NCBI GenBank assembly: GCA_947462335.1
Contig: OX381707.1
Span: forward strand, 12,235,055-12,299,054
From: Harmothoe impar
Lineage: Eukaryota > Annelida > Polychaeta > Phyllodocida > Polynoidae
Length of the DNA: 64,000 nt
Direction of reading: 5' to 3'
Numbering within the stretch: the first letter of the stretch is position 1; every line of letters begins with the position of its first letter. The position numbers and the translations under genes were made by a program. Of the stretch, positions 1-64,000 are shown piece by piece. The notes below the pieces were generated by a model. It saw only the letters and a program-made list of their open reading frames with translations. It searched no databases and had not been told where the DNA came from.

Positions 1-423
1 CACTAAGTCCAAGTCCCTGTAGATAAACTGTAGCACCTGGTGCAATGCCGCGTCGGGATGAAGGGATTGTTCTGCCTGCTTGTGGTAATAGGCCATATCG
101 GCAGGTAGGCGGGCGGCGGTGGCAGGGGCGGAACTCTCGTTCTTTTCACTACGCTCATCAGGAAGAGGAGGAAGGATTGGAGCAGTAGAAGTACTAGCAG
201 CAGCGACTGCAGTAGTAGCAGCGCTAGTACTAGCAGCAGCGGGCACATGATGAAGTAGACCTGCTCGTGATGATTTGTAGAGCGTCTCAGGATCCACGAG
301 CGCTAAGCGTTTGTAGTGTTGTTGCTGCTCTGAGTCCGTCATGGGGACGACGGTGGAGATGACGCTGGCGGTGGCGGTAGTGGTGGTACTGTCGGCGAGT
401 AGGTGTCGAATGAGGTGTCTCAT
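1..423 (-). CDS. Partial ORF of E1, unknown virion-associated protein
   Basis: An open frame of 141 codons starts at an ATG complementary to 421-423 and continues past the left edge without a stop. Its start overlaps the stop of the preceding 110-aa gene as ATGA, the tight packing typical of viral gene clusters. The product starts MRHLIRHLL, has a TLYK-type stretch near residue 48, then an Ala/Ser/Thr-rich low-complexity linker, and returns to ordinary sequence near residue 110. No family is recognised. Its place directly after the ATPase and a small basic protein suggests a structural or morphogenesis role; that is inference. Confidence 0.65.
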   Translation of the reverse strand, partial: MRHLIRHLLADSTTTTATASVISTVVPMTDSEQQQHYKRLALVDPETLYKSSRAGLLHHVPAAASTSAATTAVAAASTSTAPILPPLPDERSEKNESSAPATAARLPADMAYYHKQAEQSLHPDAALHQVLQFIYRDLDLV

Positions 424-752
424 ATACGGAGAATGCTCTTTATAAGCGGTAAGGCCATCCCTATGAGAGCCGGAATGAGGAAACCTCCCTCTTGTACCAA
501 GACGCGTCTCTTTTTTTTGATGGGCGTAGATTTTTTGCCGACCTCCCTCAACACGTCAGCCGATTCTCGAAGCTTGTCCAGTTGTTTGTCGCTGAGCGGG
601 ATGTTCCCTACGAGTAAATTGTGACAGATCTCACTCAACGCTGCGATCAGATCGTCGCTTCCAGAGTCTATTAGATGCGAGCAGTCCTTTGGCGAGCACT
701 TAGCTAAGTGCTTGAGAGTACCAAAGTGTCTTTCGAGTAGATGAGAAGACAT
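420..752 (-). CDS. Small basic protein with C-terminal hydrophobic segment (possible minor virion protein)
   Basis: 110 codons, starting 5 bp after the ATPase stop and overlapping the next gene by ATGA. The first 70 residues are helical and Leu-rich. A basic patch, KKSTPIKKKRRVL, is followed by GGFLIPALIGMALPLIKSIL, a hydrophobic or amphipathic C-terminal helix. Small proteins with a basic patch followed by a Gly-Gly-hydrophobic tail recur next to packaging ATPases in animal Polinton/adintovirus-like elements and resemble adenoviral core or membrane-lytic minor proteins (pX/pVI type) in architecture. The resemblance is by layout and composition, not by demonstrated homology. A DNA-condensing or membrane-active virion component is the best guess. 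Confidence 0.65.
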   Translation of the reverse strand: MSSHLLERHFGTLKHLAKCSPKDCSHLIDSGSDDLIAALSEICHNLLVGNIPLSDKQLDKLRESADVLREVGKKSTPIKKKRRVLVQEGGFLIPALIGMALPLIKSILRI

Positions 753-757
753 TTTTG

Positions 758-1474
758 CTACTGCTTTCTCTTGTTCTTTTTTTTGTCTAGCGGTACGAAT
801 ACCAGCTGAGAGTGTATGGACGTCAAAGAGGAGCGTATTCTCAGATCGTCAGGTGTTGACTGCTTGAAGTCCAGAAGGAGGTATGAGTGAGGTCGCTTGA
901 GTTCATGGGTAAATATACTAGAGAGGGCCGCCGCGTTGGAGGGAAACACCTGGCGAGACAGACTAGCTATTTGCCCCATGTCGCGCGGGTTCTTGAAAAC
1001 GATCATGTAGTGAGCGTTCAGACTCATAGTTCGAAAGTCGGGTGATTTCTGGAATAGGTTCTGAGTGATATATATGACGCTCACGTTCCAGTGATAGGAG
1101 TATTTAGTAAAGATGTCGGCTACCACTTGCTGATTGGAACTGCTCATCAGATCGTCCAATATCAGTAGAGTGTGTGGTCGTAAAGCGTCTTCTGCTACTT
1201 CCACGTCTCCAGCTATAGACTCTTTGCTAGGAAGACCTTCTCTGAATTCCACGTACTGATTTTGCATTTTTTCAAACAGAGGTTGCCACTCGCCGTAATG
1301 GTAAAAAGTCTTTTCCACCGGCGGCGTGACCAAATTGTTCACGTCGCTCAGAAATTGATCCACCAAGCGCAATTTTCCACAACCCAACGGACCGCTAATG
1401 ATACAACTAAAGGGTCCTTGTAGTCGAGCGTCGAAATGAATTTCTGTGAAGAGTTTGCTTTTACTGCTCGACAT
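758..1474 (-). CDS. FtsK/HerA-type genome-packaging ATPase
   Basis: 238 codons, the usual length for Polinton/adintovirus packaging ATPases (A32-like). The Walker A loop lies near residue 28 (SGPLGCGKL), the Walker B strand near residue 104 (LLILDDLM), and a downstream ITQN motif near residue 136 fits the sensor strand of this family. The C-terminus is very basic (KKKNKRKQ). The enzyme is expected to pump DNA into preformed capsids. One oddity is that the Walker A lysine is followed by Leu where Ser/Thr normally binds Mg-nucleotide, so this copy may be weakened or dead although its frame is intact. It heads a tight leftward cluster with the 110-aa protein and the partial ORF. Confidence 0.85.
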   Translation of the reverse strand: MSSSKSKLFTEIHFDARLQGPFSCIISGPLGCGKLRLVDQFLSDVNNLVTPPVEKTFYHYGEWQPLFEKMQNQYVEFREGLPSKESIAGDVEVAEDALRPHTLLILDDLMSSSNQQVVADIFTKYSYHWNVSVIYITQNLFQKSPDFRTMSLNAHYMIVFKNPRDMGQIASLSRQVFPSNAAALSSIFTHELKRPHSYLLLDFKQSTPDDLRIRSSLTSIHSQLVFVPLDKKKNKRKQ

Positions 1475-1718
1475 TTTTTTGTTTTTTTTCAGGACGCGTC
1501 AGAGAGTAGTTGTGTGTCTGACTGTCTGCTGTGTTTCTCACTCGAACGGTCGGTAGTGAATGGTTGTGGAGAAAAGTCAGCCGGTGTCACAGTAGCGGCG
1601 GCAGAAGTGACTTTTTTTTCTTTTTATTTTTGCGATAAAATTCTATTTTCACTCAATAGTCATAAATGTTTGTATCAGACTCCAGAGGAGTCTTATACAA
1701 ATTTTTTTTTTTTAAAAA

Positions 1719-1804
1719 GAAGAGGAGGAGGAGGAGGAGGAGGAGGAGGAGGAGGAGGAGGAGGAGGAGGAGGAGATTAATTTTTTTTTTTTTTTTTTTT
1801 TTTT
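1719..1804. repeat. (GGA)n microsatellite followed by T-run
   Basis: About 55 bp of AGG repeats, then ATTAA and 24 T residues. It lies in the 336-bp gap between the ATPase gene and the next leftward gene of E1. E2 has a comparable (TCC)n tract near its right TIR. Purine-pyrimidine tracts like this can slip during replication; no function is evident. Confidence 0.9.
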
Positions 1805-1810
1805 GATCAT

Positions 1811-2467
1811 TTAGGCAAAGCTCGTCGCTTTGCCGCTTTTTTTTCTATTTCTGTGTTGTGACACGATCGTCTCGAAAAAGCAATAAGGCGTGTGAGCGCG
1901 GCGGTGACAAATACATATTGGAGCGTATGGTTTAAAATAGTGCGTCCCTATCTTCTTCAATTCGGCTGCGTTGCAATATGCGGGATAACAAGTGACGACG
2001 TCGAAACATTTAGAGACCGTGTTCACGTTGGCCACAACGCGCGCCCACAGAGTGGGAGCTGCAGTCGCTCCCAAGAAACCGATCGGCTTGTCGAATCGTT
2101 TCATAGCGCTTATTCTCACTTTATAAGAGGAGGCATGGTGAGGAGAGTAGCGGCGCTCTTTCTTTTCATGAAACGCCCAACGAGTGGGGGCACTGAGAGC
2201 GGCTGTTATGCAATGGTAGAGTCAATACTGTTCTGAGATGACGGCTCTCGGCCATGTCGCTACGTTTTCCTTTTCCGCTCTTGTATAACGACAATTTCTT
2301 TGGCGCTCGGCTTTGCTTTTCTCGAGAATTCGGTACGCTTCAAGAGAAGCGTGAACCTCAACTACGTGACGCTCTCTCCTTTGAGATAAAAAAATAGCCG
2401 GGCAGTTGAGGAGGGCACTTTGTTCGCGTGTCCGTCTTTTAGAAACTCGCGCCCTCTGCGGCGCCAT
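1811..2467 (-). pseudogene. Interrupted E1 ORF of unknown function (single in-frame TGA)
   Basis: An ATG complementary to 2465-2467 opens a frame that runs to a stop at 1811-1813, 218 codons in all, broken only by a TGA complementary to 2222-2224. Both halves are in the same frame and the stretch after the stop stays open, so this is a point nonsense change or a readthrough site, not a frameshift. The N-terminal half is very basic (many RR/KR pairs) and the C-terminal half is rich in Cys, His and aromatic residues. No known family is recognised. It is the first gene of the leftward cluster, with a TATA-like TATAAAA complementary to 2687-2693 upstream. Confidence 0.55.
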
Positions 2468-3302
2468 ATTTCTTTCCCCCGAAACAAAAAAGACTGAGTG
2501 AAAATAAAAATTTTAAAAAACAAAAAGCTCAAAGAAAAAAAATAAGCAATAAGCAGACTCAGCTCGAAATTCCCTGCTGGCGTGATGGCGGTAACTGCAG
2601 GCGGTGGCGGCGGTCGGCTGGCCGGCGGTGGCGGTGTCGGCGGCGATGGTAGAAGGGGGTGTGGAAAGAGAGATGCATCTCAGTCTTTTATAGGACCGGC
2701 GAGAGTTCGACTTAGTCTGACATTTTCAGCTGTCGCATGCTGACCTGCTGCTATCATAAGAGAAAACAAAAGCCCTAATGACGCTTTTCAGCTGGATCCT
2801 TCCACCCACCAGACATGGATCCAGATGGGAGGGTGGTTTAAAATTAATCCGTGTACCGACTGTCATACAATAGTGTAATTAGTTGAAAGCGTGTTACCTG
2901 TATAAAGGATTAGCAGGTCATGGGCTTAGAGTGTGTATAGAAAAACAACTACAGGTAGCGTGAACAAAGCGACCCCCTCCCTTTCTGTCACTCTGTCTGT
3001 GACTAGAGGGCGCGCGTGTGGTAAGCGGCTTAAATCTAAAGAAAAAAAATCACCCTCTCCTGTCGTCAGCAGTCAGCTGGCCGGCGGCTGGAAAATGCGA
3101 TTAGAGGGATGATGAGCGCGTAGTAAGCGACTTAAGGCTAATCTAAAGACCTGCCGTGAGTGGGCAGCTGGCCGGCGGCTTGAAAAAAGGGGGGAGTAAG
3201 GGTATATAAGGGGGAGTGAAACCGTATTCGTCATCGTCAATCATCATTCACTCTACTACTACTACTACTACTACTACCAACACCACCAGCACCACGCCTC
3301 AA
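2468..3302. promoter_or_regulatory. Divergent control region of E1
   Basis: About 830 bp without a convincing ORF, between leftward and rightward genes. A TATAAAA box on the minus strand lies at 2687-2693, and a plus-strand TATATAA at 3203-3209 is about 110 bp before the rightward ATG. GGCTGGCCGGCGG motifs recur at 2615-2630, 3076-3090 and 3168-3180. The stretch 2758-2937 (TTTTCAGCTGGATCC, GACTGTCAT, CTGTATAAAGGATTA, GCTTAGAGTGTGTATA) reappears in the same order in the control region of E2 (18005-18350), where the coding genes differ. Conservation in non-coding sequence suggests shared transcription, replication or packaging signals. Confidence 0.7.
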
Positions 3303-3315
3303 TTTGCAGATCCCC

Positions 3316-3936
3316 ATGATGGAAAGTTGCGACCGTGACATGAAGCGGTATGACGAAGCAGCGCGCGAATGTGAAGCTGATGCTGTAGCCTCTGCTACTG
3401 CTGCTGCTAGTGCTGCTCATCGTGCTCCTGCTGCATTTACTGCGGCTGTTAGTGACGCTGTTTGTGATGACGTTGTTGTTGTTGCCGCTGCGGCTGTGAC
3501 TGCTGCTGTTGCTGCTGCCGATGCAGCTACTCATGCCGCCGATGCCGACGCTGCTGCTGCTGATGCTGTTGCGGCTGCCGATGTCGCCGCTGAAGACGCT
3601 GCTAGTGTACACTCTGCCGCCCTTGCTACTGTCGCTGCTGCTGTTGTTGCTAACGCTCACGCTACTGCTGCTGCAGCTGCTGCTGCTACCGCTGCTGCCG
3701 AGGCTGCTGCCGCTGCTACTGAGGCTGCTGCTGATGCTGCTGATGCTGCTGATGCTAGTAGTCGCGTCGACAAAGAATCGTCATTTGTCACTCTTAAACC
3801 TCCAGTTGAACGCGCGACGGGTAGTAGGGCTACCAACGCGACGGCCAGATGGTGCAAATGGTGTCGTCGCTTTTGCTCGTGCTCTTGCTTTTCTTCCAGC
3901 CCTACCTGCTGCTGCTACAGTATACTAGTGTTATAG
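3316..3936 (+). CDS. Ala-rich low-complexity protein of E1, unknown
   Basis: An ATG at 3316 (a second at 3319) opens a 206-codon frame. Upstream are a TATATAA box at 3203-3209 and a (CTA)n leader. Residues 15-155 are mostly Ala with Asp, Glu, Thr and Val, encoded by GCT/GCN runs. The C-terminus turns basic and Cys-rich (WCKWCRRFCSCSC). It occupies the position that the death-domain gene holds in E2: the only rightward gene, between control region and right TIR. Low-complexity runs also open the other frames, so coding status rests on promoter position and the ordinary-looking ends. An AATAAA lies at 4409-4414 inside the TIR. Confidence 0.5.
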   Translation: MMESCDRDMKRYDEAARECEADAVASATAAASAAHRAPAAFTAAVSDAVCDDVVVVAAAAVTAAVAAADAATHAADADAAAADAVAAADVAAEDAASVHSAALATVAAAVVANAHATAAAAAAATAAAEAAAAATEAAADAADAADASSRVDKESSFVTLKPPVERATGSRATNATARWCKWCRRFCSCSCFSSSPTCCCYSILVL

Positions 3937-4079
3937 TGTTTGAATGAGAACGCGCGTACTTACACATATACACTGTAACAGATGTGCTTTTTGAAAATAT
4001 AATTTTAGCATAACATGGAACTTGTTGTGTTTATTTTCTATATATAAGTTACATAACTTTTTTGTTTATTTGTTTACAA

Positions 4080-4457
4080 ACAGTCACGTGTCACGTGGTG
4101 TTGTTTACAAACAAGAGAGCCACGTGGTGTTGTTTACAAACAAACCCTAAGTAGGTCACTTTACCCTAGTTACCAGAATGCCGGCTTCTGATTGGCTGAG
4201 CCTAAGTAGGTCACGTGACGTAAGTAGGTCACGTTACCATGGTTACCAGAATGCCGGCCTCTGATTGGCTGAGAGCTTCTAAGTAGGTCAGTAGGTCACC
4301 CAGAATGCTGGCTTCTGATTGGCTGAGAGTCCTAAGTAGGTCACGTTACCATGTCAACGGGTCACGTGACCAAATGGCGGCCTCTGATTGGCTGCATATC
4401 GAGTGAGTAATAAACAGTACTTAAGCATAGTCCCGTTCCGATACATACTATACTACT
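4080..4457. repeat. Right terminal inverted repeat of E1
   Basis: The outer 110 bp (GGTCACGTGACCAAATGG ... CATACTATACTACT) match the E2 termini closely. Inside it, three to four diverged units carry CCTAAGTAGGTCACGT, TTACCAGAATGCCGGC and TCTGATTGGCTGAG. These are repeated palindromic E-boxes (CACGTG), inverted CCAAT boxes (ATTGG) and a CRE-like TGACGT. An outward AATAAA is at 4409-4414. The inner part differs from the E2 repeat, which is ETS-site-rich instead. Confidence 0.85.
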
Positions 4458-4463
4458 TATGTG

Positions 4464-6540
4464 ACATGTGACCTGGATTGACCAATCAGAGAGCAGCAGG
4501 GCTGGGTCATGATTTGTTTACAGTAGAATGGTAACCAGGGTAAAGTTTGGTTGCCGGGCTACTTGACCTCTTGACCTCAGTGGATCTAAATAGAGGAACT
4601 GGTGGTTTCACCTTAGGGGATCTTCAGACTGCATTTGAAATAAATATTTTAAATAGTTTGAACAGGTTCAAAAAATTCAAAATAAATAGAAAGCGGTCCC
4701 ACAGCCGGTGGGGCTGTTAGGGGAAATTAGTTGGCATTAGAAAAAAGGTTTTCTAGGTGCTAAATAAAATCCAACAATGCCAAATTAATTTAATTTTAAT
4801 TCATGAGAATTAAAATAAATTCAAAAATGTACTTGAACTTGTTGTTTGGGCTCAGGGCTCAAACTAGGGATTTTTGATTTTGAATTTTTTGGTCTCTAAA
4901 AAAATCCGGTCGGTCTTGTGGAATTTGTGTATTATGATCCATTATGTTTATTAGTCATAACAGGTTGAATAGACCTCAACACGACAATGTGTATTAACTG
5001 CTCCAAGTTAGATAATCACTGATCTCAGAAAAGACACAATGTCAACTGACCCGGTTGAATTCTCCTTTCTCATGCATAGACATTCCTTTGAAATGTATCA
5101 GACACAAAGAGGGGTGTATTTAATGTTGTTATAACATTGATTGATAGCCACATGCTGTAATATTACCATAATTTGGATTGCCCTAAGATATGCTGAGCTG
5201 GAGACCAAGACTTGTGCCCTTTAGTTCGTAGCTTCACCACCAGGTGTCCTTGTTGCGGCGTTCCCCCCTTTGGGGGATGCATGTTCTTCATCTCTGGATG
5301 AACTACAGCCTTCTATTTAGGTACATTTCTCGTCACGATATGAAATCGGCCCTGCTTCATAAGGCATTTAGACAATCCACAAAGTCTTGTAATATAAGTT
5401 GTATACCGGCATACTATAACTGATCTACCTATCATCGATGGTTTAAACAGAGACAGTGGCACTGTGAGTGTGACAGGCTGATTTATCACTTAGTCACTTA
5501 TCACTTATGTAGCCTTCTATAGTAATTAAGGATTGCCTTTAAATACTTCACTTAGTTAGGGAATTATCATTAAATAATGCATTCAACAGAAGGGGGGGGG
5601 CAAATTCAACCCAAAATTATTTCTATGAAAATCATTCTACCGACCCTACCATACTTTTATCTTGCCAGTTTTATCATTGAATGTTGTTCTACTGATGATC
5701 TAATCAATAAGTTATTTACGAGATAGAGCTCTACGTGTATGTCATTACAGTAACTGCTATAGTATGAAATTGTTTGAATAAAGAACACTAGGTACACCCA
5801 ACTTCTACTATTAGGCCCCTAGACAGATAAAATCGACAAATCGATAAGAGCCTAGTGAAAAGGGACAAGACCTATTTTTTAGAATCGACAAATGACATAG
5901 GCATTCCATAAAATCAACAAGTGACATGAGGGTTGGTGACAATGGACAAGCTCCTTTTCTTAAGATCAACAAGGGACATTGGCATCTCGTAAAATCGACA
6001 AGTGACACAGCACCCCCCCCCCCCAGTCTGGGCCCTACTGTTTATGTCTTTTTATAATATACACTCTCAGCACATTCATATTTCAAAACGTTTCTAAAAA
6101 GTTGAATAGAAAAAGTGAGGGCACCAGACTGTTTTTTTTGCCCATTTTGACATAACTTAAAACCTCGTGTGTTAACCCATATTTGTCAAAGAAAAACTCC
6201 CGTGCAGTTGGGGATCCAAGCATGTATAATGTCAATATTTAACTTTGACCTGACATGGTGACCAATACTTGATATGAAGGTTGTTTTAGTGTAAGTTGAG
6301 TGTGCTGAATCCGATTACGCCATGTGTAAAGTTCTATCTAGGTCGGAACAAGGTCAAAAACAAGGTCAAAGGTCACAATCTGCTATGAAATAGAACTTGC
6401 AAAGAGTACATGTTAAGATTTGATTTTGAGCGCTATTCATCTTACGGAGTCATTCTAATATGTATGCTCCATCACCTTACTGACTATGGTTGACCTTGGT
6501 TTGGTTAAAGGTAATTTAAACAAGATTAAACATGGAAAAT
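4464..6540. other. Host intergenic DNA, no gene seen
   Basis: AT-rich sequence without a supported ORF, splice-flanked exon or RNA gene. 5815-6012 holds a degenerate tandem repeat of about 58 bp around AAATCGACAAGTGACA; the short ORF over it is a by-product. A C-tract lies at 6011-6024. Confidence 0.6.
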
Positions 6541-7070
6541 GCTTATGGCTGTGTCTCACGAACTAGGGCCAATGTTTTTTTCTCTGACCGGGTGCCATCT
6601 CTGACGGGGTGCCATCTCTGACTGGGTGCCATCTCTGACCGGGTGCCATCTCTGACCGGGTGCCATCTCTGACTGGGTGCCATCTCTGACCGGGTGCCAT
6701 CTCTGACTGGGTGCCATCTCTGACTGGGTGCCATCTCTGACCGGCATGAATAGAAACGATTTATTTAGGGTAGATGTAGATAGAATTTGCCTGAAAGGTT
6801 AATGGATGTTATAACTCTTTACAGTAGTAATTAGTTGCCTATTTTTATCATCATCTGCCCTATATTAACAGTTTTTATTCAGGCCGGTCAGAGATGGCAC
6901 CCAGTCAGAGATGGCACCCCGTCAGAGATGGCACCCGGTCAGAGATGGCACCCGGTCAGAGATGGCACCCGGTCAGAGATGGCACCCGGTCAGAGATGGC
7001 ACCCTGTCAGAGATGGCACTCTGTCAGAAACGAAAACATTGGTCCAAGTTCGTGAGACACAGCCATATGC
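6541..7070. mobile_element. TIR element built from an inverted minisatellite pair
   Basis: The ends GCTTATGGCTGTGTCTCACG (6541) and its inverted partner ending at 7070 form terminal repeats of about 40 bp. Just inside them, the left arm has nine 17-bp units TCTGACCGGGTGCCATC (6583-6735, plus a partial) and the right arm has about eight units in inverted orientation (6885-7028). The 140-bp centre has no ORF. The reading frames over the arrays are repeat translations. The arms can pair almost perfectly. A non-autonomous DNA transposon is likely; no transposase is present. Confidence 0.8.
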
Positions 7071-9459
7071 TTTTTGTCAAGGCACTATTTTCAGTTAGTT
7101 CATTCTTGCATAAACCTCCAGATCGGGAGGGAAAGGGAGGGAGAGTAGTGTCTGCACTTTTAAGTTCACCAATCCTAGGTATCCTTTTCCAGCAGTTGTT
7201 TGGTTACCGACTCAAATTAAACTGCATGAAATAAACATACATCAAAAATATTTATCCACCGGTGGATAAACATGGAGTCAGGGGGATGGAGAAACAACCA
7301 ACTATGAGAGGTGGAGCCATCTATCGATTCCGATAGCTTTGAGATATGGGGGAGGAGAGGGTTTCATCCGCTAGCATAAATACCTAGCCATATGACTAAG
7401 GATAGTATCCAAAAGTGTGTAATTCTATATCAGAGTACATCCTCAGTGCTTAAGGAAGATACAACGTGGTGGATTTTTTTTTGGGGGGGGGAGGGATGTC
7501 AACCCCTAGACTGGTTGGGGGGTAAAGAATTTCGACCCTTAGCTGTGGGGGGAGGGAGGGGGACAAAATGATCCACCCGTTTTCAGTAAAAGAGCTCGCG
7601 CATTACTATGCAATGAAGAGCCGTGAAACCACACAATTCTCAACCCACTGGGGGTGGGAGTGAAAAGTTTCAACCCCACTAGGCGGACGGGGATGAAATA
7701 ATTTCAAGTGCTCCATGACGAAGCTCAATGCCCCCCCTCCTTTTGTTAGTTTGTTGGGCAAGGCTATTTAATCAATTCCTAAACACATTTCTAGAGACAA
7801 AGTGACCCAGCACGGTTTACTAAAGATACTTCAGATATAGATAAGATAAGTCATGTTCCCCTTTGGACTTCAAGTAGGATTGAAGTCCAGGTGAACTGAG
7901 CCTACCTACCAACATATGAATGGCATTTCTTTTGAAATCATAATACTTTACGAGTAATTTGTTATCATGTTTGGAGTTAATAGGATAATATGTGATTTGT
8001 GAATAGTGACTTCTGTTACAGAATTGTTATTTACAAGACCTTCACACTATATCCTCTATATCTTTAATTGTTTATTCATCCTTGCATTAATAGGCTTGCT
8101 ATGCAGTGTGCCTGTATAATATTATAATCTTTGTTTTTCTGGATATACCTATTTTGTCTGCATGTACATATTCTATAGTTGCCTTGTATAACATTGTGAT
8201 TAGTCCAGTCAGCTATATGGGTAGCAGATCATTTTTGTTTACCTCCCATGATACAATGACTGATTGTGCCCATGTGTACTTAAGCTACATGTTTCATGTA
8301 TAATGACGAGTCTGATAAATTAACGACAAGTCTAATGAAATACAGACTAAACCCACATGTACATTGAGACATCATACTAAAATAGAGTTTACACTTGTAA
8401 ATCTATGCTCAAGACTTAAAGTATGATTTTAAAAATAGAACTTTAAAAAATATGAGAGAGAATTCCCAGGTACAATTTTGGTTGAAACAAGATTGGATCT
8501 CATGGTTCATGCTCAAAAATGTAGGAAAGTGACATTCAACCCATATAAACTGATACACATTATAACGCTCCAATTCTGCATTCACTTATAATGGACTCAA
8601 AAACTGAGAAGTGTTCCTTTTTTAAATCAAAATCTCATTATTTCAAAATAGATATCAGGATTCATGGGAATACATGTCTAGCATATCTCTAGGCTGTTAT
8701 TTCACAGTAGGTTGGTATGTGATCTAGATGTGAACTTAGATTTCTCTAAAATCAAACCATGACTGGTAAAGATGAGAATTAACCACCATTAGATCCAATG
8801 TTTTTAAAACCAAGGGTAGCTTTGTTAAATTCATATCATGGTAAATCCAGTGTTTTTATGCAACTAGGAACGAGCCTTGAGAAATCTCATATCCGGCATA
8901 GTCTTAAAAAAGCAAATCCCTTCTAGCCTTACACGTACATAACCACTGATAACCCACTTAGTCTTAAAATGATACTTTTTTGCAGGAGTGGGAGTGTCGA
9001 GGGTATTTCTTAAAATCATGGGAGAGGGGGGGTCTAGATAGTTTCTTTTCTTGAGGGAGGGTGGTGGAGGGAGTATTTCTCAATATCATGCAGGGGGGGG
9101 ATCTATGTTGCGTTACGCTTATTGGTAGTGGGGATGGTCAGGAGAAAGTTACCCCCCCCCCTTCTAAAGAGACAGATCCTCAAAAAAGAGTTCCTCCCCC
9201 TACATACGCACGTAATAACCTTAAATGTTTCGTAGTAGTTTTATAACATTCCTTTATTTTATCGAGGGGGGGGGGGCGAATCAATGTGAAATGAGGATGA
9301 ACGCATGGGGGGTGGGGGTAGTCCAAATGGTGCAACAGGCGGGAGGGGGGCTCCATTTTGGGGCAAAAGATCGATGTATGTAATAAATGGATGGCCCCTA
9401 TGTAATTCCTTGAGGCTCACTTCTCAGTTTTTTCTCAGCGTTCTACTTTTACCCTCCAA
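7071..9459. other. Host intergenic DNA with G-tracts, no gene seen
   Basis: No supported ORF or RNA gene. Short runs of 7-10 G occur at 7480-7560, 9030-9110 and 9265-9345, embedded in phrases such as GTCAACCCC and AATTTCGACCC that recur, so these are probably decayed copies of G-rich repeats. The rest is AT-rich and featureless. Confidence 0.55.
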
Positions 9460-9557
9460 CTCAGTGAGCACAGAACATTGAATCAATATTGATAAAAGGT
9501 TGTCAATGGTGATTAAATGTTGATTCAACACTGAACAGAATTCTATGCCCACTGGGA
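9460..9557. mobile_element. Foldback MITE, family CCCAGTGGGCACA (copy 1)
   Basis: About 100 bp, starting TCAGTGAGCACAGAACATTG and ending ATGCCCACTGGGA, imperfectly palindromic throughout with alternating TTGATT/AATCAA motifs inside. A second, better-preserved copy lies at 51220-51328. Confidence 0.75.
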
Positions 9558-10530
9558 AGAGTTGCATGGTGCATCAAAGGTTCACGTTCACTTGTCATTG
9601 TGATGCACCAGAATAGCATCAGCAAGTAGCTCACCAATAATGCATTGGGGTATCATGCCAAAAAGCTTCAGGAGTGTATCATGTATACGGTTAGCATCAT
9701 GCTTGAATGTGGGACAGGGGCTGATGTTGACCAATACCATACTTTCCTCCTCCCTATAAATTTCAGGCGCAATACCTATCATTTTCCTCAAATTTGACCG
9801 TATTTACCAATTATGCATGGTCAATGGGTGAAATAAAAGTGTGCATGCTCGTATTTTCCCCCATTGAAAATACACTGTAAAAGCTCATGTCTGGAGCTTA
9901 TTGGAGCCTCTTCCCGAGGCTGATACTGGCCATGGATAACATTTGAATGATTCCACCGCCTAATACTATACTTTTACAGTCCTTGCAATTTGGTATGAAT
10001 TAAATGTAACCACTTTAAGCACTGTGCTGCCCTTAAAGGGTTACTCATTATACAACATTATCAAAGTGTAATCAGTACTTGTGTGAAGAGGTATGACGCA
10101 TGAAACAAACTTCCCAAGATGCACTTTGCTATCAGGAAAGTTTCAGAGCAAAGTCAATACAGTATCCAGGGTACCATAACCCTTTAGGGATGACATGTCA
10201 CTAAATGCAAAATTTGTCATCATGATGCACCAATGCCGCCCTGGTGCATCTTGCCAACCCTTCAGGAGTATATCAATTGTAGAGGGTCGGCATGGGGCAT
10301 GAATGTAGTACTTGTAAATTAACCGCCAAGGCTGCATTCATGCCAAGCGGATAATGCATTAACACAGACTGCAACACTTAAAGTGTTAAACGTTGCCCTA
10401 TAACTACCTTATCTAAGACTCCCTCTGTCCTGATATAACTGATACAGTATAACCTAAGTATAACATCTGTAAAAGTCTGTACTGTGACATCATCAAAACA
10501 ATCTTCATAGTAATCTAAGATGGATCCATT
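9558..10530. other. Host DNA with two diverged copies of a dispersed repeat
   Basis: 9598-9720 and 10222-10330 share an order of motifs (TGATGCACCA, CTTCAGGAGTxTATCA, GCATGAATGT) on the same strand, so they are old copies of one repeat. No coding evidence; the short minus-strand frames over them are chance. Confidence 0.5.
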
Positions 10531-10677
10531 CCCAGTAAACAAAAAACGTTATACAACATTTTGTAACGTTACCTAACGTTATATAACGTTTCTCTAAGGC
10601 TCCTCGCTATGGCATAACGTTATCTACAGTTTTAGAACGTTATTTTGACGTAAAATAATGTTTTTTTGTTAGCTGGG
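10531..10677. mobile_element. MITE, family CCCAGTAAACA/AACGTTAT (copy 1)
   Basis: Terminal inverted repeats CCCAGTAAACAAAAAACGTT and its partner ending TTAGCTGGG. The interior is made of AACGTTAT/ATAACGTT palindromes around a central CTAAGGCTCC. A second copy is at 51991-52139. About 147 bp, no ORF. Confidence 0.8.
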
Positions 10678-11315
10678 TTGGGGCCAGCTTTTTGCAGGGT
10701 ATTGTACAGAGCTGGAGCGATGACCGTATAATGGTAGGATTACACCAGAGGGCAGCCATATCTTTAAGTGTCAGGAAGCAGCCGTTAAGATAAGTATAAG
10801 GCTCTGGTTTAAACGCATATCCACACAAGTTCAAAATTAAAATCAATAAAGACCCTGATCACGACTTGGTTATCAGCTTATCTGACTTCCTGTGACCCAG
10901 GAGGCGGGAATACCGGTGGCTTTACCTGCTGCCGGCCATCTTGGATGCCCTATAAGTCAGTGTAGAGCCGCACCTTGGGGCCACACACTGCACGGACACC
11001 TGCCTGTGTGGACATACAGCTTGTGTGCTGCAAGGTGGGCATCAGAGGCTCCACTGCTCCATATAGAGTGCAAGGTAAAGGGCTCCTGGGAAGCTTGCCT
11101 GATTCACTGCGGCAAATACCAAAGTACAGGTACAGTTTTTGATTAATAATTGTACAGTGTGCTTAACAAATATATAAAAACGTATCTAGTAGCTTAATCA
11201 GGCTCAAAATCTGATATATTTTGGGGTTTTACAGCCTAAAATCGTCTCAAAGAGAGGGGTGTCCTTAGTAGGTCGAATATGATAATCTATTCTAAAATTA
11301 TGCACATCTAGCTTT
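10678..11315. other. Host flank of E2, no gene seen
   Basis: No supported gene. A GC-richer patch at 10885-11130 is open for 84 codons but has no recognisable protein features and ends in AT-rich sequence, so it is not called. Confidence 0.5.
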
Positions 11316-11321
11316 AGTGTA
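11316..11321. repeat. Left target-site duplication of E2 (AGTGTA)
   Basis: AGTGTA directly precedes the terminal AGTAGTATAG of E2 and is repeated exactly after its right end at 20790-20795. Six-bp duplications are diagnostic of Polinton/Maverick-type integration. Confidence 0.9.
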
Positions 11322-11738
11322 AGTAGTATAGTATGTATCGGAACGGGACTATAGTTAAGTACTGTTTATTACTCAATCGACCTGCAGCCAATCAGAGGCC
11401 TCCATTTGGTCACGTGACCGGAAGTGACCTACTTAGGGGATTAGTGGTGCATTCTGGGTAACCCTGCAGCCAATCAGAGGCCACCATTTGGTCACGTGAC
11501 CGGAAGTGACCTACTTAGGGGATTAGTGGTGCATTCTGGGTAACCTACTGACCTACTTAGGGGACCGGAAGTGACGTCATATGACCTAATTTAGGATCAC
11601 GTGACCGGAAGTGACCTGATGAGTCACGTGAGCGGAAGTGACGTCACATGACCTAATGGCTGACCGGAAGTGAGTGACCTCATTGAGGATCACGTGACCG
11701 GAAGTGACCTGATTGATCACGTGAGCGGAAGAAGAAGT
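11322..11738. repeat. Left terminal inverted repeat of E2
   Basis: About 417 bp, nearly identical to the inverse of 20372-20789 apart from rearranged unit numbers around 11450-11560. It is built of repeated modules containing CACGTGACCGGAAGTGAC: an E-box, an ETS site (CCGGAAGT) and often TGACGTCA (CRE), with inverted CCAAT (CCAATCAGAGGCC) near the outer end. AATAAA reads outward near the tip on the minus strand. Confidence 0.92.
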
Positions 11739-11954
11739 TTTTTGTTTAGGAAGTGAGGGTCTTTAGGATCACGTGACTGGAAGCGACGTCGTCACATGAG
11801 TGACGCTTTAAGAGACTGCGCGACTTACTAGTAAAAGAAGACGTATGAAAATAAAAACACAACAATATTTTATTTTATTTTTTTTATTTCTTTTTTTTTC
11901 AATCTTGATAAACACTCTATTTTTGAAAAGATGCACACGCTTATTTATTTATTT

Positions 11955-13295
11955 TCATATCTCTAAAGGACTCGTTGTCACACCGTCAGAATGCACGCGA
12001 CGCTTATAATACAAGTAGCGCACGCCGTCTTTCTTTATGGTGTAGGTGACCATTTTGTTTCGCACCACTTTGAAGTTTCTATTTACAGCAATGAGAGTTT
12101 TTCGTTGGCGAAGAACATCCAAGAAGTCGTCTGGTTCCTGAGGGTTTTGTTTCTTCTGTACGCCTTTTGCACTCCATTTTTTGGATTTTCTTTCACCGGT
12201 GTCGCTGACTCGATCGTAGCAAATGTAAGTCTTAGGGTTGAGACTTAGGATCCCGTCACCTTCCCACTCCGCTTTCATAAGCCCCGAAGTTCTCAGATCG
12301 TGAAGGTACCGTCTCTCACAACATCCGCCGGGCGGCGGACACCATTCTCGCACTCTTTCCGTTTTTGTCTTCACGAAAAGCTCTAAGTGATCGTCGCACA
12401 CCGCTGTCGGAAGCCACTTTCGTTTCTCTCTGAAGTACGTCTCTCTCAGGCGAGGTTTGACTAGGTCATCCAACGTGTCACCGCTGAGAGCCATGTAAAG
12501 ACTGTCGGTGTCCATTTGACAAAGGGCATAATCGCGCCGATCGACGAATCTATCCAAGAAGTCGTATGTGAACTCTAACATTTTCAACTTCGCGTACTGG
12601 TATACCATGAACCCTATTTGAATAGGGAGGTTGTTGTTGACTGTTTTCGGTTGTAGTTCGACTTCAAACAGATCGGAACTCAACTCGGACGCCTTTTTGA
12701 AGCGCCACGAATTGGCCAATAGTTCGAACTTCCGACTGTCAGTGTATCTCACCGCCGTGTGTTTTTCTTTGTTGCAGATTGTTTTACCGTACGTAGCGTT
12801 TCCCATTAACTTGTAACAGTCTGACAGAATTTTCTCGTTCTCGTTCACGTTGCCACGTCTTCGCGCCGCCGTTACTTCGTCCGCGAAACCGGCAAAGGAG
12901 CGTTTAGGTAGGTATTCTACCACCAGCTGCACTTTGGTGACTATCAAACCGTGCTCTAAATACCACTTGAAAAGCGGCGTTCCCAAGAGAATATTTTTTC
13001 CGTGGTAACTCCCTATCAGACATCTCTGAGGCGTGTTCAACAGCTTTTCTTCCTGCGCAAAGTCTGACATGTGAGGTCCTATGTCCGATTTTGAAACGGT
13101 CGCGTTCTTGAAAATGGGGGTCATTTCTTCGAAGTAGTCTCGTAGGTGAGGCGGCGTAGTGATGTCCACTTGAACTAAACCGAACATTTTCTCCTCTTTC
13201 ACAGCGGAAAGGATGTCGCTCTCGCTCATCGCGTTTCGAGACACTTTCAAAGCGTCAACCTTCCAGCGTTGCTGGGAGGCCTTGACCCGCTCATC
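11955..13295 (-). CDS. Protein-primed family B DNA polymerase, C-terminal part
   Basis: This is the continuation, in the same frame, of the ORF at 13296-16091. The frame stays open straight after the TGA at 13296-13298. Counting from the Leu (TTG) codon at 13250, residues 147-155 are KLMGNATYG (polymerase motif B, K-x3-N-x2-YG) and residues 247-250 are DTDS (motif C, the catalytic aspartates), with TTPPHLRDYF near residue 31 as often seen in Polinton polymerases. No ATG precedes the conserved region, so this half cannot be a separate gene. AATAAATAAATAA follows directly after the stop on the minus strand and would serve as poly(A) signal. The product would copy the element from a protein-primed end. 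Confidence 0.88.
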   Translation of the reverse strand, partial: DERVKASQQRWKVDALKVSRNAMSESDILSAVKEEKMFGLVQVDITTPPHLRDYFEEMTPIFKNATVSKSDIGPHMSDFAQEEKLLNTPQRCLIGSYHGKNILLGTPLFKWYLEHGLIVTKVQLVVEYLPKRSFAGFADEVTAARRRGNVNENEKILSDCYKLMGNATYGKTICNKEKHTAVRYTDSRKFELLANSWRFKKASELSSDLFEVELQPKTVNNNLPIQIGFMVYQYAKLKMLEFTYDFLDRFVDRRDYALCQMDTDSLYMALSGDTLDDLVKPRLRETYFREKRKWLPTAVCDDHLELFVKTKTERVREWCPPPGGCCERRYLHDLRTSGLMKAEWEGDGILSLNPKTYICYDRVSDTGERKSKKWSAKGVQKKQNPQEPDDFLDVLRQRKTLIAVNRNFKVVRNKMVTYTIKKDGVRYLYYKRRVHSDGVTTSPLEI

Positions 13296-16091
13296 TCAAC
13301 GCCTCATCTCTCGCCATTCGCACTCCCACACGACGACCAGCTTGTGACCTAGCGCTTTCAAGTAAGCGCTTACTCTGGTCGTTCTGTCGCGTCTCTCCTC
13401 TCTCAGTGAAGCGCACTGATATCGGTGCGACGGTATGCACTCGTGAGCGTGGAACCAACACCCGTGAAACTGGAAAACCGTATTAGAGGCCGCGTGAAAC
13501 CCGTCCACGCGAATTCTCCGCCAGCCTACAACCATCTCGCCGCCGTTCAAAGCGTGGCGCAGTTTCACGTCGCGGTCGTGCTCTACGAAGCGTAACCACT
13601 CCAAAGCGCTGTGAGAGTTTCTTTGCCTAATTTCGGGCTTGAACTCGGTCTCGGGCCGTCTCACCGCGTAATAACCCGTGCAGTGCGCTTCGCTCATGCA
13701 GCGCAAGTACAGAGAGTTAGCGTCTAGTCCTAGGATGTGTTGGCACGGTCTCGCTTCTTCGCCGTACTTGTGCTCCCTTATCCGCGTGGTGCCCTTCTCG
13801 TGAAATCTATGGAAGATGATGGAAGGACCGCCGACTAGATTTTCTTTGATCAGAGCGTGGAGGACGGCGTCGAACTGGGGGAACATTGTGAACGCGTCTT
13901 CTAGGTTTTGGAAGAGGAACCGTAAAGTCAAACCGGCGAGAGAAACTCCGTCTTTCAACATGTCAATGCCGCGATCTTGGAAAAATTTAGCGTGATTTTT
14001 CAGAGCTTCTATGAAAGGTTTGACGTCTTTGTTGTTGTAGTGGATCAAGTAGTCTTCCATAGTTTGCATCTTCTCGTCGGACCAAACTTTCTGACATGCG
14101 GCGTAGTCGGATTCGGACATTTTGACGCCCGTCAGCTCGCTGTCGAAAGCCGATCTCGGTGGCAGCGTTCTGTTTGCCAGTTTCCTGGTAGACGTCATCC
14201 ATTCGTAAGGAAAGTGACCTTTCTCTTCGTTCCTGGTGAAAGCTCGCAAATAGGTCGCGTAGTTGTAACCGGGTGCCAAATAGTTGACTACGTCCAAGAA
14301 AACCGTGTGCTGTGTGTAAACCGCCAAGTATTGATTGCTTCTCTTTATGACGCTGAATTCTTTGTTTCTTCGGTCTCCGGAGGCGAAGAACGAGTGAAGG
14401 CGTATTTTGATCAGGTTCAAGTCGTAACGCCCCGAGTTGAAGCCCACGACTGGAGCTTGACGGATGTATCTCAGAAGACGCTTCTTCAGTTGAACTAACG
14501 GGTGTCTGGTCTGAGCCGCAGCGAAGCCGCCTGGAGAAGGGGTGAACGTCGCCTCCTCCAGCAGGAGAGCTTCACCTATCGCCGCATCTAACTTCGCTAA
14601 GGTCGGTCGGTAAAGTTCTAGCACAGCTTCCCCGATGACTTTGGCGTTCTCGTTTATGTGATTTAAAACTCGGTCCAACAAGGGGTCGGAATCTGCGTCG
14701 GATTCTCTGACGAAGCAGACGGGCCCCTCCCACCCCGGAAAGTCGGATGCGACGCTAGCCGACAAAGGGACGTGATCCCACAGCAGGGACACGTGTTCCG
14801 TCGACGGTTCTTTGCACGGTCTGAAGAAAGCCTCGAAATCGAAGGCGATCTTGTAAGGGTAGATTCCGGAATGTCCGTCGGGGGGAAAAATGGAGAAGTC
14901 TGCTAGCGCTTCGAAAATCGTTCTCGAATTTTGGTAGATGCCACCTACGTAGCGCAACTTGACTTGTCGGCAAGAGGAAAGCTGGTTCCTGTGTCTCTTC
15001 AGCAAGAACTCGGTGGTGAACGCCGCCTTACACTTGCAACATTCGTATATGCCCGCGTACGCGTTGAAGTCCGTGACGAGAGAGACGTGCAAACCGCCTT
15101 TCGCCGTCAGGTGTAGGTTGACTTTACCTCGGGCGGCCAGAGTTCTGGAAGGCGGTCTGATCAGAGTAACGCGTCTTCTCAACTTCCGCCCCGGCACTTG
15201 ACGCGACGCGGTGTAAACCGCTATTTGTACGTCAAACAAGTTCTCTAACGCGGGTAAGTCGCGGATGTTCAGACCCGGAAAGGATTCAGGTGTGGCAGCG
15301 GGACAGAACTGACGTAACAAATCTGAAGCGCGCTTGCTGGTGTTGTATAAGTGAAAGGAAATGCAGCGGAAGATGCAGAGGTTGTCCTTGTTGGGAAAAT
15401 CTAACACGCCGCTTCTCTTTCCAACTCGACCGGCCTGAGTGATCCTACCGCCTATGGGGAATTCCCCCGGTCCCATGTAAACGCAAATGTTCAAATTGGT
15501 AGGAAAAAGAATGTGCCACTTGGTGTCAGCGTCGCAAAGTTTCCGTACTTCCTCGCAAGCGACGGTGTTTTCCATCTTTGAGAGGAGCTCTTCCAAAGTT
15601 TCTGAATTAGTTATAGTAGGGAGCGGTTGTATGAGAGTTGCGTTGTTCTGGGAGGCGTGAAAGTAGCGCAGTTTGCTCTTGTCTTCTCTGTGTTGTAAGA
15701 GTAAGCCTACCGAGAAACCCACTTTGTATCTGAATCTTTGTGTCAAGTGAATGCGACGCATAGTATCTACAGCGTCACTCAACTCGCCGGTTGGTAGCCT
15801 GAAGTTTGTTACACTCACGCGAGTCCCGTGCATCCTGACACCCGTTTGTATCGCAGGCCAATTCGCCGTGAACGTTTCCTCCCCGTTCGGTACAGCACAT
15901 ATGCGCGGAGGGACGGTCACCCCGTCCAGAGATTCGCGTCGACAGGCGATCTTTCGGCAATCGCCTTCGCCGCATAGAGGGCAAAACTTAGGTACTACTC
16001 TACAATTTTTTACGTGTCTCTCGTGGTTGTACGGTCTTTTAAACATTTTGAAACACTTTTCGCATACGTACTGTGTCATGTTTTTTTTCAC
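13296..16091 (-). CDS. Protein-primed family B DNA polymerase, N-terminal part (ends at in-frame TGA)
   Basis: 931 codons. Residues 10-30 form a C2H2-like zinc finger (CEKC...HVKNC) and 351-374 a second. Residues 236-341 resemble an OTU-like fold (DNLCIFRCISFHL ... HVSLVTD). The proofreading exonuclease motifs are FDFE at 417-420, FNSGRYD at 551-557 and YNNKD at 685-689. Polymerase motif A is DANSLY at 790-795, and HGCWFHAHEC at 876-885 is typical of Polinton polymerases. The frame ends at a TGA (13296-13298) shortly before motifs B and C, which follow in the same frame. A CGA-to-TGA change would explain it, or stop-codon readthrough. As it stands the element's own polymerase is split. Confidence 0.9.
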   Translation of the reverse strand: MKKNMTQYVCEKCFKMFKRPYNHERHVKNCRVVPKFCPLCGEGDCRKIACRRESLDGVTVPPRICAVPNGEETFTANWPAIQTGVRMHGTRVSVTNFRLPTGELSDAVDTMRRIHLTQRFRYKVGFSVGLLLQHREDKSKLRYFHASQNNATLIQPLPTITNSETLEELLSKMENTVACEEVRKLCDADTKWHILFPTNLNICVYMGPGEFPIGGRITQAGRVGKRSGVLDFPNKDNLCIFRCISFHLYNTSKRASDLLRQFCPAATPESFPGLNIRDLPALENLFDVQIAVYTASRQVPGRKLRRRVTLIRPPSRTLAARGKVNLHLTAKGGLHVSLVTDFNAYAGIYECCKCKAAFTTEFLLKRHRNQLSSCRQVKLRYVGGIYQNSRTIFEALADFSIFPPDGHSGIYPYKIAFDFEAFFRPCKEPSTEHVSLLWDHVPLSASVASDFPGWEGPVCFVRESDADSDPLLDRVLNHINENAKVIGEAVLELYRPTLAKLDAAIGEALLLEEATFTPSPGGFAAAQTRHPLVQLKKRLLRYIRQAPVVGFNSGRYDLNLIKIRLHSFFASGDRRNKEFSVIKRSNQYLAVYTQHTVFLDVVNYLAPGYNYATYLRAFTRNEEKGHFPYEWMTSTRKLANRTLPPRSAFDSELTGVKMSESDYAACQKVWSDEKMQTMEDYLIHYNNKDVKPFIEALKNHAKFFQDRGIDMLKDGVSLAGLTLRFLFQNLEDAFTMFPQFDAVLHALIKENLVGGPSIIFHRFHEKGTTRIREHKYGEEARPCQHILGLDANSLYLRCMSEAHCTGYYAVRRPETEFKPEIRQRNSHSALEWLRFVEHDRDVKLRHALNGGEMVVGWRRIRVDGFHAASNTVFQFHGCWFHAHECIPSHRYQCASLREERRDRTTRVSAYLKALGHKLVVVWECEWREMRR

Positions 16092-16108
16092 TCAGTTACC
16101 AACTACTT

Positions 16109-16250
16109 AGCCGTCTAACTATCTATCTATCTATCAATCTATCTGTCTATCTATCTATCTATCTATCTTTCTGTCTGCTGTCTGTGTATCCGTCTGTCTG
16201 TCTCATACAGCGTACGTCAAACGCTGTGTGTGTGTGTGTGCGCGCGTGAG
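16109..16250. repeat. CTAT/CTGT and GT microsatellites
   Basis: (CTAT)n with CTGT variants at 16120-16200 and (TG)n at 16224-16240, in the 170-bp spacer between the polymerase start and the next gene of E2. No function is evident. Confidence 0.85.
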
Positions 16251-16263
16251 CGTTGAGCGTCTC

Positions 16264-17880
16264 TCATTCCGAATCTATGCCGAGATATTTCAGAATGATC
16301 TCTGTTTTGTCATCCAACTCTTTGAGCGCTCTGGCGGACAGCGTCACCCCCTGCTGTGTGGGTTTTTTGTCAGGACCTTCGTACTTGCGCACGTGGACGA
16401 GGTTCTTACCGCTGTAGTAGCTCACAGCTGCGTACACTTCGCCCTCCTCATCCAGCACTGCGAACCAGGGGGTGTGATTAGGTCTTCCTTGCGCGGCCGC
16501 TGTGTCGCGTATGCGCACCACTGCGCGGATATCGGCGATGCGTGCTATTAGCTCGCGCAGCGCGTCGGCCGTGAAGTGCACTCGCTTGCTTCTGGTCAGA
16601 GACGCCTCTTTCACCTGGCCGTCTTTTGTGTAGCGCGGCCTCCTAGACAGTCTAGCCAAGTCCTCCCAGATCTCCAGCGTCAAAGCTCCGTCTAAGCAGA
16701 ACTCTAACCCGAGAAGACGGGAGAAGGTTTTCTCTGCTTCTTCTCGTCCATCTCGTTCTTTTTCTTGTATTTTTCTCTTCTTACTAGGCCTTGTTGTTCT
16801 GGAACTCACCTTAGAACGTTTCACACCCGCAGGATGAGTAACACCATCAGCGTGAGCTGAATCAGCAGCAGAACCGATAGCAGGAGCAGCGTCAGCGCTG
16901 GTGGTATCCGAGGCCTCGTTGTTGGAACAGAGCAGCCACACGCCGTCGGTGCTGAGTGTAGCGGTAGAAGATGCAGCGCCGCCGCCCTCGTAAGGTGGCG
17001 GTGAGGGCAGTCGCCACGGACCGGACGGGGCGCTACTAGTGGAAGTGAGGTCGAAAGGTCGAAGAGGGGAGCCGAAAAACGTACCGCCCACCCCTTTCCC
17101 TTCGGGTTCTTCGTACGCCTCGTCGTCAGCGTCCTTCTCTGTCTCACCCTGTTGCTGCTGCTCCTCCTCCTCCTCCTCTTCTTCTCGGTTTAGGGGCTGA
17201 GTGTCCGAATAGCTGTCACTCTCAGCGCGAGCGGCGTCGAGGGCGTCGGTCGATGTAGTGGTGGAGGAGAGGGGCTGTGCAACGTGCGGCAGGTCATCAA
17301 AGTCATCAACAGTAGTGGGGAGGTAAAAACCCGGTTGCCAGTACTGCGCTGTGCCAGGAGCGTTGTCGTCAGTAGTAGTAGCGGTAGCAGCAGGTGCAGC
17401 AGAAGCAGCAGCAGCAGCAGCAGCAGCAGACGCAACAGTAGCAGGCGCAGCAGCCTCAGCAGGCGCAGCCGTAGCAGGCGCAGCGGTAGCAGGTGCAGCA
17501 GCAGCAGCAGCCACAGCAGCCGCAGCACGAGGATCACCAGCAGGCGGGGCGGCAGTAGCAGCGGCAGTAGCAGCGGCAGCGCGCTTAGCAGCAACGTGTA
17601 CCGTCGCGAGTGTAACAACGTCGCTAGCACGACGACTACTACCAGTAGTACTACTACCACTACTACTACTACTACTACTACTAGTACTACTACTGCTACT
17701 ACTACTGCTACTACTACTACTACTGCCGCGAGCGCTTGCTACAGCGGGAGGGTGATAAGACCAAGCGGCTGCGGCGGTAGTCTCATTTTCAGTAGCAAGA
17801 GGAGGCACTGACGCTAAACGAGCGCTGTTCCGCGTAGTCTTCTTGTTCTTGGACGGCGCTAGGTGTTGTCTTTTGCTCAT
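16264..17880 (-). CDS. Low-complexity protein with C-terminal PC4-like domain
   Basis: The start is an ATG complementary to 17878-17880 in a good context (ACCACCATGA), 60 bp after a TATATAA box (minus strand, 17940-17946), giving 538 aa. The N-terminus is basic; then come poly-Ser (residues 50-80), Ala/Pro/Thr runs (100-175), an acidic EEEEEEEEQQQQ stretch, and an NLS-like PSKKRKI near 365. The last 70 residues (GEVYAAVSYYSG ... VRKYEG ... GVTLSARALKEL) have the strand-strand-strand-helix layout of the PC4/p15 ssDNA-binding coactivator domain. A partial second copy may precede it (VHFTADALRELIARI). A role in ssDNA binding during protein-primed replication, or in transcription, is inferred. 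Confidence 0.72.
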   Translation of the reverse strand: MSKRQHLAPSKNKKTTRNSARLASVPPLATENETTAAAAWSYHPPAVASARGSSSSSSSSSSSSSTSSSSSSSSGSSTTGSSRRASDVVTLATVHVAAKRAAAATAAATAAPPAGDPRAAAAVAAAAAAPATAAPATAAPAEAAAPATVASAAAAAAAASAAPAATATTTDDNAPGTAQYWQPGFYLPTTVDDFDDLPHVAQPLSSTTTSTDALDAARAESDSYSDTQPLNREEEEEEEEQQQQGETEKDADDEAYEEPEGKGVGGTFFGSPLRPFDLTSTSSAPSGPWRLPSPPPYEGGGAASSTATLSTDGVWLLCSNNEASDTTSADAAPAIGSAADSAHADGVTHPAGVKRSKVSSRTTRPSKKRKIQEKERDGREEAEKTFSRLLGLEFCLDGALTLEIWEDLARLSRRPRYTKDGQVKEASLTRSKRVHFTADALRELIARIADIRAVVRIRDTAAAQGRPNHTPWFAVLDEEGEVYAAVSYYSGKNLVHVRKYEGPDKKPTQQGVTLSARALKELDDKTEIILKYLGIDSE

Positions 17881-18892
17881 GGTGGTGACTGTAGAGAGCA
17901 GCAAAAGAATGAGTGAGTGAATGGAGGTTTCCAGGCCCCTTATATACGCCTTCTCGCTTCTAGAGCTAAGCTACTTACTGACCCTGTTCAGCTGCCGCCG
18001 GCTGGCCGGCGGCCATTCACAAAGAGAAACAAAAGACATAAGGCATGACGTTTTCAGCTGGATCCCTTTCCCCCCTTTCGAGAGATCGACTGTCATGAGC
18101 TAAGCCGCTTACCACCCTGTTCAGCAATTCAACGCGCATTAGCTGTATAAAGGATTAAGCGGTTGCTGCCGTCGACTGACCGGCGGCCATTCACAAAGAC
18201 ATAAGGTATGACGTTTTCAGCTGGATCCCTTTCCCCTCTTTTTTTTGAGGGATCCACTGTCATGAGCTAAGCCACTTACCACCCTGTTCAGCAATTCAGC
18301 GCGCGTTAGCTGTATAAAGGATTAACGGTGATGAGCTTAGAGTGTGTATACAAAAAAAACTACAGGAGGCGTGTGGCGTGAAGCAGGACCCCCCCCCCCC
18401 TAAGACGAACGTGTCTGTCTGTGAGTAGAGGCGTGTGCATGTGGTGCGCGACTTAAGTGTAAGACAAAAAAAAATCACCACCTCCTGCCGTGGTGAGTAG
18501 ACCGGGCCGGCCAGGCGGCGGCCGGCTAGTTCAATAGGGAGGGATGACAGCTGACTAAGGCTGTGCATGAAAAAAATCCCATTTTCACCTGACCTCTGAC
18601 GTTTGTTACAATGAATGTCAGAGGGAGGGAGACGTCCTCAGGTAGGGGGTAGGAGGTAAGGCTATGGATGAGGAAGAAACACCGTTTTCAGCTGGTCTCC
18701 ACGGATAGCGATGACATACCCCTCGTCATCTAAGCTCTTAAGGAGCAGAGCGGCTGAAAAAGCGTCATGCGGACAGGTCGCTAGACAGCTGGAGTGCTGT
18801 TGGAAATGGGATTAAACTCCCTCTGTATAAAAGCTCTGATTTCTGTTGGAAAAAAACCATATCGCCTCTGACCACAGTAACGTCTACTACCA

Positions 18893-18955
<63 letters not shown>

Positions 18956-18968
18956 ACGACGAGACGAG
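17881..18968. promoter_or_regulatory. Divergent control region of E2
   Basis: It separates leftward and rightward genes. The minus-strand TATATAA is at 17940-17946 and the plus-strand TATAAAA at 18826-18832. Two direct copies of about 150 bp (18006-18162 and 18180-18328) carry CCGGCGGCCATTCACAAAG, TTTTCAGCTGGATCCCTTT, ACTGTCATGAGCTAAGCC and CTGTATAAAGGATTAA. 18312-18560 then matches E1 3038-3200 motif by motif (GCTTAGAGTGTGTATA, AAAAAATCACC, GGCCGG). The 5' leader of the rightward gene contains a (CCG)n tract at 18911-18953. The control sequence is therefore shared with E1 while the flanking genes are not. Confidence 0.75.
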
Positions 18969-19709
18969 ATGGCTCAAGCTATTCCACTTTCAAGCTCGCC
19001 TTCACCGCCTTGTCCACCTGAAAAAAAGTTAATGCGGCTTGACGACGTGAGACGCGCGAGGCAGACCGATGGGGAGAACAGAGAGGTAGGACAGCGGCGG
19101 TTAGCCTATAGCGACGCCTTGCTTCGTCAACTAGGTAAAGAGTTGAGCGGCTGTTGGAGAGAGTTGGGCAGTAGCTTAAAAGTTACCGCCGCCCGTATGG
19201 ATGCTCTAGTAGAGCGCAGTGTCAAGACACCGGAGGAGCTGTGTACGGCGATGTTCCGAGTCTGGTGGGGTGAAACCCCGCATCGTCATAGATGGGGAGA
19301 GCTCGGTCGCGTCTTCACCCGCATTAGACGCGTGGAACTGTTGGCTCAGTGGATGTCCCTTCTCCACAGACAGGGGTTGGATTTCGAAAACCCCGACTCG
19401 CGCGCGATGCATAAGCACTTGGGCACCCTCGGCAGACGTCTAGGTAGCAGGTGGAAAGAGGTGGGGGACCATTTAAAATTGTCGCCTGAGAGGTTAGATA
19501 AGATCGCTGAAGAATGCGAATACGGAGGAAGTCCCGCTGAGTGGGCCTTCCGAGTGTTGAAAATGTGGCAAGATGAAGCTGACGGTGCCGGCGGTACACC
19601 TTTTGAACTCCTTCGAGTGTTGACTGAGGACATGGGAAAGTTTGACCTCGGCATCGCGATATTACTTGACTTTATCAAGCAAGAAACAACGAGAACGACG
19701 GACATGTGA
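18969..19709 (+). CDS. Tandem death-domain protein
   Basis: An ATG at 18969 gives 246 aa. The frame is open further upstream, but that part is a (CCG)n-encoded poly-Arg run inside the expected leader, and the TATAAAA at 18826 fits this start. After a Pro-rich N-terminus come two death-fold units, about residues 50-133 and 148-237. Each has the spacing LG..L...W.ELG..L....ARMDAL / RW.EVGDHLKLSPERLDKIA, then an acidic P.E loop, a Trp-containing helix (VWW, KMW) and a final T...L helix. Death domains assemble apoptosis and innate-immune complexes, so a decoy or adaptor acting on host cell-death signalling is the natural inference. No enzyme domain is attached. It is the only rightward gene of E2. 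Confidence 0.8.
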   Translation: MAQAIPLSSSPSPPCPPEKKLMRLDDVRRARQTDGENREVGQRRLAYSDALLRQLGKELSGCWRELGSSLKVTAARMDALVERSVKTPEELCTAMFRVWWGETPHRHRWGELGRVFTRIRRVELLAQWMSLLHRQGLDFENPDSRAMHKHLGTLGRRLGSRWKEVGDHLKLSPERLDKIAEECEYGGSPAEWAFRVLKMWQDEADGAGGTPFELLRVLTEDMGKFDLGIAILLDFIKQETTRTTDM

Positions 19710-19858
19710 ATTGTTGTGTTTTATTTTCATACGTCTTCTTTATTAGTAAGTAAAAAAAAATATCATAACAATTAAGACGCACGCCCTCTTAAAGTGTCAC
19801 TTCCTCCAGTCGCAGCTGATCGCCTCATCGAGGCACGTGATAAACAAAAAAAAATGAA

Positions 19859-19898
19859 GAGACACGCTTCTTCCTCTCGAGAGGAAGAAGCGTGTCTC
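19859..19898. other. Perfect 40-bp palindrome in E2
   Basis: GAGACACGCTTCTTCCTCTC followed without spacer by its exact inverse. It lies 150 bp after the death-domain gene, in the non-coding stretch before the right TIR. It would form a cruciform or RNA hairpin. It has no T-run suited to Pol III termination. A nicking or resolution site, or a transcript 3'-end hairpin, is possible. Confidence 0.85.
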
Positions 19899-19949
19899 TC
19901 GATTGAAATCTTTTTCTTTTCTTTTTTTCTTAAAAGAGACAAACGCCCC

Positions 19950-20297
19950 TTAGAGTGCCCCCCCACCCCCCTAGAGTGCCCCCCTCCCCCCTCCCCCCCT
20001 CCCCCCCACCCGCCCCATGCATCCTAAAAGCGCCCCCCTCCCCATGCATCTTAAAGGGGCCCCCCTCCCCTTCCCTCCCCTCCCCTCCCCTCCCCCCCCT
20101 CCCCCCCCTTATACACTCTAAAGAACGCTTCTACCTAGTTCAATAAGTCACTTCCAGTCGCTCGTAAAACAATAAAAAATGAAAAAAAACAAAAACTTAT
20201 ATCGTAGTGTTTTTTATTAGTTTACCGAAAAAAATAAGAGACTCGCCTCCTCCTCCTCTCCTTCTCCTCCTCCTCCTCCTCCTCCTCCTCCTCCTCC
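19950..20297. repeat. C-rich and (TCC)n tracts of E2
   Basis: 19955-20110 is made of CCCCCCTCCCC runs with three repeats of CCCCATGCATC(C/T)TAAA-like phrases. 20243-20297 is (TCC)n. AATAAA at 20171-20176 is a plausible poly(A) signal for the rightward transcript. No coding evidence. Confidence 0.75.
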
Positions 20298-20371
20298 AAA
20301 AAAAAAGATATCACATTTTAAAGCGCGTGACCCCTTAAAGACGCTCATCTCTTCATTAAGTCGCGTGACGT

Positions 20372-20795
20372 CACTTCTTCTTCCGGTCACGTGATCAATC
20401 AGGTCACTTCCGGTCACGTGATCCTCAATGAGGTCACTCACTTCCGGTTGGCCATTAGGTCATGTGACGTCACTTCCGGTCACGTGACTCATCAGGTCAC
20501 TTCCGGTCACGTGATCCTAAATTAGGTCATATGACGTCACTTCCGGTCCCGTAAGTAGGTCATATGACGTCACTTCCGGTCCATAAGTAGGTCATATGAC
20601 GTCACTTCCGGTCACGTGACCAAATGGCGGCCTCTGATTGGCTAACTAGGTCACGTGACGTCACCACTAATCCCCTAAGTAGGTCACTTCCGGTCACGTG
20701 ACCAAATGGAGGCCTCTGATTGGCTGCAGGTCGATTGAGTAATAAACAGTACTTAACTATAGTCCCGTTCCGATACATACTATACTACTAGTGTA
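20372..20795. repeat. Right terminal inverted repeat of E2 plus target duplication
   Basis: The inverse of 11322-11738, ending CATACTATACTACT at 20789 and followed by the AGTGTA duplication (20790-20795). It carries at least seven CTTCCGGT (ETS) and eight CACGTG/TGACGTCA sites, two CCAAT-type TCTGATTGGCT boxes and an outward AATAAA at 20741-20746. Confidence 0.92.
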
Positions 20796-21729
20796 CTTCC
20801 TTGAAATGCATATATATATTTGGTACTTTTACTTAGGTATATCCATATCCTAAGTGATCTGAAGGGGCAGTATCCAAGAGACACTTTTAAAAGCATCTGT
20901 ATTTAAGTTGTCACACATTATATCTTATGAATTTCTGTAACAGTATATTGCCCATTCATCAAATTTCTTCCATTATATAGAGGTTCAACAGTTTCAGCAT
21001 GTTAATGGAACAAACACATTAGATTATTTGCTGAAATTGCATTAAAGAGAATTCCAAGCTCTAATGAAGATTTTCTGTGACATTATAGGCCAGACTCCAC
21101 TAAAGCTACATGGCTATCTGTGAAGTGTGGCGCTCTTTTAATCTTTTTTTTTAGAAAAATTTGCTTTAATTTGCTTCATGTTGCTCAGAGTGTCGCCAGG
21201 ACCATGGCAACACCGGGGGTGACAATTCAGTGAAATGAAGCAAGATGAAGTGAAACTAGAAAGATTGTCACGTTTCTCAGGTACTAGTGTGCCTTAGTGG
21301 ACTGAACAAGTGTAGAACATTGAAAAAGAAAAGGAGGTTTTCCAGTATAGTAGTAAAGTAATCTCAAAAAAATAAATAGACAAATGCAGATACCCATTGA
21401 CACCTTCTCTGCCATATTTCAAGAGTTGAGGTTGGAGCCATATCTCATGAAGCCTCAGGCTGAGTGGGATATGGCTCAGTGCCCAAAAGTGAAATACAGC
21501 AGAGAGGTATCAATGTAGTTGGCATTTGCATTTTTTTTTTTTTTGAAGCCATCTAATGAGGAAAAGACAGCTTTTGCGTAACCCATTGAATACGGCCAGA
21601 TGGTATTCAATGGGAGGGGGGGGGCATTGAATACAGCCCTTCCCATAGTTAAGTATAGTATATTCTTTCAAAAAAAAAAAGAAGTATATATGTATTTAGC
21701 TCGGTAGTTCTTGTTGTAATGTACTATAG
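20796..21729. other. Host intergenic DNA, no gene seen
   Basis: AT-rich, without a supported ORF or RNA gene. Around 21087-21260 there are fragments (CCAGACTCCACTAAAGC, TGTCGCCAGGACCATGGCAA) resembling the ends of the MITE at 21730. Confidence 0.5.
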
Positions 21730-21952
21730 CTCGGACTCCACGAGAATGGCACTGCCTGCTGCGAAACATGGCAATCTTTTAGATTGTTTGTTGTAGCATA
21801 TATTCACTCTGTTTTGCTTGAGTGTCACTATCAACGGGGCAACACTCAGGGCAACACTGGGACAAAAGAGTGCAAAATGTACTAGTGCACAGGACCTAAA
21901 AGAATGCCATGCTTTGCAGCATGCAGTGTCGCTATATGGACTCCAGTCTTAT
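21730..21952. mobile_element. Short TIR element (MITE-like)
   Basis: About 45-bp imperfect inverted ends: CTCGGACTCCACGAGAATGG...GAAACATGGCA on the left, and the inverse ending ATGGACTCCAG on the right. No ORF. About 223 bp. Confidence 0.65.
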
Positions 21953-22494
21953 AGTTGGGATATTGATTATGTGTAGAACCAACTATTTCCGAGAGTGTAA
22001 ATCTCATGTAAATTGTATATCGCGAATCAGTCAAGGAAAAGATAGATAGAATCTCACAACGCCATATGTTGCAAAGTTATGATTTATTCCTCTGAGCAGC
22101 AGAAGATATAAGGGAGTGGTCATACTAATTCATCATTATGGTGTATCGTTTACCCCCTCAGGTTGGGTCCTTTGAAGTTTAGTATTGTGCAGGCTTTATC
22201 ACGGAAAGTAGATATCACGATCCCAAAAGAGGGCTTCGAATGTGTTACCCCCCAAATCATTCTACTGAGCACTCCCTAAAGCGTCAGGGCTCTACCCATC
22301 CTGTAGATATGGATATGGACTCATTGAGCAAATTTGTGTATAACCGGTGAGCAGAAGATAAGAGAGCTGTGTACAATGTTCTTTGCATTTTATATATTGA
22401 TACCAAATATAGCATGATAATAATATTATATATGGTTTTCTATTGACATTGCAGATCCTCACCGTAAAGATTGAAGGACCTCGTGATAGGTAAC

Positions 22495-22586
22495 CACAGC
22501 GAGACAGCGAGACAGCGAGACAGCGAGACAGCGAGACAGCGAGACAGCGAGACAGCGCGACAGCGAGACAGCGAGACAGTGAGACA
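22495..22586. repeat. (GAGACAGC)n tandem repeat
   Basis: About eleven copies of an 8-bp unit with single-base variants, in host intergenic DNA upstream of NLR gene 1. A possible splice acceptor (TTGACATTGCAG at 22444-22455) and a donor-like GTAACC precede it, but no exon is claimed. Confidence 0.9.
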
Positions 22587-23121
22587 GCTCAGAGGCACTA
22601 CAACTATAGGAGGCTGATAATGCCCATGTAAACAAGACAGCTGATAAGGGACTGAAGAGGCAATAGTTAATGTGAGTTATATTGTTTAAGATTATAATCT
22701 ACCGTACGGTTACAGCTTTAGAGTTCTGAGGCTCTTCGGTGTAAATTACCAGCATGTCTCCTGCTTGGCAGATTTCTATTAACAGCAAACTAGATTCTGG
22801 ACTAAAGCATAGACATAAAAAGGAAAATGCATATCCCTTGTTGTGCTGTTTTATTTTAGCCCATATATTGCCTGAAATTTCGATTTTCTATGGAATTTAG
22901 TTTATTTGCTGAATCACTAGTTGAAATATGTTAATGGCGGTAGGAAGGGGTGAGAGAGGGAGGGATTGACAGGATGGTTAGATGCAACCTATTGAGCATA
23001 GTAAATAGTTCAATGTTGAATCAAATAGTGCACACTGCGAATTTGACAAAAGATTATGCCTACCTCCCATGAGACTGTACACAGTACATTGTATACGACT
23101 GATTCATGCTAGGCATTAGTA

Positions 23122-23995
23122 TTGGGCGCTGTTGGTTCCCAAAATCACCAATTCAACATATGTCTAATTAAATCTACATATGTATATTTGAATCTCACTG
23201 AAGTAGATTTCCCCACTACATATTATTGGGAATTCAATTGAAAATAAATTATATCAATTATAATTATACAAATGTACGAAACCACTGGACATAATTTGAA
23301 ATCCTACGTATGTTGGATTACATTGAACATATCAAAAACTCCATTGGACATACATGTACCTTATATTCAATCACAAATAGCAAATACTGAATCTAACATG
23401 CATATATGTGATATTTAATTTTCATCTGTGCATATTGAGAATTTTGAGAATTTGAATTGTATATGCTTAATTCAAACTGTAAATAGATAAAATTTGAATT
23501 GTACATGAGTGAAATTCGAACTACAAACATATGTATAAGAATCTATTTTTACATCTGTGGAATTGAATCATACATAATTATGTGAGGCCGAATCGTACAT
23601 ATGTAAAATTATATTTCTGGTATGTTTAATTCTGCTATTAATAATATGTTAAGCACTTTCCGATGTGTCTAGCCTAATTCTATATATCTTAAACTGGTTT
23701 CGTGATATGTAAAATTACACATACTGGTAATTCAATTCTACTTGTGCAAAATTGAATTGTACATAGTATTATGTGGCATTGAATTGTACATAAGTAAAAT
23801 ACAACTCATCATATATGCGGAAATAGAAGAGTCATTATTGTAAATTGAATTGTACATATGTAAACTAATTCAACTTATGTTTGATCAATTAGACATATAT
23901 CTTATTGAATTGAACATGTCTAATTCGAATTAGACATATGTCAAATAATTAGATTTAAGTTGAATTGGGAATTTTAGGAACCAATGGCCCCCAAT
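23122..23995. mobile_element. 870-bp TIR element rich in ACATATGT palindromes
   Basis: The ends ATTGGGCGCTGTTGGTTCCC and the inverse of ...GGAACCAATGGCCCCCAAT pair over about 40 bp. The interior is very AT-rich, with some twenty ACATATGT/GAATTGTACAT motifs in both orientations. No ORF. A non-autonomous DNA transposon is likely. Confidence 0.75.
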
Positions 23996-24279
23996 TGTAC
24001 GTAGTTCGTTGGTAGTGCCAGCTTTATTTTAAAAACATCAATTTTGCTTGAAAAAATGCCATTGCTTTCCGTTAGAAGGGGCTATAGGTTGCCATGATAG
24101 GGGGCCATAGATTTCTGTGAGAGGGGGGGGCATAGTTTACAATGACTCATGAAAGGGCCATCATTAGCCTATACGTGACAGCTGAATATAGTTGTCTACG
24201 TATATTGCAGTTGGAACTTTTCTGTCAGGGATTATAACCAATCTTAATTAATGAGCCTTTTCTCATATCTTATCCACAG

Positions 24280-24380
24280 GCACAGTTGAGATTCACCACA
24301 GGCACAACCGTATCAAATCCATATGAAGTGTCAACCACTGCAACTTCGATAAGAAGAGGGTACACAGCAGGAAAGGGAAG
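24280..24380 (+). other. Putative upstream (5') exon of NLR gene 1
   Basis: Acceptor TCTCATATCTTATCCACAG and donor AAG|GTGAGT bracket 101 bp. A further small candidate exon (24729-24760, acceptor TTAATTCCAG, donor AAG|GTGACA) follows. NLR gene 2 has a similarly placed splice-bounded exon, which strengthens both. Coding status is unknown; it is probably 5' UTR. Confidence 0.45.
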
Positions 24381-24859
24381 GTGAGTGCTATTGTAGTGTG
24401 TTATATAAATAACTCTCTATAGAGATGAAAGATCACTTGCACATACATGATGCTATTGCACAGTTAGGGAATGTTCCTTATTAATTACAGGAGATGGTGA
24501 AATCTCACATGGAGGGGCGAAATAAAGTTGTTGATGCTAGCCCTTTAATTGTATAGGTTAGACAAGTATACTGCTTTTTGCGCAAAAAATGGATAAAGAT
24601 GTATACATAAATTATAGGGCAATATACGTTATGAAGTATGATCAAAGTTGACATAGATTCAATGCTATTTGAGTATCAAGTAAATATCACTCAATTCTGT
24701 CATAGAGTGGCATTTTGATTAATTCCAGGTACAGCCGGAGAGGATCAAGTCAAGGGGAAGGTGACACCGGTACATTCTAAGAAAGACGAGGCACCCAAGC
24801 ATCTTATTTCATAAGCTTGTACTTCATATGTGTTCATAGATCTATCAATAGGTGTAGCC

Positions 24860-27712
24860 ATGGCAGAGGCCCAGGTAGCAAGAGAACCTACCAATATGCG
24901 TCAGGTACAACCGGATGATACTGTGCCCTTAGTAGATCCCAGCATTCTAACAAGGAAACGGGTGATGATAGTCAAGAAACTTGATATAGAAACTGTCTTA
25001 GCAGGTCTAAAACCATTTCTACAGTACACCGGCGTAGATAATGTTAATGCAGAAACAAACCGTGGTACCAAAACAGGTAAACTGCTTGATATCATACAGC
25101 GCATGTCGTACAGTCAGTACACCTTGTTCAATGCGTTCATGAAGATTGTTGCAGGTACACAACCTGATTTGTTCTGTAAGTTAACTGATAGAGCCCCATC
25201 CAAGTCTGAGTCTGAGTTCTGTGTTAAAAGGTTTGCAGAACAGCTTAGAGCAACTATCAAAGGTCATGGTCATTCCACAGACTCTCCCCTAGATGAGAAA
25301 ATAGACCTGGACTGCGAACATGTCCAGCTAACGATAGTTAGGGATAAAGCAGGATTTGAATCACAAAGTAATTTGCAGCAGATTCCAACTGAATCAGGTG
25401 CAGCAGTTCAGATCTCAGATGACCTTCACCCATCTTACCTCTCACAGTGCAAAGACAGTGCAGACAATGTCCCTGCTGAAGAGGTTTTGAAATGTGACAA
25501 GGATGAAGAAAAGCCAAATCGTGTCCTAATCACAGGTCGCTCAGGTACTGGCAAATCAATAACGATGCAAAGTTTAGCACGGGGATGGAGTTTTGGTAGA
25601 TGGGCAACCGACTTCACCGTTGTGTTTTTCTTGCAGTTGCGGATGTTGTCTCTGTTTGACTGTCCGATGACGGTCTTTGAGCTGCTTTTGCTGCATTCTC
25701 TGTACACAGTCCCGGAGGCTGACCTGGTGTGTGTTGTGTCATCTTGGCTCAAAAACGCAGGGGCCAAGATATTGATATTTGTAGATGGCCTTGATGAGGT
25801 TTCAGGGTTAACAGACCGTTGTAAGAGGATATTCAACTTTTCAGACAAGGCTCACCCAATTGATCTATGCCTAAATATCCTCCATGGCAACCTGCTAGCA
25901 AAGGCAACAGTAGTCTCAGCATCAAGGCAATTTTCTGGCCTTACTGGTACAATCCACTTTCAGAGACATTTTGAAATAATTGGCCTCTCGGAATCTCAGG
26001 TGATTGAATTTGTCCAACGTAAACATCCCTCGAAGGCTGATAGTATAACCACAGTCATGAAGCAAAGCCCCCTGATCATGTCCATTTGTGGTATAACCTT
26101 CTATTGTGCACTGATATCTAGTCTGATAGCAGATGGAGTCATATTCAAAAGTGAAGATTTACAAACTTACACGCGGCTCATTTCCTTCATAATAGTTCAG
26201 CATGTGTCCAGAAAGTTAACTCAGTGGCCTTTCCTCATAGAAGTAAGTCCTTACTTTAAGAAGTTGGCATCCATGGCATATGGAGGGATATTTGAAAGGC
26301 ATCTGCAGAAGAAAATGACAAAGTTGGTCTTTGATCAATATGATATAGTTCAGGCTCAACTCAATTCACAAGAATTGAGTTCCCTTCAGCGCACTGGTTT
26401 GCTACAAACAAAAACAGTGAGGGCTGGTCTTAGCTGTGATACTTTAGCTGAGTTCTTTCATTTCTCCATACAGGAATTGTTGGCCTCAGCATACTTATTG
26501 TCACACTATCCCAATACACCAACTGATTTCAAGCAATTGTTCTCAGGAGACCAGTTTAACATGGCGCAACTGTACTTGTTCGGCCTGCGATTTGATACTG
26601 GGTCAAGGTGGTTGAAGGAGGTCAGGTTTGCGGTTAATCCTTCTAGACAAGAGGTTACTAGCATTGCTGATAGGTACACTGATGAACTTGTGCAAAAGGT
26701 ATGTGATCAATGTCAGGTGGGAAATAACTCTGCTGCTAAGCTCCGCCTTTCTCAACTACTACACGAGGGTCAAATGGTGGACAAGGCGAAAGATGTTGCA
26801 CAGCATATCACACCCAATGGAAAATTGACCATACAGTATACACCACTGACCATCATAGACCTCATGGCCCTCATGTTTGTGTGCAAACAGGCAGAGGCGA
26901 TATCAGAGATTTGCCTCACATGTTGTAGCATCAATAGTACTCTGGTTGATTTCATGGCATCTTCAGTTATGAAAGACCATGAAAAAACATTACATACACT
27001 GAACCTAAGTTCTAATAGGCTAGGTGCTGAGGAGGCAGACTCAATTGCTAGATTGCTGCAAGACAATCACTCACTGCAGACCCTGGATATCAGATATAAC
27101 AACATAGGTGATGGTGGCGCCGCAGTGATAGCTGCAGCACTGCAGACCAACACCACCCTCCACACCTTGGATGTTAATGATAACGGACTCGGTCCCGAGG
27201 GTGCCTCAGCTGTAGCTGCAGCACTGCAGACCAACACCACCCTCCACACCTTAAATGTTAGTTATAACGGACTGGGATCAGAGGGTGCGTCAGCTGTAGC
27301 TGCAGCACTGCGGACCAACACCACCCTCCACACCTTAAATGTTAGTTATAACGAACTAGGACCCGAGGGTGCGTCAGCTGTAGTTGCAGCACTGCAGACC
27401 AACACCACCCTCCATACCTTGGATGTTCGTAATAATGGATTGGGACCCGAGGGTGCGTCAGCTCTAGCTGCAGCACTGCAGACCAACACCTCCCTCCAGT
27501 TCCTGGAAGTCTCATATAATGAGATAGATGACACAGGGATTAAAGCTTTAAAGGCTGCCAAGCACCAAAGGTTAGCGCGGCTCCGTCACCCAGGGTCTAC
27601 AAGTCACCGGTCTAATCAGGGGCCTGTTATTGCTGAGTTAAGTATTAGATCAGATGGACAGGACCCAGGTGGGTTCCTTATCAGATGGTTGTCAAAGGCT
27701 CACTATTTATAA
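24860..27712 (+). CDS. NLR-type immune receptor, CARD-NACHT-LRR (gene 1)
   Basis: 950 aa from an ATG at 24860 in a strong context (GCCATGG), 9 bp after an acceptor-like AATAG. Residues 25-110 look like a CARD/death-fold helix bundle (KLLDIIQRMS...FNAFMKIVAGTQPDLF). The NACHT ATPase has its P-loop GRSGTGKS at 226-233 and Walker B ILIFVDGLDE at 304-313, followed by winged-helix-like sequence (AEFFHFSIQELLASAYLL). About seven ribonuclease-inhibitor-type LRRs of 28 residues follow from about residue 720. It should act as a cytosolic sensor that oligomerises on ATP exchange and recruits CARD or caspase partners. The LRR units are nearly identical in DNA (84-bp period). A paralog lies at 45196. The whole coding part is one exon. 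Confidence 0.9.
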   Translation: MAEAQVAREPTNMRQVQPDDTVPLVDPSILTRKRVMIVKKLDIETVLAGLKPFLQYTGVDNVNAETNRGTKTGKLLDIIQRMSYSQYTLFNAFMKIVAGTQPDLFCKLTDRAPSKSESEFCVKRFAEQLRATIKGHGHSTDSPLDEKIDLDCEHVQLTIVRDKAGFESQSNLQQIPTESGAAVQISDDLHPSYLSQCKDSADNVPAEEVLKCDKDEEKPNRVLITGRSGTGKSITMQSLARGWSFGRWATDFTVVFFLQLRMLSLFDCPMTVFELLLLHSLYTVPEADLVCVVSSWLKNAGAKILIFVDGLDEVSGLTDRCKRIFNFSDKAHPIDLCLNILHGNLLAKATVVSASRQFSGLTGTIHFQRHFEIIGLSESQVIEFVQRKHPSKADSITTVMKQSPLIMSICGITFYCALISSLIADGVIFKSEDLQTYTRLISFIIVQHVSRKLTQWPFLIEVSPYFKKLASMAYGGIFERHLQKKMTKLVFDQYDIVQAQLNSQELSSLQRTGLLQTKTVRAGLSCDTLAEFFHFSIQELLASAYLLSHYPNTPTDFKQLFSGDQFNMAQLYLFGLRFDTGSRWLKEVRFAVNPSRQEVTSIADRYTDELVQKVCDQCQVGNNSAAKLRLSQLLHEGQMVDKAKDVAQHITPNGKLTIQYTPLTIIDLMALMFVCKQAEAISEICLTCCSINSTLVDFMASSVMKDHEKTLHTLNLSSNRLGAEEADSIARLLQDNHSLQTLDIRYNNIGDGGAAVIAAALQTNTTLHTLDVNDNGLGPEGASAVAAALQTNTTLHTLNVSYNGLGSEGASAVAAALRTNTTLHTLNVSYNELGPEGASAVVAALQTNTTLHTLDVRNNGLGPEGASALAAALQTNTSLQFLEVSYNEIDDTGIKALKAAKHQRLARLRHPGSTSHRSNQGPVIAELSIRSDGQDPGGFLIRWLSKAHYL
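27064..27550 (+). repeat. Homogenised 84-bp LRR-coding tandem repeat
   Basis: Units recur at exactly 84 bp (CAACACC phrase at 27148, 27232, 27316, 27400, 27484) with only a few differences. The near-identity includes synonymous sites, so recent unequal exchange or gene conversion is likely and copy number may vary between alleles. Confidence 0.85.
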
Positions 27713-29982
27713 GGAAGCAGTTGCAAATTGCAGGTGGTTGTCTGTGTCAAAGAACTGTATATCTGCTTTAAGACCCATATATCTTAATAGCATGATATTC
27801 TAATTGGTATGCTCACCCTTCACAGCCATGTACATATAGATAGCTTAGGGTGCAATATATATAAAAGCTTTTCAATTATTATAGGTACAATGTCAATGTT
27901 AAGGATTTCTTGAAGGGACTCTGAGATGGCTTTTAAGATTTGCAGTTCGTAATCTGTGGGGTCCGCACATAATGTGTGAACCATTGCAAATCATGTGTGA
28001 GTATCTAAGTAAGCTAAGTACTTGCTGCACCACCTCCACCTGTAGCACCCTCGGGACCCCTGTCCCCTTAGAGTACCTCAACTAGCCTGAACTAGGAATG
28101 TCCGAGATGACTACAAATCACTTCAGACTGGATCTGACACCTTCACACATTCTGGAAATACCCTAAGGATATTTCATAAAATAAAAATGTATTTAGGTAA
28201 AAGTGTAAGATTTGTGTATTATTTGATCATTAAGCTCACATCAGATGAGATATAAGAAGATATTCCTCTAAGTTATGGTTATGGTTTCATTAATTGGCCT
28301 AAACCACAGATGGTCAGTAGGGAATTGTTCAGGTTAAGGCATTATATCATTGTGTGTGTAGGTACATCATGTGATTGCGTCTGCTGAATAGGAAACCTGC
28401 AACTATAATACAGTCAATCCACAAAGAAGTCTGGTCTAATCCTATAGCAGAAATTCGGGTTGCCTCTGCCTCTACTTCACAGGGCCAGTTCTGGGAGGCA
28501 AACACAGGCTGCCATGTGGTTGGGTAACTGCACCATGATAGTGCCATCACCCATTACTGCATTTTATTATAGTATACATTGCACCAAGGTCGTAGCAGTC
28601 TGCAGTTCTCACTTTGACAAAATATGGTACATTTATAAGACATTACTGGTCTCATTAGAAAGATATATCTATATTCATAACGATCTTTATGTATGCATTG
28701 ATTGTAACTGGGTGAGACATAGTTCATGAACCCATGAAGTATCACCCACATGGCTTTTATTTGCCCCCATAAGCCGCAAACTCTAACCTCTCCTACTATA
28801 AGACTGTTTTATTATGTAGCTGACGAGGTGGTTTGGACATTTTGATTGACGGTTGCTCTGAGTTTATATGATACAACATGCATGACACAGGTCTGCCCTC
28901 TTCAGGGAATGTCTGCACTATGCCCTTCTAGCATATAGAAACCATTGCTTAATATTTAAGCCCTAGGAGGTGCTGAATATAAAGGGTAGGGTAGGCGCTG
29001 AGGCTTGACCATTCAGAAAAAGGTGAATTAATAGCAGTTTTGTTATCGTTACATGTTTGTATAATGCATAGCATTTAATTATAATCTTTAGGTGCTCTCT
29101 ATTCCGCATTAGCATGATGATCACTGTACAGCACCATTTTGTCTGGTACCAGTGCTCTTTCCTCTGCATGCCTATAGCAGCCAGCTGGTTAGCTGAAGCT
29201 TGTCCCTGTCATGTCCAAAATATGGAGTTTTAGGGGCCATAAACCTTCCAGTTATAGCCCTCTATTGTGGGTCCTTATGTCATTTGTTCAGATTTGAGGA
29301 GTGGTTACGATACTGGCAATTTAATACAATCCTGGCTTTGAATCCATACCTTGGTTATTTGGTTTAACCACAATTCTAAAATGCATTTTTGGTTGGTTAA
29401 AAATCATGATAGTACAATGTATACAATTCAGTTGTAAATTCGCTTTACACATAGGTATTACATAACCAGTCTGGACATGTATTATGCTCAATGACAATGG
29501 CGATAATATAGTATAATATGTTTTATACCAATATGTACATGTAAATCTTTAGCGGTTAAGTCTTCATTATATCACATATGTACATGGGAACACCCTAGAT
29601 AAATCGGTCCTCCTCCTTAAAGGTGGGAAATAAAGTTCCCTTTGCTACATTTACATTCAACATGGCCAAAACGTGGCCGTCTAATTGTGGGGTGACGGCT
29701 GGAATGGTAGATAATTACCACACTTTATTGCATTCAAATTGGTCTGTTTAGTAGTGGTTGGGTCAGGTCAAGAGGTAATGTACAAAATGCCAGGTGGGGG
29801 ATCTACTCATTAAGTGATTATTATCATTATTTTAATCAACTTGAATATATTTGTTATAACCGTCATGATATATAATCTACCCCAGGGGGGAAATCATAAT
29901 AATTTTCTGTGTAAGGAATAAAAATGTTCCCACTGAGAGACATTTGGACATTTCCAGATGACCTGACCACTAGGGTACTATT
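27713..29982. other. Intergenic DNA after NLR gene 1, no further gene seen
   Basis: AT-rich, without supported ORFs. AATAAA at 28180-28185 could end the NLR transcript. No clear repeat boundaries were found. Confidence 0.5.
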
Positions 29983-30187
29983 TACTGTAAATGTAGACAT
30001 TTTCGCGCTGTACATATTTTCGCGATTTTCGCGATTTTTAAAAATCGCAAATATATATGCAGAGCGAAAATTTATACAGTATAGCCATACTACTAGAATC
30101 TTCCAAAAATCGTGAATTTAAATACAATCACACTTTTTAGCAAAACCACGAATATTTATCCACATGAAAATATCTACATTTACAGTA
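29983..30187. mobile_element. TIR element, family TACTGTAAATGTAGA(C/T)ATTTTC
   Basis: The ends TACTGTAAATGTAGACATTT and the inverse of GAAAATATCTACATTTACAGTA pair. Inside are TTTTCGCG/CGCGAAAA motifs. A related half-element lies at about 30900-30974. No ORF. Confidence 0.75.
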
Positions 30188-31634
30188 TCAGCCTACATGC
30201 AAAAAGGCCAGCCAATTTATTTGTAATATGAGGAATGTATTTACAGTGACATATGTATACCATCTAAATGAGCTTCACTGAAAATGTGGACATTTTAGCT
30301 GACATTGTATCACGACAGGTCTGGTTGTTTTCTGTTATGTCGTTAGTCTGTTCCAGGGAGATGTCCGCGAATGGTGCTATTACTTAATAACAATAAAACT
30401 TTGATGTATCTGAGATGAGTTTAATTTGTATAGACCAAACTAATTGTTCGGGTCCATGCCATGATAGCAATACAATTATGAATTACGTAATCTGGTAATG
30501 TGATCTAAGTGCCTGTGTATTATGGATGATAACTATGTACGTTTATAAAAAAAGATACTATTTGAGATAAGAGGTTTGTAAGCATACATATTTGCACAAT
30601 GTTGGCAGAAAGTTGAGCATTTTGCTATAATATTAAATATATTGTGTCAAAAACTATGCCTGTCTTTGAAGTTTTATTTGTTTCATTTCATTTTGATACA
30701 GCCAGATATGAAAGTTTATGAAGATAATCCACAAGTTTGTCACTTATGGAAGCAACAAGTGTAATCAGAATATAGCAATACAAAGTAGAACAAAACAGCA
30801 ATACTCTTGCCTTGATGTATTCCAAAACAATTTGAAATTAAATTAATATAATTAAACAATAATATAGCTCCCACAGAGAGGATGAAGAGGAAGGCAAATT
30901 TAAATCCCAGCGAAATGGTACATTTTAGCAAATCCGCGAAAATTTATACCAGTGAAAATGTATACGTTTACAGTATCATCAATCAAACAGTCTTTGCCAA
31001 AACTTTTTCGGCATGCAGGACAATCGGTCCTGCAGCTAGCCAATTTTGCAGGACCGGATAGATTTCTGCAGGACCGGATACCAAAATCAAATTTTTGCAT
31101 AACATTTAGAATAGAATAGGATTTATAAAAGAAAATAATAACAAAAGCTTTCTCTAATTTGCCTAGAATATTTAAGTGCACTCTAGAATATGTAACATCA
31201 GTTCTAGTTGGAATATTTGAAAGATTCTTTCAGTTTTGGAAAGCCTGAATGTTCAGGACATCAGGTCCTGCAGCACCAGTCATTGTGCCGGACCAGAGCC
31301 ATTTTAGGGGGACATTGCCACTGTCCGGCAGGATTTGGCAAAGACTGATCAAAATGTCGTAATCATACTACCGGGTACGCTTATCATCTTTATTAGACAA
31401 CTTACCTATAGTTACCTATCATAGATAATTGTTTCAATAGCTGCGTAGGGGCCGGTGTTATTTATATATATGTTTATGGGTTCTGTTGGACGTCGTGTTG
31501 CAAGTCTTGTCCGAACCCTTCAGTACCAGGACAGGTGGGAAGCACCTGTCTCGGCCTTGGGGTATGCTAATAGTATGGATAGGGGTCGCTATAGGCTTCC
31601 GGTCCGCAGGTGTGCACACAGGCTGGCTGCCTAG
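30188..31634. other. Intergenic DNA with MITE fragments
   Basis: Besides the half-element at 30900-30974, 31010-31090 and 31255-31350 share diverged inverted phrases (TTGCCAAA, GGACATCAGGTCCTGCAG / CTGCAGGACCGGAT) suggesting another TIR element of about 360 bp whose ends are unclear. No gene seen. Confidence 0.45.
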
Positions 31635-32181
31635 GGCTCAGTCTCATGAGTTTGTAACATTTCAAACGTCTTTGACCGGAGCCGTCTTTGACCGGAGCCG
31701 TCTTTGACCGGAGCCGTCTTTGACCGGGTATGTGATTAAAATGAAGAAAAAAGTAGTGTATAGTAAAGAAATGGGTAAATATTTTGTATAATATGTTATA
31801 AAACATCATTTTGAGGCATTATCTAAAATTGATATATTTCATATATTTATGTTACTGGCTCAGTCTCATGAGTTTGTAACAGTTGAAACGTCTTTGACCG
31901 GCGCCGTCTTTGACCGGTGACGTCTTTGACCTGCTGAAGAAAAAAAGCCCAAAAGGGACCCTTAATATGTGCATTAAAATATATTTTTTTAATTGGGTAA
32001 AACAACCATAGACTGTTTATTACATGAAGAAGTTGAAGCTTAAATTTCTTTACTATATACTACTTTTTTCTTCATTTTAATCACATACCCGGTCAAAGAC
32101 GGCTCCGGTCAAAGACGGCTCCGGTCAAAGACGGCACCGGTCAAAGACGTTTGAAATGTTACAAACTCATGAGACTGAGCC
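31635..32181. mobile_element. Second inverted-minisatellite TIR element
   Basis: The ends GGCTCAGTCTCATGAGTTTG and the inverse ending at 32181 form arms of about 100 bp each. These contain three to four 16-bp units CGTCTTTGACCGGAGC, plus a matched inner stretch (TGATTAAAATGAAGAAAAAA). A third arm copy in the left orientation sits at 31857-31940, suggesting nesting or internal duplication. Ends and unit resemble the element at 6541-7070 (GGCT..GTCTCA.GA, TGACCGG). Confidence 0.8.
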
Positions 32182-32216
32182 TTATATAAGCCGACATCCG
32201 GAGAACCAAACTAGGG

Positions 32217-33557
32217 GAAGAAACAGTCAGTGTGGAGGCAGACAGGGGAGGAAACAGTCAGTGTGGGGGCAGACAGGGGAGGAAACAGTCAGTGTGGGAG
32301 GCAGACAGGGGAGGGAACAGTCAGTGTGGAGGCAGACAGGGGAGGAAACAGTCAGTGTGGGAGGCAGACGGGGAGGGAACAGTCAGTGTGGGAGGCAGAC
32401 GGGGGGGAGGGGAGAGTCAGTGTGGGAGGCAGACAGGCGGGGGAAACCGTCACTGTGGGAGGCAGACAGGGGAGGAAACAGTCAATGTGGGAGGCAGACG
32501 GGGGGAGGGGACAGTCAGTGAGGGAGGCAGACGGGGGATGAAACAGTCAATGTGGGAGGCAGACGGGGGGAGGGGACAGTCAGTGTGGGAGGCAGACAGG
32601 GGGGAGGAAACAGTCAGTGAGGGAGGCAGACGGGGGAGGAAACAGTCAATGTGGGAGGCAGACGGGGGGAGGGAACAGTCAGTGTGGGAGGCAGACGGGG
32701 GAGGAAACAGTCAGTGTGGGAGGCAGACGGGGGGAGGGGACAGTCAGTGTGGGAGGCAGACAGGGGGGAGGAAACAGTCAGTGAGGGAGGCAGACGGGGG
32801 AGGAAACAGTCAATGTGGGAGGCAGACGGGGGGAGGGAACAGTCAGTGTGGGAGGCAGACGGGGGATGAAACAGTCAATGTGGGAGGCAGACGGGGGAGG
32901 AAACAGTCAGTGTGGGAGGCAGACGGGGGGGAGGGGAGAGTCAGTGTGGGAGGCAGACAGGGGGGAGGAAACAGTCAGTGAGGGAGGCAGACGGGGGAGG
33001 AAACAGTCAATGTGGGAGGCAGACGGGGGGAGGGAACAGTCAGTGTGGGAGGCAGACGGGGGAGGAAACAGTCAGTGTGGGAGGCAGACAGGGGAGGAAA
33101 CAGTCAGTGTGGAGGCAGACAGGGGAGGAAACAGTCAGTGTGGAGGCAGACAGGGTAGGAAACAGATAGTGTGGGAGGCAGATGGGGGAGAAAACAGTCA
33201 GTTTGGGAGGCAGACGAGGAGGAAACAGATAGTGTGGGAGGCAGATGAGGGAGGAAATAGTCGGTTTGGGAGGCAGAAGGGGGAGGAAACAGATAGTGTG
33301 GGAGGCAGACGGGGGAGGAAACAGATAGTGTGGGAGGCAGACGGGGAAGAAATAGTCAGTGTGGGAGGCAAACAAGGGAGGAAACAGTCAGTGTGGGAGG
33401 CAGACAGAGGAGGAAACAGTCAGTGTGGGAGGCAGATGGGGGAGGAAACAGTCAGTTTGGGAAGCAGACGGGGGAGGAAAAAAAACAGTGTGGGAGGCAG
33501 ACAGGGAGGTAACAGTCAGTGTGGAGGCAGACGGGGAGGTAACAGTCAGTGTGGAGG
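32217..33557. repeat. 1.3-kb minisatellite, GGAGGCAGACGGGGGAGGAAACAGTCAGTGT-type unit
   Basis: About forty units of 29-35 bp around GTGGGAGGCAGACGGGGGAG and GAAACAGTCAGT, with higher-order patterns in the middle where pairs or triplets of variants recur. All three plus frames are open for long stretches, but only because the repeat lacks stops. The protein-like frames have no other coding support. G-runs give quadruplex potential on the plus strand. It abuts the TIR element at 31635-32181. Confidence 0.92.
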
Positions 33558-33935
33558 CTAGCCAGCCGTGCCTAACATGTCGGTTCAAATCAGTGAATCT
33601 TAGTGCTACTGTAACGTTAATCTTACCAAATAATACTAAGAGGGTCTACTAACTATATGTACTTTGATTAATGATTGAGAATCTTGAGAAGAGGGATTAC
33701 TGCAGGTTTTAGATCCTGTATGACCTGTGGCGCCCCCTGGTGGATGGAATGTACAGTCCACTGTTTCTACCTAAAACCAGTTTTAACTAACTACCCCCTG
33801 TACCCATTAGGCCTACTTTTTAAATTATATTTGCTCCAAATTTAAACTGCATATTGAGAAAGCACATAGAAAAGATATATATATATGAAGGTATTTCATC
33901 CACTTAAATGTGGTTTAATCAGTGGTTTAGTGAAT

Positions 33936-34345
33936 ACCGTAAAACCACTCGTATAAGCCATGGCATCAGCCCAAACTCTAGATGCGGCTTATATGCAAGT
34001 TAGGCTCATACACAAGTTTTTATGGTAGTTAGTGACAGAGACTGTGGGGGGGGGGGGGGGAGGATGAAGTTGGAAGGAGAGATGGAGGAAAAAAGAAAAT
34101 GGGACATGCCATAAGGCGGGAGAGGGCAGATATCAGAGAGGAAAATAAGAGATGCAATTCACACTAGTTGACTGGATACAGGGATCAGAATAGAACAAAG
34201 AGGGAGTGAAGGTGAGGGAATGGTATAGTACTGTAAAACCTCGCGTATAAGCTTATCTCGCATATATATATAAACTGCACGCCGACTCAGAGCCAATCCT
34301 ATAAGCCACACCAACTGACTAGCGTTATAGCCGCGAGGTGTTATG
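33936..34345. repeat. Dispersed repeat, ACCGTAAAACC..CGTATAAGCC family
   Basis: Two copies here (33936-34020 and 34229-34345) share GTAAAACC(A/T)C(T/G)CGTATAAGC and AGCCAATCCTATAAGCCACACC. Related fragments occur at 50747-50790, 51527-51592 and 61787-61860. No ORF. A G-run lies between them at 34046-34060. Confidence 0.6.
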
Positions 34346-34683
34346 GTAGAGAACATGAAGATACAAATGGAAAAAAGAAAAAGTCATAAGAGGAACTTTT
34401 GTGTATGGTAGGAGATGTGTATGGTTAGAGAGGTGTGGTGCTCTAGAAAAGCAGTCAGTTGTAGAGATAGGGACAGGCCACCAGTATAGGTGGGCACCCC
34501 TGTACAGTATAGTCAGTGTGTGCATCCACACATCCACATAGACCTGTGTATTGTAGCAAGACTACAAGCATCACTATAGATAACCCCACCACACACTGAC
34601 ACACCCCACCATGCTGTAGACCCAGGAGACTACAGACCTGGACACCTTATAGTGTGTAATCAGTCTGTGCTTCTGTTTGTTAG

Positions 34684-34861
34684 GTCTCGTCTGGACCACC
34701 TCTAGGGACCCTACTCACCATCCAGCCCCTGCTGACCACACCTAGACCCCCTCATGCAGACACCAGCCCTACACCTACACCAGCAGTACACATCAGACTC
34801 ACTTTGACAAGCCACTACACTGGGTTGGAGCACCGACAGTCATTTCTATCAACAGATCCAG
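34684..34861 (+). other. Putative splice-flanked exon
   Basis: The acceptor CTGTTTGTTAG and donor CCAG|GTAGGT bracket 178 bp that are open in one frame (starting VSSGPPLGTLL, Pro/Thr-rich). It is GC-richer than its surroundings. No neighbouring exon can be joined with confidence. Confidence 0.3.
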
Positions 34862-35446
34862 GTAGGTCAGTACTAAAACTGGTTTCTAGATTTGTCTCTG
34901 GGGCAACTATAATACTATGAACTTATGTGTTGTTGAGAGCGATCTGGCTTGGTCACCTGGAACTTGACAGTTCAAAACCAGGAGCCGACCCAAGAATTTC
35001 TAAAGGAGGGGGTCAACGAAACACCTAAGTACGAAAAAGTCTCGCGAGTCGTAGTTGGGGGGGGGGGGATCAAATAACTATGTGGGTACGTTTCAATAGA
35101 TTTTTGAAACAAAGTACACTTCATTGACCCCCCCCCCCGCTCACCATTTGTAAAATAAGTCAAAAAGGGTAGCCTTTCTCGGACAAAAGTTCCAGCCACC
35201 CATCTACTTCAAAACATAATTGGTAGAAAAGGGCGATGACCACAGAAATGGTATAAAGACGTAGCTTGTATGGGCTATTTGGTCAACTGAGGTCCATGTT
35301 GATTTCTGATCATAATGCACAGTGGTGGGTAATAACCGTATGGCTAACATGATGTAAAAATGCAGTGGGATAATAGTCACACGTCCTACATACAAAAAGA
35401 TATAATACAGTGACATGCTATGCTGCCCTGAAAGGGTTAAAACAGG

Positions 35447-37746
35447 TAGGGTAGATTCACCCAAAGACGGACACACACCTTATGTCGGACACTTTCAACA
35501 CTATAAAACGTAATATATCATCAATTATATGCCATATATGTGGGTATTGCAGTGAATTTAAAGTATTCCTCTTACCAACAAATGAAAGGGCATACCTGCA
35601 AACACGTTTTGTATATGTCTTATCATGCCCTAAACTTGGTCTGTTTCATAGTATCGAGTTGATCCAGAGGATGCATAACTGCAGTGTACCTCATGTCGGA
35701 CAGGGTGACTACATGCCATGTCCTGCTGTCCTATATGGTCAATTCCCACGAAAATGGATCACAAAGTCGGGGCAGGGCTAAATTCCAGGATTGCAGATAT
35801 TGCGTAGCCTTATTGATAGACTATAGATAATATACAAGGGAGTACTGACATAAAATTGGGAACATTAATTCTGATAAATGCCAAACTTATGCCCATCCAA
35901 AGTTGGACCTACGCACGGTGATGGGACCTACGCACGGTGATGAGACCTACATACCCATTAAAATAAAGTTATGACTAAAATATAGAATATTTTTCAGATT
36001 ACCTTACAGATCGATGATCAAACTTTATTTTTCTAAAGGATTTGCAAACACAAATATGTTCTTTGCCTTGGAAAAACATTTTACTAATGGACCTAGGCAT
36101 GGTGACGGACCTACGCACGGTGATGGGACCTATGCACGGTGATGGGACTTATGCACACCTGTTGTATGTTAATGACAGGTTTCTAACTGATGTAAATTAT
36201 CCTACGTATTGGTCCTGACTTTGGCAAAGTATGTCTTGAAAAATATCTAAAATATTGGGAATATTTTACAGTTCTTTCAATGATGTTTTATGATGGACCT
36301 ACGCACGGTGATGGACCCACGCACGGTCACTTTTAATGCTTTTCTGACCATTAAACAGAGAGAATGTACATGAAAGCCTAGCTAAAATGCTATTAATACT
36401 CTTTGGTAATAGGATATATAAATATATTTTCTTAATTCTCTGGGGTATTTCTAATATTACCCTTCTTATGTACCTTCGCACGGTAACGGTAGAACCTACC
36501 CCACATGACTTTTCACCAGATAGAAAGTTACCATATGGGGTTGAGAGGTTAGTTTATTTTTTTATATTTACATCACATTGGGCACTATCTATTATACACA
36601 CTATTATATTCATAAGGACCATTCCTCTTTGTCTGGGGCTTAGCTATTGATGTACCTACGCACGGTGATGCTAAAGCTATCCCACTGCATATTATCTAAT
36701 ATTTCAATAAAATGATTTGAAAGACCATCCATCGAACCCCCCAAGGCATACTCGATGGCCTATTCAATCTATTTGTGTAAATAAATTTCCCCTTATATGA
36801 TCATTTCTTCTAAAGTATTTTTTAGGAAAATTATTATTTTATTTTTCCTGTTTGAAAAGTGCATTAAAAGATACATATTTGCCACTAGAAATGGTAATAT
36901 TTAAGGTAGAGAGGTAAAGATGGTACCCATGGAGAGGCCTATCCAATACCCATGTGAATAGAACAGAACAGACAGACTCTGTGTTGTCTGTACAATGTTA
37001 TAACATACCGGGCTAATTCAGCCTTGTGATCCATTTTCGTGGGAATTGACCATATACATAGAGGCAATATATAAAGGACTTATATAATAATGCATATGTA
37101 TTTCAAAATAAGTTATAGCAAAAAGGAGCACAATAATTACCGAAAAACATATTTAGAGACCTTTTAAAGTTGAGATATAGTGACACCTTGAGTCGGACAG
37201 CACTGTACACTGGTACTTTGCAAACATAGAGCAAGCAAATCTAACTATTCCAGTAAATATTATGAAGTCCATATAACTCAAAGTACGTTCTCAAATTACA
37301 TTGGCTACAATATGTCAAGCCTTCTTAATATGAGGGGGATTTGTATACATTTTCTACATGGGGCATGTTCAATGAGGTTTAAAACATATTTAAGATGTAA
37401 ATAAGCTTAATATCTTTAATGATATCCACACCTGGATACATTATGTTATGTGTGCCATACTAGTAAGACACATCAGGCACTGTTACTAGAAAAAAACAAA
37501 AGAAACCCAAAGTGTCCGACTTGAGGTGAAATTGAGACATTTAATTCTCCAACTTTAGAGAGGAATATTTCCTGAGAAAACACACATAATGTACAAATTA
37601 TTGGCTGAATATCATATTTCAATACCCCTCTCTCTATATCTATCCTGATAACAGCTCTGTTTAGAATATCTAGAGAGCCATAGGTCAGACAAAAGAGGTC
37701 ACATCTGCACTGCCAACGAGCGTCCGAAAGTGGTGAATCTACCCTA
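35447..37746. mobile_element. 2.3-kb TIR element with layered inverted repeats
   Basis: The ends TAGGGTAGATTCACC and inverse pair (35447, 37746). Further inward are GTCCGAC/GTCGGAC motifs, and a well-matched pair, ATGGTCAATTCCCACGAAAA (35735-35770) against its inverse (37020-37056). The interior carries about nine copies of GGACCTACGCACGGTGATG between 35904 and 36668, all in one orientation. The only ORFs are short, so it is non-autonomous. Confidence 0.75.
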
Positions 37747-38066
37747 TTACACCTGAGTCATGTTCTTATTGCAGTAAAACCACAACCATGGGAAGCACAG
37801 CATATAACTACAGTGTCTCTGCTGTAGCAAAGAGATGGGATTGTGTAGGGGGTACTTATGTTAGTAAAACCACAACCATAGAAACTCCACTTTATAACCA
37901 ACCCTGCAGTATATTTACACACCTCAGGCAAAAATTGTAAAAGGGAACCGAGAGAGTAGCAGGGATATTGGGGACCTTTAGTAAACATGACTTGGCTCAT
38001 TAAACACAGACATAGCCTCTGCTTCCAGCACTGCTATGATTGCCTTTAATGGGGGTCAGGTCCCCA

Positions 38067-38253
38067 TTAGTGAGTAGTCATTATTTATCAATGGGGGGTG
38101 GGGGGGGGGGCAAAAAAAGACCCCTCCAGAGGGGGGGGACAGGGCAGGAACATTTTAACTCCTGCGTCTCGAGTAGGGGGCTGAAAAAATGTTAAAATGT
38201 TTGCGCACTGAAGCAAAGCTCCCCCCTGTTGTTAAATAATGACCACTCCCTTA
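38067..38253. mobile_element. G-rich MITE (copy 1)
   Basis: Ends TTAGTGAGTAGTCATTATTT and the inverse of AAATAATGACCACTCCCTTA, enclosing G-runs and CAAAAAAAGACCCCTCC. A half copy is at 38707-38820 and a longer relative at 60437-60769. Confidence 0.7.
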
Positions 38254-38428
38254 TGAGATATAACATAGAGAGCAGTATGATCGACAAAGATTAGAATGCT
38301 TGCTTATTGTGAAGCCATGAATTATCAGGGATGGACCCAGGAATTTGGTCCACCAAACACCATAGTACCAAAAAGCGACTCATGGCGGATGAAAATATCA
38401 TTGGAAAAATCTGAACATTTTTCCAAAA

Positions 38429-38479
38429 GGGGAGGGGGGGGGGGGGGTTCGGAGCCCCAAGACCCCCCCCCCCCCCCTG
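38429..38479. repeat. Paired G-run and C-run
   Basis: GGGGAGGGG plus a long G-run is followed, after GTTCGGAGCCCCAAGA, by a run of about 16 C. Both strands have quadruplex or i-motif potential and the runs can pair as a hairpin. Confidence 0.7.
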
Positions 38480-39016
38480 GATTATAACTAATATAGCCTA
38501 ATACAATCATAACTCATCTTTCATGTCCATTCTTATCACTGAGACCCATTATTTAGTACAGACATCTCTGTTGACTGTCATATTATAAAAAAAAACACAT
38601 GTAATGGGACTCTTACTTGAAAAAAGATATATAACCATGGAAAGACCACTGCATAACCACGTTCAGCAGCAGTGAATGCCCAAGGCTGCAGTGAGGTCAC
38701 GTGGCTAAGGGAGTGTTCATTTATTAGTTACAGTGGGGGGTGGGGGGGTGGGGGGCGTAAAAAAATCCGACCCCTCCTGAGGGGGGCGTAACAAATTCTG
38801 ACCCCTCTTCAGGGGGCTCTGACTATGTCTATACTGTGTAGTCTGATGCATTATATACTTCGTAGTCGTAGTACTGGTTATAGTTATGTTATCAATTTAA
38901 CAATGAGGAAAAGGAAAGAAATGTGGGTTCGGGGGAAGAGCCCCCGATATTTATAGTAATATTACTAAATATATAGCACAATATATAGACAGAGCTGCAC
39001 GCTAAAGTGACCGAGT

Positions 39017-39112
39017 CACTGGTTACTGCACGAGCAGTGCTTGGGCAGTATTGCACGCTGGCCGTAGGCCTAGTGCAATACTGCCCAAGCACTGCAAGTG
39101 CAGTAACCAGTG
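39017..39112. other. Long hairpin (40-bp arms)
   Basis: CACTGGTTACTGCAC... pairs with ...GTGCAGTAACCAGTG with two mismatches and a 16-bp loop. GTGCAATACTGCCCAAGCAC is in both arms. It lies within a CpG-richer patch (39140-39350) that includes CACGTG and TACTTCCG motifs. Probably a foldback element. Confidence 0.75.
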
Positions 39113-39697
39113 AAGAGGGCACTTTTAAAGTGACGCTCTGTGTTTATTTCAGGGTTTATCAATCTAAAACAGATAGATAGTTTATATTTGGTTACTTCCA
39201 CGATGTTTTTTTACTTCCGCGGAGTTTGTTTACTTCCGTCAGCCGCCATTTTGAATTCCGCACAGGTCACGTGACCCTCGGGAGCGTGAAATACGGCTAG
39301 AGTGTGAAATACGCCCGAGGGTTATTGCACGTTCCCCTCACGTACGGCCCTCCCATTGCTTTAACCTTGACAGTCCGTATTCACCATGAAATAAAAGGGT
39401 CAGAATGCAGCATCGAGGGGGTAGAGTAGTATCAGGACTACGTGGTATATGCCTAATACTATGTAGTATATTCTTATGATAACTATGCAGTATGTGCTTT
39501 TTGTCAAGGTACACTTTTCAGTTAGTCCCAGCCTGCATTTACATGACATACCAAGGGCCACAAGTCTGAAGAAAACCTGTTTTGTAACCTCCTTGTACAC
39601 TGTTGTAGACAAAGTGAGAAATCATGAATGGAACCCATGCTTACTCTGTAAAATGAAAAATGTCTTTAAAATAAATGTATTCCCTTTTCCCCTGCAG

Positions 39698-39769
39698 GAC
39701 TGGATTGATGGGCATCACGGGCAGTTTCCAGTGACTGACTGCTGCAGTTGGCCACTGTGCAAGTTACAA
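39698..39769 (+). other. Putative splice-flanked exon
   Basis: Acceptor TTCCCTTTTCCCCTGCAG and donor CAA|GTAAGT bracket exactly 24 codons (starts DWIDGHHGQFPV). Both splice signals are strong, but no partner exons were identified. Confidence 0.35.
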
Positions 39770-40012
39770 GTAAGTGTCAAATGATACGCATTGAAATACC
39801 TAATACACATTGAAATACCTAATACACATTGAAATACCTAGTAGCATTAGCCCTACTGACGGTCATTCTCACTTATTTGGTGCAGTAATTTGATAACTGG
39901 TTAGGTCTTACCTGGTTGAAGTAGTATCCCCAGAAAATGTAACTCCTATACGGTACATGTACTTTTAAAATTGCATATGAGAGAGAGTTAAGCTACCATT
40001 GATACATAGCTA

Positions 40013-40125
40013 GTATTGCATGATAAGGTCACGTATGGGCCGCACCAGCCCGAGGTGCATCTGCCTTTATAAGGCAGATGCACCGAGGGCTGGTGCGCCC
40101 CATGCGTGACCTTATCATGCAATAC
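40013..40125. other. Near-perfect 113-bp palindrome
   Basis: GTATTGCATGATAAGGTCACG ... pairs outward-in with ... CGTGACCTTATCATGCAATAC. The centre is CTGCCTTTATAAGGCAG and the loop is almost absent. GCACCAGCCC and GGTGCATCTGCC lie in both arms. There is no coding frame. It is likely a foldback transposon or structured transcript. Confidence 0.85.
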
Positions 40126-40317
40126 AAGCTTTATTACACGACCAGAAGACAAATTCTCAGCCCCCCTACCTTTTGGTTGTTGTTTACATCGCCAATTTAG
40201 TTGTTTATATCGTTAATTTGCATCGTTCACATCGTCGTCTGCTTTGTTTACATCGCCGCCATTGCCCTGTCGCGTGACCAAAATGCTGCCTCCTGATTGG
40301 TCTAGAGCAGTGAAAAG

Positions 40318-40378
40318 CGTACCACACGGCCAGGTGGTACGCAAAAACGTACCACACCCACGGGTGGTACGTTTTTTA
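40318..40378. other. Two adjacent hairpins on GTACCAC/GTGGTAC
   Basis: GCGTACCACACGGCC-AGGTGGTACGC is followed directly by AAACGTACCAC...GTGGTACGTTT. The same stem sequence occurs four times within 60 bp, so alternative pairings are possible. Confidence 0.7.
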
Positions 40379-40599
40379 ATGCCTAAACAAATACAGGATC
40401 GTACCAATAACGTTAGGTCGTGTAATAATTAGGGATTATCTCATTAATAATAAGTTACCGGTAGCTAGGCTATATTAATATAATGAATATAATATTAATA
40501 TAAGAGAAGACACGAGACATTGGTGTGGTGGAAATATACAGTACCTAGAATATCAGCCTATATCTTTATTAACACTGAAGTACTATCTGTTTGATGCAT

Positions 40600-41213
40600 T
40601 CCTCCAGCGGGTGGAACGAAAACATAGTAAGTTTGACATTCACAGATTTCTCCCCGTTGATGAAAGAAAGAAGTCTAGGCCTATTGACAGCAATGAGAAA
40701 CTGTTTTATCTGTTGACGCAACTTCAAGACTCCATTATCGATAGTGGGGAATGCTCCAGGGGCATTAGGGCCCATATCAAGTATCTCCAGGGCATGGCTG
40801 CAACAGGTGCTTATACAACAGATGCTTTGGTCAGATATGACCGTGATATGCGGCAGCGGGCTATAGATTCCGGGTTGGTGGCGGCCATAACTGGGGCTGA
40901 CACTGACCTGACCAATTGCCATCTGGGTGTGACCGGTACCATAGCCTACATGAAGTATCAAGACTTTGCTCGTCCGTCAAACCCTCAGATCGGGTCGCCG
41001 GGGGCGACCCAAGCCAGCAGGCGACCTCAGGCCAACAGAAATCGCCCCTTCTCCGGCTGGCGTAAGACGGCCGCTGACAAGGGGTTATGCTTCAAATTTC
41101 AACAGAATATCCCATGCGACGGCTGTGGGTTTAAGCATGAGTGCGGCTGTGGAGCGTCAAACCACGGGCTGGCGGCCTGCCCGGCGGCAAGGGCCGGGAC
41201 TCCCGACAAGTGA
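40600..41213 (+). CDS. Gag-like protein of Ngaro copy A, N-terminally truncated
   Basis: The frame is open from the element's truncated end and ends with TGA at 41211-41213. No ATG precedes the conserved part; the frame is read from about 40611. The protein ends in a Cys/His-rich zinc-knuckle-like region (CFKFQQNIPC, CGFKHECGCG, HGLAAC) comparable to the CCHC-like end of Gag in copy B. It would bind element RNA in a particle. Truncation makes it non-functional. Confidence 0.75.
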
Positions 41214-41282
41214 CTTCAACACGGCCCGGTCTCTGACACGAGTGACACGAGTGACACCTCTATCGCTGAAGCCGGCGTCCCT

Positions 41283-43475
41283 ATGTCAATTAGTAATCCT
41301 GATGTTGATAAATCTGGCACTGTAGCCGGTGTTAGTTCAGATTTACATGACGATGGTTGTGTTAGATTAGGAGGTGAATTGGATAAAGATGTCGAATTTC
41401 ATTCTAATTGCGCATCAGACTCTGTTGTCGCAGGTTCTACGACGGGGCGGGGTGTCGTAAAAGTGGGGAGTCAGGATGCGGGTAATATTACGGGTAATAT
41501 TACTGAATCTGTATCTAGTTGTTTGAATATGGGTGGATTGTCTTCAGATAATTGGGTTCAGATGGATTCAGTCCCAGGAATTAAGTCGGGGATTACCGAC
41601 GAGGTTTTACGACACCCCGTATACGACACGATACGTATAACGCCAATCCAAGATGGCGGCGCCCGCACTGAAATCGTCTTAGAAGACGTAAGAGATTGGG
41701 AGAAATTACCAAAATACGTTGAATTCACGTCTCAGGTTAGTGTTTTAACGGCTCTCGCTGATTCATACGGTTGTGATGTACCTGTGTATGGGATAGAAGT
41801 TATACCTGGTGGTTACATTCCTGTTTTTGACTCATGTGTAGCGAACGAGTGTTCGTGTGAATATGTTATTGAAGGAGCTCGGGCTCAATTGTTGCCGTGC
41901 CGTTTCTTGTCGCGAATGTTGACTTTTGTCCCGATATCTGATGACGACCTCTATGTGTTGACAGGTGTTTGCAGGGGCTTTAGAATAATTGATCATGAGT
42001 GTGATACCTCGTATAAATGTTCTAATTACAAGTCTATTACCGTGGATTTTCCTAGAGAGGAAACTGAAATTGTGAAACAAGAGTTGTTAGATGGTAAAGT
42101 CAAGATGGTTTCTGACAGACCCCGCTGTGTACATGCTCTAGGTGGCATTAGAAAATCTGATGACACTTTGCGACCCATAACTGATTGTTCGTCTCCCGAG
42201 GGTTCTTGTATAAATGAATACATGAAAGAGTCTTGTGACACTTTTCACTATAAAAGTGTGGATAATGTGGTGGCAATGCTGAATCAATATGATTTTTGTG
42301 CGGTGTCTGATATTTCCAGTGCTTACAGATCTGTGAGTGTAATCCCCTCTCAGTGGGAGTATCAAGGTTTTGTATGGGATGTGGGCAGTGGGTCTCAGTA
42401 CTTCATGGATATGCGCCTTTGTTTTGGCTTGCGTAGCGCCCCATATATATTCAATCAATTGTCTGAATTTGTTGTGAAATGTGGTGTGAATGGGGGTGGC
42501 TTCGCCCAATGTGTCAATTACTTAGATGATTTTATTGTTGTTGAGTGTGACAAACAATTGTGTGAAAGTTCACAGGAAGCCCTGCATATTACACTGGAGA
42601 GTATTGGTTTCAAGGTCAAGACAAGCAAAGTGATACCTCCTGCCCAGAAAGTGACGTATTTGGGTATCCAAATTGATAGTGTGAACATGACCTTGTCTAT
42701 TGATGATGATAAATTGTCGCGAGTTCTGACCGAAGTGGCCTACTTTCAGGACAGGGTCTGGTGTAAGCGCAAACGACTAGAACAGACTGCAGGTCTATTG
42801 GCTCACTGTTCCACAGTGGTTAAAGGGGGACGTACCTTCAGCCGTAGATTGTATAATGTGTTAAGAGACACTGTAGGAGCGACAAAGATACGCTTAGATG
42901 AGACTGTACAGCTAGACTTTAAGTGGTGGACGAATTTTGTCCTATGGTTTAATGGTAAAGCCAAAATGTTGAATGTTGAATTGGAGGATGCGGTCTACTA
43001 TTTCACAGATTCCTCAGATTCGGGCTTTGGGGGCCACACAGAGACTGACTATTTTTGGGGCCTTTGGCATGGGTCTGAAGTTGATTGCCCTCATGCTGTA
43101 AATCCCCCTACCACTGAGGATTATGACTCTCACATCAATGTCACACAACTATGGCCTGTAGTGAGGGGCCTTCACCGTTGGTGTTATGAATGGAGGAACA
43201 GGGTAGTCTGGGTAGTCACAGATAATACTCAGGTACAAGCCTGTGTTAATACAGGAAGGAGTATTAACAATTACTCAATGTTTTGGCTCAGAGAAATATT
43301 TTGGGTCACGAGTTTCTTCAATATTCATCTTCGTGCCGCCCGTATTTCTAGTGGCGACAATTATATTGCTGATGCCCTGTCACGACTTGTGAATCCTGAC
43401 TGCGTGAATGTGTGTCGTGACGTGATTATGGACTTTGATACCTGTTGTTGCAGAGCTGGACGACTTGCATCGTGA
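41283..43475 (+). CDS. Reverse transcriptase/RNase H of Ngaro copy A
   Basis: 730 codons from an ATG at 41283. After a divergent N-terminal region, RT motifs appear: RPITDC near 300, VSDISSAYRSV near 345, LCFGLRSAPYIF near 380 and the catalytic YLDDF at 413-417, then LGIQIDS. RNase H follows with FTDSSDSGFGG, TQLWPV, VTDNTQV and ISSGDNYIADALSRL. No integrase or protease is attached, as expected for YR retrotransposons. The frame is uninterrupted. Confidence 0.9.
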   Translation: MSISNPDVDKSGTVAGVSSDLHDDGCVRLGGELDKDVEFHSNCASDSVVAGSTTGRGVVKVGSQDAGNITGNITESVSSCLNMGGLSSDNWVQMDSVPGIKSGITDEVLRHPVYDTIRITPIQDGGARTEIVLEDVRDWEKLPKYVEFTSQVSVLTALADSYGCDVPVYGIEVIPGGYIPVFDSCVANECSCEYVIEGARAQLLPCRFLSRMLTFVPISDDDLYVLTGVCRGFRIIDHECDTSYKCSNYKSITVDFPREETEIVKQELLDGKVKMVSDRPRCVHALGGIRKSDDTLRPITDCSSPEGSCINEYMKESCDTFHYKSVDNVVAMLNQYDFCAVSDISSAYRSVSVIPSQWEYQGFVWDVGSGSQYFMDMRLCFGLRSAPYIFNQLSEFVVKCGVNGGGFAQCVNYLDDFIVVECDKQLCESSQEALHITLESIGFKVKTSKVIPPAQKVTYLGIQIDSVNMTLSIDDDKLSRVLTEVAYFQDRVWCKRKRLEQTAGLLAHCSTVVKGGRTFSRRLYNVLRDTVGATKIRLDETVQLDFKWWTNFVLWFNGKAKMLNVELEDAVYYFTDSSDSGFGGHTETDYFWGLWHGSEVDCPHAVNPPTTEDYDSHINVTQLWPVVRGLHRWCYEWRNRVVWVVTDNTQVQACVNTGRSINNYSMFWLREIFWVTSFFNIHLRAARISSGDNYIADALSRLVNPDCVNVCRDVIMDFDTCCCRAGRLAS

Positions 43476-44368
43476 GTGGTCTGCGGTACGCTCGTTGTGT
43501 TGGTCAGATGCGACATTGAAGGCTAGGAAGTCGCAGCGGACATTATTCATCAGATTCTGTGACAATCATGGATTGCTATACCTTCCGTCAAGCGATGAGA
43601 CTATTTGCCTTTATATTACACACTTAACCAGGAGAGTGTGCTATGTGACCATCACAAGCTATGTGTGTGGCATCATTATGATGCATAAGTACTTTGGTTA
43701 CCCACATCCGGAACTTCTTGATTAAATCTACTATGCTGGGAGCAAAGAGGCTGTTAGGCTGCCATTCTAAGCCTGCTCTCCCTCTGATGCCTTCAGACAT
43801 CATGAACATGCGACAACATCTAGACCTCAACAATGTGAACGATCTCAGATTTTGGTGTGCGTTGCTGCTATGCTTTAGATGTGTTCTACGTGTTAGCCAT
43901 GTTACGAGCTCACCCCATGTCCTACATGTACGGGATATTATCTGGACAGAAGTGGGTATGGATGTGATTGTATCAAGTTCCAAGACTGTTCAGTTTGATC
44001 AGCACACAGATGTTATTCCTGTAGTCGCAGCCCCTGGTAGCCTGCTCTTTCCAGTCAGGCACCTCAGACTCTACCTGCGTATTACCGGTGAGAAACCATG
44101 TGACAGTTTGTTTGACTTAAGCTATGCTGCTTACTCTACTCAGCTGAAGTCGCTGTGCGACAAAGTGGGCCTAGTTGGCCAATATTCTACGCATTCAGTG
44201 AGACGGGGAGCTGCAACGTTCCTCTCAACCTTCCTCCCTCTCCATGACGTGAAAATGTATGGGTGCTGGAAGTCATGGGCGGTTCTTCTATATTTGTCAG
44301 ATACCTATAAGTCTAGAAAGGCCAAGGACTCTTTGGTGGCTGATAGGCTAATGTGCATTAGTTATTGA
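43435..44368 (+). pseudogene. Tyrosine recombinase of Ngaro copy A, frameshifted
   Basis: Two overlapping frames (43435-43725 and 43694-44368) together cover a DIRS/Ngaro recombinase. The switch lies near 43715-43725, consistent with a 1-bp indel judged against copy B. The N-terminal part has the SAM-like DNA-binding helices. The second part has the catalytic Arg (LRVSHVTSSP), HSVRRGAATFL (H-x-x-R), a GCWKSW motif and the nucleophile region LLYLSDTY. The gene overlaps the RT end. Programmed frameshifting is conceivable, but decay is simpler. Confidence 0.82.
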
Positions 44369-44404
44369 TCTGTTAGGATGGCAAGTGTTTGTTTGTTGGG
44401 TTTT

Positions 44405-44799
44405 TGGCCTTCCGTGTCCGGGACAAAAGGCAAGTGTATACTGTGTCACTGTTATTATTATTGTCATGTTTATTACATTACATATTCTTCATTACCGTAT
44501 GGCTCGTCAGGAAATATGGACATAATATTCCCCGAATATATGGGTATATTTACGACAAGGCCGTTAGTTCCCTGGTTGTCCACTGCTAGGTGGGGGCGCC
44601 ACTCGCGCTCTGTTCGCGCCTTCTTCATATGAGCCTCCACCAGCGCAGGGAATGGCCGCACCATTTTTTCTTTTTTGTAATAAATATGGCCTTCCGTGTC
44701 CGGGACAAAAGGCAAGTGTATACTGTGTCACTGTTATTATTATTGTCATGTTTATTACATTACATATTCTTCATTACCGTATGGCTAGTCAGGAAATAT
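44405..44799 (+). repeat. B1-A2-B2 end of Ngaro copy A
   Basis: TGGCCTTCCGTGTCCGGGAC ... GTCAGGAAATAT occurs at 44405-44517 and again at 44687-44799 (113 bp each, about two differences) around a 169-bp A2 segment. This is the diagnostic Ngaro split-repeat layout. Confidence 0.9.
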
Positions 44800-45032
44800 A
44801 CACACACCTCTGCGTTTAATGCATACATTGTGAACTGTCCTCACTTCCTTCTGAAGAATGCCTCATTGCATATATATATACATTATGAAAAAAAACACTT
44901 ATTTGTAGAATTGGCACCCTAAGAGCACCACGGGGACCCCATATCATCATGACACCACTTATTTCTAAGCTACTGCTCTGGACAGTTATTCAGAGTTCAC
45001 TTTGTGACATTGTCCCTTTTTGTTTTTTCCAG

Positions 45033-45107
45033 GTGCATCTGCACAAGGACCCAGCGGGTGATGAGGTCAGAACGCTATGTGCATGCTGGGGAACAAGTCC
45101 TGCGAAG
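45033..45107 (+). other. Putative upstream exon of NLR gene 2
   Basis: Acceptor CCCTTTTTGTTTTTTCCAG and donor AAG|GTGTAT bracket 75 bp (25 open codons), followed after 81 bp by the acceptor TTCTTTGTGTTGATAG just before the coding exon. The layout matches NLR gene 1. Probably a leader exon. Confidence 0.45.
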
Positions 45108-45195
45108 GTGTATCGTACTCTGATAGGTCTTCTATTAGTTTTGTTTCATTCAAAGCATTTTTATTTGAGATTTTCTTTGTGTTGATAGTTGCACC

Positions 45196-47898
45196 ATGGC
45201 TGAGGTACCAAACACAGGCAGCAACATGAGTCAGGTACAGCATGATGACGCTTCACCTTTGGTGGACCCCAGAGTTCTGAGAGAAAAACGGGTTCTGATA
45301 GTTCAGGAGCTAGACATAGAAACTGTTTTAGCAGGCCTGAAACCATTTCTTGTCAATCATTCCTATGTAGTGAATGCAATCAATGCAGAATCAGACAATG
45401 GTAAAAAGGGTTGTTTGCTCATTGATTTTCTCCAAAGGTTTTCTATCAAAACGTTTGGTAAGTTCAATACGTTTCTGAAGATTGTGGCAGGTACACAGCC
45501 TGATTTGTTTTGTACCCTGGTAGGGAGAGCACCAACTGAAGCAGAAACTGACTTCTGCATTCAAGACTTTGCTCAAAGTCTGAAAGAAGTTATACAGGGC
45601 CAAAGTCACTCTATAGTAGATTCTCCTCTCGATGAGAAGATAGATCTAAACTCGGAACATGTGCAGTTGGCAATAGTGAGGGACAAACCAGAGTCTGAGA
45701 CATTTGATGATTTGCCACACAGGTACCAAGCTCATCTATCTAAAGTCAAAGATAAGGAAGACAACATTCCTGCTGTAAATATACTGGATGTTGATGGCAA
45801 TGAGGAGAAACCTGAACGTGTTTTGTTGAATGGCCTTGCTGGTACAGGGAAAAGTACAACCTGTCAGTGGTTGGGCAGAGAGTGGAGCCTCAATAGGTGG
45901 GGGACACAGTTCAAAGTCCTCTTCATGCTCCAGATGAGGATGCTGTTGGTTTCTGACCGTCAGATGACGGCTGTTGAGCTCCTCACCCTGGCTGGGCTGT
46001 ACCAGGTGGCAGGAGCAGGGCTCGCAATGCCTCTCATATCTTGGCTACAGAGTAGAGTTGGAAAGGCACTGATATTCATTGATGGCCTCGATGAGGTCGC
46101 TGGCTTCACAACACGTTTAAGGAATTGTCCTGTAATTTCTGATTTAAATCAAAAGGCACATCCGTTGGACTTGTGTTTGAATATTTTGCGAGGTAATCTG
46201 TTGCCAGGAATAACAGTCATTACAGCATCAAGGCCATTTGCTGGCCTTGATGCACTTCAGTTTGATAAGAAATTCGAAATTCTAGGTCTCACTGAATCTC
46301 GAGTAAAGGAATTTGTAGAGCGCAAACACCCAACCAAGGTTGCAGACATCATGGCAGTGTTGGCAAACAGGCCTCTGCTTATGTCTGTCTGTAGCATCAC
46401 ATTTTATTGTGCCCTCATTTCTAGGCTGCTGGCTGCAGGAGTAGTATTTCCAGGAGAAGAACTGCAGACGTATAGCCGTCTTATGGCCTTCCTGATTGTG
46501 CAGTGTGTGGAGAGGAAGCTACCTGAATGGTCGTTTCTGATTCAGGTTGGCACCTACTTCAGGAAACTGGCACACATGGCATATATAGGAGTGTTTGAGA
46601 GGCAGTTGAAAGGGGAGATGTCTAAGTTGGTTTTTGATGATCGCGATATAAGTCAAGCTGAACTTACTCCTCAGGACTTGAGATCTATCCAGGAGGCTGG
46701 ATCGTTGCATTTTCAAAAGATCAAGGTTGGTCTGAGATCGTCTGTTACTACTGAGTTCTTTCACCTCTCTGTGCAGGAAATGTTGGCCTGCGCTCACCTT
46801 TTGCCACAATTACCACTTTTGGGGAATATTCTGAAACAGCTTTTCTCAGGCGGTCAGTTCAACATGGCATTGTTGTACCTATTTGGGCTGCAGTACGACA
46901 CTGGGTCTGAGTGGATTAATGACATCAGGCACTCTGTTAATCCATCTGGTGAAGCACCCAGTGCCGCAGCTGAGCAGCAGCTGGATGATCTCATTCAAGG
47001 TCTGTGTAAGCAATCAGATTGTAATTCGAAGCTTCAAGTTTGTCAATTGCTTCACGAAGGGCAGATGGAGGACAAGGCTAAAAGTGTTGTTAGACGCATA
47101 GTGCCTGCTGGCAAACTTACTATAGCTGACACACTGCTGACTCTGATAGACCTGATGGCTGTCAACTTTGTCTATAAGTATGCAGACGCTATTACAGAAA
47201 TCCACTTAACAAGCTGTGGTTTGACTGACACACTCCTCAGGTTTATGACATTCTGCTTACTGAAGGACAATGTAGAAAAGGTTCTAGTGTTGAACCTTGC
47301 ACGCAACAACCTGGGTGTTGGTGGGGCTGAGACTGTGTCTGAGTGGTTAAAACAGAATCACACCCTGCACACACTGCACCTTCTGGGTAATGAGATAGGT
47401 GCTGATGGTGCTGTAGTTCTTGCTGCAGCACTGCAGGCTAACACCAGCCTTCAGGTATTAAACATTCACCGTAACAACATAGGTTCCAAGGGGGCTACAG
47501 CAGTAGCTGCAGCCTTACAGACCAACAGCAATCTTCATACTCTGTATATTAGTCTTAACAGTATAGGTGTGACTGGGGCTACAGATATAGCTTCAGCACT
47601 GTGGACCAACACCTCCCTTAAGTCATTGGATGTTGCTGGTAATGCCATAGGTGATGCTGGTGCTGCAGCTCTAGCTGCAGCACTGCAGACTAACACCAGC
47701 CTCCACACATTGAGGGTTAACATTAACCACATAGGTGATGCTGGTGCGGCATCTTTTGCTGCAGCACTGCAAAACAACACAGTCCTTCAAGAGTTAGGTG
47801 TTTCACGTAACCAGATAAGTGGTGCAGGGATCAAAGCTTTACAGGCTATGAAGCATCAGGGGTTGAAAATTCATTCAAGTAATCAGGGAATTGTTTAA
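45196..47898 (+). CDS. NLR-type immune receptor, CARD-NACHT-LRR (gene 2)
   Basis: 900 aa from an ATG at 45196 (CACCATGG), 7 bp after an acceptor. It is paralogous to the gene at 24860 over its whole length. Residues 25-110 are CARD-like (LLIDFLQRFS...FLKIVAGTQPDLF). NACHT P-loop GLAGTGKS is at 213-220 and Walker B ALIFIDGLDE at 291-300, followed by the NACHT-associated helices and about six to seven 28-residue LRRs ending ISGAGIKALQAMKHQG. LRR units are more diverged than in gene 1. An expected cytosolic pattern or danger sensor. A partial copy of its 3' end follows at 48160. Confidence 0.9.
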   Translation: MAEVPNTGSNMSQVQHDDASPLVDPRVLREKRVLIVQELDIETVLAGLKPFLVNHSYVVNAINAESDNGKKGCLLIDFLQRFSIKTFGKFNTFLKIVAGTQPDLFCTLVGRAPTEAETDFCIQDFAQSLKEVIQGQSHSIVDSPLDEKIDLNSEHVQLAIVRDKPESETFDDLPHRYQAHLSKVKDKEDNIPAVNILDVDGNEEKPERVLLNGLAGTGKSTTCQWLGREWSLNRWGTQFKVLFMLQMRMLLVSDRQMTAVELLTLAGLYQVAGAGLAMPLISWLQSRVGKALIFIDGLDEVAGFTTRLRNCPVISDLNQKAHPLDLCLNILRGNLLPGITVITASRPFAGLDALQFDKKFEILGLTESRVKEFVERKHPTKVADIMAVLANRPLLMSVCSITFYCALISRLLAAGVVFPGEELQTYSRLMAFLIVQCVERKLPEWSFLIQVGTYFRKLAHMAYIGVFERQLKGEMSKLVFDDRDISQAELTPQDLRSIQEAGSLHFQKIKVGLRSSVTTEFFHLSVQEMLACAHLLPQLPLLGNILKQLFSGGQFNMALLYLFGLQYDTGSEWINDIRHSVNPSGEAPSAAAEQQLDDLIQGLCKQSDCNSKLQVCQLLHEGQMEDKAKSVVRRIVPAGKLTIADTLLTLIDLMAVNFVYKYADAITEIHLTSCGLTDTLLRFMTFCLLKDNVEKVLVLNLARNNLGVGGAETVSEWLKQNHTLHTLHLLGNEIGADGAVVLAAALQANTSLQVLNIHRNNIGSKGATAVAAALQTNSNLHTLYISLNSIGVTGATDIASALWTNTSLKSLDVAGNAIGDAGAAALAAALQTNTSLHTLRVNINHIGDAGAASFAAALQNNTVLQELGVSRNQISGAGIKALQAMKHQGLKIHSSNQGIV

Positions 47899-48159
47899 TA
47901 AGATATGCAGATCAAGATAATTTTCATATGTTGTCAGTAAAAGACTACAAACATGCCATTTAACTGCTGCTGGGTGGTCAGTAGTACTATATTTTACTGT
48001 AGTAGAGGTAAGATGACAGGCCATGTTTTAGGCTTTCTGCTTTTTAGGATTTCTGCTGAATAGGTTTCACATGTGACACATCCTTCCAAAATGAGGCACA
48101 TGTAAATCACAGAACAACATGATCCTTTAAGTGTTGGTTGTTTCATATAACCTGAAACA

Positions 48160-48345
48160 GCTGCAGGAATCAAAGCTTTACAGGCTGTGATACATCTGGG
48201 GTTGAAAATGTATTCAGAGCAGTAGACAATTGTCAAAAAAAAATGTGCAGATTAAGATGAATTTTGATATGTTGTGAGAAGATAACTGCAATAGCTACAA
48301 TTAACATTGCCCTTTTGAATTGCTGCTTGGTGATAAGTAGTATTA
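48160..48345 (+). pseudogene. Duplicated 3' end of NLR gene 2
   Basis: 48160-48345 repeats, with about 15 percent change, the last LRR codons, stop region and 3' flank of gene 2 (47820-47997): GGAATCAAAGCTTTACAGGCT, CTGGGGTTGAAAAT, ATGTTGT..G. The first part has an in-frame stop. It is a local tandem duplication about 340 bp apart. Confidence 0.75.
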
Positions 48346-48540
48346 TTTTTCAATGGTTTGAGGAAATATCAAGCCGGGTAGAGTACAGCACTGAGCCTCG
48401 TATTTCGCTAAAGGTGAATAACCAGCCCCCGTATTTCCTCAAACCTCTGTATTTCGCGAAAACATCACTTCCGGTGGCGCGTAAGGATACCTAAGGTCAG
48501 CGGGTCAAATTCGTCAACTGGAGGTTCTAAGGGGACTGTG

Positions 48541-48612
48541 GCCGAAATGGCCGAGTGGTTAGCACCTTTCGCTTTCCATGCGGGACATCCAGGTTCGATT
48601 CCCGGACGAATC
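48541..48612 (+). ncRNA. tRNA-like sequence with Pol III boxes (pseudo-tRNA or SINE head)
   Basis: Box A TGGCCGAGTGG (48548-48558) and box B GGTTCGATTCC (48592-48602) match consensus at the right spacing and recall tRNA-Ser-type D and T arms. The acceptor arms do not pair and the T stem has a mismatch, so it is not an intact tRNA. A tRNA-derived SINE or a decayed tRNA fits. Confidence 0.5.
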
Positions 48613-49062
48613 AGGGACGACGTAGTAGGTTCGTTTTGAGACGATATCTTTTTTTTTCATTGACTTCGTTTGGGGGTTAAAATACATTATTTCTGATTGA
48701 AACAAAGCCTAAGCATACAAAAAGATACTATACTTACCTGTACAATAGCTGAATTAGGCCCTAGCCCCCCAGAAAATTTGGTTGAGGCTTTGTAACATGA
48801 TGGATCGGGGGAAAATTGAGACGATAAAAATGTGACCGCCCGGCTAGCGGAATTTTTCATCGTAAATCGAATGGAACAAGCAGAAATTTTGTATTTTTTC
48901 ATGAATTATCGTTTGATCGTCTTTATGTTTTAATAGATTAATGCTTTGTAATATAGGCCTAATTTGTACAAATAACTACGATATAGGCAATAGAGTGGGG
49001 GGGATTACTTTTTCGGAAACCAAATTACACACGCCCAGAGACCGGAAGTGAAGTCGAGCAAG

Positions 49063-49101
49063 ATGTCATGGCGGCGTTCGGACATGTTTGGGGACGATGC
49101 A
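49063..49101 (+). other. Possible first exon with ETS-type promoter
   Basis: ACCGGAAGTGAAG (49040-49052) precedes an ATG at 49063 (starts MSWRRSDMFGDD). A GCAG|GTTAAT follows but is a weak donor. The context looks like a housekeeping promoter and first exon; no downstream exon was found. Confidence 0.2.
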
Positions 49102-49159
49102 GGTTAATAAATTGTCTTTATCTCCTTTAATATGTCACAAATACATTTAAAAATAAATA

Positions 49160-49289
49160 CAGGATCAGTTTAAGTTTTGTATTTGCCAGACAGATTGACC
49201 TCTCAAGGCCCCGTATTCTGTTGAAACCCTTTATAAGGGCCCTTTTGAGGTCAATCTGTCGGGCAAATACAAAACTTAAACAAATCCTG
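49160..49289. other. 130-bp foldback hairpin
   Basis: CAGGATCAGTTTAAGTTTTG...CAGATTGACCTC pairs with GAGGTCAATCTG...CAAAACTTAAACAAATCCTG with few mismatches and a 25-bp loop. A smaller hairpin on TGTTGTAGAGG lies next to it at 49308-49343. Confidence 0.8.
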
Positions 49290-49343
49290 TATACTTATAT
49301 ATGTCAGTGTTGTAGAGGTAAGATAATAGGCCTCTACAACACT

Positions 49344-50262
49344 GTAATAATCTCTGCTAACTAGGTTCCACATGTGATCCATGCGAGACAACCCTGCCTT
49401 ATAAAATAAGGCGCATTGCAACTTCCTAAGGAGCATCACCTGCCGATAGAATAGCTTATAATGCATGGACACCATGTAGTTTTATGGAAATAAGTCTCGT
49501 TTTCCACTATCCTAGCATATTTCTTCAGTATTCTTCAGTGCTGGGTGATTTCTATAAGGTGTAACACCACAAAGCAGAGAAACTCTGAAAAGCATAAAAA
49601 TGTCACTGTAATCATTATTTTCATTTTGAAATATGGATATTTTTTGTATATGTAAATAAGTTCTCAATTATGGAACCTGGTGATGTACTCTGATAAAATT
49701 AAATATGGATACTCTTATGTGAGAGCTAAGTGGCCAAAAAGACTTAAACAACTTATGTAGGTGTACGTTACAAGAGGAAAGGTTTGTCCATGTATATAGC
49801 AGGATGTACGAAACTATTTTATATCATAATTAGATGTAAGAATGATGTTGGTTAAATGACTTTGCAAGTTTTATGCTGTTATTATGTTCTAACATGTGGT
49901 CATTCTGTATCTATAATGAATGAGCCTGTATAGACAGAATACATTATTTTCTTAGATAGACCGCTACACTTACCCATACCCCTATTGGGAATGTATTGTC
50001 TAATCTATGAGTAGTTCATCAACTACACCAAATTGACCAAAACAAGTACCGGGTGCCATGTTTAACCGGGTGCCATCTGCTGAAAGCCCTATAGCTAAGT
50101 ATGTTATCAGAAAACATCAGCAGAGTATGGTGTGGTAAATACTAAAAAATGTATCGCTTGAAACCTACTTGGGATCAGTTTTCTGAGAGCAAGCCATCTA
50201 CATGATATGCACACAGTGTTAACTTATTAACTTATCGTTTTGTTGTATCGCAGTAGATGCTC
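49344..50262. other. Intergenic DNA, no gene seen
   Basis: AT-rich. 50047-50085 contains two isolated ACCGGGTGCCAT units, the same core as the minisatellite at 6583-6744, so it may be a remnant of that element family. No ORF is supported. Confidence 0.5.
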
Positions 50263-51177
50263 TACACTGTAAAAAGTTACTGTATTTAAACAGCACAATG
50301 TGCTGTAGATTTACAGCATTTTTTGCTGTACTTGGTATTACAGCACTATTTGCTGTATAATTACAGCACTATGTACTGTAAATTGGGTCTCGAGTAATGT
50401 TGCTGTACATTTACAGTACATCGTGCTGTAGATTTCTGCCACTAGGTGGCAGCAGTATACCATTTTTGTAGTAATTATTCCATCCAACAGTTTCCCTGAG
50501 TCAAACAAAGCCTCACAAACTCTCAAATCATTGTAGAATAAGAATGGATGAGAGAGACTGAATGCAGTTATCATAAAGTGTATTGAGATTTGCACAATTG
50601 TGTTGAATAATACAAAAACAGCAAAAGTATGGAATAGACACCACATTGGAAGGAGAAGTTAAATGCTTAAGTGTCTGGACTGGGAAAAAGCTGGTATCAC
50701 ATACAGTTCAGCTGTATCAATGCAGGATTAAACCACTACATTGTGTACCGTAAAAGCTCGCATATAAGCCACTCTGAGCGTCGGCGGCGAAGTAGTGATT
50801 TAGCTGACGCAGCAGCACGAAGAAGGATGGTCTCCCCTGGTGTGGGATCCTGGAACTATTATAGTCTGTCTCTGTGGATATACCACAGTACACTTCCATG
50901 GTTGAGTACTGTCAACATAAAGTGATGATAACGATAATATGAAACCTACAGTAGAAGTTGCTGTAACTTTACAGCACCCAGTTGCTGTACATATACAGCA
51001 AATTCTACTGGTACAAAAGTTGCCAGCAACTTTTGCTGTAGATGTATGGTAGAAGTTGCTGTAAATTTACAGTAGAAGTTGCTGTACATCTACAGCAAGT
51101 CAGTTGCTGTACACCTACAGCAAAACCTACTGGAGCAAAAGCTGCCAACTTGTACAGTACTTACTTCTTACAGTGTA
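50263..51177. mobile_element. TIR element with TGCTGTA..TACAGCA repeats
   Basis: The ends TACACTGTAAAAAGT and inverse ACTTCTTACAGTGTA pair. Subterminal regions (50290-50435 and 50950-51125) are filled with TTTACAGCA/TGCTGTAAA motifs in both orientations. The middle (50450-50930) looks unrelated and includes a CGTAAAAGCTCGCATATAAG fragment, so it may be composite. No convincing ORF. Confidence 0.7.
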
Positions 51178-51219
51178 TGTCATATCATTTAATTTGTCTA
51201 TTATTGTGTATAAGCCTAA

Positions 51220-51328
51220 CCCAGTGGGCACAGAACATTGAATCAACATTGATGAATGGTTGCCAATGTTGATTCAATGTCGATTTAACGTTGATTCAAT
51301 GTTGAACTGAATTGTGTGCCCACTGGGA
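51220..51328. mobile_element. Foldback MITE, family CCCAGTGGGCACA (copy 2)
   Basis: CCCAGTGGGCACAGAACATT ... TGTGTGCCCACTGGG, palindromic nearly end to end over 109 bp, with repeated AATCAACATTGAT-like motifs. Related to 9460-9557. Confidence 0.85.
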
Positions 51329-51990
51329 ACTAGAGTATTAGCCACACCCCAAACTTTGACAGATCATATTATAAATAAGCCTAAAAGAGGGTGTGAAAAT
51401 GGTTAAAGTGGCATAATCACCGAGCGTATCCCACTCTAAAATTCAGTACTCTTCTAGTCTACTATGTTGTCAAGTGTGAGTGGTGAGGATGCCGATTTAA
51501 TCTAGTTCTGCAGTATATTTATATAAACTCTTGTATAGGCCACACCCCGACTCTGGGCCAATCTTATAAGCTGCACTGAGAATTCAGGGTCATATTGAGT
51601 CATATTACACCATGTCACACCATGTAGTAACCCTCATATTGAAGTGTACCATATACTTACTGTACATTGTAGATAGCATTAGAAAGTAATATAATAGCTA
51701 TTAAAGGGAGAATGGGGTGAATGAAAACATCCTTTTATAAACGTATCCACATTGTTTGCGCTCATCAGCATAGTATTCAACTCACTGTAAACGTTGCTGG
51801 TAACAGGATTAATAGACATTGAAGAGCTGACCAATAAATACCCTGAAGTATTCATGCAGTACGGATGTAACATGATGAGTGACTACTCAGTTCATCATTA
51901 TCATAATTATTACCATATATTTTAGAGTGATTATTAAGATATTACTTAGTCTTTGATGTATGCTAGACGAATATCGTTTTGCAAAAGTAA

Positions 51991-52139
51991 CCCAGTAAAC
52001 AGATAACGTTATACACCATTTTATAACATTATATAACGTTATATGTCAACGTTTTTCTAAGGCTCTTTAGTATGACATTACGTTATGTAAAGTTTAAAAC
52101 GTTATTTTTACATAAAATAACGTTTTTTGTTAGCTCGGA
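51991..52139. mobile_element. MITE, family CCCAGTAAACA/AACGTTAT (copy 2)
   Basis: CCCAGTAAACAGATAACGTT ... ATAACGTTTTTTGTTAGCTCGG. Same internal CTAAGGCTC centre as the copy at 10531-10677. Confidence 0.8.
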
Positions 52140-52254
52140 ATGCATGTTGCTCAACTAACCGTTTTAAGGGCCGCTATACTTCAGAAAAAATATTTCCAAC
52201 TACCGGGGACATTGCAGATGAATATGTTCTACTAACACTGGCACTACACTACAG

Positions 52255-52860
52255 ATAGTGCCCTGGTACTGCATATATGCAGTATCGGTTTTTGGGTACT
52301 AAAAACCAGTACTGCATATATGCAGTGCAGTGCACCAGTGGCGGATTTAGAGGGGGGGGGCGCGGGGGCGCGCACCCCCTCCTTTTTGCCTGTAGTTAAG
52401 ACTCCCAGAACACTTCAGGTTACAAGGTAAATGCCACAGGCTACTGTTTCTTGATTGGTGATTTAGGAGTGAGGAATATTTTGTATCCATATATTGCTGA
52501 CATGTGACTAGTTGTATTCAATCTTCTGTATCTGTCTTTATTGTTGGACAATATATATCTTTAGTAATCACAGTTGAAAGTGTCTGGTCTTGTTTACACA
52601 TACTATAGTATACATCTCCTCCAGTGTATTGGACCCATCCTCCTCTGGAGCTATACTCTCCCAACATGGAGCTAAGCTAAGCCATTCATTATTCCAAAGT
52701 ATATCAAACCAACCTATAGATATCGACCATCCCGTCAACTATTTCACTATTTCAGTATCGGTTTTGGGCTACTAAAAACCAGTACTGCATATATGCAGTA
52801 TTGGTTTTACAGTGATACTGCATATATACTGCATATATATATGCAGTACCAGCAGAGAAA
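52255..52860. repeat. CAGTACTGCATATATGCAGT palindromes
   Basis: ACTGCATATATGCAGTATCGGTTTT(T)GGG(T/C)TACTAAAAACC occurs at 52269-52330 and 52755-52805, each time with flanking inverted ACTGCATATATGCAGT. Low-complexity palindromic repeat; a G/C-run lies at 52346-52380. The sequence between is not coding. Confidence 0.6.
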
Positions 52861-52921
52861 GGCATTAACAACAGTTTTGTGTAAAAAAAAAACTTGAACC
52901 ATGTTGGAGTGCATGTGTATA

Positions 52922-53506
52922 TACACTGAAAACTTAGGAATATCTAAAACTAATCACTGTTGATTAGTTAGGGTAATCATAGCCAGTTGATTAGTTGAGG
53001 TCATCACCGTGATTACCCAATCAACTCCAATCATAGAAACTTATAAAATGATATATATTAAGATTATTGGCACATAAGGAGCTCAAGTTATTTACAAGTA
53101 AGATTTTAGCAAAATTATCAAGAGCATACACATATATGTTCATATGCACACCTTTTTTGTGTCTGAAACCATATCTAGTAATGTAAGAATAGGCTGATGG
53201 TTACTGTATTCACACATATGCCTTAAAGGGGTTGCTCTGAGGGCTGGAAGTGCTCTCAATCAGGGTATGATGACAAGATGATGAGGTGATTATAAACTTG
53301 TTAGGGCTTGATATCTTGTTGTGCAGAGAAATGAATTATATGAATTTAGTCATAGATGAATTTTCAAAAGTAATCATAGTGATGACCCAGGGTCATCACA
53401 TATGATTACTCTAGTGATTACCAAGTACTCACTTGTGTCACAATCACCGTGATTACAAAAAGTAATCACCCTTGATTACTTTTTCTCCCATAGAGTTTTC
53501 AGTGTA
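52922..53506. mobile_element. 585-bp TIR element with GTAATCAC/GTGATTAC motifs
   Basis: The ends TACACTGAAAACT and inverse AGTTTTCAGTGTA. Subterminal stretches carry several GTAATCAC, GTGATTAC and TGATTAGT motifs in opposite orientations. No ORF. Confidence 0.75.
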
Positions 53507-54281
53507 GGATGATAGCAATGACAAAGAGATCGATGAATCAGTATAGCAATACATGAAATAGCAATGCATGTTTACATTATCGGGTTGCCAATGTGTTCAG
53601 TAATATGCTTCATTGTGCTATATCATTAAATTTGTCCCATCAGAAACGGTGTCTGTCTTTGTAGTTCTAGCTAGTTCTCTTTTATATGTTTTAATTTCAC
53701 TTGGGAAGATTCGAATTCCTATGAAGATAAATTTTGCATACAGAATTGTGCTTCAACAATGATTATACATCTCCGAACTGAAGATCATTCTGAATTAGTT
53801 AGGCCTATCATGCATTTCAACACTTGTAGAAACCATAGCTGTCCTTATAATACAGGACACCGGCAAAATGAAATAAAGGAATATTATTCCAGAGCAGATC
53901 TCAAATGCACTTAATCTAATTAGACCATCATTGCAAATGATCAAATTGACAACAGTGCCATTTAATCCCATAATACGAACCCGGGACCCTACAAGTAAAA
54001 CAATGAGAAGAAAGATTGAACGTGTGATTTACATCACAAATCATTCCTGGGTCAGAACTATGTATGGTATTCCCGGCGTAGCCGAAATACGAATATAACT
54101 GCCGAACGTGTTCCTTGTTGTCGCCTCGGCGGATGTGACGTCACCCGATGACGAGTTACCATAGTTACGCTCGAAGTTACGTCACCGTAACTCGTCGTTA
54201 TTGACTTTGAACTTTGCAGCAAGGCTCCTACACGTCCCCATCTGCTGTTTAACTGTATTTTAAAAGTTTACCAAAGTGAAG

Positions 54282-55319
54282 ATGATTCGCCGTGGTATTA
54301 GGAAGAGTACCAGTGTCTACGCGAGGGGACGTGGGGAGTCGCCTGAAAATTTTGCTGAGGAAGTAAAGCCAAAAAAGAAAGTGAAGGCCAAAAGTAAGCA
54401 GCCTCCAGCTCCACCCTTGTCTGGTGGTTTTGATTTCTCAGCAGCAGTCAAGCACTTTGATGACAGAGTGAGTAGAGTTGAGACCTCTGTTAAAACTGCC
54501 ATGGAAGTCGTCACCAACCTGGTAAAGGCCTCAGCTAGTGGAGGCCTATCCGGTAAGGGCAAGTCCAAGTCCAGCAAGTCTCATCGTCGTGACAGATCTT
54601 CTTCGATGTCATCAGACACCGACTCGGTTACCACGGTGGTGAGTCACTCATCAGAATCTTCTAGTTCTTCTAGTTCTTCTTCTTCTGCTTCCTCCTCTCG
54701 CAGCCGCCGGAGTAAGAAGGGGAGGGGCAGACGTCATCGTCGACACAAGTCCAAGAAATCCAAGAAAACTGGTAAATATGATACTGCCCGTTTTATGGAG
54801 GATGGTGGGAAGGTGAGCACTGTTGATGACCTTCTTCTCGCTAACCTTCTACAAGTCAGTGATCTTCTGAAGAAGGGGGAGGATGTGGGCCCTTTCATTG
54901 ACCACATGATCTTCCTCATTAAGAAGAACCAGACGCGCCTTTATAAACCCAGGGCGCTCATCAGCTATGACAAGGCCATTAAGGCCAAGGCTGGGGAGAG
55001 GAGAGGTAAAGGCCCCCAGGTGCTGTCCGAGACCGAGACAGATGCTGTTAACACCTGTTTCTGTTATGATAATACCTTCGCAGCTGAGGCGGCTGGTAAC
55101 TCATCCTCCTCCAAGTCCAAGGCCAAGTCCTCCAAGGCCAAGGCCTCCAGCAGCCCCAACACCTGCAACAACTGGAATTATGCAGCTGAGGGGTGCCGCT
55201 CAGCCTCATGCAAGTACCCCCACCTGTGTAAGCTGTGCAAGTCACCCAACCATGTTGCCTCTGAGTGTTCATCCAAGTCCACCGACACCCCGGCTGGGGC
55301 TACAGGTGGGTCCAAGTGA
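54282..55319 (+). CDS. Gag-like protein of Ngaro copy B
   Basis: 345 aa from an ATG at 54282, 13 bp after A1. The order is a basic N-terminus (KPKKKVKAKSK), a coiled-coil-like stretch (residues 55-85), a Ser-rich then Arg/Lys-rich SR-like stretch (100-165), a helical middle domain, and a C-terminal zinc-knuckle-like region (CNNWNYAAEGCRSASC, CKLCKSPNHVASEC). It should bind RNA and assemble particles. The frame is intact. Confidence 0.82.
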   Translation: MIRRGIRKSTSVYARGRGESPENFAEEVKPKKKVKAKSKQPPAPPLSGGFDFSAAVKHFDDRVSRVETSVKTAMEVVTNLVKASASGGLSGKGKSKSSKSHRRDRSSSMSSDTDSVTTVVSHSSESSSSSSSSSSASSSRSRRSKKGRGRRHRRHKSKKSKKTGKYDTARFMEDGGKVSTVDDLLLANLLQVSDLLKKGEDVGPFIDHMIFLIKKNQTRLYKPRALISYDKAIKAKAGERRGKGPQVLSETETDAVNTCFCYDNTFAAEAAGNSSSSKSKAKSSKAKASSSPNTCNNWNYAAEGCRSASCKYPHLCKLCKSPNHVASECSSKSTDTPAGATGGSK

Positions 55320-55361
55320 ACCGCCCACGGTGTCAGTCATACCCCAGCCAGCTGGCAGGAC

Positions 55362-57335
55362 ATGGATTCTACTATATCTGTTGAGCATCATTTGTTGTCA
55401 AGCCTGACCGAGCTCCCAGTGGATCCAGTCGACAGCGGGTACGACTCTGACACCTACCTCCCCTCAGCTGAGGACCAGCCAAGCGTGGCTTACATGGACT
55501 ATACTCCAGTTCTACCTTCACCCCCAGCCTATGGTGAGTTACTCCCTTTGTATTCTGTTGTGTCTGATGGCTGCCCTACAGTGGATATTTACGAAAACTG
55601 TCTAAAGGGTATCTGCACTTGTCAGCACACCATTGGGGGGCGACCTACTGACCTTAAACCATGCAGGCTGGGGGACTACCTCTACGGTTATAATGCTGTG
55701 GAATCCTTCAGTGACTCTCAGTGTGATTTCCTCTGGTCGGGGTTTACCAATGGTTTCAGTATTGTGGACAAGGACTGCCCTGCATCATACCACTGTGCTA
55801 ACTATGACTCCATCCTCACAGGAGAGTTTAAATCCCAAATGGACAAAACAATCACCAGGGAAATAGCGGAGCACAAAGTCACTCGTGTAGATTATATACC
55901 TCGGTGTGTGCACTTTTTTTTTTTTTTGATATGAGAAAGTATAAATATACAATCCCGTTTATTTATACTGCATAGGAAAAGAACTTATACAGCTCGATGA
56001 GTGATCCACTCACTGGGGGCCGTCGAAAAATCAGATGGTAGTCTTCGGCCAATAACGGACTGTAGCAAGCCAGATGGATTAAGTATCAACAACTATATGG
56101 ATACTACATACAAGTACTTCACATATAATAGTGTAGATGATGTAGCCAAGATCTTGAAGCCTCAGGATTATATGTGTGTAGTTGATATATGCCAGGCGTA
56201 CAGATCGGTCAATGTGCACTTTTCTCAAGTAGATTACCAGGGGTTCTCATGGGACACAGGCCTAGGCCCACAGACATATGTAGACAACAGGCTGTGTTTC
56301 GGTCTACGGTCTGCACCAAACATTTTCAGTGACATCTCAGATTGTGTGGTGGACATAGTAAAATCCCATGGAGTGTCCAACATCATCAACTATCTGGATG
56401 ATTACATTATCGTTGCTGACACCTACGATGAGTGCCTGGCCAGCAGGCATATTCTCACAGATACTCTCACTCATCTTGGTTTCACAGTGTCGTGGAAGAA
56501 GGTCACAGACCCATCCCATCGTGTCACCTTCCTTGGTATAGAGATAGATAGCTCTGAAATGAGCCTCACATTGCCAGAGGCCAAGGTGCTAAAGCTCAAA
56601 TCCTCAATCATGGAGGTATACAACAAGAAGGTGGCATCCAAGAAGCAATTAGAGAGCATAGGTGGCCAGATGGCCTTTTGCTCTAGAGTGGTACGCGGTG
56701 GTCGCACCTTTAGCCGCCGACTCTTCGATGCCTGCTGTACCGCCAATAGGGCTGGTATGGTCAGAGTTACCAGCAGTATGCTCCTGGACTTCGACTGGTG
56801 GCTAAAGTTCATAGAGACCTTTAACTACCGTGCCCTTATCCCTAAGCCATCCTCCCACACACCCATTACCTCAGATGCTTCTACAAAAGGATTCGGCGTG
56901 TGGTGCGGGAAGGATTGGGTGTTTGGCAAGTGGAAAAGCGTCCCAGACATTGACTTCGATCCCGGCTGCGGTCACTATGAAGACGGCCCACAGTTCGACC
57001 CGGTTAAAAAGAACATAAATGTCTTTGAACTTTGGCCGGTCCTCCTTGGGATTAAGCGCTGGGGAAACTCACTTCGTGACCGTAGGATAACAATCGTCAC
57101 TGACAACATGCAGGTGTTGGCCATGGTCAATAGTGGTAGAAGCCATAACCGCACCTGCATGTTGTGGCTCAGGGATTTATTCTGGTACTGCTTTATATAT
57201 AACCTAGATCTCCATGCCATCTATATAAAGTCAAAGGACAATCACCTTGCCGACGCCCTGTCGCGGCTACCCTATAAGGGCTTCTCAGGCAAATGCAGGG
57301 ATCTTCTCTCGAGAAATAACATGTGCTGTGGTTGA
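55362..57335 (+). pseudogene. RT/RNase H of Ngaro copy B, interrupted by insertion
   Basis: The ATG at 55362 opens a frame that is cut after PRCVH by 96 bp of foreign DNA (55914-56009) with a stop inside. The original frame resumes exactly at 56010 and runs to 57335. Afterwards come RPITDC, VVDICQAYRSV, LCFGLRSAPNIF, the catalytic YLDDY (about 56390), LGIEIDS, and RNase H motifs (SDASTKGFGVW, FELWPV, VTDNMQV, SKDNHLADALSRL). No other damage is seen, so the insertion is younger than the element. Confidence 0.88.
55914..56009 (-). mobile_element. 96-bp poly(T)-headed insertion in the RT gene
   Basis: 14 T residues (55914-55927) are followed by about 80 bp. Read on the minus strand this is a short sequence with AATAAA ending in poly(A): the 3' end of a non-LTR element or processed transcript. 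CAC lies on both sides (55911-55913, 56007-56009). Comparison with copy A shows the codons were contiguous before. Confidence 0.8.
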
Positions 57336-58297
57336 TTGCAGATTCATCTTTCCGTCGCTTGGAGAGACGCCAGCACCACTATCAGCGGGCCGCCCTAGCG
57401 CCTGCCACCCGGAGAGCCAGGAAGCATCAGTTAAAGACCTACAAGAGGTTCTGTAGGCATTATGAGCTGAGACCTTTCCCATGCCTCCCACACCAAGGCT
57501 GCTTGTATGCTACCTACTTAGCAAAGAGGATATCACCAAGTTCAGTCCCCAATTACATGTCGGCTGTCTGGACTCACCAGAGAGCGGCTGGCATGGCTAC
57601 CTATGAGCATGACTATGTACTAAAGAGCACCATTAGGGGTGTCACCAGGAAGGAGGCAAAGGAGAAGAGGGTTAAATATGCCCTCACCCCTAAGGATTTG
57701 CTCTCCATGTCCAAGTTTGTTAACATAAGGTACTCCTCCGACCTTGTCTTCTGGTCCGCCCTCATGCTCTCCTTTAGGGCTCTATTAAGGAAGAGCCATG
57801 TAACCCCGTCACCCCACTGTCTTCAGGCCAGGGACTTGGTCTTCAAGGAAGACTACCTAATAGTGACTGTCCGTTCATCGAAGACTGACCAGTTTGGTGC
57901 CAGACCAGAGGTGGTCACCATTAAGTCCGCCCCGGGCTCCCCCTTGTGCCCGGTATATCTGTTAAAGAGACTGTTTAAGCTAAGGAGACCAGCGGGTACT
58001 GAATCAGTGTTTACAGTTGGTTCTGCGTCAGCTCTACGGCCCATGACCTACAGATGCTATAATGAAAAACTCAAGGCTCTCTCCCAGCTGGCGGGTCTGG
58101 ACCCTTCTCTGGTGTCTACTCACTCAGTCCGCCACGGGGGGGCTACCTATCTCCAGTCCCTCAATGTCCCACTGGATGCCATTAAGGCAAGGGGGAACTG
58201 GAAATCGTCCTGTGTGTTCAACTACCTTCACCCCTCGGTGTCCCACAAGCTTTCACGAGATGACGTGGTAGCACAGGATCTTAAGAAATATGTCTGA
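57323..58297 (+). CDS. Tyrosine recombinase of Ngaro copy B
   Basis: A 324-codon open frame overlapping the RT end by 13 bp. No ATG is found near the frame start, so translation probably depends on the upstream ORF or a later ATG. N-terminal helices (KHQLKTYKRFCRHY) form the SAM-like domain. Catalytic residues are Arg in ALLRKSHVTPSP, Lys in VRSSKTDQFG, HSVRHGGATYL (H-x-x-R), GNWKSS and Tyr in VFNYLHPS. It would integrate the circular cDNA by strand exchange. The frame is intact, unlike that of copy A. Confidence 0.9.
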   Translation: MLWLIADSSFRRLERRQHHYQRAALAPATRRARKHQLKTYKRFCRHYELRPFPCLPHQGCLYATYLAKRISPSSVPNYMSAVWTHQRAAGMATYEHDYVLKSTIRGVTRKEAKEKRVKYALTPKDLLSMSKFVNIRYSSDLVFWSALMLSFRALLRKSHVTPSPHCLQARDLVFKEDYLIVTVRSSKTDQFGARPEVVTIKSAPGSPLCPVYLLKRLFKLRRPAGTESVFTVGSASALRPMTYRCYNEKLKALSQLAGLDPSLVSTHSVRHGGATYLQSLNVPLDAIKARGNWKSSCVFNYLHPSVSHKLSRDDVVAQDLKKYV

Positions 58298-58328
58298 GAC
58301 TTCGTCTGTGTTTGCCAGTTTGTTGTTT

Positions 58329-59000
58329 GGGCTTATGTATGCAAGCATATTATTACTGCCAATTCACTGACTGTGTCTTCTTCCACATGCCTTAAGCATT
58401 CTGTGGCCGCCAATGTCACGGTAATTCTCAACATGTCATTATCAATCCATGAACCACTCATTTATTGATTAATACCCAGCAACAAGACACTCCCCCAGTA
58501 CAGCTAATGTATGGTATTCCCGGCGTAGCCGAAATACGAATATAACTGCCGAACGTGTTCCTTGTTGTCGCCTCGGCGGATGTGACGTCACCCGATGACG
58601 AGTTACCATAGTTACGCTCGAAGTTACGTCACCGTAACTCGTCGTTATTGACTTTGAACTTTGCAGCAAGGCTCCTACACGTCCCCATCTGCTGTTTAAC
58701 TGTATTTTAAAAGTTTTAAAGACTTACTTCTTACTTTTAAAATCTAAATGTGCCATGTTATCAATTTTATTGATATCTACATCAATTATTACTTCATGTT
58801 TAATTGTTGCTAAAGCTAATAAAGGGCTTATGTATGCAAGCATATTATTACTGCCAATTCACTGACTGTGTCTTCTTCCACATGCCTTAAGCATTCTGTG
58901 GCCGCCAATGTCACGGTAATTCTCAACATGTCATTATCAATCCATGAACCACTCATTTATTGATTAATACCCAGCAACAAGACACTCCCCCAGTACAGCT
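58329..59000 (+). repeat. B1-A2-B2 terminal repeats of Ngaro copy B
   Basis: B1 (GGGCTTATGTATGCAAGC ... CCAGTACAGCT, 58329-58505), then A2 (ATGTATGGTATTCCCGGCG ..., 58507-58716), a 107-bp spacer ending in TAATAAA, and B2 (58824-59000). A1 at 54060-54269 contains TGACGTCA and several TTACG motifs, a likely promoter. Confidence 0.92.
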
Positions 59001-59811
59001 TATACCTTCAAATATGTCACTAGTCTCTATATTTCGTAAGCTAGAAATTATTTCACTACTATTCCGAGATCGTTAATGTTAATTTAGGTCAGAATTCAGA
59101 CACTTATTGGTTTTATCAGATTTCCCCAACTCAGAATATCTGAAATCTTCCAATAACACATCAGATGTACAAGGCAAACATGTTTTCTTACATGTGGCTT
59201 AAAGACATAGTAAGTTGATAGGCCTATGCGAGGAAACATTTAAATGAATACAAGTGCAATTTTGGGCCCTAATTCCGAAAAGTGGCCCTACTTTTAGACC
59301 AGCTAATTTAGATGGTCCAACACCCCCAATGCTGTAGGTATTAATTTATAGCGCCCCCCCCCCCCCTTTCCAAAATTCCTGGATCCGGCACTGGTAACCT
59401 AGGCTATGCCCTTATTTTAAGGACACCTTTCAAAGTATCAAAGTATCAATTTCAAAACCAGTGTCCACCATCCTAGTACTTCCTAGGGCTAGGCTAATAG
59501 TTACCATAGCTGGCCATCTTTGTGGGAATTACACGTTTAAACAGTGAAATTACATGTTTAAAAGGTATAATTACCATTCTGACAACAGGGTGTCCCGAGA
59601 ATATGGCCTGTCCAACCACTGGGCCCCTTATTCTAGATGGAAACTACATGTATGTATTGTATGCAATTTCATAAAATCTACAGCGGCGGGAACGAGCACC
59701 TGTGCCCTCCTGGCGAGCATGGCGCGAACTACGCTACTCGTGGCGCCGCTTGCGCCCCCTCGTGGTAAACATCACAGTGGGCAAACATTGATTGCGACAC
59801 AGGCCTCCAAA
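59001..59811. other. Intergenic DNA and promoter of the ankyrin-like gene
   Basis: AT-rich to 59640 with a C-run at 59355-59370. From 59680 it becomes GC-rich (GGCGGGAACGAGCACC, GGCGCGAACT, GCGCCGCTTGCGCCCCC), a CpG-type promoter just before the ATG at 59812. No TATA box is seen at the usual distance. Confidence 0.5.
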
Positions 59812-59891
59812 ATGGCCTCCAACGACGGCAAAGGTGGAGCAGAGGCACCAAATTGTATGGATTTACGGACCCCAGACGCATCTGATACACT
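59812..59891 (+). CDS. Exon 1 of ankyrin-like host gene
   Basis: An ATG at 59812 (AAAATGGCC context) gives MASNDGKGGAEAPNC and ends with two bases of a Leu codon before a strong donor (CT|GTAAGTAT). The phase joins perfectly to the exon at 61482. The CpG-rich promoter upstream supports a transcription start near 59700. This exon codes a disordered, hydrophilic N-terminus. Confidence 0.7.
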
Positions 59892-60436
59892 GTAAGTATG
59901 AAGTAACTGGTGAGGGGAAGTCCCCTGCACAGTTTAGTGTGTAGATCGGTGGTTGGTATCGTGGTGTCGCCGTGTAGGGGTTGTTTCTTCCCGTGCCCCC
60001 GAGCTCTGCGGCCCCATGCAGCATCTGCGGCTGCGTGCGGCGGACGACTGGATGCGAGTCGGGTCGGGTTTGTTTTGGTTTACCGTTTTTGGTGTTTCCA
60101 GTTTTACTCGATACTCTTTTCTTGATACTGATATATAATGCCGTGTGTTTGGATCGTTGTTGTACAAATGAGTGTCATTGTAGCAGAATGTCGGTTGATC
60201 ATCTGACTGAGTCACGAGTGAGTGTGTATTCATTTATCATTATTGCCACACTAATAATATTTGATGAGTTTAATACTATTAATTTAATAGTATTAAACTC
60301 TATTATTTAATAATTGAATACCAGGTACTATAAATAATAGAGTATTAATTAATAATAGAGTATTGGCTATTGGCATTGCTGGGAGTGGGAATTACCACAA
60401 TCCATGTCATGTACTGATATCCATGTTTCAGAGATA

Positions 60437-60769
60437 TTAGGGAGTGTTCATTTATTAATTACAGGGGGGGGGTGGTGAGATTTCGCGCGGAGGGGCAAAA
60501 AAATTTTACGCCCCCCCTCGAGAGCGCGTGGAACGTTTTGCGACTCCCCTCGCCGAAGGTGCCGAAAATTTTTCGCCCCCCCCCCCTTTGAACTATAGTA
60601 ACGCGCGGGCTTTTTTGCTAAAAAGGGGCTTAAATTTTTACGCCCCCCCTCAAGAGGGGTCAGAATTTTTTACGCCCCCCCCCCCCTCAGGAGGGGTCGG
60701 AAATTTTTACGCCCCCCCCAAACCCACCACCCCCCCCCCCCCCTGTAAATAATAAATGAACACTCCCTT
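60437..60769. mobile_element. G-rich MITE (copy 2) in intron 1
   Basis: The ends TTAGGGAGTGTTCATTTATT and inverse AATAAATGAACACTCCCTTA. The interior alternates G-runs or C-runs with AAATTTTTACGCCCCCC phrases in both orientations. Same family as 38067-38253 and 38707-38820. Confidence 0.8.
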
Positions 60770-61481
60770 AGATGAGATTTTTTAAAACAACTATTAAATT
60801 GGCACAGGAGCTGGTACCCTGACATTTGCCTTATTCAACACACCAATCCGGCAATTGAATTCATAGGCATACTAGTAGAAGTAGTACTACTAATACTATT
60901 GAATCTTACTTTTGGAAAGTTCTGCACTCAGTCTTATTCAAATGGATTGGAAATAGTTAATAGTACATGAAACATTTGTGACAGGTCGAATGAATGGGTG
61001 TACCAGTACCTCAACATTATAATTTATGGTTTGTGCAGTTGTGGACGCTGCCGGCATAGAACCAGTGGTAGTGCCAGTGGTTGCCGAGAACTTCCTGGAT
61101 GTAGATTCCTGGAATTCCCCACATAGAGTCTACTGTCCACAGAGGGAGGGTCAAGGTGTAGGCCTACTGGTAAATCATTACAGACTTGTCTAGCCTCCAG
61201 GCTAGGGTCCTAGACTAGTACCGTACTGTACTTGTGGTCATAACATGCCACACTGGCGTGTGTGTGTGTAGGGGGGGGGGGGAGGGTGATGATGCAATGA
61301 TGCAATGTGTTAAAGGTATGTCGTATCAATGACGTATGAATGTGGTTTGACATATAGGGCCTACATACTGATGAAACAAGAACTATTATAGATTGAGACC
61401 CACAAGGGTTAATGGTTCAGGACTGTAGACTATAAACTGTAATAGAACAGCCACCATGTACCACTTGTTCCCCTCCCACAG

Positions 61482-61644
61482 GGCGGAGGATGAGGAGTGT
61501 TTCCGTGACGCGTGTAGCCGGGGCGACCTGGAGGTTGTGGCCTCCATGTCGCGGGAGCTGGGGCCGCACAAACTCAGCGCCCTTCTCCGCAGCCCCTCCA
61601 CCTGCACCGGCACCCCGCTCTTTGACGCCGTACTCCTCCAACAG
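61482..61644 (+). CDS. Exon 2 of ankyrin-like host gene
   Basis: The acceptor TTCCCCTCCCACAG and donor CAG|GTAAGT bracket 163 bp. Joined in phase to exon 1 it reads AEDEECFRDACSRGDLEVVA..., the helix pair pattern that opens ankyrin-repeat domains (F..AC..GDLE.V), continuing to TGTPLFDAVLLQQ (ankyrin-like TPLF.A). GC-rich, well-biased codons. It ends on a complete codon. Confidence 0.75.
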
Positions 61645-62030
61645 GTAAGTGCTATATACCTCTCCGAGCCCTTACAGATAGAGAGAGAGAAATTGGTTTA
61701 CATATTTTTTAAATGCAACGTGAGTTATAAAACCTGTAGCTTTGATTCCCTACATACCAAGTCTTGCATATAACTAACTATATTAAAACCGAATTGGTAT
61801 ATAAGCCACACCCCGAGTAGGAGTAAATCCTATATTGGCTATAAGTTGCACAGGAGGCCTTTCTAAAAGTAAAACCCTAGTATAATATACACGCTATGTA
61901 GGATAATATAGGCGTGTTTGGTACAATATTTACCGGTAATTAAAGCTGGTTCTGATTTATGTACCACTGTTTTTCGGTAATACTGGCTCCAGAGGAGGAA
62001 TGGGTCACCATGCAAATCTGACCTGTATAA

Positions 62031-62324
62031 GGCCAAAAAAAAAAAAAGTTGTGTTCAGGTAACATGGCCCAAAAAAAATTGGGTAGGTAGGTCGATTTTT
62101 TTTTTTTACCAATTTTTTTTAAGGATTTTGAGACAAAATTCCTCCCATTTTCCTATGATTTTCGAAAAAAATATAAATTTTTCGGAAAAAAATATATTTC
62201 AGGTAAAAAAAAAAAGTTTTTTTTTGTAGAAAAAGCACAAAAATGCCTTCCAAAAAAAAAAATTGGGTAGGGCCAAGAAAATAGGGTCGCTAGGGATACC
62301 TGAACATAACTTTTTTTTTTGGCC
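62031..62324. mobile_element. Short TIR element with A/T-runs in intron 2
   Basis: GGCCAAAAAAAAAAAAAGTTGTGTTCAGGTA and its inverse TACCTGAACATAACTTTTT...GGCC form the ends (first 20 bases or fewer quoted in parts here: GGCCAAAA and TTTTGGCC). Second-level inverted repeats are AAAAATTGGGTAGG. 294 bp, no ORF. Confidence 0.8.
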
Positions 62325-62369
62325 TAACTATAACTATAGAATAAATATTAATAAAGGACAATGTTGTAG

Positions 62370-62463
62370 GTGAAGGTGGTGGAGTACCTGCTGACACTGG
62401 ACGTGGACCTGGAGCAGGAATGTGACATCAACATCTTCTACCCCATCTTCTTCAGGGACAGAT
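62370..62463 (+). CDS. Exon 3 of ankyrin-like host gene
   Basis: The acceptor AATGTTGTAG and donor GAT|GTAAGA bracket 94 bp that continue exon 2 in phase: VKVVEYLLTLDVDLEQEC, the second helix of an ankyrin repeat (V.VVEYLL) and the following loop, then NIFYPIFFRDR. It ends with one base of the next codon. Later exons are not identified in the remaining 1.5 kb. The identity of the gene is unknown. Confidence 0.7.
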
Positions 62464-63080
62464 GTAAGACAAAAACACCACCTACATCCTTATATATTAT
62501 GATGCTTACAAATTCTTCATTCTTAAAAAGTTTCATATTATAAGCTTTCGTTATATTAGGTACATTTTCGAGAAAGAATAAACATGTCCAATACATGTAT
62601 AAAGAACATACATGTAGAACTTGAGTATTGTACATGCCTTTAGAGAGATACTATACCCACGTGCAGGTAGGAGGCTGTGTCTGGCGTGTATTAAAGCACT
62701 CTGCTGCCTATAGTGGGTTATTACTTCATGTTATATATCCAGGTACGGTGCTGTGCCAGGAAGGCGTTTCACCGTATCATACGGAGGGGCCGTATGTGTC
62801 TTTTTTGCATTTCAGTTCATTTTTGCGTTTCAGCTCAACATGTCCGCATCTTACGGAAAAAGATACGGCCGCCGTATACATACGGCCATAATTGCGTTTC
62901 TGTTCAACATACGGAGCAAGAAAAAAACGTATCTTTGGCGTATTTAGTACAAGATATACGGAGGGGTAGGGGGGGGGTGCTATGTTGAAAACAGGACATA
63001 TACCCTGTTTTTTAGGGCCGTATGTCTCTTTTGTGCGCCGTATGTGGTATTTATGCTCCGTATGTTGGTACTGGATGTGG
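62464..63080. other. Intron with CCGTATG-rich repeat
   Basis: 62780-63070 contains many CCGTATG/CATACGG motifs in both orientations (GGGGCCGTATGTGTCTTTTT against its inverse), a decayed TIR element. Overlapping short frames are not credible genes. Confidence 0.5.
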
Positions 63081-64000
63081 TGTACATGAGGAAGTGGTAG
63101 GGGTTGTGAGGAAGTGGTACGGGTCGTGAGGAAGTGGTAGGGGTCGTGAGGAAGTGGTAGGGGTTGTGAGGAAATGGTAGGGGTCGTGAGGAAATGGTAG
63201 GGGTCGTGAGGAAGTGGTAGGGGTTGTGAGGAGATGGTAGGGGCCGTGAGGAGATGGTAGGGGCCGTGGGGAGATGGTAGGGGCCGTGAGAAAATGGTAG
63301 GGGCCTTGAGGAGATGGTAGGAGCCACTACTACCATTTCGTCACCACTACAGCCAGCTCTGTACTCTGTTGTCTACCACCGTTTATACACAAGGAGTCTG
63401 TGGGCAAAGTTTCAGCTCTGTAGGGCCATTATTTACCAAGTTACAGAAGAAAAGACATTTTTGGGTATAATTTCGTTGAAAATCATTTGTTTTACTTTAT
63501 CTTTTTTTAATTATAAAGGTAGAAGTTGGACTTTACTTATCTATTCATTAAAACAATCATAGAGACAACTTTTTTACATATATATGTGCACTTTAAAAAG
63601 GGAGAAGGGAGGTGGGGGACTGTACTAGCTTACAGAAAAATGGTTTAGATCCACATGACCTCCAACACAAGGCTTGCGATCTCCATTACCTTATATATAT
63701 ATGAGAGGAGTTGAGGCCAGCTTGACTTAGCCTCTAGGTGGCAGCACCAACACAGCCCGGAATATCCATCCACACAGGTGCAAAACCTCTTGAGTGCTAA
63801 CATTTCAACTACTACAAAGTACAACATAGATACAAGCCATACGGGTAGCCAAGCATATATATATTTGCTCAGAAATCCTAACAGAAAGATGTATCAATAA
63901 TCACAGCCCTAGATGGTGGTAGACAACAGAGTACAGAGCTGGCTGTAGTGGTGACGAAATGGTAGTAGTGGCTCCTACCATATCCTCATGGCCCCTACCA
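63081..64000. mobile_element. Third inverted-minisatellite TIR element (runs off right edge)
   Basis: Twelve 20-bp units (GGGTCGTGAGGAAGTGGTAG type) fill 63081-63320. A perfect 65-bp arm follows (63316-63380) whose exact inverse is 63915-63979, and the inverted array begins again at 63979 (CCTACCATATCCTCATGG). The 534-bp centre has no convincing ORF. The architecture is as at 6541-7070 and 31635-32181, though arrays and arms are in reversed order from the ends. Confidence 0.8.

What the first reader, a model, noticed from the sequence alone, without database searches (positions are those of the whole stretch)
1..20789. Two Polinton-like elements with shared ends and control region but complementary genes: a possible two-segment virus
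E1 and E2 share the outer TIR sequence, terminal AGTAGTATAG/CTATACTACT, transcription layout (leftward cluster, control region, single rightward gene next to the right TIR) and homologous non-coding control sequence (2758-2937 with 3038-3200 against 18005-18560). Yet visible E1 carries the packaging ATPase and small virion-like protein, while complete E2 carries polymerase, PC4-like and death-domain genes but no morphogenesis or integrase gene. Shared non-coding ends and control region with different genes is what genome segments of one virus look like. Polintons are known as single 15-20 kb units. Alternatives are that E2 is a deletion derivative or that E1 has its own polymerase left of the window.
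Basis: partly seen in the sequence, partly recalled or inferred. Interest (0 to 1): 0.92.

Follow-up and report, generated by a model that had tools for sequence, protein, structure and literature searches.

The report
Polinton virus genome in two halves
Two mobile virus-like DNA elements in this animal genome look like the two halves of one virus, one carrying the shell and insertion genes and the other the copying gene, which would be a very unusual way for this kind of DNA virus to organise its genome.

Summary
E1's left end, outside the window, was found: E1 is a closed 10,515-bp unit with hexon (double-jelly-roll model), penton, protease, packaging ATPase and integrase, and no polymerase detected. 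E2 is a closed 9,468-bp unit with polymerase B, PC4-like and death-domain genes, and no capsid, ATPase or integrase gene detected. Both are abundant and nearly identical among the copies scored. Of 18 E1 and 17 E2 copies examined, both ends were found in 15 and 14 (10.1-11.0 and 9.3-9.6 kb); 12 of 15 and 14 of 14 have perfect 6-bp target duplications. Their outer ~80 bp are about as alike between E1 and E2 as within each; inner parts mostly differ. Two other families in this genome (about 17.3 and 18.6 kb) carry both gene halves in one unit, with matching late-gene order. E1 and E2 look like one adintovirus-type (Eupolintoviridae) genome split in two, with polymerase and integrase acting in trans. 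Virions, co-packaging and mutual need are not shown. A rare full-length parent is not excluded: a third family here has ~20-kb and ~8-kb forms with one TIR.

The parts
1..4457 (.). Right part of element E1 (whole E1 is contig C4:12228997-12239511, 10,515 bp; left 6,058 bp are in L009 3943-10000)
   Evidence: Terminal motif at 4457 and at L009:3943
1..423 (-). N-terminal part of the E1 p395 gene, which continues in L009
   Evidence: tblastn with p395 of another copy; order matches p290/p342 of families X and Y
420..752 (-). E1 p110, small protein with hydrophobic C-terminus
   Evidence: ORF; 42% identical to counterparts in families X and Y, E 7e-22 and 5e-23
758..1474 (-). E1 genome-packaging ATPase (FtsK/A32 type)
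   Evidence: ORF; Adeno_IVa2 and Pox_A32 matches under their cut-offs; 46-47% to the ATPases of families X and Y
2450..3315 (.). E1 control region between divergent transcription units; TATA boxes at 2692 (-) and 3203 (+)
   Evidence: Homologous to the E2 control region; TATA boxes
3316..3936 (+). E1 rightward gene, alanine-rich protein of unknown function with a Cys-rich tail
   Evidence: ORF; no Pfam match; open for 162-212 codons in 8 of 8 copies, the window's included
4021..4457 (.). Right terminal inverted repeat of E1
   Evidence: 438 bp, 98% identical to the left TIR in L009
11316..11321 (.). Target site duplication of E2, left (AGTGTA)
11322..11738 (.). Left terminal inverted repeat of E2
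11955..16091 (-). [quoted passage not shown]
   Evidence: PF03175 above gathering score in another copy; 98% identical public homologue P0035; one tblastn stretch over 1,363 residues
16264..17904 (-). E2 PC4-like protein with long low-complexity N-terminal part
   Evidence: PF02229 E 1.1e-4, 22.0 bits, under the cut-off of 25
17905..18968 (.). E2 control region; TATA boxes at 17946 (-) and 18826 (+)
18969..19709 (+). E2 death-domain protein, two death-domain stretches
   Evidence: PF00531 31.1 bits, cut-off 22.6; homologous to the death-domain protein of family Y, E 2e-10
20373..20789 (.). Right terminal inverted repeat of E2
20790..20795 (.). Target site duplication of E2, right (AGTGTA)

Best explanation
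E1 and E2 are two complementary, separately integrating segments of one adintovirus-type (Eupolintoviridae, Polinton/Maverick) genome. Shown: in the copies measured each is a closed unit with TIRs, mostly with 6-bp target duplications; their gene sets are complementary and together equal the core set of the one-piece relatives; they share the outermost part of the TIR (~80-100 bp) and a divergent promoter region; both are present in many nearly identical copies. Inferred: the E2 polymerase copies both segments by protein-primed initiation at the common termini; the E1 integrase inserts both; E1 capsid proteins and ATPase package both, in separate or common particles; the common promoters keep the two gene sets in step; the E2 death-domain protein holds back host cell death. 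The split arose from a one-piece ancestor of about 17-19 kb like families X and Y, followed by long separate evolution of the interiors while the shared termini stayed under common recognition.
For: E1 complete without detected polymerase. E2 complete without detected capsid or integrase genes. Units and target duplications: perfect in 12 of 15 E1 copies and 14 of 14 E2 copies with both ends found (of 18 and 17 examined). Shared termini: over 20 E1 and 20 E2 ends the first 20 bp are invariant and divergence to 80 bp is 0-4.5% per 20-bp block between elements against 0-4.6% within. Shared control region. One-piece relatives X and Y in the same genome hold PolB plus ATPase, integrase, penton, hexon and protease, with late genes in the same order as E1, and Y also has a death-domain gene. 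No PolB closer to the one-piece sister lineage was found among the places scored: all 34 of 7,226 candidates scored with P0038 are 51% identical with the E2 frame length. Two public PolB relatives, 98% and 69% identical over the last 484 residues, lie on contigs of 9,882 and 9,859 bp, close to the E2 length, and group with E2 in the tree.
Against: No virion, packaging or co-transmission evidence. The E1 late cluster lies on the side of the control region where E2 has PC4 and PolB, so a simple pair of complementary deletions does not explain the layout. Family B/C in the same genome shows that long and short forms with one TIR can coexist, and searches are saturated by copies, so a rare full-length E parent could be missed; the measured copies were mostly taken from the best-scoring ones. 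E1 and E2 lie near each other no more often than chance (4 pairs within 100 kb against 3.2 expected), so they do not insert as pairs. Contig lengths of public relatives are only suggestive; the contigs could not be read, and many PolB relatives sit on short contigs. Seven of the 34 PolB places scored have a stop, and 30 of 97 have a frame shorter than 1,368 codons.
Confidence: 0.7

Rival explanations
1. E1 and E2 are both deletion derivatives of a full-length parent, present in few copies or lost, that supplies or supplied all functions; they are mass-amplified non-autonomous forms, not segments.
For: In the same genome a family with one TIR has three forms of 19.8-20.3 kb, one of 34.5 kb and nine of 7.6-10.7 kb, eight of these nine with an MCP match. 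Only a small sample of the E copies could be measured end to end.
Against: 0 of 15 E1 and 0 of 14 E2 end-to-end copies are long. E1 and E2 have no interior sequence in common beyond the TIRs, a control region ~25% diverged and a low-complexity match. Frames are open in 150 of 150 ATPase places and 27 of 34 PolB places, although these are best-scoring places. Derivatives fed by a parent would not need complementary intact cores.
Confidence: 0.15
2. Only one of the two is a parasite: E2 is a satellite that borrows integrase and capsids from E1, while E1 borrows polymerase from other families such as X or Y.
For: Families X and Y coexist and encode PolB with open frames. E2 first-look candidates (5,650) outnumber those of E1 (2,283-2,644), although first-look counts of different queries are not copy numbers.
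Against: E1 shares its outer ~80-100 bp with E2, whereas X and Y share only the first 9-10 bp and short inner motifs with E1. The control region is shared by E1 and E2 and was not found in the stretches of X and Y that were read.
Confidence: 0.12
3. The two are ordinary unrelated Polinton relics that look alike at the ends by descent alone.
For: Related termini are general in this group: (AGT)2 ends with 6-bp duplications are described for vertebrate Mavericks (PMC8097293, passages).
Against: Very low divergence of the outer 80 bp between E1 and E2 while X, Y and C termini in the same genome differ; near-identical copies and complementary core genes.
Confidence: 0.03

Closest known systems
Eupolintoviridae (formerly Adintoviridae; animal Polintons/Mavericks)
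   Same: PolB, rve integrase with chromo-like end, hexon, penton, adenovirus-type protease, packaging ATPase, TIRs starting (AGT)2, 6-bp target duplications
   Different: Known members are single linear units (15-20 kb in PMC4028283; 15-40 kb in the table of PMC12567637; Drosophila examples of 13.3-14.6 kb in PMC8363768; passages); here the core genes are divided between two units of ~10.5 and ~9.4 kb
Polintons lacking capsid genes (nine of 72 in PMC4028283, section 4 read)
   Same: Like E2 they lack MCP, protease and ATPase; the paper reads this as concerted loss
   Different: Here the missing genes sit in a second element with the same termini, which offers another reading for such cases
Bidnaviruses and Vesanto virus (PMC8363768 and PMC11071296, passages)
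   Same: Related PolB, segmented genomes
   Different: ssDNA and parvovirus-type capsid (passages); no double-jelly-roll hexon or integrase (recalled)
Families X and Y of the same genome
   Same: Same core genes and late-gene order in one unit of ~17.3 and 18.6 kb
   Different: One piece; other terminal sequences; their PolBs are 70% and 60% identical to P0047, that of E2 ~44%
Family B/C of the same genome
   Same: MCP-bearing short elements (7.6-10.7 kb); no PolB or integrase detected in the one read in part
   Different: Long ~20-kb forms with the same TIR coexist, and a complementary short element was not found

Membership tests
Eupolintoviridae / Polinton (E1 and E2 taken together) | Type B protein-primed DNA polymerase | tested here: met
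   PF03175 27.7 bits against cut-off 25.8 in an E2 copy; none detected in E1; priming itself not tested; the OTU-like N-terminal domain named in PMC11071296 was seen by eye only
Eupolintoviridae / Polinton (E1 and E2 taken together) | rve integrase with C-terminal chromodomain | tested here: met
   E1 copy: rve 46.7 bits against 32.6; Chromo 19.6 bits, under its cut-off of 25.1; Chromo 36.1 bits, above cut-off, in the Y homologue
Eupolintoviridae / Polinton (E1 and E2 taken together) | Double-jelly-roll major capsid protein | tested here: met
   Model of E1 MCP, pLDDT 79.5, matches PBCV-1 and mavirus MCPs, E to 2e-15
Eupolintoviridae / Polinton (E1 and E2 taken together) | Adenovirus-type protease, penton, packaging ATPase | tested here: met
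   Peptidase_C5 at its cut-off, 21.3 bits; ATPase and penton by homology with X and Y; naming of the penton rests on position and recalled likeness, its fold was not modelled
Eupolintoviridae / Polinton (E1 and E2 taken together) | TIRs with (AGT)2 ends and 6-bp target duplications | tested here: met
   Perfect duplications in 12 of 15 E1 and 14 of 14 E2 copies with both ends
Eupolintoviridae / Polinton (either element alone) | All core genes in one unit of about 15-20 kb | tested here: not met
   10.1-11.0 kb and 9.3-9.6 kb with complementary genes
Segmented (bipartite) virus genome | Common terminal sequences on segments with different genes | tested here: met
Segmented (bipartite) virus genome | No single unit carries the whole gene set | tested here: inconclusive
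   0 of 15 E1 and 0 of 14 E2 copies measured; most copies not measured
Segmented (bipartite) virus genome | Both segments needed together and packaged | not testable with these tools
   Needs particles or in vitro assays
Non-autonomous deletion derivative | Interior shared with a longer parent with the same TIR | tested here: inconclusive
   No parent seen for E1/E2 in the sample; long forms seen for family B/C

The most novel reading that the evidence does not exclude
An obligately bipartite, integrating double-stranded DNA virus of the Polinton class: E1 (capsid and integrase) and E2 (polymerase and anti-death gene) spread as separate linear segments that recognise each other's termini, with an old lineage of such viruses in other samples, as hinted by ~9.9-kb contigs bearing 98% and 69% identical polymerases.
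Probability: 0.5. Interest if true: 0.92.

Novelty: new variant of a known kind. Interest (0 to 1): 0.86.

Why it matters
Polintons are treated as single self-contained units, and capsid-less ones as decayed. A complementary pair that shares its ends, has many open copies and is greatly amplified would show that an integrating DNA virus of this class can split its genome, would give a concrete route from one-piece to segmented genomes (one-piece, long-plus-short and split forms side by side in one genome), and would suggest that capsid-less or polymerase-less Polintons elsewhere be re-checked for missing halves. It is directly testable in long-read genomes by pairing termini.

Tried and rejected
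Searches of IMG/VR with the E1 MCP, with an MCP alignment and with a PolB alignment gave no relative. PHROGs gave only generic transposase, polymerase and endonuclease matches. The MCP sequence had no meaningful PDB sequence match, so its fold was used instead. A divergence figure for 30 ATPase loci (mean 0.27) was dropped because the loci were not turned to one orientation. The E2 left-right TIR figures (12.6-17.6% over 240 bp) are inflated by tandem units and were not used for dating. The distance test used 144 of the 150 ATPase places and 65 of the 97 PolB places (contigs C1-C6 only); it is weak, because partners of sampled copies need not be in the sample. First-look candidate counts (2,283 to 7,226) are not copy counts. 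The simple-repeat match 3614-3756 / 17422-17567 was disregarded as low complexity. Six copies did not show both ends: C4:84664975 (E1) and C5:63777246 (E2) have no element sequence at the expected end and C4:1409340 (E2) has E2 polymerase sequence there; two E1 (L094, L097) and one E2 (L108) end stretches lacked the motif. All six are counted as examined without both ends. The genes of X and Y in the PC4 position do not match Pfam PC4 or the E2 protein, so they are named by position only. PC4 in E2 itself is below the Pfam cut-off. No printed report of a two-segment Polinton or adintovirus was found in searches of the open-access library; the founding adintovirus paper (PMC8502044) is not held. 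Papers: PMC11071296, PMC11071308, PMC8097293, PMC12451622, PMC12567637, PMC8363768 seen as passages; PMC4028283 as passages and section 4; the others only as search listings with the start of the abstract.
Full report
Question.

Two window ORFs are NACHT-LRR proteins, which together with polymerase relatives in named animals makes an animal host likely; the species was not identified.

E1 is complete and no polymerase was detected in it. The exact terminal 28-mer occurs once in the 10 kb left of the window, at L009:3943, in the right orientation (none in the next 8 kb). E1 is thus 10,515 bp with 438-bp TIRs, 98% identical. Going left from its control region it has ATPase, p110, p395, rve integrase with chromo-like end, penton, a 141-aa basic protein, hexon (MCP), adenovirus-type protease and a 100-aa ORF. 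A model of the MCP (pLDDT 79.5) matches double-jelly-roll capsid proteins of PBCV-1, an iridovirus and mavirus. tblastn with five PolB proteins (E2 and four public relatives) found none in E1. In this copy the penton and integrase frames are broken; another copy has both open.

E2 is complete and no morphogenesis or integration gene was detected in it. It is 9,468 bp with target duplication AGTGTA. It carries PolB, a PC4-like protein (22.0 bits, under the cut-off of 25), a control region and a death-domain protein. tblastn with E1 ATPase, penton, integrase, MCP, protease and p395, and three public MCPs, found none in E2. The PolB gene of this copy is interrupted by a stop; 67 of the 97 places scored have a frame of 1,368 codons or more, 30 a shorter one.

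They are discrete, abundant units. The first look of searches with E1 sequences gave 2,283 candidates (control region, 40 scored, all 99-100%), 2,477 (ATPase, 150 scored, all 98-100% without stops) and 2,644 (distant MCP, 97 scored). With E2 PolB it gave 5,650 (97 scored, all 99-100%). These are candidates, not copy counts, and the scored ones are the best. I looked at the ends of 18 E1 copies (the window's, 10 chosen from the ATPase list, 7 chosen by control-region DNA) and 17 E2 copies (the window's and 16 from the PolB list). Both ends were found in 15 and 14. Lengths are 10,127-11,043 and 9,307-9,587 bp. Perfect 6-bp duplications flank 12 of 15 E1 copies (one more differs at one base; the window's copy and one on C3 have none) and 14 of 14 E2 copies. 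So 0 of 29 measured units has room for the other's core genes.

What they share. Over 20 E1 ends and 20 E2 ends the first 20 bp never vary. Up to 80 bp the divergence between E1 and E2 (0-4.5% per 20-bp block) is like that within each (0-4.6%). From 81 to 140 bp it is 5.5-12% between against 0-2% within. Beyond 140 bp it is 20-57% in six of the eight blocks with data and 1-3% in two; there E2 ends also differ among themselves by up to 31%, because left and right ends and tandem units align poorly. Common ends with unlike interiors are what one expects of sequences recognised by one replication, integration or packaging apparatus. The control regions match at 74-77% in two blocks, with a TATA box on each side in each element. 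The match is in one orientation, which puts the E1 late cluster on the side where E2 has PC4 and PolB; so the pair is not two simple deletions of one parent.

One-piece relatives in the same genome. A search with a distant PolB (P0047) found two other families among 34 scored candidates. One copy of each was read in part. Family Y (C21:7585767-7604334, 18,568 bp, duplication GATAAA) has PolB, a gene in the PC4 position, two further genes, a death-domain protein (50.9 bits), ATPase, p151, p342, integrase, penton, basic protein, MCP and protease in one unit. Family X (~17.3 kb; its far end lies just beyond the stretch read and was inferred) has the same core genes, with the penton in two ORFs and no death-domain gene noticed. 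E1 proteins match these at 25-49% identity in the same late-gene order, and the E2 death-domain protein matches that of Y (E 2e-10). Hence E1 plus E2 equals the core gene set of one such virus, divided. X and Y share only the first 9-10 terminal bases and short motifs with E1/E2, and the E control region was not found in the stretches read. A search with P0038, from the sister lineage of E2 on a 17.6-kb contig, scored 34 of 7,226 candidates, all 51% identical with the E2 frame length, 27 of 34 without a stop; so no closer one-piece family surfaced among those scored.

A caution from the same genome. A further MCP-bearing family (B/C) came up. A search with its TIR scored all 26 of its candidates, 26 ends or 13 elements: about 19.8, 20.3 and 19.8 kb (three), 34.5 kb (one, TIR 77%) and 7.6-10.7 kb (nine). 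The family-B MCP matches lie in the three ~20-kb forms and the family-C matches in eight of the nine short ones. A 9-kb part of one long form shows only a short PolB-like stretch, so its gene content is unresolved. Long and short forms with one TIR do occur here, so a rare full-length parent of E1/E2 is a real alternative; such forms are easy to see when copy number is low, and hard to see among thousands.

Relatives elsewhere. Public proteins include MCPs 71-93% identical to that of E1 (six), then a drop to 38%; PolBs 98, 76 and 69% identical to E2 over the last 484 residues, then 54%; death-domain proteins 100, 78 and 55%. The 98% and 69% PolBs are on contigs of 9,882 and 9,859 bp, near the E2 length, and with the 76% one (contig 4,271 bp) form a clade with E2; its sister clade has contigs of 17,632, 16,628 and 9,603 bp. 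This is compatible with an old split lineage derived from a one-piece ancestor, but a 9.9-kb contig may also be a collapsed repeat or a fragment, and I could not read the contigs. The E1-like MCPs and the death-domain proteins sit on short contigs (0.8-3.8 kb), which say nothing on genome layout.

Placement in the genome. Among 144 E1 and 65 E2 places on C1-C6, four pairs lie within 100 kb against 3.2 expected; the nearest is the window's own pair, 11.2 kb apart (PolB to ATPase) with 6.9 kb of other DNA between the elements. The segments insert independently.

Mechanism, with status. Integration of both by one integrase: supported by common ends and 6-bp duplications, with the gene only on E1 (inferred). 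Replication of both by E2 polymerase from common termini: inferred from the protein-primed class of the enzyme and the invariant terminal bases. Packaging of both by E1 proteins: inferred; each segment is well under the 17-19 kb of the one-piece relatives. Common regulation: inferred from the control region. Anti-death role of the E2 gene: inferred from its domain; the nearest solved chains by sequence are RIPK1 death domains, E 0.012, which is weak.

Literature. Vertebrate Mavericks have (AG)3 or (AGT)2 ends and 6-bp duplications (PMC8097293, passages). Polintons are described as 15-20 kb units, and nine of 72 lacked MCP, protease and ATPase, read as concerted loss (PMC4028283, passages and section 4). 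Adintoviridae is now Eupolintoviridae (PMC12451622, passages). Segmented PolB viruses met in the papers are bidnavirus-like ssDNA viruses (PMC8363768 and PMC11071296, passages). No two-segment Polinton was found in searches.

Verdict. That it is an infectious bipartite virus is about an even bet. Interest 0.86.

Noticed in passing
G000 C12:7106598-7114473 and 12 other elements; L087, L088, L091, L111: Third family with termini AGTAGTATGGGG: nine forms of 7.6-10.7 kb (eight with an MCP match; the one read in part also has an ATPase-like gene, with no PolB or integrase detected), three of 19.8-20.3 kb and one of 34.5 kb share one TIR, a possible intermediate between one-piece and split genomes.
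   Followed up: partly
L083/L084/L090 (family X) and L085/L086/L089 (family Y): Two one-piece adintovirus-type families in the same genome, ~17.3 and 18.6 kb, with PolB frames free of stops in 11 of the 12 full-length X places and 20 of 20 Y places scored.
   Followed up: yes
G000 C4:9710221-9711522 and C11:63387705-63389006: A further MCP family (A, frame of 458 codons, 38% to P0011) that lies in none of the family-B/C elements; its element was not read.
   Followed up: no
G000 C4:1409340-1410340 (L069): An E2 copy whose expected right end is replaced by E2 polymerase sequence in the same orientation, so a tandem or rearranged E2.
   Followed up: partly
G000 C5:72478455 and C5:72480314: Two E1 ATPase copies only 1.9 kb apart, so a local duplication inside or between E1 copies.
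   Followed up: no
window 6536-7075: Large inverted repeat of 17-bp tandem units (arms ~190 bp, 93% complementary) between E1 and E2, perhaps a separate hairpin-like repeat or transposon.
   Followed up: no
window 4458-4560: Sequence just outside the right end of E1 resembles TIR motifs by eye (GACC, CCAATCAGAG), and this E1 copy lacks a target duplication; it may have inserted into or recombined with an older element.
   Followed up: no
window 24830-27712 and 45196-47898: Two NACHT-LRR genes with an N-terminal part that looks CARD-like by eye.
   Followed up: partly
window 40611-44368 and 54276-58297: Two retroelements with a reverse transcriptase followed by a tyrosine-recombinase-like ORF (Phage_integrase under its cut-off for the second, by eye for the first), as in DIRS elements.
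   Followed up: partly
window TIRs of E2, 11322-11738 and 20373-20789: TIRs packed with CACGTG, TGACGTCA and CCGGAAGTGAC motifs that resemble host transcription factor sites (recalled, not tested).
   Followed up: no
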